DNA of 40,838 bases from positions 1-40,838 of the forward strand of contig NZ_JAAKZV010000045.1 of NCBI RefSeq assembly GCF_011044975.1. Direction: 5' to 3'. Origin of the DNA: Streptomyces coryli (lineage in GTDB: Bacteria; Actinomycetota; Actinomycetes; Streptomycetales; Streptomycetaceae). The translations under genes and the position numbers were made by a program. The notes under the pieces were generated by a model. The model searched no databases. It was not told the origin of the DNA and was given only the letters and a program-made list of their open reading frames with translations. Shown here piece by piece: positions 1 to 40,838 of the stretch; position 1 is the first letter of the stretch; each line of letters begins with the position of its first letter.

Positions 1-2113
1 GGGTGCGGTGGGCGGAGGCGCGGGCGATGAGGACGTCGCCCTCCGCGGACTCGGCCGCCGGGGCGTAACCCATCTCGCGCAGCCGCTCCAGCAGCACCTC
101 AGGCGGGGTCTGCGAGACCAGGATCGCCGGGGCCAGGCGGCGCAGCCTGAGGCCCTCGGAGCGGCGGTCGGCGAGGATCTCGGCGAGCAGCGCGTCGTCG
201 TCGCAGCGGACGTACGCGGAGGCCGCGCCGATGCGCAACTGGCCGTGTTTACGGGCCACATCGTCGATCAGGTACGCGAGCGGCTGCGGCACCGGGGTGC
301 GCGAGTGCGCGGCGAGGAAGTCGTGCAGCTCGGCGGCCGCCTTGCCGGCGTCCAGGGCGCGGCGGACGGAGGCGGGGGTGAAGCGGTAGACGGTCGCGCC
401 GCCCTTCGACTCCACGTCGGCGAGGACCCCGAGCACCTCGGCGAGGGGGCGCTGGAGCGGACCGGGTGCCACCGCGGTGAGGTCGGCCTGGAGGAGGACG
501 TGGTCCAGCGGCTCGGGGAGGAGGGGAGCGAGAGTGCGAGCGGCGGCCTCGGTGGCGGCGGCCAGCTCGGCACCGGTGAGCGCCAGGACGGCGGCGGCTG
601 CGGGAGGCCCCAGCAGCGCCCGCCCCGGCGCGGACAGCGCGCCGCGGGCCGTAACGCCCAGCAACTCCGCCTCATCCAGCACCCATTGCGCCAGCCTGGT
701 CCGCAGGTCCTGCCGCCCGTCCTCACCCGTCGGATCCCCCTGCCGCAGCGGCCGCTCCCAGCGCAGTCGCGCCAGCAGGGTCGCGCGGTCAGCGGCCACC
801 CCCTCCGGCAGCCCCGCGAGCAGGCCGAGGACGCGGCGGCGGACGTCCGGGGCCGCGCCGCGGTCGAGGCCGTCGCCGAGGGCGGAGAGGGCGCGGCCCT
901 TCGTGTCGCGGCCGCCGACGAGGCCGGGGACGCGGGTGGCGGTCAGCCAGGCGGTGGCCAGCGACGCCCAGCGGCGCTCGGCGGGCTGCCGCTGCCAGTC
1001 GTCGTACGCGGGGGTGGGCGCGTAGCGCTCGTCGGCCTCGCCGTCGGAGGCCACCAGGCCTGCCGCGAAGGCGAGTTCGACCCAGAAGGCGGCCAGCGGC
1101 TCGGAGCAGTCCAGCGCGACGGCGGTGCGCTTCAGGTCCCGTACGGCCAGGCCACCGGCGCGCAGCACGGGCGGCGGCTGGGCCGCCCAGCTGCCGACCA
1201 GGTCCTCGATCGCGTCGAGCGCGAGCAGCGCCTGCCCGGCGGCGGTCGCGTCCACGGTCGCCGGCTGATGCTCGTACGCGGCGGTGACCGGCGGCGGGAA
1301 CGGCTCGACCGCGCGATGCGCCCGCCCACCGCGCAGGTGCAGCGCCGCCTCGCGCGGCAGCACGACATGCCCCGGCGACGTGGGCAGCAGCAGCCCGCGG
1401 TCGAGCAGCCAGCGCACCGGCGTCGCGGGCGAGGCGGAGACGGTGCCGTACGGCGGGCCCCAGACCAGGCGGTCGAGCAGGGCCATCGACTCGGGCGGCG
1501 CGGTGGCGAGCAGCTCGTCCATGCGGCGGCGGTCGGAGAACAGCCCGGCCAGCGACTCGGCCGCGGTCACCCCGTCGTGGGTGCCCGGCAGGCCGGCGGC
1601 TTCGAGGAGCTGCTGCAGCCGGTTCAGGGACATGCCGGCCGCCGCCTCCGCGACCGGCGGGCCGAGGCCGGTCGGCGGCGGCGGGCCGCCGGGGGCGGGC
1701 GAGAGCAGCTCGCGGGCGGTCCGGACGAGATGCAGCACGCCGCCCGCCTCGGCATCCGCGGCCTCCGGCCCCCACACCAGCGCGCGGGCGCGCAGCCGCC
1801 GGACCGCGCCGGGCAGCGCCTCGGTCACCTCGGGCGCGGCGTCCTCGCCCGCCATGAGGGCGTGCAGGGTCTCGTACGGGCACGGGTCCTGGGCCACCGC
1901 CAGGGCCTCGGCGGTCTGCAGCGCGAAGCGGTCGAGGCGCTCGACGGCGCGCAGGACGGAGGCGCGGGTGCCGGCCCGGGTGGCGAGCTGGGTGACGTCG
2001 TTCGGGACCGGCGACAGCAGGTCGGGGCGCAGGTGGAGGAGCTCCGCGAGCGCGTCGTCGGCGCGGGCGCGGAGGTCTTCGGCGAGGGTTCGCGGGGATG
2101 CGCCGATGGTCAT
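1..2113 (-). CDS. Helicase-associated domain protein (XPB/Ssl2-like N-terminal region), 3' end outside window
   Basis: An open frame runs from ATG at 2113 to the window edge (704 codons, no stop), so the C-terminus is missing. The N-terminus reads MTIGASPRTLAEDLRARADD. Later text includes DHVLLQADLTAVAPGPL and VYRFTPASVRRALDAGKAAA, the pattern of the actinobacterial helicase-associated family (Helicase_C_3 / XPB-Ssl2-like). These proteins usually neighbour an XPB-type DNA repair helicase; the window ends before that can be seen. No Walker motifs are seen, so a DNA-binding or accessory role is more likely than an active helicase. The other long frames here (for example + strand 8-2212) are G/C-rich shadows. 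A TACTGT box lies six bases before ATG with no Shine-Dalgarno, suggesting a leaderless mRNA. Family call is fairly sure; function is inferred. Confidence 0.8.
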   Translation of the reverse strand, partial: MTIGASPRTLAEDLRARADDALAELLHLRPDLLSPVPNDVTQLATRAGTRASVLRAVERLDRFALQTAEALAVAQDPCPYETLHALMAGEDAAPEVTEALPGAVRRLRARALVWGPEAADAEAGGVLHLVRTARELLSPAPGGPPPPTGLGPPVAEAAAGMSLNRLQQLLEAAGLPGTHDGVTAAESLAGLFSDRRRMDELLATAPPESMALLDRLVWGPPYGTVSASPATPVRWLLDRGLLLPTSPGHVVLPREAALHLRGGRAHRAVEPFPPPVTAAYEHQPATVDATAAGQALLALDAIEDLVGSWAAQPPPVLRAGGLAVRDLKRTAVALDCSEPLAAFWVELAFAAGLVASDGEADERYAPTPAYDDWQRQPAERRWASLATAWLTATRVPGLVGGRDTKGRALSALGDGLDRGAAPDVRRRVLGLLAGLPEGVAADRATLLARLRWERPLRQGDPTGEDGRQDLRTRLAQWVLDEAELLGVTARGALSAPGRALLGPPAAAAVLALTGAELAAATEAAARTLAPLLPEPLDHVLLQADLTAVAPGPLQRPLAEVLGVLADVESKGGATVYRFTPASVRRALDAGKAAAELHDFLAAHSRTPVPQPLAYLIDDVARKHGQLRIGAASAYVRCDDDALLAEILADRRSEGLRLRRLAPAILVSQTPPEVLLERLREMGYAPAAESAEGDVLIARASAHRT

Positions 2114-2119
2114 CGATCC

Positions 2120-2125
2120 ACAGTA
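2120..2125 (-). promoter_or_regulatory. -10 box of a probable leaderless promoter (TACTGT)
   Basis: TACTGT on the minus strand ends six bases before the ATG at 2113, placing the transcription start at or next to the start codon. No Shine-Dalgarno is visible. The -35 region is not recognisable. Confidence 0.45.
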
Positions 2126-2212
2126 CTCGGCGGCGTACGGCCACGGCCGGAGGCCCGAATCGCGGTACGGTCGGTGGGTAAAGCCAACAGCGCGCTGCTG
2201 CAGGGGAATCGG

Positions 2213-3244
2213 GTGGGCATCGAGAGCGATCAGCTCGTTTACGACTATCTGAGCAAGGTGGGCGACATCGCGCAGCAGCGCGCGCTGTCGTCGGCGCAGC
2301 GGATGCGGCTGGTCACGGAGTTGCGCGCGAACATCGACCGGGTGCGGGCCGCCGAGGACGCGCAGACCGCGGACCAGGTCAAACGCATCCTCAAGCGCTT
2401 CGGCACCCCCGGCTCGGTGGTGGATTCCGTCGCCGAGGACCCCGGGCGCGGCGCGCCGGAGGTGGCGCCGGAGCCGCAGACCGCCGGGCGTGGCTTCTCG
2501 GTACGGTCCGTAAAGCTGCCCAAGGTCCCCAAGGTGCCCCGCCCGCGCCGGTCCGATCCGGAGCCGTCCGCGGCGCCCCGCAGCACCGCCGCCTCCCCGC
2601 CGCATCTGGCCGGTGAGGACGAGCTCGACCAGAGCGGCGCGGGGCCCGACTGGTGGCGGGTCGAGCCCGGGCCGCTGGACACGATGCCGGGGCAGAGTGT
2701 CGGCGATACGGTCCCGGGCTTCACCGGCGGCATCGAGGTGCCGGAGATCCTCAGGCCGCCGCCGAAGCAGGAGGACGAGCCCGTAAAGCTGCAGAAGCAG
2801 CGGGCCGCGGAGGAGGAAGCGGAGGAGGAGTACGAAGAGGAGGAGGCGGAGGACGACGCCGACGAGGAGTACGGCCGCGCCCGCCCCGTCCTCCACATCC
2901 TCCGCAGCGTCGGCCCGCTCGAACTGGTCGCCATCCTGTGCCTGCTGGCCGGCACCGTCACGGGTGTGTGGCTGGTGCTGGTGATCGGCTGGCTGCTGGT
3001 CTACGGGTCGCGGCGGCTGTCGCGTACCGAGGTGAAGATCGTCGTCTTCGGGGTGCCGGGGACGGTCGCCGTCGGCCTGCTGGTGTGGCTGTGGGGGCGG
3101 GCGGACGGCCGCTGGGGCGAGCCGCTGGCGGAGGACGCCTTCAACGCCGCGCTGACCGACGCCCTCCCGTGGGCGGTACGCGTCGCGGCTGTCGCCTCGG
3201 CCGCGCTGCTGTTCTGGCGGGCGAGACGAGATCAGCTCCGCTGA
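2213..3244 (+). CDS. HAAS-like domain membrane protein
   Basis: 343 residues from GTG at 2213, chosen because AGGGGA sits five bases upstream; the frame stays open much further upstream but only as a shadow of the opposite-strand gene. Residues 5-72 (YDYLSKVGDIAQQRALSS..., RFGTPGSVVDSV) resemble the helical HAAS module found in membrane proteins next to PadR-type regulators. Residues 75-195 are a Pro/charged linker, 199-219 an almost pure Glu/Asp run, and 234-336 hold three or four hydrophobic segments. Likely an integral membrane protein with a cytoplasmic helical head. No catalytic motif was seen and no PadR gene is adjacent, so the role is unknown. It is divergent from the helicase-associated gene and convergent with the siderophore-binding lipoprotein. 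A recoded copy of its last codons lies at 3286-3306. Confidence 0.75.
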   Translation: MGIESDQLVYDYLSKVGDIAQQRALSSAQRMRLVTELRANIDRVRAAEDAQTADQVKRILKRFGTPGSVVDSVAEDPGRGAPEVAPEPQTAGRGFSVRSVKLPKVPKVPRPRRSDPEPSAAPRSTAASPPHLAGEDELDQSGAGPDWWRVEPGPLDTMPGQSVGDTVPGFTGGIEVPEILRPPPKQEDEPVKLQKQRAAEEEAEEEYEEEEAEDDADEEYGRARPVLHILRSVGPLELVAILCLLAGTVTGVWLVLVIGWLLVYGSRRLSRTEVKIVVFGVPGTVAVGLLVWLWGRADGRWGEPLAEDAFNAALTDALPWAVRVAAVASAALLFWRARRDQLR

Positions 3245-3255
3245 GGTGACACGAA

Positions 3256-3284
3256 GGGGTCTGGGGACTTCGCCCCCAGACCCC
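3256..3284. terminator. Hairpin terminator between convergent genes
   Basis: GGGGTCTGGGG (3256-3266) and CCCCAGACCCC (3274-3284) form a perfect 11-bp stem with a seven-base loop. It lies between the + strand membrane protein and the - strand lipoprotein gene and could stop transcription from both sides. It has no T-run, as is usual in Streptomyces. A copy of the membrane protein's tail follows two bases later. Confidence 0.7.
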
Positions 3285-3285
3285 C

Positions 3286-3306
3286 GCGAGGCGACAGCTG
3301 CGCTGA
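3286..3306 (+). pseudogene. Tail echo of the HAAS-like gene (last six codons plus stop)
   Basis: Reads GCG AGG CGA CAG CTG CGC TGA (ARRQLR, stop). The real gene ends GCG AGA CGA GAT CAG CTC CGC TGA (ARRDQLR, stop) at 3221-3244. The copy has two synonymous third-base changes and lacks the Asp codon. It stands 41 bases after the real stop, just past the terminator hairpin, and ends four bases before the stop of the opposite gene. It is short enough to doubt alone; the parallel cases at 16309 and 19319 make it credible. Confidence 0.6.
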
Positions 3307-3309
3307 GCC

Positions 3310-4311
3310 CTACTTCTTCGTCAGGTCCTTCTGCATCTCGTCGAGGATCTTGTTCGCGGCCGTGTAGCCGATGCCCTGCATCCACAGCTCGTCGTTGACG
3401 TGGAAGGCCTTGCCGTCCTTGACGGCCTTCATGTTCTTCCACAGCGGGCTCTTGAGGGCCTTGTCCTCGCCGGACTTCGCGGTGGAGCCGTACGACGTGT
3501 AGAAGATGACGTCCGCGTCCGCCTTGTCGATCTGCTCGGGGCTGACCTCGACGGTGAAGCCGGGGCGCTCGCCCTTGTCGGCCTGCTTGATGATCTCCTC
3601 GGGGCGGCTGACGCCCACGTCCTGCAGGATCGTGCCGATGTAGTTCTTGTCGGCGTAGATGCGGGTGTCCATGCCCTCCATGAAGCGGAGGACGTTGACC
3701 GTGGTGTCCTTCGCCTTCGCGGGGCCGCCGAGCGCCTTGTTGACGCTCTTGACGTGCTTGTCGTAGTCGGCGACGACCGTCTTGGCCTCGTCCTTCTTGC
3801 CGAGCGCCTCGGCGTGCAGCTCGAAGTTCTCCTTCCACGGGGCGCCGACCTCTTCGGCGAACACCGTGGGGGCGATCTCCTTGAGCTGGTCGTAGCGCTG
3901 GCCGTCGCGGAACTTGCTGCTGAGGATCAGGTCGGGCTTGAGGCCCGCGATGGTCTCCAGGTTGGGGTTGCCGATGGTGCCGACGTCCTTGATGCCCTCG
4001 ACCTCGTCCTTGGGGAGGTAGTTGAGGAACTTCGACTCGACGTCGGCGCGGACGGCGCCGACCGGCTTCACGCCGAGGGTGATCGCCGAGTCCAGCTCGG
4101 GCGTGTCGAGGACGACGACGCGCTGCGGGTCGGTGGGCACCTTCACGTCGCCCATCGCGGTCTTGATGGTGTGGGTGGTGGAGTCCTTCTCGCCGGAACC
4201 GGACCCGGACCCGGAGTCCGAGTCGGAGCCGCAGGCCGCGAGCGAGACGGCGGCGGTGACGGCGAGGGCGCCCGCGGCGAGGCCGCGGCGGCGGGCGTTG
4301 GTGCGGAGCAT
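3310..4311 (-). CDS. Iron-siderophore ABC transporter substrate-binding lipoprotein
   Basis: 333 residues from ATG at 4311, with AAAGG nine bases upstream. The N-terminus is a lipoprotein signal ending LAAC with the lipidated Cys at 27, then a Ser/Gly/Asp-rich tether. The body (RVVVLDTPELDSAITLG, VGTIGNPNLETIAGLKPDLI) matches the periplasmic-binding fold of class III Fe-siderophore proteins such as FhuD and FepB. It would catch a ferri-siderophore outside the membrane and hand it to the permease. It is the third gene of the set permease-ATPase-binding protein, 52 bases after the ATPase stop. No convincing DmdR/IdeR iron box was found; AGGCTTACC at 4353-4361 is only half a site. The siderophore cannot be predicted from sequence. 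Confidence 0.92.
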   Translation of the reverse strand: MLRTNARRRGLAAGALAVTAAVSLAACGSDSDSGSGSGSGEKDSTTHTIKTAMGDVKVPTDPQRVVVLDTPELDSAITLGVKPVGAVRADVESKFLNYLPKDEVEGIKDVGTIGNPNLETIAGLKPDLILSSKFRDGQRYDQLKEIAPTVFAEEVGAPWKENFELHAEALGKKDEAKTVVADYDKHVKSVNKALGGPAKAKDTTVNVLRFMEGMDTRIYADKNYIGTILQDVGVSRPEEIIKQADKGERPGFTVEVSPEQIDKADADVIFYTSYGSTAKSGEDKALKSPLWKNMKAVKDGKAFHVNDELWMQGIGYTAANKILDEMQKDLTKK

Positions 4312-4363
4312 CTTTACGGGCCTTTCGAGGGGGACGGGGTACGGCTGTGGGGGGTAAGCCTGG

Positions 4364-5191
4364 TTACTGCGCGTGCCACGGACGGCCGGGGACGACCAGC
4401 GGGCCGCCGGTGACGGGGTCGTCCACGATGACGGCGTCGAGGCCGAAGACCTCGCGCATCAGCTCGGGCGTGACGACCTTGCCGGGCGGACCCTCGGCGA
4501 CGATCCGGCCGGACTTCATCGCCACTAGATGATCGGCATAGCGGGCGGCCTGGTTGAGGTCGTGCAGCACCGCGACGACCGTCCGGCCGTGCGGGCGGCG
4601 CTCGCCGGGGACGGCGAGCTGCCGGATCAGGTCGAGGACCTCGACCTGGTGGGAGATGTCGAGGTAGGTCGTCGGCTCGTCGAGGAGCAGCAGGTCGGTC
4701 TCCTGCGCGAGCGCCATCGCGATCCAGACCCGCTGCCGCTGGCCGCCGGACAGCTCGTCGACGGGGCGCTCGGCCAGTTCGGTGATGTCCGTATGCGCCA
4801 TGGCGGTGGTCACGGCCGCCTCGTCCGCCTCCGACCACTGCTGCCACCAGCTCTGATGCGGCTGCCGGCCGCGGCCCACCAGGTCGCCGACGGTGATCGC
4901 CTCGGGCGCGGTCGGGGACTGCGGGAGCAGGCCGACGGTGCGGGCGATCTGCTTGGTGGGGAGCTTCGCCAGCTCCCGGCCGTCGAGCAGCACGGACCCG
5001 CCGCGCGGCTTGAGCAGCCGGCCGAGGGCGCGGAGGAGGGTGGACTTGCCGCAGCCGTTGGGGCCGACGACGACGGTGACCTTGCCGTCCGGGATGTCGA
5101 CGTCGAGGCTCTCGACGACGACGCGTTCGTCGTACGCGAGGGTGAGGGCGCGGGCCGCGAGGCGGCTGGCCGGTGTGTCGATGGTGGTCAT
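4364..5191 (-). CDS. Iron-siderophore ABC transporter ATP-binding protein (FepC-like)
   Basis: 275 residues. Start ATG at 5191 overlaps the permease stop as ATGA, the usual mark of translational coupling; the frame is open further upstream but that part is a shadow of the permease. Visible motifs are Walker [10 protein letters not shown] (43-51), Q-loop Q91, signature LSGGQ (147-151), Walker B LLLLDE (167-172) and the H-loop His210. These are the full nucleotide-binding set of FepC/FhuC-type ATPases. It would power import by the adjacent permease from the cytoplasmic side. Confidence 0.93.
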
Positions 5192-6264
5192 GCCTTGCCT
5201 CCGGTACGGCTCCTGACGATGAGCCACATCAGGTACGGCGCCCCGATCGCCGCCGTCAGCACGCCGACGGGCAGCTCGGTGGGCGCGAAGAGCTTGCGCG
5301 CGAGGATGTCGGCCGCGGTCACGATCAGCGCCCCCATCAGCGCCGACGACAGCAGCGGGATCTGTGCCGTCCGGGTCAGCCGGCGGGCGATCTGCGGGGC
5401 GAGCAGCGCGACGAAGTCCACGGGCCCGGCGGCGCCGGTGGCGACGGAGGCGAGGACGACGCCGAGGAGGACGAGGCCGAGGCGGGTGCGTTGCAGGCGT
5501 ACGCCCAGGGCCGTCGCGGTGTCGTCGTCGAGCGAGACGGTGCGCTGGGCGCGGGCCGCCCAGAACAGGAAGGGGAGGGCGATCAGCAGCGTCCACAGCA
5601 GCGGCCTAGACGCGTCCCAGCCGCGGCCGTTGAGCGACCCGGTCAGCCACACCTTGGCCTGCTGCGCCATCAGCGCGTCGCCCTTGGTGAGGAAGAGCTG
5701 GGTGACGGACTTCAGCGCGACGGCGAAGCCGATGCCGATGAGCACGAACCGCGCGGCGTGCAGCCCACCACGCCAGGCGAAGACGTAGACGAGCGCGGCG
5801 GCGACGAGCCCGCCGGTGACGGAGAGCCAGGGCAGGACGGCGTACGAGCCGATGCCGTACGTCATCGCGCCGACGGTGAGCGCGGAGGCGCCCTGGGAGA
5901 CGCCGATGATGTCCGGGCTGGCGAGGGGGTTGCGGGCGACGGTCTGGATGAGCGCACCGGCGATCCCGAAGGCGAGGCCGACGAGGAGGCCGGTGACGAG
6001 GCGGGGGAGACGGAGGGTGCCGACGACCAGCTCGTTGGGATTGTCCTGGCCGAGGACGACCTGCACGACGTCGCCCGGGGCGACCCAGGTCTCGCCGACG
6101 GAGAGGGAGAGGACGGAGACGGCGGCGGTGAGGACGGCGAGGGTGAGGGCGACGGCCGTGGCGCGGCGGTGCACGAGGAAGGAGGCCTGGCCGCGCCGTG
6201 CGAGGCCGTAACCGGCGGGGCGAGCGGCTGCAGACTTGGCGGCGGTGAGGGGCGTGCCGGTCAC
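5188..6264 (-). CDS. Iron-siderophore ABC transporter permease (FecCD family, FepG-like)
   Basis: 358 residues from GTG at 6264; a GGGGG stretch eight bases upstream serves as ribosome site, and the longer frame back to 6300 lacks one. About ten hydrophobic segments and the family signature around [18 protein letters not shown] are present, with [10 protein letters not shown]-type text ([13 protein letters not shown]) in the cytoplasmic coupling region. The sequence looks like the second (FepG-type) permease of a FepD/FepG pair. No FepD-type gene is present: the gene upstream is nusA, 56 bases away. The protein may work as a homodimer, use a partner encoded elsewhere, or be left over from a broken operon. 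Confidence 0.9.
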
Positions 6265-6320
6265 CGGGCCACCCCCTTTACCTTCGCGCACACACAGCAA
6301 CTGGCGGGTGGGTGGGCCCG
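6265..6320 (-). repeat. nusA/permease junction with imperfect inverted repeat
   Basis: The 56 bases between the nusA stop and the permease start. CGGGCCCACCC (6310-6320, minus sense) can pair with GGGTGGCCCG (6265-6274) with one bulged base. Folding would cover the bases just before the permease GTG and might limit its translation. No -10/-35 pair is obvious, so the permease may depend on read-through from nusA. This is also the likely point where two gene blocks were joined. Confidence 0.35.
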
Positions 6321-7307
6321 TCAGTCGTCAGGCTGCTCCGTGTCCGGGCGGATGTCGATGCGCCAGCCCGTCAGCCGCGCCGCGAGCCGCGCGTTCTGGC
6401 CTTCCTTGCCGATCGCCAGCGACAGCTGATAGTCCGGCACCGTCACCCGCGCCGACCGCGCCGCCTCGTCCACGACCTCGACCTTGCTGACCCGCGCCGG
6501 AGACAGGGCATTCGCCACCAGCTCCGCCGGCTCGTCCGACCAGTCGACGATGTCGATCTTCTCGCCGCCCAGCTCCGCCATGACATTGCGCACACGGCCG
6601 CCCATCGGCCCGATGCACGCGCCCTTGGCGTTCAGCCCGGACCGCGTCGAGCGCACCGCGATCTTCGTACGGTGACCGGCCTCCCGCGCGATCGCGGAGA
6701 TCTCCACGGAGCCGTCCGCGATCTCCGGCACCTCCAGCGCGAAGAGCTTCTTCACCAGATTCGGGTGCGTACGGGACAGCGTCACCGACGGCCCCCGCAC
6801 CCCCTTCGCCACCCGCACCACATACGTGCGCAGCCGCGCCCCGTGCTTGTAGTCCTCGCCGGGGACCTGCTCCTGCACCGGCAGGATCGCCTCGAGCTTG
6901 CCGATGTCGACCAGGACGTTGTTCGGGTCCCGGCCCTGCTGGACGACGCCCATGACGACGTCGCCCTCGCGGCCCGCGTACTCGCCGAAGGTGACTTCCT
7001 CCTCGGCGTCGCGCAGCCGCTGCAGGATGACCTGCTTGGCGGTGGTCGCCGCGATGCGGCCGAAGCCCGACGGCGTGTCGTCGAACTCCTGGGGCTCCTG
7101 CCCCTCCTCCAGGTCGTCCGCGTCTTCCTTCGCCCACACCGTCACATGGCCGGTCTCGCGGTTCAGCTCCACGCGGGCACGCTGGCGGCTGCCGTCCGTG
7201 CGGTGGTAGGCGATCAGCAGCGCGGACTCGATGGCCTCGACGAGCAGGTCGAAGGAGATCTCCTTCTCCCGCACCAGACCGCGCAGCGCGCTCATGTCGA
7301 TGTCCAC
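6321..7307 (-). CDS. nusA: Transcription termination/antitermination factor NusA
   Basis: 328 residues. GTG at 7307 follows the rimP stop by two bases and has AAGGGG seven bases upstream; an ATG four codons in (7295) is an alternative. The N-terminal RNA polymerase-binding domain spans about 1-105, S1 about 113-167, and KH1 and KH2 follow with GACIGPMGG (229-237) and AIGKEGQ (299-305). There is no C-terminal acidic repeat, as usual outside Proteobacteria. NusA binds RNA polymerase and nascent RNA and modulates pausing and termination. The gene is complete and lies in the standard rimP-nusA pair. In actinobacteria ylxR and infB normally come next; here a siderophore permease does. Confidence 0.97.
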
Positions 7308-7309
7308 GG

Positions 7310-7816
7310 CTACGCCCCTTCTTCCTCGGTGTCCTTCGGGGACTTGCGGTTGAACTCCAGCTCGACACGCGCCTTCGCGATCTCGTCGAAGGCCACCCGG
7401 CGGGCCTTGGGCTTGCGCCCCTTCACACCCGGGATCTCCAGATCCAGACCGTCGTCGTCCACCGCGGTGATACGGGCGACGAGCTCCTCGCCCTCGTGCA
7501 GCTGCAGCTTGATCAGCCGGCCGGTGGCGCGGTGGTAGTGGCGGAGCTCGGTGAGCGGCCGCTCGGCTCCGGGGGACGTCACCTCGAGCACGTAGGGCGC
7601 GTCGCCCAGGGGCTCCTTCGCGTCCAGCACCTCGGAGATCGCCCGGCTCAGCTCGGCGCAGGCGTCCAGCTCCACCCCGTCGTCCGAGTCGACCACCACG
7701 CGCAGGACCCGGCGCTTCCCGGCGGGTGTCACCTCGATCTCCTCGAGATCGAGGGAGCGCTCGTGCACGAGCGGTTCAAGCAGTTCGCGCAGCCTCTCGC
7801 TCTGGGTGGTGCTCAT
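7310..7816 (-). CDS. rimP: Ribosome maturation factor RimP
   Basis: 168 residues from ATG at 7816, with AGGAG about eight bases upstream. The N-terminal alpha/beta domain carries [15 protein letters not shown], the family hallmark; the C-terminal SH3-like barrel starts near [16 protein letters not shown], and the tail is acidic. RimP helps late assembly of the 30S subunit. It is first in the rimP-nusA operon and divergent from the lipoprotein gene. The 127-base divergent region holds candidate promoters for both sides; TTGACC around 7892-7897 (minus sense) could be the rimP -35. Confidence 0.97.
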
Positions 7817-7931
7817 CCGGGTGACTCCTCGGCCGCGTGTGCTGTTGTCGTGGGTGTGTGCGGCTTTGCTGCCGCAGGGTGCGTGTCAGGTCAAAGGGTA
7901 TCCGCTCCACGACCTGGGCGGCGCCCACAGG

Positions 7932-7937
7932 TACGCT
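7932..7937 (+). promoter_or_regulatory. -10 box of a probable leaderless promoter (TACGCT)
   Basis: TACGCT ends six bases before GTG at 7944 and there is no ribosome binding site, so transcription probably starts at the GTG. A -35 match is weak. Confidence 0.45.
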
Positions 7938-7943
7938 CGGGTC

Positions 7944-8465
7944 GTGCTGATCAAGGTTTCCGCCCGCAGGAGCGTGCTCAAGGCCGCGGTGGCCGCGGGC
8001 GCTGTTGGGGTCGTCGGCTGCTCGTCGCCCGGCGAGCGCGCCGCCGCGCCCAGTCCCTCCGCGGAGCTGCGGATGCGCAAGCAGGCCGCGCGGGCGTCCG
8101 GCGAGCTGATGCGGCGTTACGACGCGACGGTCGAGGCGCACCCGGACCTGGCCGAGCCGCTCATCCCGCTGCGCAACGACGTCGCGGCGCATGTGACGGC
8201 GTTCGCGGGGAAGGGCAGGGACCGGAAGACGGCGTCACCGTCCGGCAAACCCGGCAAGGCCTCCCCGTCGCCGACGCCCGCGGCGCCCGACGTACCCGAC
8301 GACCCGAAGAAGGCCCTGGCCCGGCTCGCCGAGGCCGAGCGGAGCACCGCCGACGCGCACACCGAGGCGCTGGCCGAGGCGCCCGGCGAGCTGGCCCGGC
8401 TGCTGGCCTCGGTGGCCGCGGCCGGCGCGGGGCACGCCTACGTGCTGGCGGAGGTGGACGCGTGA
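7944..8465 (+). CDS. Tat-type lipoprotein, unknown function
   Basis: 173 residues from GTG at 7944. The N-terminus MLIKVSARRSVLKAAVAAGA has a twin-arginine-like ARRSVLK followed by a hydrophobic run and a lipobox VVGC with Cys26, so a Tat-exported lipoprotein is likely. The mature part is helical and rich in Ala/Glu, interrupted near the middle by a Ser/Pro/Lys linker. The stop overlaps the next start as GTGA, so it is translationally coupled to the DUF4439 gene, and the two products probably act together at the cell surface. Function unknown. The longer upstream frame lacks a signal and is not used. Confidence 0.8.
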   Translation: MLIKVSARRSVLKAAVAAGAVGVVGCSSPGERAAAPSPSAELRMRKQAARASGELMRRYDATVEAHPDLAEPLIPLRNDVAAHVTAFAGKGRDRKTASPSGKPGKASPSPTPAAPDVPDDPKKALARLAEAERSTADAHTEALAEAPGELARLLASVAAAGAGHAYVLAEVDA

Positions 8466-9061
8466 GCGGCGACGAGCTGACGGCCCGGAGCGCGGCGGAG
8501 GCCGCGCTGCGCGGGGAACATGCCGCGGTGTACGGGTACGGCGTGGTCGGCGCCCGGATCGACGGCGACCGGCAGGAGGAGGCCCGTACCGCCTACGACG
8601 CGCACCGCGCGCGGCGGGACGCGATGGCCCGGGTGGTACGCGATCTCGGCGGGAAGCCGAAGCCCGCGGCGGCGGCGTACGCGCTGCCGTTCGCGGTGCC
8701 CGACGCCGCGGCCGCGGTGCGCCTCGCCGCCGAGCTGGAGGACCGGCTCGCCGGGGTCTACGCCGATCTGGTGCGGGCCGGCGACGGGAATGTGCGCGCG
8801 GACGCCGCGGCGGCGCTGCGCGAAGCGGCGGTCCGGGCGGTGCGGTGGCGCGGGGCGGGCGTAGCCTTCCCGGGGCTGGCGGAGCGCGCGCAGGGCGCCG
8901 CGGCGCCGCCCTCGCGGGGGTCGCGGGGCGGCGGCGACGGTACGGATCAGGGATCAGGACCGGATTCGGAGTACGACCCGAGTGGGTCCGAGTCGCAGCC
9001 GGGTACAGAGCCCGGAGCGGGCGAGTGGTCGGAGCCCGGGGCCGGCGCCGATCCGGCGTGA
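8462..9061 (+). CDS. DUF4439 ferritin-like domain protein
   Basis: 199 residues from GTG at 8462, overlapping the lipoprotein stop by four bases. Residues 5-140 are a helical bundle typical of DUF4439 (RSAAEAALRGEHAAVYGYGVVGARI, RTAYDAHRARRDAM). Glu, His and Tyr occur near ferritin-like positions, but a full di-iron ligand set cannot be confirmed by eye. After about 150 the chain turns into a low-complexity Gly/Ser/Glu/Pro tail of about 50 residues with no domain. In mycobacteria a DUF4439 gene also lies close to rimP/nusA and proS, so the position is ancient. Role unknown. Confidence 0.85.
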   Translation: MSGDELTARSAAEAALRGEHAAVYGYGVVGARIDGDRQEEARTAYDAHRARRDAMARVVRDLGGKPKPAAAAYALPFAVPDAAAAVRLAAELEDRLAGVYADLVRAGDGNVRADAAAALREAAVRAVRWRGAGVAFPGLAERAQGAAAPPSRGSRGGGDGTDQGSGPDSEYDPSGSESQPGTEPGAGEWSEPGAGADPA

Positions 9062-9100
9062 CCGGCAGACCAGCAGCAGGTACGGCGGGATCGTGAGGCA

Positions 9101-10081
9101 GTGGCAGAAGAAGCGTCGTCAAGGGCATCCGCGGGGCGGCCGACGCCCGGTCTGAAGCCGCCGCAGCGCCTCGAGCGCGCGGTGGCGGAGGCGGCGGGGC
9201 CCGGCGCCGCGGCCGCGCAGGAGTGGCTCAGCGGGCTGCCGGCGCTGGCTTCCGGGTATCTCCAGAAGTGGCAGCTCACCCCCGAGCGGGTGCAGACGCC
9301 CGGGGGACGCAGCTCGCTCGTGGTGCTGGTCCGGCAGGAGGACGGCACGCCCGCCGCACTGAAGCTCACCCGGCCTGCTGCCGGGCACGAGCAGGAGCAT
9401 GCCGCGCTCGCCCGCTGGGACGGGCGGGCGGCGGTGCGGCTGCTGCGGTCGGTGCCGGCGGACGGGGTGCTGCTGCTGGAGCGGCTGCGGCCGGATGTCA
9501 GCCTGCGGTCGCTGCCGGAGGCGAAGGCGATGCTGGAGGCGGCGAACACGCTGCAGCGGCTGTGGCTGGAACCGGAGCCGGGGGACGCGGACTTCGCGAC
9601 CGTGACCGCCCGCACGGACCGGCAGGCGGAGCTGCTGCGGCGGTGGCGGGAGGGGCCGGATGCCGGGGCCGAGGTGGTGCTGATCGACGAGGCGCTGGCG
9701 CACCAGGAGGCGCTGACCGCGGCGGCGGAGGGCGACTCCGCCGGGCCCGTATCGCTGCTGCACGGGGACTATCACCAGGGGCAGGTGCTGGCCGCGGAGC
9801 GGGCGCCGTGGCTGGCGATCGATCCGCGGCCGGTGGTGGGTGAGCGGGCGTACGACCTGGCGTGGCTGGTGCGGGACCGGCTGGACACGCTGATCGGGTC
9901 GCCGGGGGCGGCGGCCGCGGCGCGGCGGCGGGTCGGGCGGCTTTCGGATCTGCTGGAGGTGGACCGGGAGCGGCTGCGGGCGTGGACGCAGTTCCGGTGC
10001 GTGGCGGCGGGGGTGGCCGCGCTCGCGGACCGGGACCGGCGGGGCGGGGAGCTGCTGCTGGAATTCGCCGGGTTGCTGTAA
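9101..10081 (+). CDS. Protein-kinase-fold phosphotransferase (APH/maltokinase-like)
   Basis: 326 residues from GTG at 9101, 39 bases after the DUF4439 stop. The kinase-like core shows AALKLTRPAAGHEQEH (ATP-binding Lys and Glu region), the catalytic loop LLHGDYHQGQ (His221, Asp223) and the metal-binding AIDPRP (Asp241). The usual Asn of the HGDxxxxN loop is Gln228, as in maltokinase-like proteins, which have HGDxHxGQ. Annotation pipelines tend to call it aminoglycoside/hydroxyurea phosphotransferase (APH_6_hur). The substrate is unknown and resistance should not be assumed. It sits in a + strand series with lipoprotein, DUF4439 and PBP genes. Confidence 0.8.
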   Translation: MAEEASSRASAGRPTPGLKPPQRLERAVAEAAGPGAAAAQEWLSGLPALASGYLQKWQLTPERVQTPGGRSSLVVLVRQEDGTPAALKLTRPAAGHEQEHAALARWDGRAAVRLLRSVPADGVLLLERLRPDVSLRSLPEAKAMLEAANTLQRLWLEPEPGDADFATVTARTDRQAELLRRWREGPDAGAEVVLIDEALAHQEALTAAAEGDSAGPVSLLHGDYHQGQVLAAERAPWLAIDPRPVVGERAYDLAWLVRDRLDTLIGSPGAAAAARRRVGRLSDLLEVDRERLRAWTQFRCVAAGVAALADRDRRGGELLLEFAGLL

Positions 10082-10106
10082 GGGCGGTCAACTAGGCTTC
10101 GTCGGC

Positions 10107-11951
10107 ATGCGCTTGCCCAGGTGGGTCCTCATTGTCGTCGCCGTCGTGGTCGCCGGTGCGATCGCGGGTACGGTCCTGCTGCTCACCGCCGATGACGAGC
10201 ATCAAGGTGCCAAGGACGAGGTGCGGGCCTTCCTCGACGACTGGGGTGCGAAGAAGGACGACCGGGCCGCGCGGCGGACCGACGATCCCAAGGCGGCGGC
10301 CGATCTGCTCGAGTCCGTGCGGCGGAATCTCGCGCCGAAGAAGGCCGAGTTCGAGCTCGCGGGCGATGCCCGGGAGGTGAAGGGCGGGGGCGTCGCGGTC
10401 CCGTACCGGGCCGCGATGGAGCTCGACACCATCGGGCCTTGGGAGTACGCCGGCGAGGCCGTCGCCGAGCCGCACGGGGACGGGTGGCGAGTGCGGTGGG
10501 AGCCGCGGGCGCTGCATCCGAAGCTCCGGGCGCATCAGACCCTGGTGCTCAGCAAGAAGCGGGCCGAGCGGGCGCCGATCCTGGCCTCCGGCGGGGCGCC
10601 GCTGGCCGCGGACGGGAAGGTGTGGGAGGTCTCGATCTGGCCGGCGAAGCTGAGCCGTCCCGACGACGCGTACGAGGCGCTGGACGACCTTGATGCCGGG
10701 ATCGACATTCCGGACCTGAAGAAGCGGGTGAAGGCCGGGAAGGAGAAGAATCCGGACGCGTCCATCCCGGTCGTGACGCTGCGGAACGCCGCGTATCAGA
10801 AGGCCAAGGGCGAGCTGCTGGACCTTCCCGGGCTGCAGTTCCGGGACTCGCGGCAGCCGGTGGCGTATCGCGCCAAGGCGCTGGTCGGGTCGGTGACGCC
10901 GGGGAGCGAGAAGGGGGCTTCCGGGCTGCAGGCGCGCTACGACAAGCAGTTGCGCGCTTCGCCGGCGGCCGAGGTGGTGACCGCCGACCGCGAGACCGGG
11001 CAGCCCAAGCGCACCCTCGCCAAGCGCGCGGCCGGGCATGGGACGGCGGTGCGGACGACCATCGACCCCGCGCTGCAGGCGGCCGCGGAGGGGGCGGTCG
11101 GCAAGGTGAAGAAGAGCGCGTCGCTGGTGGCCGTGCGGCCGAGTGACGGGCGGATCCTCGCCGTGGCCGACAACTCCGGGGCGGAGCGGGCCCTGAGCGG
11201 CCGCTATCCGCCGGGCTCCACCTTCAAGGTGGTGACGACCGCCGCGCTGCTCCAGAAGGGCGTCAGCGGCGGTACGCGGGTGGACTGCCCGAAGTACGAG
11301 ACGGTGTCCGGGCAGCGGTTCGAGAACCAGGACGAGTTCGACCTGCCCAAGGGCACCACCTTCGAGCAGTCCTTCGCCAAGTCCTGCAATACGGCCTTCA
11401 TCGGGCTCCGCGACAAGCTCGGCGACGGCAGCCTCACCGACGCCGCCAAGGCCTTCGGGATCGGCGGCGAATGGCAGGTGGGGGCGACCACCTTCGACGG
11501 CAGCGTGCCGACGCCGAAGAGCGAGAACGAGAAGGCCGCGTCGATGATCGGGCAGGGCCGGGTGGAGGCGAGCCCGCTGGTGATGGCATCGGTGGCGGCC
11601 ACGGTGAAGGAGGGCGGCTTCCGGCAGCCCGTGCTCGTACCGGAGGCGGCGAAGAAGCGCTACGAGGCGCCCGCGAAGCTCGACCCGAAGGCCGCGGGGC
11701 AGCTGCGGTCGCTGATGCGCAAGGTCGTCACGGACGGGTCGGGCTCGGCGCTCAAGGGGCTGCCGGGCACGCCGCACGCCAAGACCGGGACGGCGGAGTT
11801 CGGCACCGACAAGCCGCCGAAAACGCATGCCTGGATGACCGGCTTCCTCGGCGACCAGGACCTGGCCTTCGCGGTGCTGATCGAGGACGGCGGCTCGGGC
11901 GGGAAGGACGCCGGGCCGGTGCTGGCGGACTTCTTGGAGCGCAAGGGGTAG
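10107..11951 (+). CDS. Class B penicillin-binding protein, NTF2-like N-terminal domain
   Basis: 614 residues from ATG at 10107. A membrane anchor (about 6-27), an NTF2-like domain as in MecA (about 33-150), a dimerisation domain and a transpeptidase domain follow in order. The active site is complete: STFK with Ser371 and Lys374, SCN at 426-428, KTG at 559-561. It should cross-link peptidoglycan outside the membrane. Mycobacterium tuberculosis has a comparable PBP (Rv2864c) near the dxr-rip1-gcpE cluster, so proximity to ispG and rseP is conserved. No Shine-Dalgarno is seen; TAGGCT ends eight bases before ATG, so a near-leaderless transcript is possible. It converges on the Clp ATPase gene with only 17 bases between. 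Confidence 0.93.
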   Translation: MRLPRWVLIVVAVVVAGAIAGTVLLLTADDEHQGAKDEVRAFLDDWGAKKDDRAARRTDDPKAAADLLESVRRNLAPKKAEFELAGDAREVKGGGVAVPYRAAMELDTIGPWEYAGEAVAEPHGDGWRVRWEPRALHPKLRAHQTLVLSKKRAERAPILASGGAPLAADGKVWEVSIWPAKLSRPDDAYEALDDLDAGIDIPDLKKRVKAGKEKNPDASIPVVTLRNAAYQKAKGELLDLPGLQFRDSRQPVAYRAKALVGSVTPGSEKGASGLQARYDKQLRASPAAEVVTADRETGQPKRTLAKRAAGHGTAVRTTIDPALQAAAEGAVGKVKKSASLVAVRPSDGRILAVADNSGAERALSGRYPPGSTFKVVTTAALLQKGVSGGTRVDCPKYETVSGQRFENQDEFDLPKGTTFEQSFAKSCNTAFIGLRDKLGDGSLTDAAKAFGIGGEWQVGATTFDGSVPTPKSENEKAASMIGQGRVEASPLVMASVAATVKEGGFRQPVLVPEAAKKRYEAPAKLDPKAAGQLRSLMRKVVTDGSGSALKGLPGTPHAKTGTAEFGTDKPPKTHAWMTGFLGDQDLAFAVLIEDGGSGGKDAGPVLADFLERKG

Positions 11952-11968
11952 GGCCTGGCTCTAAGGTC

Positions 11969-14488
11969 TCAGGCGGCTTCCGGGAGCTCCTCCGCGGGCG
12001 CCTCCTCGTGGCGTACGGACAGCTCCAGCTCGTTGTCCTTGAGGTCGGCGACGATCGTGTCGCCGGGCTCCGCCTCGCCGCTCAGCAGGATGGACGCGAT
12101 CCGGTTGTCCAGCTCCGTCTGGAGCGTGCGGCGGAGCGGCCGGGCGCCGAACTCGGGCTGGTGGCCGAGGGCGACCAGGCGCTTCTTCGCGGCCTCGGTG
12201 ACCTCGAGCTCCAGGCCCTGGGCCCGGACCCGGCGGCGGCTCTTCTCCAGCAGCAGGTCGATGATGGTCGACAACTCGCCCTCCCCGAGGCCGTGGAAGA
12301 TGATGATCTCGTCGATGCGGTTGAGGAATTCGGGGAGGAAGCGGCCGCGCAGATCCTCCATCAACTCGTCCTTGATCTCGCTCACATCGCCGTGGTGCGC
12401 GAGGATCCGCTGCGCCCCGATGTTGGACGTCATGATCACGACGGTGTTGCGGAAGTCGACCGTACGCCCCTGGGCATCGGTCAGCCGCCCGTCGTCCAGG
12501 ACCTGCAGGAGGGCCGAGAAGACGTCCGGGTGCGCCTTCTCCACCTCGTCGAAGAGCAGCACGCTGTACGGCTGCCGGCGGACCTTCTCGGTCAGCTGGC
12601 CGGCCTCCTCGTGCCCCACGTATCCGGGCGGCGCACCCACCAGCCGCGACACGGTGTGCTTCTCCTGGAACTCGCTCATGTCGAACCGGATCATCCTGCT
12701 CTCGTCCCCGAAGAGCAGCTCTGCCAGGGCCTTCGCCAGCTCGGTCTTGCCGACGCCGGTGGGCCCGAGGAAGAGGAAGGAGCCGACGGGCCGGTTCGGA
12801 TCGCCCATCCCGGCCCGCCCGCGGCGCACCGCCTCGGAGACCGCCGTGACCGCCTCCTCCTGCCCCACCACCCGCGAGTGCAGCGCCTCTTCGAGCTTCA
12901 GCAGCTTGTCCTTCTCGCTGGCCGTCAGCTGCGCTACGGGGATGCCGGTGCGCCGGGAGAGGATGTCCGCGATATCCGCGGCGGTCACCGCCATCACGCC
13001 CTCGCGCCGCTCCTCGACCCCCGCCAGCTCCGCCTCGGCGTCGGCGATCTGCCGCTTGAGCTCGCTCGCCTTCGCGTAGTCCTCGGCGGTGACCGCCTCG
13101 TCCTTCTCCCGGGTCAGCTTGGCGAGTTTGTCCTCGCGGTCGGTGACCGCGCTGGACTTGCCGAGTGACTTCAGCCGCACCCGGGCGCCCGCCTGGTCGA
13201 TCAGGTCGATGGCCTTGTCGGGCAGGAAGCGGTCGGAGACGTAGCGGTCGGAGAGCTCGGCGGCCGCGGTGAGCGCCTCGTCGGCGAAGCGGACCTGGTG
13301 GTGGGCCTCGTACGCGTCCCGCAGGCCCTCCAGGATCTGGATGGTCTCCTCGACGCTCGGCTCCGGCACCATGACCGGCTGGAAGCGGCGCTCCAGGGCC
13401 GGGTCCTTCTCGATGTGCCTGCGGTACTCGTCGATCGTGGTGGCGCCGACGACGTGCAGCTCGCCGCGGGCGAGGGCGGGCTTGAGCATGTTCCCCGCGT
13501 CCATGGCGGAGTCGCCGCCGCTGCCGGCGCCGACCACCGTGTGCAGCTCGTCGATGAAGAGGATCGTGTCCTCGGCGGCCTTCACCTCGTCGATGACGTT
13601 CTTCAGCCGCTCCTCGAACTCGCCGCGGTACTTCGACCCGGCGACCAGACCCGCCAGGTCGAGGCCGATCACCCGCTTGTCCTCGAGGGTCTTGGGCACC
13701 TCACCGGCGACGATCCGCTGCGCGAGCCCCTCGACGATGGCGGTCTTGCCGACGCCGGGCTCGCCGATCAGCACGGGATTGTTCTTCGACCTGCGCGACA
13801 GGATCTCGACGGTCTGCTCGATCTCCTCGGCGCGGCCCACGACCGGGTCGAGCTTGCCGGACTTGGCCTCCTCGGTGAGGTCGCGGCCGTATTCGTCGAG
13901 GGTCGGGGTCTCGCTGTTCTCGGGGCGGGACGACGGCACGCCCTCCGCCCGCGACGCCTTGTCGGTGGCCTTGGAGAGCTTCGCGGGATCGGTCCCGTAC
14001 GCCTCCAGCAGCCGGCCCGCGCCGGAGGCCGGGTCGTCGAGGAGGGCGCCGAGGATGTGCTCGGGCCCGATGTACGACACGCCCGCCGCCTGGGACCTGG
14101 CGTGGGCGGCGATCAGCACCCGCTTCGCCGCCGGCGTCAGGCCCGGCTCGGACGACGGTGTGCCGCCCTCCCCGGGCAGCACCCGCTCGATGTCGGCGCC
14201 GAGCTGCTCGGGGTCGGCGCCCGCCTGCCGCAGCACGCTGCGCGCCGGCTCCACCTGGGTGCACGCCCACAGCAGATGCTCGGTGTCCAGGTCCTCGCTG
14301 CCGTCCTGCTGCGCCCGCTGCTGCGCGGTGCCGATCAGCTCGCGCGCGGAGTCGGTGAGCAGCCGCCCGATCGGCACCCGCTGCACCTGGGGCGGGGCGG
14401 AGCCCGGGGCCATCCCGAAGAAGCGGTTGAGGATCTCCGAGAACGGGTCCTGGGAGCCGTAGGAGCCGAAGGGCGGCATCGAGGTCAT
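11969..14488 (-). CDS. Clp/Hsp100 ATPase with ClpC-like layout but no ClpP-docking loop
   Basis: 839 residues. ATG at 14488 has GAGG only two bases upstream; the ATG three codons later (14479) has better spacing and may be the real start. After a Gly/Pro/Phe-rich head come a double Clp N domain (about 40-175), D1 with Walker A GEPGVGKT (242-249) and Walker B around 310-314, a short UVR-like middle segment (about 453-485), and D2 with GPTGVGKT (575-582) and LLFDE (644-648). The order resembles ClpC rather than ClpB, whose middle domain is much longer. Between TSNIGA (687-692) and FLNRID (721-726) there is no LGF/IGF loop of the kind that docks ClpP. It may therefore be a disaggregase or work with an adaptor. 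Confidence 0.92.
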
Positions 14489-14560
14489 GGCCTCAGGGAA
14501 ACAAGGCCGCCACCCGGCCGCAAAAGCTGCGCTGCGACCGGGTTAACAGCCCGCCGCAGG

Positions 14561-16264
<1,704 letters not shown>

Positions 16265-16308
16265 GCCCGGGAGGTTAGCCGGAGGCGGGCCCGCGCCGGA
16301 AATGCGTA

Positions 16309-16365
16309 TCACCGGCGGAGCGGCAGCTCGGCTCCCATCACCACGTATGGGGCGGGTGCCGACGG
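16309..16365 (-). pseudogene. Tail echo of the upstream GNAT gene (18 codons plus stop)
   Basis: In minus sense this encodes [18 protein letters not shown] and TGA. The real GNAT gene ends with the same residues plus Ala and TGA at 16414-16473. Four of 18 codons differ: GCG/GCA, CCT/CCA, CTG/CTC, CGG/CGC. All are synonymous and at the third base. The copy has no start or ribosome site and lies between the GNAT terminator element and proS. Divergence limited to silent sites means the copy came from DNA that evolved as coding sequence, not from free drift of a dead duplicate. Confidence 0.88.
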
Positions 16366-16410
16366 GCTGCATCTCCCGGGGGCCGACCCCCGGACCCCCA
16401 GCCGATCCCG
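16366..16410 (-). repeat. Short hairpin element between GNAT gene and its tail echo
   Basis: 45 bases, minus sense: starts CGGGATCG, has G/C stem CCGGGGG (16387-16393) and CCCCCGG (16376-16382) with a four-base loop, and ends GGGAGATGCAGC directly before the echo. It shares both ends and the hairpin core with the element at 19382-19480. It probably also serves as the terminator of the GNAT gene. Confidence 0.75.
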
Positions 16411-16413
16411 GGC

Positions 16414-16950
16414 TCATGCCCGCCGCAGCGGCAGCTCGGCTCCCATCACCACGTAAGGGGCGGGCGCCGACGGGAAGATCACTCTGCGTGCCAGGTCCTG
16501 GTAGCCCAGCTGCCAGTACAGCCGGCGGGCCGGGCTCTCCACGTCGATCGCCGACAGGATCGACTTGGGTTCGACGGCCGTGTCGGTGATCTCGGTGATC
16601 AGCCGGCGGCCGATCCCGCGCTTCTGGAACGCCGGGTGGACATGCAGCTCGGTGATGACGAAGGCGTCGTCGAGCCACCGCTCGCTGCCGGTTTCGCGCA
16701 GATACGGCTGCACCACCGTCGACCACCAATAGACCCGGTTGTTCGGCATCCCGTAGACGAACCCGGCCAGCCGCCCCTCGGCGGTCGTGGCGCCGAGCGC
16801 CCGCACCCCCGCATTGGCGGCATGCCGCAGGACGACATGCCGGCGCACGCCGATCTCGTCGTCACTGAGACCGAAGGCGAGCGCCTGCACGGCCAAGGCG
16901 TCATCGACGCGGGCAGCGAGGTCCAGGGGGCCGATGACGACGTCGTCCAT
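16414..16950 (-). CDS. GNAT family N-acetyltransferase
   Basis: 178 residues from ATG at 16950. The GNAT fold is visible: [20 protein letters not shown] holds the acetyl-CoA motif (QKRGIG, residues about 112-117) and [19 protein letters not shown] is the C-terminal motif B. The substrate is unknown. An AGGAG lies 15 bases upstream of the ATG, too far for ideal use, so the start is slightly uncertain. The gene is followed by a hairpin element and a recoded copy of its own last 18 codons, then proS. Confidence 0.88.
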
Positions 16951-17033
16951 GGCCGCGCATGCTATCTCCTCGCGGAGCGCTGCGGCGGCGCACCGCCCGG
17001 GTCGATGGGACGGCGGCCAAAGACCGCCCTGAA

Positions 17034-17092
17034 TAAGCCCGTCCGGCGCTTGAGGACTTCGCGCGAAGCGCGAATGCCGCGCCGCAGGCGCG
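17034..17092. repeat. Streptomyces-type intergenic repeat with small palindromes
   Basis: GTCCGGCGCTTGAGGAC (17041-17057) matches a short sequence that I know as widespread between Streptomyces genes. It is followed by the palindrome TTCGCGCGAA (17058-17067) and the stem CGCGCC/GGCGCG (17078-17083, 17087-17092). It fills most of the 163-base gap between the two GNAT genes and is likely a transcription terminator or REP-like element. Confidence 0.55.
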
Positions 17093-17113
17093 AACCCGGG
17101 GCGGCCGCGAAAG

Positions 17114-17962
17114 CTAGAAAAGCACGCTCATGAAAGCGCCGACTTCGCGGAAGCCCACGCGCCGGTACGCGGCCCGCGCCGCCGTGTTGTAGTCGTTGAC
17201 GTAGAGGCTCACCACCGGTGCCACCTCGCGCAGCGCGAAGCGCAGGACCGCGGTCAGGCCTGTCTCCGAGAGGCCGCGGCCGCGGTGTTCTGGGGCCACC
17301 CAGACGCCCTGGATCTGGCAGGCGTGGGAGGTCGCGGCGCCGATCTCCGCCTTGAAGACGACCTGGCCGTTCTCGACCCGGGCGAAGGAGCGGCCGGAGC
17401 CCACCAGCTCGGCGACCCGGGCCTGGTACATCAGCCCGCCGTCGCCCGCCATCGGCGAGATCCCGACCTCCTCGGTGAACATCGCCACGCACGCCGGCAT
17501 GATCATGTCCATCTCGTCCTTGCGGACCCGACGTACCAGCGGATCGGGCCGGACGCCGGCCGGCATCTCCGTGGCCACCATCAGCGGCTGGTGCCCCCGC
17601 ACCTCCCGCGCCGGACCCCAGCTCGGCTCCAGCAGCGACCACAGGTCGGTGGTGGGCCCGACAGGACCGACGATCGACGAGCACCGCCGCCCCGCCCGCA
17701 GCGCCCGCTCCGCGAATCCCCTGACCGCCGCCGGCACCGCGCACACCGGCACCAGGTTCGCCCCGGCGTAGCACAGCGACTGCAGCTTGCCCTCGGCGTC
17801 GTACCAGCCCCACATCTCGCCGCCGAGCCGCCACGGGTCCAGACCCGCGACCTCCACCCGCGCGGCGACGAAGGCGTTCGCGACCGGGTCGCGGTCGAGC
17901 ACCGCGCGCGCGGCATCGAGGTCGCCGGGTTCCAGCACCCGGGTCTCACCGGTCGTCAACAC
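17114..17962 (-). CDS. GNAT family N-acetyltransferase with DUF4081 N-terminal half
   Basis: 282 residues from GTG at 17962, chosen because TACAGT ends six bases upstream; the frame extends to 18055 but without start signals. The N-terminal half (VLEPGDLDAARAVLDRDPVANAFVAARVE) is the DUF4081 region of actinobacterial GNATs. The C-terminal half carries IQGVWVAPEHRGRGLSETGL (acetyl-CoA loop) and SLYVNDYNTAARAAYRRVGF. Mycobacteria have such a gene (Rv2867c) just downstream of gcpE/ispG, the same arrangement as here. Substrate unknown; the conserved linkage suggests a basic function. Confidence 0.9.
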   Translation of the reverse strand: MLTTGETRVLEPGDLDAARAVLDRDPVANAFVAARVEVAGLDPWRLGGEMWGWYDAEGKLQSLCYAGANLVPVCAVPAAVRGFAERALRAGRRCSSIVGPVGPTTDLWSLLEPSWGPAREVRGHQPLMVATEMPAGVRPDPLVRRVRKDEMDMIMPACVAMFTEEVGISPMAGDGGLMYQARVAELVGSGRSFARVENGQVVFKAEIGAATSHACQIQGVWVAPEHRGRGLSETGLTAVLRFALREVAPVVSLYVNDYNTAARAAYRRVGFREVGAFMSVLF

Positions 17963-17968
17963 AGCCGC

Positions 17969-17974
17969 ACTGTA
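17969..17974 (-). promoter_or_regulatory. -10 box of a probable leaderless promoter (TACAGT)
   Basis: TACAGT (minus sense) ends six bases before GTG at 17962. No ribosome binding site precedes the start. It lies in the 52-base gap after ispG, so the GNAT gene has its own promoter even though it is in line with ispG. Confidence 0.5.
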
Positions 17975-18014
17975 CCCGCACGAAGGGTGTACGCGCGCGT
18001 CGCAACGGGGCCGC

Positions 18015-19169
<1,155 letters not shown>

Positions 19170-19227
19170 CTGGCGGCAACCCCAAGCATTCGTTTTCATC
19201 GCCCTGGGCGAGCGGGCTCAGCCTTCG

Positions 19228-19233
19228 AGGTTA
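19228..19233 (-). promoter_or_regulatory. Candidate -10 box for ispG (TAACCT)
   Basis: TAACCT (minus sense) lies 58 bases before the ispG ATG in the 311-base rseP-ispG gap. The -35 match is poor. The rest of 19170-19318 shows no gene or clear structure. Confidence 0.35.
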
Positions 19234-19318
19234 CGCCACGCCGATGACCGGAAGCACACGGCGCCATCAACATCACCGGATCTGTGGACGAACTGCGACA
19301 GTCACCGCCGTACCCCGG

Positions 19319-19381
19319 CTAACCGGTGAGCTTGACCGGATTGACCAGGTCCGCAACGAGCACCAGCAGCGTGAAGCAGAT
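19319..19381 (-). pseudogene. Tail echo of rseP (20 codons plus stop)
   Basis: In minus sense this reads [20 protein letters not shown] and TAG, exactly the C-terminus of RseP, whose real version is at 19481-19543. Five of 20 codons differ (ATT/ATC, CTG/CTC, GTG/GTT, GTA/GTC, ACG/ACC); all are silent third-base changes. There is no start codon or ribosome site, and the match stops at the stop codon. It lies between the element at 19382-19480 and the ispG promoter region. Confidence 0.92.
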
Positions 19382-19480
19382 GCTGCATTCTCCCGGGGGA
19401 TGACCCCCGGACCCCCAGCCGGACAAGCAGGTCGGCCGGGGTGCCCGGTGCGGATATCGCGGGGGAATCAGGCGATCCCG
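19382..19480 (-). repeat. Hairpin element between rseP and its tail echo
   Basis: 99 bases in minus sense, beginning CGGGATCG directly at the rseP stop and ending GGGAGAATGCAGC directly at the echo. The core hairpin is CCGGGGG/CCCCCGG (19404-19410, 19393-19399) with a four-base loop. The core and both ends match the 45-base element at 16366-16410, which looks like an internally deleted form. The extra 5' part has a second imperfect stem (CGGGATCGC with GCGATATCCG). Confidence 0.75.
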
Positions 19481-20797
19481 CTAACCCGTGAGCTTTACCG
19501 GATTGACCAGGTCCGCCACCAGCACCAGCAGCGTGAAGCAAATGAAGATTCCGGCCACCACGTAAGCCACCGGCATCAGCTTGGCGACGTCGAAGGGGCC
19601 GGGGTCCGGGCGGCGGAAGATCTTGGCTGCCTGGCGCCTGATCGACTCCCACAGGGCGCCCGCGATGTGGCCGCCGTCGAGTGGGAGCAGCGGGAGCATG
19701 TTGAAGAGGAAGAGCGACAGGTTGAAGCCGGCGACCAGCAGCAGCATGGAGGCCACCCGCTGCTCCGGCGGGATGTCCAGGTTCAGCACCTCGCCGCCGA
19801 CCCGGGCCGCGCCGACGACACCGACCGGGGAGTCGTCCTTGCGCTCGCCGCCGTTGAAGGCGGCGTCCCACAGGTCGGGGATCTTGGACGGCAGCGCGAT
19901 CAGCGCGTCCACGCCGTTGGCGACCATGTCGCCCATCCGCTCGACCGACTGGCCGAAGTCCTGCTGGACGACACCACGAGCAGGCGTGAAGCCGAGGAAG
20001 CCGGCGTCGACGTACTCGCCGTCGACGTACGAGCCGCGGCCGTCGGTCTTGGCGACCTGGTTCTTGATCAGGGTGGGGTGCAGGTCGACGAGCTTGCCGT
20101 CGCGCTCGACGGTGACGGTGGCCTTGCCGATGGTGCCGCGGATGTCGGACTGCAGGTCATCCCAGTCACCGACCTTGTTGCCGTTGAAGGCGACGATCCG
20201 GTCGCCCTTCTGCAGCCCCGCGGCCTTGGCGGGCGCGGCCGGGTCCTTGCCGGTGCACTTGCGGTCGGGGTCCTTGGAGACCACGGACTGCTGCAGCACG
20301 CAGTCGGAGACGGCGCCGACGGTGGTGGTCTGGGTCGTGATGCCGAAGGTCATCATGACGCCCATGAAGACCACGACCGCGAGGATCAGGTTCATGAACG
20401 GGCCCGCCAACATCACGATGACCCGCTTCCACGGGGCCCGGGTGTAGAAGAGCCTGGTCTCGTCGCCGGGCTTCAGCTCCTCGTACGCCGCCGCCCGGGC
20501 ATCCTCGATCATCCCGCGGAACGGGGACGTGGACCGGGCCTGCATCTTCCCGTCCTTGCCGGGCGGGAACATGCCGATCATGCGGATGTAGCCGCCGAGC
20601 GGGATCGCCTTGATGCCGTACTCGGTGTCGCCCTTCCTCCGGGAGAAGATCGTCGGCCCGAAGCCGACCATGTACTGCGGCACCCGGATGCCGAACATCT
20701 TGGCCGTGGAGAGGTGGCCGAGCTCGTGCCAGGCGATGGAGACCAGCAGGCCCACGGCGAAGACGACGATGCCGAGGATCGTCATGAAGGTGGTCAT
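19481..20797 (-). CDS. rseP: RseP/Rip1-type site-2 zinc metalloprotease
   Basis: 438 residues from ATG at 20797, overlapping the dxr stop as ATGA. HELGH (His24, Glu25, His28) in the first membrane helix is the zinc site; the third ligand region LPLDGG has Asp374. A PDZ domain lies between ([19 protein letters not shown]). About four membrane helices are seen. Rip1/RseP cuts anti-sigma factors inside the membrane during envelope stress. The order dxr-rseP-ispG is the same as dxr-rip1-gcpE in M. tuberculosis. The last helix is encoded twice: the terminal 20 codons recur, recoded, at 19319-19381. Confidence 0.96.
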
Positions 20798-22059
20798 CCG
20801 CGCGCCTCCGCTGTCTGCAGACCTGCGAGCTCCCGGGCGCGCGCCCGCGCCCACGTCTCCGCTTCCAGGACGTCCGCCACGGTGAGCGAGGTTCCCGCAC
20901 CTCTCGTAGCAGGAGCCCCGTGCTCGGTGACGACTTCCGTCACAGTGTCCATGATTCCGTTGAAGGGCAACCGGCCGTCGAGGAAAGCCGCCACGCACTC
21001 CTCGTTCGCGGCGTTGAAGACCGCCGGCGCGGTGCCACCCAGCGAGCCTACGTGGCAGGCGAGCGGGACGGAGGGGAAAGCCTTCTCGTCGAGCGGGAAG
21101 AACTCCCACGTCGAGGCGGTACTCCAGTCGAAGGCGGGCCCGGCGTCCGGCACCCGGTCCGGCCAGCCCATGCCGAGCGCGATCGGCAGCCGCATGTCCG
21201 GCGGGCCGGCCTGCGCGAGGGTGGAGCCGTCGGTGAACTCCACCATGGAGTGCACGTAGGACTGCGGGTGCACGACGACCTCGATGCGGTCGAAGGGCAC
21301 GTCGAAGAGCAGATGCGCCTCGATGACCTCCAGGCCCTTGTTCACCAGGGTGGAGGAGTTGATCGTGACGACCGGGCCCATGCTCCAGGTGGGGTGCGCG
21401 AGCGCCTGCTCCGGCGTTACGGACTCCAGCTGCTCCCGCGTACGCCCCCGGAAGGGGCCGCCGGAGGCGGTGACGACGAGCTTGCGTACCTCGGCGCGGG
21501 TGCCGCCGAGCAGCGCCTGGAAGAGGGCGGAGTGCTCGGAGTCGACCGGGATGATCTGCCCTGGCTTGGCGACGGCCTTCACCAGCGGGCCGCCGACGAT
21601 GAGCGACTCCTTGTTGGCGAGCGCGAGGGTCCGGCCCGCCTCCAGGGCGGCGAGCGTCGGGGCGAGGCCGATGGAGCCGGTGATGCCGTTGAGGACGGTG
21701 TGGCAGTCGGACGCGGCCAGTTCGGTGGCGGCGTCAGGTCCCGCCAGCACCTGCGGCAGCGGCTCGGTCCCGTACTCCCCCCGCAGCGCCTCCCGCAGCT
21801 CGTCCGCCTTGCCCGCGTCGGCGACTGCGACCGTACCCACCCCGAGCTGCCGCGCCTGCTCCGCCAGCAGCCCGACCCGGCCGCCGGCGGCGGACAGGGC
21901 CGTCACCCGGAAGCGGTCGGGATTGCGCAGAACGATGTCCACGGCCTGGGTGCCGATGGAGCCGGTCGAGCCGAGGATCACGATCTCCCGCGGGCCGCCA
22001 TCGGTGGTGGCGGGCGGGTGCAGACGAGGGTCAGCGAGAGGCGCTGGGCGGTCGCTCAT
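20794..22059 (-). CDS. dxr: 1-deoxy-D-xylulose-5-phosphate reductoisomerase
   Basis: 421 residues from ATG at 22059, with a GGGGG ribosome site just upstream; the frame continues to 22134 without a signal. The NADPH loop GSTGSIG is at 30-36; [14 protein letters not shown] holds metal-binding Asp/Glu, and [10 protein letters not shown] and [15 protein letters not shown] are family signatures. It converts DXP to MEP, the first committed step of the non-mevalonate isoprenoid route, and is the target of fosmidomycin. It is coupled to rseP by a four-base overlap and divergent from the ArsR-fusion gene. Confidence 0.97.
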
Positions 22060-22108
22060 GCCCCCATTGTGGCGGGTCGGGCCGCCCGGACCGGCACGGC
22101 CCGCGCAT

Positions 22109-22137
22109 TTGACAGGTAACCAAATGGTTGCCAATCT
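22109..22137 (+). promoter_or_regulatory. Promoter with embedded ArsR-type operator
   Basis: -35 TTGACA (22109-22114) and -10-like CAATCT (22132-22137) are 17 bases apart. The spacer is filled by a palindrome, GGTAACCA-AA-TGGTTGCC (22115-22132), with 15 of 16 arm bases matching. It lies just upstream of an ArsR-family gene, so the gene product probably represses itself by blocking RNA polymerase. This is an AT-rich island in GC-rich DNA. Confidence 0.75.
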
Positions 22138-22160
22138 GAAGTCGAAGGGGGTCGGTGGTG

Positions 22161-22946
22161 ATGGACGAGGTGTTCAAGGCGCTCGCCGACGCGAGCCGCC
22201 GGCGGCTGCTGGACCGGCTGAACGAGCGGAACGGGCAGACGCTGCGCGAGCTCTGCGACGGCCTGGCGATGAGCAGGCAGGCGGTGAGCAAGCACCTGGG
22301 GGTGCTGGCGGCCGCCGGGCTGGTCAACGCCGTGAAGAGCGGCCGGGAGAAGCACCACTACCTCAACCCCGTCCCCATCCACGAGATCGCCGACCGCTGG
22401 ATCGGCCGGTACGAGCGGGGCCGGATGGCCGCGCTCGGCAATCTGAAGAACGCCCTGGAAGGAACGGCGATGAGCAAGCCCGCGTACGTCTACACGATCT
22501 ACATCCACACCACGCCCGAGAAGCTCTGGGAGGGGCTGACCAGCCCGGAGTTCCTGAAGCAGTACCACGGCGGCTACGCGCCGTCCTCGGACTGGAAGAC
22601 CGGCTCGAAGGTGCTGTGGCCGGTCGAGGACGGCGGCGAGCCGCAGGACCTCGGCCAGGTCGTCACCGAATCGGTGCCGGGCAAGCGGCTGGCCTACACC
22701 TGGCACACGCTGCAGCCGATGCACCAGGAGATGTTCGGCATGAGCGACGAGGAGTTCACGGAGGCGGTGAAGGAGCGCTCGCAGGTGGCCTTCGATATCG
22801 AGCCGGCCGAGGTGCCGGAGGCGGGTGTGAAGCTGACCATCACCCACGACGGCTTCACCTCGGCCGACTCGAAGATGCTCGAGGGCGTCAGCGGCGGCTG
22901 GACCATGATGATGTCGGAGCTGAAGTCGATCCTCGAGAAGGCCTGA
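22161..22946 (+). CDS. ArsR-family repressor fused to SRPBCC (AHSA1-like) domain
   Basis: 261 residues from ATG at 22161; AAGGGGG is nine bases upstream, a better spacing than for the two GTGs just before it. Residues 1-95 are an ArsR winged helix ([44 protein letters not shown]). Residues 110-260 are an SRPBCC/AHSA1 ligand pocket ([39 protein letters not shown]). No metal-binding Cys pair of classical ArsR is seen, so the ligand is more likely a hydrophobic molecule held by SRPBCC. The two domains often occur as separate neighbouring genes; here they are one protein. A palindrome in its own promoter indicates autoregulation. It ends four bases from the convergent acyl-CoA dehydrogenase stop. 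Confidence 0.9.
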
Positions 22947-22950
22947 GCCT

Positions 22951-24888
22951 TCAGCGGATCGGGCGGCGTACGTTCTCCTTTTCCGACGGTCCCGGGGTCG
23001 CGTCCGCGATCCAGGGGCCGTCGCCGGAGAGATCGACGACGCCCTCCTCCAGCCAGGTGTACGCGCCGCCGAGCACGCCCTTGACCACCTTGCGGTCGAG
23101 GTCGTCGGTGTTGTTCCAGAGCCTGGCGAAGAGCTCGTCGACGCGGATCCTGGCCTGCCGGCAGAAGACGTCCGCCAGTTGGTACGCCTGGCGGCCGTGG
23201 TCCTCCGTCGTGCGGAGCAGCTCGGCCCGTACGCACGCGGCGCTCATCGCGAACAGCTCGGCGCCGATGTCGACGACGCGGCCGAGGAAGCCCTGCTTGG
23301 TCTCCATCTTTCCCTGCCACCGCGACATGGCGTAGAAGGTCGAGCGGGCCAGCTTGCGGGCGTTGCGCTCGACGAAGCGGAGGTGGGTGGAGAGGTCCGG
23401 GTGCCCGGCGGGGTGGAAGTCCGCGTAGGTGCGCGGGACCTGGCCCTTGCCGGCGACCAGCTTCGGCAGCCAGCGGGCGTAGAAGCCGCCGGCCTTCGCC
23501 GCCGCCCGCCCCTTGTCGCCGAGCGACTTCTCCGGGTCGATCAGGTCGCCGGCGACCTTGAGGTGCGCGTCGACCGCCTCGCGGGCGATGAGGAGATGCA
23601 TGATCTCGGTCGAGCCCTCGAAGATCCGGTTGATCCGGAGGTCCCTGACCACCTGCTCCGCCGGGACCGCCCGCTCGCCGCGGGCGGCCAGCGACGCCGC
23701 GGTCTCGTAGCCGCGGCCGCCGCGGATCTGCAGCAGCTCGTCGGCCATGAGCGAGGCCATCTCGGAGCCGTAGAGCTTGGCGAGGGCCGCCTCGATGCGG
23801 ATGTCGTTGCGGTCCTCGTCGGCCATCTGCGAGGAGAGGTCGAGGACGGCCTCGAGGGCGAAGGTGGTGGCGGCGATGAAGGAGATCTTGGAGCCGACGG
23901 CCTCGTGCTTGGCTACGGGCCTCCCCCACTGCTCGCGCACGGCGCCCCATTCGCGGGCGATCTTCAGGCACCACTTGCCGGCGCCCGCGCACAGGGCGGG
24001 GAGGGAGAGGCGGCCGGTGTTGAGGGTCGTCAGCGCGATCTTCAGGCCCGCGCCCTCCGGGCCGATGCGGTTCGCGGCCGGGACCCGGACCTGGTGGAAG
24101 CGGGTGACGCCGTTCTCGATGCCGCGCAGGCCCATGAAGGCGTTGCGGTTCTCGACCGTGATGCCCGCGGAGTCGGCCTCGACGACGAAGGCGGTGATGC
24201 CGCCCTTGTGGCCCTCGGACTTGGGCACACGCGCCATGACGACGAGGAGGTCCGCGACGACGCCGTTGGTCGTCCAGAGCTTTACGCCGTCGAGGATGTA
24301 GTCGTCGCCGTCCGGCACGGCCGCGCAGGCCATCCGGGCCGGGTCGGAGCCCACGTCCGGCTCGGTGAGCAGGAAGGCGGTGATGTCCGTACGGGCGCAG
24401 CGGGGGAGGAACTTCTCCTTCTGCTCCTCGGTGCCGAAGATCTTCAGCGGCTGCGGTACGCCGATCGACTGATGGGCCGAGAGCAGCGCGCCGACGGCGG
24501 GATTGGCGGAGCCGACGAGGGCGAGGGCCTTGTTGTAGTACACCTGGGTGAGGCCGAGGCCGCCGTACTTGGTGTCGATCTTCATGCCGAGGGCGCCGAG
24601 CTCCTTGAGCCCGTTGATCGTCTCGTCGGGGATCTGTGACTCGCGCTCGATCCGGGCGTTGTCGATCTCCGTCTCGCAGAAGACCTTGAGCTTGGCGAGG
24701 AACTCCTCGCCGCGCTGGGCCGCCGCGTCCGTGGGCATGGGATGCGGGTGGATCAGGTCGAGGCGGAAGCGGCCCAGGAACAGTTCTTTGGCGAAGCTTG
24801 GCTTGCGCCAGTCCTGTTCCCGCGCCGCCTCCGCGACCTGTCGCGCCTCTTTCTCGGATACCTTCGCGGGCTCTTGCACCTCGGTCAT
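22951..24888 (-). CDS. Acyl-CoA dehydrogenase, long (VLCAD/ACAD9-like) form
   Basis: 645 residues from ATG at 24888 with GAGGTG about ten bases upstream. The FAD/acyl-CoA core (about 60-460) shows AFLLTEPDVGSDPARM, KLWTTNGVVADL and RINRIFEGSTEIM. An N-terminal extension and a C-terminal helical domain of about 170 residues make it longer than the usual 380-residue enzymes, as in very-long-chain dehydrogenases that associate with membranes. It would catalyse the first step of beta-oxidation using an electron-transfer flavoprotein. The position next to isoprenoid genes suggests no special link. The best candidate catalytic Glu is in the EGSTE segment. Confidence 0.93.
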   Translation of the reverse strand: MTEVQEPAKVSEKEARQVAEAAREQDWRKPSFAKELFLGRFRLDLIHPHPMPTDAAAQRGEEFLAKLKVFCETEIDNARIERESQIPDETINGLKELGALGMKIDTKYGGLGLTQVYYNKALALVGSANPAVGALLSAHQSIGVPQPLKIFGTEEQKEKFLPRCARTDITAFLLTEPDVGSDPARMACAAVPDGDDYILDGVKLWTTNGVVADLLVVMARVPKSEGHKGGITAFVVEADSAGITVENRNAFMGLRGIENGVTRFHQVRVPAANRIGPEGAGLKIALTTLNTGRLSLPALCAGAGKWCLKIAREWGAVREQWGRPVAKHEAVGSKISFIAATTFALEAVLDLSSQMADEDRNDIRIEAALAKLYGSEMASLMADELLQIRGGRGYETAASLAARGERAVPAEQVVRDLRINRIFEGSTEIMHLLIAREAVDAHLKVAGDLIDPEKSLGDKGRAAAKAGGFYARWLPKLVAGKGQVPRTYADFHPAGHPDLSTHLRFVERNARKLARSTFYAMSRWQGKMETKQGFLGRVVDIGAELFAMSAACVRAELLRTTEDHGRQAYQLADVFCRQARIRVDELFARLWNNTDDLDRKVVKGVLGGAYTWLEEGVVDLSGDGPWIADATPGPSEKENVRRPIR

Positions 24889-24989
24889 GAGCTCAGCTCA
24901 CCTCGCCGCCGATGGGGTTACCGGAGAGTGCTACTCGTCCGTATGTACCCGATACGGGAGCGGTGCACCAGCCCGCTCGCAAGTGTCCG

Positions 24990-25064
24990 TCAGGCGTTGG
25001 GACGCTTGCCGTGGTTGGCGTTCTTCTTCTTACGGGAGCGGCGCTTGTTTCCTCTGGCAGACAT
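24990..25064 (-). CDS. 50S ribosomal protein bL37 (24 residues)
   Basis: A tiny gene, ATG at 25064, encoding 24 residues with a strongly basic middle (NKRRSRKKKNA) and the ending NHGKRPNA. The NHGKRPNA end and Lys/Arg core match actinobacterial bL37, a small protein first seen in mycobacterial ribosome structures, in 23S rRNA contact. A TATTCT box ends six bases before ATG and no ribosome site is present, so the mRNA is probably leaderless. It lies alone between the phospholipase D-like gene and the acyl-CoA dehydrogenase gene. Such short genes are commonly missed by gene finders. Confidence 0.88.
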   Translation of the reverse strand: MSARGNKRRSRKKKNANHGKRPNA

Positions 25065-25070
25065 ATCCGC

Positions 25071-25076
25071 AGAATA
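25071..25076 (-). promoter_or_regulatory. -10 box of the bL37 gene (TATTCT)
   Basis: TATTCT (minus sense) is the best -10 match among the leaderless candidates here and ends six bases before the ATG. No clear -35. Confidence 0.55.
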
Positions 25077-25103
25077 CGGCCGGAGCGCCGCCCCCGCGCG
25101 GCG

Positions 25104-26360
25104 TCAGCTGCGGGCCTTGCAGGTGTCCCGGATCTTGTAGAAGTACGAGAGGTACTTCGCGTGGTAGTCCGCGCCGGTGATCCGGACCATCGCCTCGTCG
25201 GCGGAGCGCAGCCCCGACCCCGTCCAGTTGTGGCTGCCGGTGTAGACCCGCGGGGTGATCGAGCCGTTGTAGTCGCCGTCGAGCAGCCAGAACTTGGTGT
25301 GGGTACGGACATCGATGCCCGGCCCGTTGTTGAACTTGCAGGCCAGGCTCTGGATGCCGGCGTTGTCGAGGATGCCCTTCACCGTGGCGTCGCCCTCGCT
25401 GTAGACGACGTCGACCCAGCAGCCCTTGCCGCGCAGCTCCGCGAGCTTGCTCGCCACCTGCTTGCGGGAGCCGAGGAACTGGAACATCGCGACCCGGATG
25501 TCGGTCTGGTGCTTCTGCCCGTCGGAGCCGGTGTAGGAGCAGGCGACCTCGTCGAGGGTGTTCACGATGGTGTCGGTCGCCGGGTTGTTGTAGCTGGCGT
25601 CGCCGCGCGGGAAGAAGTAGGCGCGGTACGCGGAGCCGGTCGGCGTCGACCAGTAGTACGTGTTGTCGCCGCTCGCCGAGGCCCGCAGCTTCCGCTCGTC
25701 CTCGTGGAACTTGGCGTAGCCGTCGTAGACCACCGGGTCCACGAAGGTGACGGAGTCGTTGTAGGACTCGACCTTGTACCAGTCGTTGAGGTTCGAGGAC
25801 GACTGCCAGACGACCTTGGAGTAGCTGGTGCCGTCGGAGAAGCCGGAGATCTTCGAGAAGATGAAGAACTTGTTGTGGTTGTAGGCGGGGTTGGGCGGCG
25901 GGACCGACGCGCAGCCGCGGCTGACGTCGTCGATGCCGTCGTCGTCCTCGAACTTGTCGTCGCAGACGACGATCCACGAGCCCGCGGTGTCATTGGCGCC
26001 GAGCGCGCTCTTCAGCGTCGTGTACGCGGCGCTGCCCTTGTCGCGGGTGTTGTCGTCGACGATCAGCTTGACCGAGACGCCGCGGTTCTTGGCGGCCACG
26101 AGGGCGTCGGCGACGGCCTTGTCCTCCAGCTCGAACACCGACGCCTTGATGGACTCGCCGGCGGGCGTGGCGTTGATGAGGTTGATCAGCTGGGTGAAGT
26201 TGGCCGACTGCTGCGCGGCGGTGCCGAGCGGGTCGTTGAAGACCGGGCCGTTGATGACGGGCTTCGGGACGGCGGCGGAGGTGGGCGAGGCCTGGCTGAA
26301 CAAGAGGCCCGCGAGCACGGCCAGCAGCCCGGCGTACCGGATGGAGCGGTGACGCAGCAT
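25104..26360 (-). CDS. Secreted phospholipase D-like protein
   Basis: 418 residues from ATG at 26360. A Sec signal peptide (basic start, hydrophobic 10-21) ends near SPTSAA (about residue 30). Two PLD half-sites are visible: HNK (His162, Lys164) and HTK with Asp361 (His354, Lys356), followed by TGSHNWTGSGL typical of the second half. The two halves fold together so that paired His residues carry out phosphodiester hydrolysis. Substrate could be phospholipid or another phosphodiester; extracellular action is certain only as far as the signal peptide is right. A promoter and repeats lie upstream at 26403-26453. Confidence 0.85.
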   Translation of the reverse strand: MLRHRSIRYAGLLAVLAGLLFSQASPTSAAVPKPVINGPVFNDPLGTAAQQSANFTQLINLINATPAGESIKASVFELEDKAVADALVAAKNRGVSVKLIVDDNTRDKGSAAYTTLKSALGANDTAGSWIVVCDDKFEDDDGIDDVSRGCASVPPPNPAYNHNKFFIFSKISGFSDGTSYSKVVWQSSSNLNDWYKVESYNDSVTFVDPVVYDGYAKFHEDERKLRASASGDNTYYWSTPTGSAYRAYFFPRGDASYNNPATDTIVNTLDEVACSYTGSDGQKHQTDIRVAMFQFLGSRKQVASKLAELRGKGCWVDVVYSEGDATVKGILDNAGIQSLACKFNNGPGIDVRTHTKFWLLDGDYNGSITPRVYTGSHNWTGSGLRSADEAMVRITGADYHAKYLSYFYKIRDTCKARS

Positions 26361-26402
26361 GAAGAAGTCCCCCCAGGGGCACGGCGGTTCGAGACGCCGA
26401 GC

Positions 26403-26433
26403 ACCCTAGGGGGACAACCGTCACATTGTCAGG
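26403..26433 (-). promoter_or_regulatory. Candidate promoter of the phospholipase D-like gene
   Basis: In minus sense CTGACA (26428-26433) and TAGGGT (26403-26408) form a -35/-10 pair with a spacer of about 19 bases (17-18 if the -35 is shifted by one or two). One TGTGACG lies in the spacer and two more lie upstream (26438-26444 and 26447-26453), the last overlapping the aldehyde dehydrogenase stop. They could be sites for a regulator. Confidence 0.4.
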
Positions 26434-26448
26434 CCCTCGTCACATACG

Positions 26449-27894
26449 TCACAGGTCCAGACCGGTGAGGACCATGACCCGCTCGTACGTGTAGTCCTCC
26501 ATCGCGAACTTCACGCCCTCGCGCCCGACCCCGGACTGCTTCACGCCGCCGTACGGCATCTGGTCGGCGCGGTACGACGGCACATCGCCGACGATCACGC
26601 CGCCGACCTCGAGCGCCCGCTGCGCGCGGAAGGCGGTCTGCAGGTCGTGGGTGAAGACACCGGCCTGCAGGCCGTACTTGGAGTCGTTGGCCTTGGCATA
26701 GGCCGCCTCCTCGCCGTCCGCCTTCGTCACGGTCAGCACCGGCCCGAAGACCTCCTCGCAGGAGACCTTCACGTCGTGCGGCACGTCCGCGAGCACGGTC
26801 GGGGCGTACGAGGCGCCGTCGCGCTTGCCGCCGGTGAGCAGCGTGGCGCCGGCCTTGACCGCCTCGTCGACCCACGCCTCGACCCGCTTGGCGGCGTCCT
26901 CGCTGACCAGCGGGCCGACGTCGGTGGCGTCGTCGAACGGGTCGCCGGTGACCTGCTTCTCGACCGCCTTGACGATGCGCGGGACCAGCTCGTCGTAGAC
27001 CGAGGCGTCCGCGATCACCCGCTGGACGGAGATGCAGGACTGGCCGCCCTGGTAGTTGGAGAAGGTGGCGATCCGCTGCGCCGCCCAGTCCAGGTCCTTC
27101 TCGGAGGAGAAGTCGGCGAGGACCAGCGCCGCGCCGTTGCCGCCCAGCTCCAGGGTGACGCGCTTGCGCGGGATGGTGTCGAGGATGGCGTAGCCGACCT
27201 TCTCGGAGCCGGTGAAGGAGACGACCGGGAGGCGCTCGTCCTTGGTCAGCTGCTCCATGTGCTCGTTGGCGACCGGCAGTACGGACCAGGAGCCGGCCGG
27301 GAGGTCGGTCTCGGCGAGCAGCTCGCCGATCATGAGCCCGGAGAGCGGGGTCGCCGGAGCCGGCTTGAGGAGGATCGGGGTGCCGACGGCGAGGGCCGGG
27401 GCGACCTTGTGCGCGCACAGGTTCAGCGGGAAGTTGAACGGCGCGATGCCGAGCACCGGACCGCGCGCGAAGCGGCGGGTGAAGGCGAGCCGGCCGACGC
27501 CGCCCGGGTCGGTGTCCAGGCGCTGGGCCTCACCGCTGTTGAAGCGGCGGGCCTCCTCGGAGGCGAAGCGGAAGACCGAGACCGCGCGGCCGACCTCGCC
27601 GCGGGCCCACTTCATGGGCTTGCCGTTCTCGGCGGAGATCAGCTTGGCGATCTCCTCGGTGCGCTCGGCGAGCCGGCGCGAGATGTGGTCGAGGGCGTTG
27701 GCCCGTACGTGCGCGGGGGTCGCGGCGAACTCGTCCTTCACCGCGTCGGCCGCGGCGATGGCCTCCTCGACCTGGGCTTCGGTGGGGACGCTCACCGTGC
27801 CCACGAGACGGCCGTCCCAGGGGGAAGTGACGTCCAGGGTGTCATCGCCGGTCGCCTGGCGGCCGGCCAGCCAGAAGGGGTGTGCGGTAGCCAC
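26449..27894 (-). CDS. NAD(P)-dependent aldehyde dehydrogenase
   Basis: 481 residues from GTG at 27894 with GGAG seven bases upstream; the frame to 27960 has no such signal. Key residues are Asn154 in APFNFPLN, Glu249 in LELGGN, and catalytic Cys287 in GGQSCISV. Overall like succinate-semialdehyde, lactaldehyde and phosphonoacetaldehyde dehydrogenases. gabT and a PucR regulator lie 0.7-5 kb away, so a role in GABA or polyamine breakdown as a succinate-semialdehyde dehydrogenase is plausible, though they are not in one operon. Direct repeats upstream (27921-27943) suggest specific control. Confidence 0.9.
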   Translation of the reverse strand: MATAHPFWLAGRQATGDDTLDVTSPWDGRLVGTVSVPTEAQVEEAIAAADAVKDEFAATPAHVRANALDHISRRLAERTEEIAKLISAENGKPMKWARGEVGRAVSVFRFASEEARRFNSGEAQRLDTDPGGVGRLAFTRRFARGPVLGIAPFNFPLNLCAHKVAPALAVGTPILLKPAPATPLSGLMIGELLAETDLPAGSWSVLPVANEHMEQLTKDERLPVVSFTGSEKVGYAILDTIPRKRVTLELGGNGAALVLADFSSEKDLDWAAQRIATFSNYQGGQSCISVQRVIADASVYDELVPRIVKAVEKQVTGDPFDDATDVGPLVSEDAAKRVEAWVDEAVKAGATLLTGGKRDGASYAPTVLADVPHDVKVSCEEVFGPVLTVTKADGEEAAYAKANDSKYGLQAGVFTHDLQTAFRAQRALEVGGVIVGDVPSYRADQMPYGGVKQSGVGREGVKFAMEDYTYERVMVLTGLDL

Positions 27895-27920
27895 GGTGTT
27901 CTCCGCCTCCGGGGTGCGAG

Positions 27921-27943
27921 TTTGGTCCGGTTTGGTATCTGGT
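27921..27943. repeat. Tandem TTTGGT repeats upstream of aldehyde dehydrogenase
   Basis: TTTGGTCCGG (27921-27930) and TTTGGTATCT (27931-27940) followed by GGT: three GGT-ending units in 10-base steps, one DNA turn apart. They lie 27-49 bases before the GTG start (27894). This is a plausible binding site for a regulator of the aldehyde dehydrogenase gene. Confidence 0.45.
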
Positions 27944-28030
27944 GCCCACCGTAGGGGCACGGGGCTGCTTCGTCGTTTGTCCCGCGTGGAGAAGTCGCGA
28001 CGCGTCCTGCTACGGATCGTCCAGCCGGTC

Positions 28031-28561
28031 CTACGTACCGGCTACCCCGTCGATGCGCTCCCGCAGCAGATCGGCGTGGCCGTTGTGGCGCGCGTACTCC
28101 TCGATCAGGTGGATGAGGATCCAGCGGAGGGAGACGCCCTTGTCACCCAGGTACCCGGCCTCCTGCTCGCTGACGTTGTGCCCGGCGTCCGTCAGCGAGG
28201 CGCCCGCGATCGCCTCCCGGCCCCTGGCGATCTCCTCGCGCCACGCGGCCAGCGCCTCGTCGAGACCGCGCTCCGGCACCAGGCCGAAGCCGTCCGCGTT
28301 GTCCTCGCCGAAGACCGGGGACAGCTGCTCGCCGCCGAAGATCCGCCGCAGCCAGTTCCGCTCGATCTCCGCCAGGTGCTGGACGAGGCCCAGCAGCGTC
28401 ATCGCCGAGGGCTCGGCGGACGCCAGCCGCAGCTGCTCGTCCGAAAGGCCGGAGCATTTGGTGGCGAGCGTCTCGCGGTGGAAGTCGAGCCAGGATTCGA
28501 GGGTGCCGCGCTCGTCGGCATGCGGGGGCGGTATTACGCGGCCGTCCGGCAGAGTCGTCAT
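28031..28561 (-). CDS. DinB/DUF664 family protein
   Basis: 176 residues from ATG at 28561; a GTG two codons earlier (28567) is possible. The fold is a four-helix bundle: [34 protein letters not shown], and [18 protein letters not shown] near the end. The His in LVQH plus the HxxxxxxxHxxH set of the last helix form the DinB metal site. Related enzymes are thiol transferases working with mycothiol or bacillithiol; a mycothiol-dependent role is possible in an actinomycete. Located between the aldehyde dehydrogenase and PucR genes on the same strand. Confidence 0.87.
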
Positions 28562-28608
28562 GATCACTACCCTGCCTCATGGCCGCGCGCGGGCCAACAC
28601 CCGCCCGC

Positions 28609-30267
28609 TCAGGCCGAAGCCGCCGCCGTCGCCTTCAGCGCGAGCCACAGCTCCATGCGGGTATCCGGATCGTCCAGCGACCGGCCGAGGATCTCCTCGA
28701 CCCGGCGCATCCGGTACCGCAACGTGTGCCGGTGCACCCCGAGATCGGCCGCCGCCGCGTCCCACTGGCCGTGCCGCGACAGCCACGCCCGGAGCGAGTC
28801 GACCAGGTCGCCGCGTCCGGTGGCGTCGTGGTCGTGCAGCGCCCGCAGCGTGCCGTCCGCGAAGGCCTGCACCGCCTCGTCCGCCAGCAGCGGCAGCACG
28901 CTCCCGGTGGCGACCTCTTCATGCTCTACGAGCACCCGCCCCCGCCGCCGCGCCACGGACAGCGCCTGCTCGGCCTGCTTGTACGCGACGGTGGCCACCG
29001 CGGGGCCCGCGGGCGCGGAGACGCCCACCGTGAGCGGCAGTCCGCGCCGTCCCGCGGCCGAGCCGCGGATCAGCGAGCCGATCGCGTCCGGCCGCTGCGC
29101 CTCCAGCTCGGCGCAGTGCCGGGCGGCGGCGGCCACCGCGGCGCCGCCGTCGACGGCGAGCACCATGAGGCGGCCGGCGTCGGGGACGGCGAGCACCGTC
29201 TCGCCCGCGCCGAGGGCGGCGGCTTCGAGGGCGTCGGCGAGGGCGCTCAGCGGATCGCCCTCGTCGTCCTCCGCGGACGGGTCCGGCTCGGCGACCAGCA
29301 TCCGTACGGGCGCGTCCAGCAGCCCGCCGTACATCGGGCCTGCCACCGAGCGGGCGTGCTCGGCCTGACCGGCGAGGAGGAGGCGCAACACCGCCGTGCC
29401 GAGGCGCTGTTCGGCCACCTGGAAGGTCCGCGAGCGCTCCAGCGTCAGGGTGAGGAGGGCGACGGCAGCGTGTACGGCGTAGCGCTGGGCGGTGCCGAGC
29501 GCGGCGCCGGTGCCGACGGCCAGCACGCCGCAGGGGCGGCGGCCGGAGCCGAGAGTCTGCAGCTCGACGCGGTCCGTGGCGGGGCCGTCGTCATCGGCGT
29601 CTTCGGCCTGGCCTTCCTCGGCCGGCTCCACGCCCGCCACCACCGCGCTCGCCGGCACCGGCCGGTCCCGCAGCCGGCCGACGTCGCCGGTCAGCCGCTC
29701 GGCCCGGCCCGCGGCCCAGTCGGGGGCGGCGGCGATCAGCGCGCCGGAGGCGTCGTAGAGCGCGGCCCAGCCGTCGAGGTGGGCCGCGAGGCGGCGGACC
29801 ACCGCGGTCTGGCCCCCGTCGCCGAGCGCGGCCCGGGTGAGGTCGCGCTGGGCGTCGAAGCCGGAGGTCAGCGCGCGGTACTGGTCGGTGGCCAGGGCCG
29901 CGGAGACCACCTTCGTGATGGCGATGAACGGCACCGGGCGCGGGACCTCGAGCAGCGGGAGGCCCTCCTCCGTCGCGGCCTCGATGAGCGCCTGCGGCGT
30001 CGGCTCGATGTTGACGCCCACCCCGAAGCCGAGGCCGACCACACCGGCCCGCGCCAGGCGCCGCACGTAGCGCCGGATGGCGGCCGCGTCGTCCGGATCC
30101 AGCTTCATCCCGGTGGTGAGCAGCAGCTCCCCGCCCTCGAGATACGGCACCGGGTCGATCAGCTCGCTGACCGTCGCCCAGCGCACAGGCTCGTCCAGCC
30201 GTTCCGCGCCGGCGAGCACGGACAGCTTCAGCGCCGAATGGCGGACGAGATCGGCGAGGGTCGGCAT
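28609..30267 (-). CDS. PucR-family transcriptional regulator
   Basis: 552 residues from ATG at 30267, with GAAGGA just upstream. The N-terminal PucR ligand domain (about 1-130: LADLVRHSALKLSVLAG, LLLTTGMKLDPDD) is followed by a GGDEF-like middle and a C-terminal helix-turn-helix (DAAAADLGVHRHTLRYRMRR, near 500-525). PucR proteins often control purine, GABA or amino-acid use. Being between aldehyde dehydrogenase and gabT it is the natural candidate regulator of both. Upstream sequence holds TTGGAC that could be its -35. Confidence 0.92.
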   Translation of the reverse strand: MPTLADLVRHSALKLSVLAGAERLDEPVRWATVSELIDPVPYLEGGELLLTTGMKLDPDDAAAIRRYVRRLARAGVVGLGFGVGVNIEPTPQALIEAATEEGLPLLEVPRPVPFIAITKVVSAALATDQYRALTSGFDAQRDLTRAALGDGGQTAVVRRLAAHLDGWAALYDASGALIAAAPDWAAGRAERLTGDVGRLRDRPVPASAVVAGVEPAEEGQAEDADDDGPATDRVELQTLGSGRRPCGVLAVGTGAALGTAQRYAVHAAVALLTLTLERSRTFQVAEQRLGTAVLRLLLAGQAEHARSVAGPMYGGLLDAPVRMLVAEPDPSAEDDEGDPLSALADALEAAALGAGETVLAVPDAGRLMVLAVDGGAAVAAAARHCAELEAQRPDAIGSLIRGSAAGRRGLPLTVGVSAPAGPAVATVAYKQAEQALSVARRRGRVLVEHEEVATGSVLPLLADEAVQAFADGTLRALHDHDATGRGDLVDSLRAWLSRHGQWDAAAADLGVHRHTLRYRMRRVEEILGRSLDDPDTRMELWLALKATAAASA

Positions 30268-30371
30268 GGGTCCTTCACAGTTTTTGCACGCTCTGCGCCG
30301 CTCCGTACGAACGGCTACCCGCAATTGTGCCGCATCGTCCAAGGGCTTCCGCAGGCCACCGCCCTATTTCC

Positions 30372-32690
30372 TCATCCGTGCAGGTCCACCAGCACCGGCG
30401 CCCCTCGCGCACCCTCCACACTTGTGAAGGAAACCACCGCGTGCCCCGCCGGCACCGTGTTCGCCAGCTCGGACGCCGACCAGCGCTCCCGCTCCACCTG
30501 CCGCACGGTCACCGACTGGCTCATCACCTTCGACCCGGTCACCAGCTGCCGCACGCCGCGCAGCGAGCGCCGCAGGGTGCCGCCGGACACATCGGGGGTG
30601 TGCGTGACGTCGCGGGTCTGCACCCACTCCGCCCCCCATGCGTCCGCGAAGTGCCGGCCGTCCCAGGTGGAGACCCCGGACAGCGCCATCCGGCAGCCCA
30701 CCGCCGACAGCAGCGGGCCGCGCAGCGCCTCGGCGACCTCGTCGAGCGAGCGCAGCGCGAGGACGACGCCGGCGTTGGCGGAGCGCAGCCGCTGCACGCC
30801 CCGTACGGTCTCGGCGGTCACCGTGTGCGCGGCGTCGTCGAGGACGAGGCCGACGAAGAGCGACCGGTCCCGGCGGGCGGGCGCGACGGAGACGAACTGC
30901 GCCAGCAGCAGCCGCGTCAGCAGCCGGGCCGCCTCGGCGTGGCCGCGCTCCGGCAGATCGATCCGCACCCGCATCGGGTGCTCCAGCGCCCGCATGGAGA
31001 ACTGCCGCCCCTGCCACCCGGGTTCGAAGAAGCCGGCGAACGCCGGCCGGTCCAGCACCGCGATCCGGTCGGCCAGCAGCGGCCCGATGTCGCCGGCCCG
31101 CCGCGACTGCCGCTCCCGCCCCTCCAGTTCCCGCAGCGCCGCCCCGTCCCCCGCCGCCTCGCAGGCCTCGCGCAACGAGCCGACGGCGACCGGCTCGGCG
31201 TCCAGCAGGGCGCGCAGCTCCGGCACACCGGGGAAGCGGCCGTGGGCGGAGCGATACGGACCGAGCAGCTGGGCGAGCGCCAGCGACGCCTGCCGCAGCT
31301 CCGCTGTCCGTACGCCCGGATCGGCGCCGAGCAGCGCGTCCGCGAGCAGCGCGGCGGCCTGGTCGGGGTCCTGGGTGCCGCCGTAGAGATCGAGGTCGTG
31401 CCGCGAGTCCGGGTCGCCGATCCGGATCACCACGTCGTACGCGTCGTCGGCGCCCAGCGCGCTCCCCGCAGAGCCGACGGAGACCACCGCCGCCCGCCCG
31501 GCGAGCGCCAGCAGGCACAGCGACTCGGCGCAGGGCGCGACGACCCGGCCGGTCTTCCCGGAGGCGGCGGGCCCGACGACGAGCAGGCCTGTACTCACCA
31601 GCGACGGCTCGAGGGCGATGCCCTCGCCGCGGTACGCGTACTCGTTCCGCCCGTCGTCGGGCGCCGCGCCGATCCGCACCTGCCCGGTGACGAGGTCGTG
31701 CAGCGCCGCCCGCGCCCCGATGTCGCGCAGCCCGGACGGATGCGGGAAGGCGCCGGCACCGTCGTGCCGCACCGCGTCGGTGAAGGGCTTCAGCCGGGTG
31801 GGCTGCGCCTGCACGGTCTCCCAGGCGCGGGTGATACGGGCCTGGTCGACGTCGTTCATCGCGCCGGATGCGGCCTCGCGCTCGAGCGCGTCGGCGACAT
31901 CGCCGAGCCCGACGGCACGCAGCTCGGCCCAGTCGGCGGCGACGAGTTCGGGCTCCTCGGCCTCGTCCTCCTCCGCGTCCTTGTGCTGCGGCCTGAAGAC
32001 CTCCCGCCACCGCCCCAGCCGGGCGGCACCCCAGACGATCGCGCCGGTGAGCAGCGTGTAGACGCCGTAGGTGAAGAGGAAGACCGCCGCCTCGCTGCTC
32101 GGATCGCGCAGCCAGGCGTCCGGCGCGAGGTCGAAGAAGACCGGCACCACGGGGATGAATCCGCTGGGCACGACCAGCATCCACACCACGAACGCGCCCG
32201 AGATCGTGCCCGCGGCCCGCCGCCGTTCACCGGCGTCGAGCACGTACCGCCGCACCGCCTCGGGCCACTGCCCGGCCCGCCCCGCGATCCAGCCGATGAA
32301 CGCGAGCACCGCGAGGTCGTACAGATCGGCGAAGACGGCCCCGGCCCGGTCCCGCCCCTTGCCGTCCCACCACGAGTCCGGCGTCACCAGCTCGAGCGGC
32401 CAGTGGCGGAAGGGGATCACGCCGTTCCGGTACAGCGACCACACGATGAATGCCCCGGCCAGGGTCAGCAGCGCGCCGCCCACCAGCTGCCGGTCCTCGA
32501 CCCGGTCCGGCTCCTCGGGCGGCTTCGGCCGCCGGCCGAAGCGCCAGATGCCCGGCCCGGCCTCCGGCCGCGGTGTGCGCAGCCACGCAAGGAACGGATG
32601 CTCCCCGGGCGACCGCTGCGGCGGGACCCCCGGCCTGGGCGGCGCCGGTACGCCCTGCCACCGAGCCGTGTCCTTGCCCTGCGTCCCCAT
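30372..32690 (-). CDS. TraD/VirD4-like membrane ATP/GTP-binding protein
   Basis: 772 residues from ATG at 32690, with GAGGAG nine bases upstream. Pro-rich head, then four membrane segments (about 69-85, 124-139, 163-179, 203-220), then a cytoplasmic P-loop domain: Walker A GPAASGKT (373-380) and a Walker B-like LVLDD near 600. The layout matches type IV coupling proteins (TraD, VirD4) and streptomycete 'ATP/GTP-binding proteins' that are conserved in the core chromosome. No relaxase, integrase or other transfer gene is nearby, so it is not part of a visible mobile element. Role unknown. Divergent from gabT. Confidence 0.85.
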   Translation of the reverse strand: MGTQGKDTARWQGVPAPPRPGVPPQRSPGEHPFLAWLRTPRPEAGPGIWRFGRRPKPPEEPDRVEDRQLVGGALLTLAGAFIVWSLYRNGVIPFRHWPLELVTPDSWWDGKGRDRAGAVFADLYDLAVLAFIGWIAGRAGQWPEAVRRYVLDAGERRRAAGTISGAFVVWMLVVPSGFIPVVPVFFDLAPDAWLRDPSSEAAVFLFTYGVYTLLTGAIVWGAARLGRWREVFRPQHKDAEEDEAEEPELVAADWAELRAVGLGDVADALEREAASGAMNDVDQARITRAWETVQAQPTRLKPFTDAVRHDGAGAFPHPSGLRDIGARAALHDLVTGQVRIGAAPDDGRNEYAYRGEGIALEPSLVSTGLLVVGPAASGKTGRVVAPCAESLCLLALAGRAAVVSVGSAGSALGADDAYDVVIRIGDPDSRHDLDLYGGTQDPDQAAALLADALLGADPGVRTAELRQASLALAQLLGPYRSAHGRFPGVPELRALLDAEPVAVGSLREACEAAGDGAALRELEGRERQSRRAGDIGPLLADRIAVLDRPAFAGFFEPGWQGRQFSMRALEHPMRVRIDLPERGHAEAARLLTRLLLAQFVSVAPARRDRSLFVGLVLDDAAHTVTAETVRGVQRLRSANAGVVLALRSLDEVAEALRGPLLSAVGCRMALSGVSTWDGRHFADAWGAEWVQTRDVTHTPDVSGGTLRRSLRGVRQLVTGSKVMSQSVTVRQVERERWSASELANTVPAGHAVVSFTSVEGARGAPVLVDLHG

Positions 32691-32724
32691 AGAACCCGCT
32701 CCTCGCCCCTCGTTCGGCGGGCCC

Positions 32725-32730
32725 AATCTA
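32725..32730 (-). promoter_or_regulatory. Candidate -10 box of the TraD-like gene (TAGATT)
   Basis: TAGATT in minus sense, 34 bases before ATG at 32690. The 288-base region up to gabT also holds candidate boxes for gabT (TAGCAT, TAGCCT), none decisive. Confidence 0.35.
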
Positions 32731-32978
32731 CTTGCCCACGAGGGCGGTTGACCGGCAGTTACCTGCACCGCGCGGCGCGCCGGAGGGCGTCGCGCAGCAC
32801 ACAATTCCATCACCGACGGCTACTGATCGCCACCCTCCGCGACCGCATTCCCCAGGCCGCCCTGGACGCGGTGGACAACCCGACACGCGTATCACTCCGC
32901 CGCGTAGCATCCCCGCCTCGCGCCCGCGCCCCTAGCCTGCGACATAACGCACCGTTTGCCCCGGACCGGAGGAGCACC

Positions 32979-34310
32979 ATGACCATCCCCCAGGAGCGTC
33001 GCCTCGTCACCGCCATCCCTGGCCCGAAGTCCCAGGAGATGATGGCGCGCAAGCAGTCCGCCGTCGCCAATGGCGTCGGCACCGTCATGCCGGTCTTCGC
33101 CGCCAAGGCGGGCGGCGGGGTCCTGGAGGACGTCGACGGCAACCGCCTGATCGACTTCGGCTCCGGCATCGCCGTCACCTCGGTCGGCAACAGCGCCGAG
33201 GCCGTCGTCCGCCGGGCCTCCGCCCAGCTGCAGGACTACACCCACACCTGTTTCATGGTGACCCCGTACGAGGGCTACGTGGAGGTGTGCGAGCAGCTCG
33301 CCGAGCTCACCCCCGGTGACCACGCCAAGAAGTCGGCGCTCTTCAACTCCGGCGCCGAGGCCGTCGAGAACGCGGTGAAGATCGCCCGCTCGTACACCAA
33401 GCGCCAGGCCGTCGTCGTCTTCGACCACGGCTACCACGGCCGCACGAACCTCACGATGGCGCTCACCGCCAAGGACATGCCGTACAAGCACGGCTTCGGC
33501 CCCTTCGCGCCGGAGATCTACCGGGTGCCGGTGGCCTACCCGTACCGCTGGCTGACCGGCCCGGAGAACTGCGCCGAGGAAGCCGCGGCCCAGGCCATCG
33601 ACATGATCAGCAAGCAGGTCGGCGCGGAGAACGTGGCGGCCATCGTGATCGAGCCGGTGCTCGGCGAGGGCGGCTTCATCGAGCCGGCGAAGGGCTTCCT
33701 GCCGCGGATCGCCGAGTTCGCCAAGGAGAACGGGATCGTCTTCGTCGCGGACGAGATCCAGTCCGGCTTCTGCCGCACCGGCCAGTGGTTCGCGTGCGAG
33801 GACGAGGGCATCGTCCCGGACCTGGTCACCACCGCCAAGGGCATCGCGGGCGGCCTGCCGCTCGCGGCCGTGACGGGCCGCGCCGAGATCATGGACGCCC
33901 CGCACGTCGGCGGCCTCGGCGGTACGTACGGCGGCAACCCGGTGGCGTGCGCCGCGGCGCTGGGCGCCATCGAGACGATGCGCGAGCAGGACCTCAATGC
34001 CAAGGCGCGGCGGATCGGCGAGATCATGAAGCCCCGGCTGACGGCCCTTCAGGAGAAGCACGACGTCATCGGCGACGTCCGCGGCCGCGGCGCGATGATC
34101 GCGATCGAGCTGGTGAAGGCCGGCTCCAAGGACCCGAACCCGGAGTTCACCGCCACCCTGGCCAAGGCCTGCCACCAGGCCGGGCTGCTGGTGCTGACGA
34201 CCGGCACGTACGGCAATGTGATGCGCTTCCTGCCGCCGCTGGTGATCGGCGAGGACCTGCTCAACGAGGGCCTGGACATTCTCGAGCAGGCGCTCGCCAC
34301 GGCGGCGTAA
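32979..34310 (+). CDS. gabT: 4-aminobutyrate aminotransferase
   Basis: 443 residues from ATG at 32979, with GGAGGAG upstream. Fold type I class III aminotransferase: FNSGAEAVENAVKIAR, the EPVLGEGGF segment, VADEIQSGF with the PLP-ring Asp, and TTAKG with Lys287 as the Schiff-base lysine. Length and motifs fit GabT, which moves the amino group of GABA to 2-oxoglutarate and gives succinate semialdehyde. The aldehyde dehydrogenase at 26449-27894 could take the next step. It has its own promoter region shared with the divergent TraD-like gene. Confidence 0.95.
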   Translation: MTIPQERRLVTAIPGPKSQEMMARKQSAVANGVGTVMPVFAAKAGGGVLEDVDGNRLIDFGSGIAVTSVGNSAEAVVRRASAQLQDYTHTCFMVTPYEGYVEVCEQLAELTPGDHAKKSALFNSGAEAVENAVKIARSYTKRQAVVVFDHGYHGRTNLTMALTAKDMPYKHGFGPFAPEIYRVPVAYPYRWLTGPENCAEEAAAQAIDMISKQVGAENVAAIVIEPVLGEGGFIEPAKGFLPRIAEFAKENGIVFVADEIQSGFCRTGQWFACEDEGIVPDLVTTAKGIAGGLPLAAVTGRAEIMDAPHVGGLGGTYGGNPVACAAALGAIETMREQDLNAKARRIGEIMKPRLTALQEKHDVIGDVRGRGAMIAIELVKAGSKDPNPEFTATLAKACHQAGLLVLTTGTYGNVMRFLPPLVIGEDLLNEGLDILEQALATAA

Positions 34311-34327
34311 TCCAGCCATCCGACACG

Positions 34328-34373
34328 GGTGCATGCGGCCGGATTGCACAGGTGCGTTCGGCCGTATTGCATA
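34328..34373. repeat. Tandem 23-base repeats with CGGCCG cores downstream of gabT
   Basis: Two adjacent 23-base units (34328-34350, 34351-34373) share 19 of 23 bases; each has CGGCCG in the middle and a TTGCA after it. A third, partial start follows (AATGCGTG). TTGCA-N4-TGCG occurs twice (34344-34356 and 34367-34379). It lies between gabT and the PAP2 gene and may be an operator or part of a promoter. Confidence 0.45.
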
Positions 34374-34400
34374 AATGCGTGAAGGAGTTGCGGAGGCCCG

Positions 34401-34460
34401 ATGGTGACCGAGTGGAGCGCCTGCCCGGAGCACGGCGGCTGCCGTACCGTCTTTGCGTAG
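34401..34460 (+). CDS. Possible small ORF upstream of PAP2 gene (19 residues)
   Basis: ATG at 34401, preceded by GCGGAGG five bases upstream, encodes 19 residues (MVTEWSACPEHGGCRTVFA) and ends in TAG at 34460, 26 bases before the PAP2 GTG. It contains two Cys and a His. Good ribosome site and position suggest a small protein or leader peptide, but length gives no statistical support. Confidence 0.3.
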   Translation: MVTEWSACPEHGGCRTVFA

Positions 34461-34486
34461 AACCTCCTCATCGATCGGATCCCCGC

Positions 34487-35200
34487 GTGCCCTACACCCC
34501 CCTGGGTGCGCGGCCACCTGAAAAAGGGACCGTCCGTCCCGGAGCCTTCCCCCCGGCTCCGGGGCGGACGGTTCTGCTTGTGCTGGCGGCGCTCGCGGCC
34601 GTATCGGCGCTCGTCTTCGCGGTGCTGGCGTGGCAGGTCGCGACCGGCGGCCCGCTGGCGCGGCTCGATGTGCGGGTGTCCGGGGTGTTCGTACGCCACC
34701 AGCCGGTCCGGCTGAGCGAGGCGCTCGCCGATCTCGGCACCGTGGTGGTGGCCGTGCCGGTCCTGGCCGCCGCGCTCGGATACGCCCTGGCGCGCCGCAG
34801 TTGGCGCGGCCCGCTGGCCGCGGCGGTCGCGATGGGCGCGGTCCCGCTGTTCGTCATGCCGCTGAAAGCCCTCTTCGCGCGCCCGGGTCCGATGGGCGAA
34901 CCGCTCGGCGCCTACGCCGGCTACTTCCCTTCGGGCCACGCGGCGACGGCGGCGGTGGCGTACGGCGCGTCGGCGCTGGTGCTGCTGCCGCTGCTCAGGA
35001 CCCGCGACTCGCGGCGGCTGCTCGCAGCAGCCGCCGTCGTGCTCGTCCTCGGCAACGGGCTCGGGCTGGTGTGGCGCGGCTACCACTGGCCGCTGGACGT
35101 GCTGGCGTCCTGGTGCCTGGCGGTGGTGCCGCTGTGCGCCGTGGCGTTGGTCAGCCCGCGGATCAGCCCTCGGGTCAGCTCCCGCCCTCGCGGGCGATGA
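34487..35200 (+). CDS. PAP2-family phosphatase, membrane-bound
   Basis: 237 residues from GTG at 34487; no Shine-Dalgarno is clear, and a GTG at 34580 after the hairpin is an alternative start. Six hydrophobic segments. The acid phosphatase signature is present in pieces: KALFARPGP (KxxxxxxRP-like), SGHA in YFPSGHAAT, and RGYHWPLDV (SRxxxxxHxxxD-like). It likely removes phosphate from undecaprenyl diphosphate, phosphatidate or similar lipids. A long inverted repeat (34529-34572) lies inside its 5' end. Its 3' end overlaps the opposite gene by 26 bases. Confidence 0.87.
   Translation: MPYTPLGARPPEKGTVRPGAFPPAPGRTVLLVLAALAAVSALVFAVLAWQVATGGPLARLDVRVSGVFVRHQPVRLSEALADLGTVVVAVPVLAAALGYALARRSWRGPLAAAVAMGAVPLFVMPLKALFARPGPMGEPLGAYAGYFPSGHAATAAVAYGASALVLLPLLRTRDSRRLLAAAAVVLVLGNGLGLVWRGYHWPLDVLASWCLAVVPLCAVALVSPRISPRVSSRPRGR
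34529..34572. terminator. Long hairpin with T-run on the minus strand, inside PAP2 5' end
   Basis: An 18-base inverted repeat, 34529-34546 with 34555-34572, loop of eight, one G-T mismatch. On the minus strand it is followed by CCCTTTTTC, the form of an intrinsic terminator for transcripts coming from the right. On the plus strand it could also end gabT transcription if PAP2 really starts later. Confidence 0.6.
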
Positions 35201-35633
35201 GCGCCGCCGCCTCGTGCATGGCGAGTTCCAGCAGCGCCGGGTCGGTGAGCGTGCCGGAGCCGTCCGGCGGCACGATCCAGCGGACACCGCCGGTGGCCCG
35301 CCCCGGGTAGGGCACCACGATCCAGGTGCCGCGCCCCGCGCCCCGTACGCCGGTGGCCACCCAGCGGGCCGCGGTACCGGGCGGCACAAAGAAGCCGAGC
35401 CGGGAGTCCTGGAAGTCGGCGAGCACCGGTCCCGGACGGTCCATGCAGCGGGTGATCACGTCGAGCGTGGGATGCCCGAGATCGCCCGGCAGGATCAGTA
35501 CGTCCCACAGCTTTCCCGCCGGCAGCAGGATCGTGCCGAGCGGATTGCGCTCCCACTCCCACCGCACGCCGTCCGGATCCGGTGCCGCTGCCACCAGCCA
35601 CTCGACCGCCGTTTTAGCCCCCGCGCCAGTCAT
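35175..35633 (-). CDS. Hypothetical protein, possibly related to Prim-Pol N-terminal domain proteins
   Basis: 152 residues from ATG at 35633, with GAGGGG eight bases upstream. No signal peptide or membrane segment. Text such as VLADFQDSRLGFFVPPGTAARWVATG and RWIVPPDGSGTLTDP resembles streptomycete proteins labelled bifunctional DNA primase/polymerase N-terminal, but the metal-binding residues of a primase are not seen and the protein is short. Treat it as an actinobacterial protein of unknown function. Its last 26 bases overlap the PAP2 gene, and the nearest terminator on its strand is the hairpin at 34529-34572, so its mRNA would run antisense to PAP2. Confidence 0.75.
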   Translation of the reverse strand: MTGAGAKTAVEWLVAAAPDPDGVRWEWERNPLGTILLPAGKLWDVLILPGDLGHPTLDVITRCMDRPGPVLADFQDSRLGFFVPPGTAARWVATGVRGAGRGTWIVVPYPGRATGGVRWIVPPDGSGTLTDPALLELAMHEAAALIAREGGS

Positions 35634-35843
35634 GTCACTCGCCCCTCGTTTCGGTCACGCTCCGACCCCCGGTCGGGCCGGCGCACACAAGGGAGAGCGG
35701 GCCCGGGCCCGGCTATTACGCGAAAGGGCAGGTGGTGTGGGTCACAACCCGCCGAAGGGGCGTGCGCGGGGTGGGCAGTGGGGGCGGAGGCGGCGGGCCG
35801 GGCCCGTAAGATCCGATGCAGCCGTATCCGAGGGAGGGTGATC

Positions 35844-36881
35844 ATGCCCGAGTCGCTGGAGACGTTCATCGCGGGTCTGCCGAAGGCCGAGTTGCACGTC
35901 CACCACGTGGGGTCCGCGTCGCCGCGTATCGTCGCGGAGCTGGCAGCCCGGCATCCGGACTCCCCCGTGCCCAAGGACCCGGGCGCGCTCGCGGACTTCT
36001 TCAGCTTCCGCGACTTCGGGCACTTCATCGAGGTGTATCTGGCGGTCGTGGACCTGATCAGGGATGCCGAGGACGTCCGGCTGCTGACCTACGAGGTCGC
36101 CCGCGACATGGCGCGGCAGCAGATCCGGTACGCGGAGCTGACGGTGACGCCGTACAGCTCCGTGTCGCGGGGCATCCCGGACCGGGCCTTCCTGGAGGCG
36201 ATCGAGGACGCGCGGGTGTCCGCCGAGCGCGACCTGGGCGTCGTGCTGCGCTGGTGCTTCGACATCCCCGGCGAGGCCGGCCTCGCCTCGGCGGAGGAGA
36301 CGGCGCGGATCGCGGTGGACCTCGGCTGCGAGGGGCTGGTCTCCTTCGGCCTGGGCGGGCCTGAGATCGGCGTGCCGCGGCCGCAGTTCAAGCCGTACTT
36401 CGACAAGGCCATCGCGGCGGGCCTGCACAGCGTCCCGCACGCGGGCGAGACGACAGGCCCGGAGACCGTCTGGGACGCGCTGAAGGACCTCCGCGCCGAG
36501 CGCATCGGCCACGGCACCAGCTCCGCCCAGGACCCGGCGCTGCTGGCGCACTTGGCGGAGCACCGCATTCCGCTGGAGGTCTGCCCGACGTCGAACATCG
36601 CCACCCGGGCCGTAGCGACGCTGGACGAGCACCCGATCGGCGCCATGGTCGAGGCCGGCTGCCTGGTGACGATCAACAGCGACGATCCGCCGATGTTCGG
36701 CACGGATCTGAATACGGAGTACGGGGTCGCGGCCCGGCTGTTGGACCTCGACGAGGGCGGTCTGGCGGCGCTGGCGAAGAACGCGGTCGAGGCCTCGTTC
36801 CTCGACGCGTCCGGAAAGACCCGGCTCGCGGCCGAGATCGATGCTTATCTGTCTGCATGGCAGGAGCAGCGCCCGCAGTGA
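35844..36881 (+). CDS. Adenosine deaminase family; probable aminodeoxyfutalosine deaminase
   Basis: 345 residues from ATG at 35844 with GGAGG eight bases upstream. Zinc and catalytic residues are present: HVH (His18, His20), HAGE (His199, Glu202), IGHG (His223), NSDDPP (Asp280, Asp281). The N-terminal motif reads HVHHVGSASPR rather than the HLHxxGS of true adenosine deaminases. Streptomycete COG1816 enzymes of this type (for example from S. avermitilis) were shown to deaminate 6-aminodeoxyfutalosine in the futalosine route to menaquinone. I favour that function, which also fits streptomycete biology. The GDPD gene is coupled downstream. Confidence 0.9.
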   Translation: MPESLETFIAGLPKAELHVHHVGSASPRIVAELAARHPDSPVPKDPGALADFFSFRDFGHFIEVYLAVVDLIRDAEDVRLLTYEVARDMARQQIRYAELTVTPYSSVSRGIPDRAFLEAIEDARVSAERDLGVVLRWCFDIPGEAGLASAEETARIAVDLGCEGLVSFGLGGPEIGVPRPQFKPYFDKAIAAGLHSVPHAGETTGPETVWDALKDLRAERIGHGTSSAQDPALLAHLAEHRIPLEVCPTSNIATRAVATLDEHPIGAMVEAGCLVTINSDDPPMFGTDLNTEYGVAARLLDLDEGGLAALAKNAVEASFLDASGKTRLAAEIDAYLSAWQEQRPQ

Positions 36882-37570
36882 CACCCGTTGGCCGCACCCT
36901 GGCGGTCGCCCACCGCGGCGACCCGTACCGCGTCCGCGAGAACACCCTGGCGTCCCTGCGCTCGGCCGTCGCGGCGGGCGCGGACGCGGTGGAGTACGAC
37001 GTCCGCCTGACCCGCGACGGCGTGCCGGTGCTGCTGCACGACGTGACGCTGAAGCGGCTCTGGGGCTACGACATGCCGGTGGCGGCGCTCGACTACGCGG
37101 AGGTGGCGCGCCGCACCGGCGGCGGCGTCCCGACGCTCCGCGCCGCGCTGAAGGTGATGGCGGAGGAGCCGTCGGTCCGCTCCTTCATCGACCTCCCCGC
37201 CCCGGACGCCGCGACCGCGACGGTGGCGGAGGTGCAGGCGAGCGGCGCGGCGGCGAGCGTGTACTACTGCGGCGCGACGGCGGCGCTGCTCGCGGTCCGG
37301 GAGGCGGACGACACGGCGGAGATCGCGCTGTCGGGCAAGAACGGCGCCCGGCACACCGCGTCGCTGCTGACGGCGCTGCGGCCGAGGTGGCTCAACTACC
37401 GCTGGGGGTACGTGACTCCGTACATCGTGCGCCGCGACCACGAGGACGGCTATCTGGTGTCCTGCTGGACGGTCGACTGGGACCGCAACATAAGGAGCCT
37501 CCGCGACCTGGGCGTCGACTCGATCACGTCCAACCGGATCACCGGCCTGCGGAAGATCCTGGACGGCTGA
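36878..37570 (+). CDS. Glycerophosphodiester phosphodiesterase family protein
   Basis: 230 residues from GTG at 36878, whose GTGA overlaps the deaminase stop; AGGAG lies ten bases upstream. An ATG at 36857 would overlap more. TIM-barrel GDPD signatures are complete: AHRGDPYRVREN (His12, Arg13, Glu21, Asn22), VEYDVRLTRDG (Glu39, Asp41) and LLHD (His54). It would split glycerophosphodiesters into glycerol 3-phosphate and an alcohol. No signal peptide, so cytoplasmic. Ends at a strong hairpin shared with the convergent MFS gene. Confidence 0.9.
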   Translation: MTPVGRTLAVAHRGDPYRVRENTLASLRSAVAAGADAVEYDVRLTRDGVPVLLHDVTLKRLWGYDMPVAALDYAEVARRTGGGVPTLRAALKVMAEEPSVRSFIDLPAPDAATATVAEVQASGAAASVYYCGATAALLAVREADDTAEIALSGKNGARHTASLLTALRPRWLNYRWGYVTPYIVRRDHEDGYLVSCWTVDWDRNIRSLRDLGVDSITSNRITGLRKILDG

Positions 37571-37575
37571 CCACG

Positions 37576-37618
37576 CACCGCCGCGGCGGGAGGCGCAGTG
37601 CCTCCCGCCGCGGCGGTG
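37576..37618. terminator. Strong bidirectional hairpin terminator
   Basis: A perfect 19-base inverted repeat (37576-37594, 37600-37618) with a five-base loop, between the convergent GDPD and MFS genes. All G/C apart from one or two A/T pairs; no T-run. Confidence 0.85.
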
Positions 37619-37637
37619 TGCTGGTGCCGTACGACCC

Positions 37638-39260
37638 TCAGTGCCCGGCCGGCACGGCCACCGGGGTCTCCGGGGTCTCCGGGGCGGCGTCCCGCACCTC
37701 CTCCGCCGCCGGGGTGCTCGCCGTGGTCCCGACCTTCCGCAGCAGCGTCACCGACACCAGGCCCGCGATCACGACCAGACCGGCCGCGATCCACGACGCC
37801 GTGTTCAGCCCGCTCGCGAAGGCCGCCTTCGCCGGCTCCAGCAGGTCAGCCGCCAGCGGGCCCGGCAACCGCTCCGCCGCCGACAGCGCGCCGGTCAGGG
37901 TGTCCTGCGACGCCGCCGCCGCACCCGCCGGGAGCTCGTCCGGTACGGAGCCCAGCATCTCGCTCCGGTAGACGCCGGTGCCGATGCTGCCCAGGACCGC
38001 GATGCCGAGGGCCACGCCCAGCTCGCTCGCGGTCTCGTTCGTGGCCGAGGCCGCGCCGGCCTTCTCCTGCGGGGCCGAGTTGATGACGATGTCCGTGGTC
38101 AACGCCATCGACGGGGCGATGCCCGGGTAGAGGATGTAGAACCCGGTGATCAGCAGCGGCAGGCCGTGCACGCTGCCGACCTGGGTGAGGACGAGATATC
38201 CGGCCGCCGAGACGGCCATGCCCGCCGCGATGATGTATGCCGGGCGCACCCGCCGCGCCAGCACCGGCGACAGCATCGACACCGCGATCAGCGCGACCGC
38301 CGCCGGCAGGATCCACAGCCCCGCCTCCAGCGGCGACAGGCCCGCGACCAGCTGCAGATACTGGGTGAAGAGCAGGTACACGCCGCCCAGCGCGATCGCG
38401 CCGAGGAGGAAGACGAGCAGCGCGCCGCTGAAGGTGCGGTTGGCGAAGAGGCGGACGTCGAGCAGCGGGCTGTCGAGGCGGAGCTGGCGCTTGACGAAGC
38501 CCGCGATCAGCACGGCACCGGCGGCGATCGCCAGCAGCGGCGCGGCGCCGACCCCGTCCTTGGCCAGGTCCTTGATCCCGTAGACCAGCGGCAGCAGCAT
38601 CACGATCGACAGCACCACGCTGAGCGGGTCGAGCTTCCCCGACTCCGGCGCCCGGTACTCGGGCAGCAGCACCGGCGCCGCGACCAGCACCAGCGCCATC
38701 ACGGGGACGGCGAACAGCAGTGCCGCGCCCCACCAGAACGACTCCAGCAGCAGCCCGCCGACCAGCGGGCCGATGGCGACGCCGACCGAGACGGAGGCGG
38801 CCCACAGGCCGATGGCCATGCCGCGCTGGCGGCCGTCGCGGAACATATTGGTGATGAGCGAGAGCGTCGACGGCAGTACGGCTGCCGCGCCCAGGCCCAT
38901 CACCGCCCGGGTGGCGATGAGCAGTTCGGCATTCGGCGAGAAGGCCGCCACGGCCGACGCGACGCCGAAGGCGGCCGCGCCGAGGAGCAGGATCCGGCGG
39001 CGTCCCCAGCGGTCGCCGAGGGTGCCCATGGCGACGAGCAGGCCGGCCACCATGAAGCCGTAGATGTCGTTGATCCACAGCAGTTGGGCGCTGCTGGGCT
39101 GCAGGTCGGCGGCCATCTGCGGGGTGGCGAGGAAGAGGACGGTCATCGCCAGGAAGAGGACGACGGTGGGGAGCAGGAGGACGGAGAGGCCCAGCCATTG
39201 CTTCGGTGTGGCGCGTTCGGGGACGCCCGCGAGGGCAGGGGATGCGGGGTGGGCGGACAT
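37638..39260 (-). CDS. MFS drug exporter, DHA2 (14-helix) type
   Basis: 540 residues from ATG at 39260 with AAGGGA upstream. Fourteen hydrophobic segments can be counted. Motif A appears as GTLGDRWGRRR after the second helix, and ATRAVMGLGAAAVLPSTLSLI is the DHA2 pattern of QacA/SmvA-like exporters. The tail is Pro/Thr/Glu-rich. It should pump toxic compounds out using the proton gradient. Second gene of an operon with the flavodoxin-fold protein and divergent from a SARP-family regulator, which likely controls it. Confidence 0.92.
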   Translation of the reverse strand: MSAHPASPALAGVPERATPKQWLGLSVLLLPTVVLFLAMTVLFLATPQMAADLQPSSAQLLWINDIYGFMVAGLLVAMGTLGDRWGRRRILLLGAAAFGVASAVAAFSPNAELLIATRAVMGLGAAAVLPSTLSLITNMFRDGRQRGMAIGLWAASVSVGVAIGPLVGGLLLESFWWGAALLFAVPVMALVLVAAPVLLPEYRAPESGKLDPLSVVLSIVMLLPLVYGIKDLAKDGVGAAPLLAIAAGAVLIAGFVKRQLRLDSPLLDVRLFANRTFSGALLVFLLGAIALGGVYLLFTQYLQLVAGLSPLEAGLWILPAAVALIAVSMLSPVLARRVRPAYIIAAGMAVSAAGYLVLTQVGSVHGLPLLITGFYILYPGIAPSMALTTDIVINSAPQEKAGAASATNETASELGVALGIAVLGSIGTGVYRSEMLGSVPDELPAGAAAASQDTLTGALSAAERLPGPLAADLLEPAKAAFASGLNTASWIAAGLVVIAGLVSVTLLRKVGTTASTPAAEEVRDAAPETPETPVAVPAGH

Positions 39261-39290
39261 GGTGGGTCCCTTCAATCGTTAATTGCTGCT

Positions 39291-39803
39291 TCAGAAGCGG
39301 TACGGGTCGTGGGTCCTGGCGGTGCGCAGGGCGCGGGCCCACCAGGTGAGCTGGTCGAGGGCGTCGTCCGGACAGTCCGTGGTGGCGACGGTGAGTGCGT
39401 GGGCTTCGGCGAAGGCCTGCCGCAGCCCGGCCGGTACGGCTGCGTCCGGTCCGTATCCGTGTGGGAGCAGCGCCACCGGCCGGGCCCGCCAGGCGTCCGC
39501 GCACCAGGTCAGGGCGCTGCGCAGCGGGGGCGGCGGGTGCTCCGTACGGGCCGGCACGACGACGGCGAAGCCGTCCGCCGCGGCCAGCCAGGGACGCAGG
39601 TCCCGTACGGCCGCGGGCTCCGGCTCGCACCACCCGGGCTCCGGGCCCGGCTCCGGGAGGCAGGCGGCCGCGAGGTCGATGACGTCGGCCTCGCGCCCGG
39701 CCCTGCGCCCGGCGCCTGCGGCTGCCAGGGCGGCGGCCGACCGTCCCGGCCGACCGGGCACCAGACCACCGAGAACGATGATCCGCAACGGCTCCGCATC
39801 CAT
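39291..39803 (-). CDS. NAD(P)H-dependent FMN reductase-like flavodoxin-fold protein
   Basis: 170 residues from ATG at 39803 with AAGGAGGG eight bases upstream. LRIIVLGGLVPGRPGRSAA is the FMN phosphate loop region (GSxRxGR-like), followed by a DVIDLA strand and VVVPARTEHPPPPLRSALTWC, where family members have the flavin-ring loop. The family is only roughly matched and the C-terminal half is diverged. Might reduce or sense a quinone-like drug exported by the MFS protein 30 bases downstream. Confidence 0.7.
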   Translation of the reverse strand: MDAEPLRIIVLGGLVPGRPGRSAAALAAAGAGRRAGREADVIDLAAACLPEPGPEPGWCEPEPAAVRDLRPWLAAADGFAVVVPARTEHPPPPLRSALTWCADAWRARPVALLPHGYGPDAAVPAGLRQAFAEAHALTVATTDCPDDALDQLTWWARALRTARTHDPYRF

Positions 39804-39862
39804 CGGGATCCCTCCTTCGCTGCTCGGTGTCGGCCCCGGTCGGCCGGACTGGAATCACCATG

Positions 39863-39911
39863 GGCTTCAGGGCTTCAGGCCTTCTGCAGGTCTTCTTCAG
39901 ACGGGCTTCGG
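39863..39911. repeat. Phased CTTCAG repeats in the SARP/exporter intergenic region
   Basis: CTTCAG or one-off versions start at 39865, 39873, 39881 (CTTCTG), 39895 and 39906 (CTTCGG). Starts at 39873, 39895 and 39906 are 22 and 11 bases apart, the phasing used by SARP regulators, which bind direct repeats spaced 11 bases. They lie between the divergent regulator and exporter operon. Confidence 0.45.
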
Positions 39912-39934
39912 AGGGGCCTGTCTGATAGGTCGGC

Positions 39935-39940
39935 TACGGT
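39935..39940 (+). promoter_or_regulatory. -10 box of the SARP-family gene (TACGGT)
   Basis: TACGGT ends seven bases before ATG at 39948 and no ribosome site is visible, so a leaderless mRNA is likely. Confidence 0.4.
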
Positions 39941-39947
39941 GATCGGC

Positions 39948-40838
39948 ATGCGTTTCGGGGTGCTGGGGCCGTTGGCCGTGTGGACGTCCGAGGGGCGGCC
40001 GGTCCGGGTCCCCGAGGTGAAGGTGCGCAGCCTGCTCGCGGATCTGCTGATCCACGCGGGCCGGGTGGTGCCGGCCGACCGCCTCATCGACGACCTGTGG
40101 GGCGAGGCGCTCCCCGCCAACCCGGCGGGCGCCCTGCAGACCCGGGTCTCGCAGCTCCGCCGCGCGCTGGAGGACGCCGAGCCGGGCGTCGGGCGGGCTC
40201 TTGTCGTGTCCCGTACGCCGGGATACGTGCTGCAGGTCGCGCCGGACGCGGTGGACACCGGCCGCTTCCTGGAGCTGACCGCCCGTGCGCGCTCGACCGC
40301 GGAACCGCGGGCGCGGGCAGCGCTGTTCGCCGACGCACTGGCGCTGTGGCGGGGTGAGGTGCTGGCGGACTTCGCGGACGAGGAGTTCGCGCGGCCGGAG
40401 ATCTCGCGGCTGACGGAGCTGCGCCTGACCGTGCTGGAGGAGCAGGCCGAGGCCCGCCTGGAGTCCGGCGACCATGCGCTGCTCGCGGACGAGTTGGGCG
40501 ACTTGGTGGCCCGCCACCCGCTGCGCGAACGCCTGCGCGCGGCGCAGCTGCGGGCGCTGTACCGGGCGGGGCGGCAGAGCGAGGCGCTGGAGAGCTACGG
40601 GGTGCTGCGGGCGCAGCTGGCCGATGAGCTGGGGCTGGATCCGGGGCCGGAGCTGGTGGCGCTGTACGAGTCGATCCTGCGGCAGGACGCGGAGCTGGCG
40701 GGGCCGCCTGTGCCCGCTCCGGCCGCCGCGGGCAACCTTCCGGCGGCGCTGGGCGAGCTCGTCGGGCGCGAATCGGCGGTCGCCGAGGTGGGGCAACTCC
40801 TCGCGGAGGGGCGGCTGGTGACGCTCACCGGGCCGGGC
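39948..40838 (+). CDS. SARP/AfsR-family transcriptional regulator, 3' end outside window
   Basis: Open from ATG at 39948 to the window edge (297 codons, no stop). An OmpR-like winged helix (about 1-90: MRFGVLGPLAVWTSEG, RVVPADRLIDDLWGEALPANP, VSQLRRALED) is followed by the bacterial transcriptional activation domain (about 95-245). From about 265 LGELVGRESAVAEVGQLLAEG begins an NB-ARC/AAA-type ATPase, cut at LTGPG, just where the P-loop starts. It is thus a large AfsR-type regulator, not a short SARP. Divergent from the flavodoxin-fold/MFS operon, which it probably controls. Confidence 0.9.
   Translation, partial: MRFGVLGPLAVWTSEGRPVRVPEVKVRSLLADLLIHAGRVVPADRLIDDLWGEALPANPAGALQTRVSQLRRALEDAEPGVGRALVVSRTPGYVLQVAPDAVDTGRFLELTARARSTAEPRARAALFADALALWRGEVLADFADEEFARPEISRLTELRLTVLEEQAEARLESGDHALLADELGDLVARHPLRERLRAAQLRALYRAGRQSEALESYGVLRAQLADELGLDPGPELVALYESILRQDAELAGPPVPAPAAAGNLPAALGELVGRESAVAEVGQLLAEGRLVTLTGPG

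Follow-up and report, generated by a model that had tools for sequence, protein, structure and literature searches.

In the window, by which we mean the whole 40,838-nucleotide stretch of Streptomyces coryli DNA that was analysed, rseP and a GNAT gene are each followed by a second copy of their own last codons (a tail echo). A hairpin lies between the two copies. Together with about 10 nt behind it, this hairpin makes up the right end of a small repeated element, whose complete form of about 93 bp leaves no room for a gene. Three features, namely the element, the breakpoints at which it meets the gene ends, and the concerted evolution of the paired tails, are, taken jointly, very probably real.

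In rseP the functional 3′ end spans 20 codons and TAG (minus strand, 19481..19543, by reading of the sequence) and is the first repeat copy. A CTTC motif, recognised in the sequence and from its recurrence across tail families, stands immediately 5′ of the repeat start (19544..19547, minus strand). Behind the gene is a full-length copy of the element (19382..19475, minus strand), which the element model matches over positions 1-94 of 94 with 89.2 bits, this copy having been outside the training set. It consists of a left part, the hairpin GGGGGTCCGGGGGTCATCCCCCGGG and the right tip AGAATGCAGC; its left tip (~7 nt) is unrecognisable by eye. The echo (19319..19381, minus strand), again 20 codons and TAG, comes next; beyond it lies the ispG upstream region. 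The echo has no overlapping start codon, differs from the gene in 5/20 codons, all five synonymously, and scores 49 when gene tails are aligned with downstream sequence. By eye, no echo was found in the first 140 bases 3′ of rseP in 80 relatives (fewer bases at L074, masked sequence at L051), and none of the relatives' rseP genes included in a 623-gene echo screen scored.

In the GNAT gene the functional 3′ end (19 residues and TGA) occupies 16414..16473 on the minus strand, with CTTC, assigned on the same grounds, immediately 5′ of the repeat start at 16474..16477 (minus strand). The element copy here is 5′-truncated (16366..16413, minus strand) and comprises a spacer, the hairpin GGGGGTCCGGGGGTCGGCCCCCGGG and the right tip AGATGCAGC. 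The model match spans 16366-16441 (model positions 39-94 of 94, 30 bits), of which everything from 16414 on is gene tail. The echo (16309..16365, minus strand; score 43) has 18 codons and TGA and lacks the final Ala codon; four codons are changed, all synonymously. It is out of frame with the ATG that overlaps the GNAT stop. Streptomyces abikoensis (L029) has an echo 3′ of apparently the same GNAT gene, found in the 623-gene screen.

The earlier note had listed a third echo, behind a HAAS-like gene, and had placed all three hairpins in one family. The rseP and GNAT echoes are real, long and part of a widespread Streptomyces phenomenon, and their hairpins are matched by the model. The plus-strand feature behind the HAAS-like gene (3256..3306) comprises the hairpin GGGGTCTGGGG-ACTTCG-CCCCCAGACCCC, of a different type and without a model match, and a possible echo of six codons and stop (3286-3306), with one codon absent and two changed, both synonymously. 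Its score is 14; 0.13% of 20000 mismatched pairs score at least as high, as do 10/640 genes, this one included, most of the others having short, directly adjacent repeats. Because there is neither a model match nor a TTC ahead of the repeat, we rejected it as a member of the element family; as a true echo, judged from its letters, it is suggestive only. The motif GGGGTCYGGGG, with one mismatch allowed, occurs 11 times in the window against 7.6 expected, and 13/100 shuffles gave at least 11, which leaves any enrichment unclear.

The genome-wide excess of tail matches that the earlier note predicted is borne out. A direct repeat across the hairpin was present at 88/145 hairpin sites, compared with about 5% of 4000 mismatched pairs; the latter figure is an upper bound, since this control includes orthologous loci. 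Beforehand we had removed identical repeats as well as sites offering less than 150 upstream or 100 downstream bases (158 to 145 on deduplication), and many of the sites are orthologous and hence not independent. In the unbiased 623-gene screen, where mismatched tail/downstream pairs led us to expect a score of at least 25 only 0.7 times, four genes scored at least 18. In three of these the repeat is an echo of the gene's tail (rseP and GNAT of the window, and the GNAT gene of L029), each with this hairpin between the copies; in the fourth (L039) the repeat lies away from the gene end. The earlier note was right that the echoes are hairpin-linked. Chance repeats or assembly artefacts are thus an exceedingly improbable explanation: some sources are draft assemblies and the HAAS-like case alone could be chance, but the score excess, the breakpoints and the many sites inside individual contigs 7.6 to 11.4 Mb long refute it for the family as a whole.

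The element model, R1, was trained on 12 copies without an echo, some of which recur in the counts of complete and lower-scoring copies given below. It finds matches in 89/121 Streptomyces genomes, with up to 30 per genome. The consensus ends are ACTCAGG and CAGC, and at the right tip CAG(C/T) abuts the base that follows a TTC-like triplet. Folding the alignment of 12 sequences predicts a right hairpin in which most pairs are retained; the consensus fold has no left hairpin, and we saw no covariation of the foot GCTG/GCCG with the tip CAGC/CGGC. Among five sources searched against Rfam, the window, L337, L097 and L138 gave no match above the gathering score, and the hairpin of L083 gave one, to Guanidine-II on the opposite strand, which is probably chance. 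A plasmid or phage origin was rejected, a blastn search of both collections with a 52-nt element query (low-complexity filter on) having returned no match.

Copies without a recognisable left end often adjoin a complete gene end, in which case everything from TTC to that end is doubled. The order at such broken copies is GTTC, breakpoint, tail with stop, right part of the element, breakpoint, tail, native downstream sequence. A left-end motif was present at 10/43 sites without an echo (14 moaC-type sites excluded) and at 2/88 sites with one (Fisher p 0.0002; sites not independent); a strict left-end pattern, found in only 3/295 genomes, was judged too strict. Of the 33 copies scoring at least 62 bits, at which the echo test is blind to very short duplications, only window rseP has an echo and 32 have none, compared with echoes at 6/39 lower-scoring copies (one of the six, L406, just at threshold). 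This points in the same direction as the left-end result, and with p 0.12 is not significant alone. The rseP copy, nearly complete yet with an echo, indicates that the loss at the left end need not be large, a point against the insertion model proposed below. At complete copies the left tip lies behind T-rich, often TTC, sequence: the left flank of the 33 is TTC in 12, TTT, GTT, GTC or ATC in 14, and another triplet in seven.

The breakpoints of the copied stretch, which is about 30 to 290 bp long, are equally consistent. In 40 tail strings the three bases before the cut are T (30/40), T (35/40) and C (36/40), and the repeat starts directly behind an exact TTC in 16 of about 25 gene ends, as grouped by hand. 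CAG stands at the right tip before the echo in 29/30 strings with a measured box (10/40 have no measurable box). L083 was left out as unmappable, element sequence precedes the breakpoint in L143 and L150, and L180 is off by one base. The TTC is mostly in phase 0 in gene ends (781/878 cases); codon usage therefore suffices for the phase bias, and we discarded phase-0 insertion as a mechanism. A CRISPR-like reading of the TTC ahead of the copied stretch was dropped because the copied length varies. The earlier note's suggestion that an element brings in a replacement 3′ end is only half right: the right part of the element is constant, but the tail is the host gene's own.

Precise joints and restored tails recall islands in tRNA genes, and at tRNA-Lys sites the cut falls in the anticodon loop. 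Arrays of two or three units occur at 14/129 sites, with a unit spacing of about 80-330 bp. We therefore considered a site-specific integrase, for which the unit of tail, hairpin and tip would be a tiny integrative circle and the tail its attachment site. This is very unlikely: one hairpin serves about 25 gene ends that share little beyond the triplet before the joint, duplication is rare at complete copies, and the units are without cargo, no integrase or other gene being found between the att-like tail copies, where the unit spacing leaves no room for one.

Across 59 gene echoes, 57 of them from other genomes, differences from the gene number 16/7/43 at codon positions 1/2/3, and 47/62 changed codons are synonymous (38/53 without the window). 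These counts retain L150 and L175, to which the script assigned a wrong frame, and L143, aligned to an inner unit. The earlier note had concluded that echo DNA behaves as coding sequence; in the window all 11 base differences are indeed third-position and synonymous (five in rseP, four in GNAT, two in HAAS-like) and two echoes do miss one codon. The synonymous majority holds elsewhere, but changes are not confined to third positions outside the window, where 15 codons are non-synonymous and many echoes are identical to the gene. These identical echoes, the motif at the repeat start and the placing of the hairpin within a mobile-looking element lie beyond what the earlier note had seen.

A half-joined insertion would account for this layout. 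Only the right end of the element would become attached to the cut target; copying of the tail would lengthen the free 3′ end at TTC, and repair would then link the tail copy to the broken element. Insertions that shorten the gene would be lost, so that the survivors carry a stop codon; two like copies of the gene's last codons let the host gene survive the insertion. The half-joined origin itself we propose tentatively, at a little below even chances. The repeats at the recent-looking sites L097, L155 and L158 end at the stop codon or at most 2 nt from it, sharper than random repair predicts, which speaks against this origin. At L101, L106, L147, L167, L171 and L195 the homology continues 7-33 nt past the stop. 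A simple long target duplication including the whole spacer was dismissed for L097-type sites, where the spacer and the sequence downstream of the echo have nothing visibly in common.

In their later history, the sites have tails that stay alike within a genome, some form two- or three-unit arrays, and many are empty. In the MEKL family (four sites) the tails differ by 1.0 within a genome and by 15-16 of 54 between genomes; in the ABC family (17 sites) the values are 0.9 and 2.9-3.5 of 27, with spacers only 44% identical. In the L097 family, private changes are common to both copies and native downstream sequence follows the echo, placing the downstream copy in the native position. Nine of the 30 L097-family loci read, out of 392 genomes, are occupied and 21 empty; the occupied ones rank high partly because the query contained the insertion. 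On the L097 tree the occupied state requires six changes, at least five forced by well-supported branches, and 42/500 shuffles are as low; since occupancy is hardly clustered, insertion may have been recurrent. Recombination between the tails would drive likeness, arrays and empty sites alike, and would rewrite the echo from a selected copy, giving the synonymous bias. Of the three causes put forward in the earlier note, repeated excision or exchange between tails is the best fit. The whole chain of half-joined insertion with copying of the gene end, followed by concerted evolution, is on balance somewhat probable.

At L138 the first tail matches the last one exactly over ~190 bp, after which the two diverge like two alleles, and the upstream tail type outscores the copy in the native position against all 29 relatives compared (presumed orthologues). 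Allele exchange fits this pattern better than simple copying. It could reflect a rescue, in which a complete element entered a gene end at (C/G)TTC and the end was later made whole by an intact allele from a relative, which recombined homologously on the left and joined illegitimately within the element on the right, the old end remaining as the echo. Lost left ends, the native position of the echo, synonymous differences present from birth and the L138 mosaic would all follow. We nevertheless rate such a rescue as unlikely. It requires two rare steps at each of about 25 gene ends; no unrescued gene disrupted by a complete copy was noticed in passing; and the tail pairs at L097, L155 and L158 show no difference over 48-76 bp and have unrelated spacers. 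Incoming orthologous alleles, another cause suggested in the earlier note, are unnecessary in general, though L138 permits such an origin.

At 44 sites the gene stop overlaps a start codon; in 42 of them the echo shares the frame of that start and therefore resembles the translated end of a micro-ORF. The micro-ORF ends at the echo stop in 35/36 single-copy sites, the ABC-family spacer is 26 nt in 17/17, and the spacer length modulo 3 is 2 in 7/8 NIRR and 7/7 LNTT sites. These frame counts suggest that the inserted stretch may function as a micro-ORF, passing ribosomes to the next gene in operons. The GNAT and rseP echoes of the window, one out of frame and the other without an overlapping start, speak against this step. 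The open interval between stop and echo was set aside as evidence, the echo frame being open in 58/59 and the other frames in 50 and 57. Function could also explain upkeep, the insertion supplying a coupled micro-ORF or a terminator and the echo keeping intact the ribosome binding site and the start that the next gene uses. Frame and spacers favour this account, which is compatible with the others. It is an unlikely one: the 15 gene echoes without an overlapping start show no frame preference (7/5/3 over the three frames; 5/11 in a separate count), empty sites are common in the L097 family, the window copies lack an in-frame coupled start, and upkeep would be explained but origin would not.

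No mobilising enzyme for the element was found, which counts against our preferred explanation of half-joined insertion and concerted evolution. A Y1 transposase was rejected: a regular-expression search found no hairpin at 26 Y1_Tnp loci, the foot and the tip do not covary, and Y1_Tnp is patchy, occurring in 6/14 hairpin-rich and 2/10 other genomes and not in G289, which has 30 model matches. A Y2 transposase search gave 0/24 genomes, with an equally silent control search. Reverse transcriptase was likewise rejected (RVT_1 in 7/12 copy-rich and 4/12 match-free genomes, none in G289), there being no clear link to copy number. A diversity-generating retroelement was dropped on reasoning, because the differences appear not to be adenine-directed. 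The ORF list for 55 kb at the tRNA-Lys repeats of G178 held nothing convincing as an autonomous, cargo-bearing version.

Miniature elements of the IS200/IS605 type have hairpins near both ends, share those ends with an element that encodes a Y1 transposase, and insert on the 3′ side of a short motif, leaving the target unduplicated. Our element resembles them in its hairpin ~10 nt from the right tip, its T-rich site and the apparent lack of duplication at most complete copies, but the consensus fold shows no left hairpin, no Y1 gene was found near the hairpins, and broken copies have a duplication. Target-primed insertion of the LINE type gives an exact 3′ end, 5′ truncation and target duplications of variable length, as seen here; but the host is bacterial, a dedicated reverse transcriptase was not found and complete copies are mostly without duplication. 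IS91 has the target GTTC, similar to the site used here. Rickettsia palindromic elements lie inside reading frames and are readable in frame with their genes, whereas the Streptomyces element sits between two copies of a gene end. They are also named in PMC3733652. In the relevant passages of PMC3116915 and PMC3733652, REP/REPIN sequences with RAYT are short, palindromic, non-autonomous and mostly extragenic, and REPINs in ordered clusters repeat in tandem together with flanking sequence. Our element is also short and palindromic, but it has no doublet and its copied flank is a gene end from a TTC-like triplet; the GTAG (or CGTC) tag of the RAYT type is absent from the consensus ends. Streptomyces is not mentioned in the main text of either paper. 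For Helraiser, the relevant passages of PMC4778049 describe a hairpin 11 nt before the 3′ end and report truncated and read-through products; such Helitron products change the 3′ side, whereas the Streptomyces element keeps an exact right tip and loses its left end. A literature search, excluding preprints and most subscription journals, found no earlier description, which leaves absence unproven.

At its broadest, the system would be the bacterial equivalent of short elements that are retro-inserted or half-joined: an element of ~93 nt without genes, with an exact 3′ end at (C/G)TTC, 5′ truncation and target copying, whose broken copies rebuild the gene end, the rebuilt stretch then being tamed as a translated micro-ORF and long kept in step with the gene. 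We regard this full picture as quite unlikely. The finding describes a route by which a mobile element can enter the end of a gene and leave that gene intact; the two halves of the scar that marks the site co-evolve. The finding also points to an enzyme that joins the hairpin end to TTC. It may account for small in-frame ORFs between coupled genes, and it provides dozens of natural cases, in an antibiotic-producing genus, for gauging how short repeats exchange sequence.

The window's rseP gene is followed, beyond a hairpin, by a second copy of its last codons and stop (an echo; 19319-19381) that differs from the gene tail at five bases, and a GNAT gene has an equivalent echo (16309-16365) with four differences. 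The earlier note had described synonymously recoded tail copies behind hairpins for three genes. For rseP and GNAT this is exact: all nine differences are synonymous, and there are no others. The third, a possible six-codon echo of a HAAS-like gene (3286-3306), lies by a hairpin unlike the other two and reaches a repeat score of only 14. The window comes from a Streptomyces lineage whose best rseP match is to S. aculeolatus (84%). Inspection by eye of the 140 bases that follow rseP in 80 relatives revealed no echo (fewer bases at locus L074; L051 masked).

A pattern search found the hairpin motif in 87 of 295 Streptomyces genomes, and the reversed pattern had no match in the same genomes. We compared the 400 bases before with the 300 bases after the hairpin at 145 distinct sites, drawn from the motif-positive genomes, six further sites and the window. 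A direct repeat scoring 20 or more spans the hairpin at 88 of them, versus 5% of 4000 mismatched pairs. Merging gave 129 sites or arrays (14 arrays), 71 with an echo between the first and last unit. Among 623 genes taken as an unbiased set, four scored 18 or more: the window's two, a S. abikoensis GNAT gene that looks like the same gene, and L039, where the repeat lies away from the gene end. All three true echoes have the hairpin between both copies.

Both breakpoints follow a motif. On the gene side, the first repeated base is preceded by T (30/40 tail strings), T (35/40) and C (36/40), with mostly C or G 5' of this TTC-like triplet; after grouping of tail strings by hand, exact TTC occurs in 16 of 25 gene ends. 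Because TTC is nearly always a codon in Streptomyces gene ends (in phase in 781 of 878 occurrences), the in-phase breakpoint needs no further cause. On the echo side, the repeat starts directly after A-x-x-x-(C/T)-(A/G)-CAG-(C/T; once A), about 10 nt 3' of the hairpin, with CAG at 29 of 30 measured junctions. Named by eye, the target genes appear to encode ABC transporter subunits, permeases and an ABC-F protein. tRNA-Lys genes are also targets, cut in the anticodon loop: three tRNA-Lys(CTT) genes (L281-L283; G178:C34, about 170-196 kb; spacings 10.6 and 14.2 kb) are each followed by a hairpin and a copy of their own 3' part, with two units at one of them. At L293 and L199, the latter judged solely from the repeat start, a gene on the reverse strand has its first codons, including the start codon, repeated across the hairpin; thus the echo is a copy of a gene end, not just of a tail.

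A longer unit emerged at sites without an echo. It opens with the left tip ACTCAGGTTCGCCTCGCGATGT..., continues through GCCGACCTGCTTTTC and the hairpin, and closes with the tip AAGATGCAGC. This element is 92-94 bp long in most copies and is preceded by TTC or a T-rich triplet resembling it. A covariance model (R1) built from 12 long no-echo copies had matches in 89 of the 121 Streptomyces genomes searched, with 30 in G289 and 21 in G121, and in 18 of 148 class-level genomes, where matches of at least 40 bits came from genomes also in the genus search. In the window, the model places a full-length copy (89.2 bits) at 19382-19475 behind rseP; the GNAT gene is followed by a copy of the right part. 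The left-end motif occurs at 10 of 43 no-echo sites, with 14 moaC-type sites set aside, versus 2 of 88 echo sites. Among 72 copies, an echo accompanies 1 of the 33 that score at least 62 bits, namely the copy behind the window's rseP, versus 6 of 39 lower-scoring ones; this contrast points the same way but does not reach significance by itself (p 0.12). Together these counts suggest that complete copies mostly insert cleanly, and that echoes accompany a lost left end.

Read by eye, the moaC-type sites (L081, L094, L100, L103, L105 and others) carry the hairpin in frame, close to the N-terminus of a presumably MoaC-like protein, apparently as an inherited insertion. At L289 and L296, also by eye, a complete element lies just 5' of genes, one presumably uppS, and the other strand of the left tip provides a GTG start codon and the SD-like sequence GAGG. 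Variants at L335 and L334 (G098, G277) have a longer, different right hairpin. An Rfam Guanidine-II match at L083 (1500-1546), on the strand opposite the hairpin, where the loop reads ACGA, is probably due to chance.

An insertion joining only the right end, with repair synthesis then copying the gene end, would fit these sites, because the right joint is exact, the left end is lost and the target is copied. The main rival is rescue, in which an intact allele would restore the gene end after insertion. The architecture resembles that of IS200/IS605-derived or rolling-circle miniature elements. No Y1 or reverse transcriptase gene was tied to the element in the genomes and Y1 loci searched, nor any Y2 gene in a search whose control was silent too, and we therefore claim no family membership. 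REPIN clusters, as described in PMC3116915, likewise repeat flanking sequence, but do not follow the gene-end rule of the Streptomyces element.

The two tails evolve in concert. Within a genome they differ by about one base in the ABC and MEKL echo-site families, versus about 3 of 27 (ABC, 17 sites) and 15-16 of 54 (MEKL, 4 sites) between genomes; ABC spacers share only 44%. Of 30 L097-family loci read among 392 genomes searched, 21 are empty and nine occupied; one of the nine retains the echo after loss of the hairpin. Native downstream sequence adjoins the echo, and private changes are common to both copies. Occupancy requires six changes on the upstream-kilobase tree and is hardly clustered, a scatter that would be expected from repeated precise loss or repeated gain. 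At L138, three tails are identical over about 190 bp, and past that point the last diverges as a different allele would. Across 59 echoes (773 codons), 62 codons are changed, 47 of them synonymously. Random change predicts 28% synonymous codons and constraint on one copy alone, as a rough estimate, 46%. The synonymous signal of the earlier note would be accounted for if the two copies exchange sequence. At L151, by eye, a deletion has taken the echo and a portion of the tip, and the hairpin is joined in frame to the permease start. Near 14000 of L212 (L162), a hairpin and permease tail echo lie 3' of an FHA-like gene with the permease body absent, a rearrangement or an assembly join.

Finally, the echo may be translated. 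Where the gene itself ends in a stop that overlaps a start (ATGA or GTGA), the echo shares the reading frame of this start codon at 42 of 44 sites, many of them probably inherited, and hence not independent, copies of one insertion; sites without overlap are spread over the frames (7, 5 and 3). The window's rseP and GNAT echoes both lack this pattern. Of 36 single-copy sites tested, 35 have a micro-ORF that terminates precisely at the stop of the echo; ahead of the echo it mostly reads G(R/W)GSGGRPPG. Spacer length is 26 nt at 17 of 17 ABC sites and constant modulo three in the NIRR (7/8) and LNTT (7/7) families. Judged from sequence, the simplest reading is that the echo-containing micro-ORF would couple translation to the next gene.
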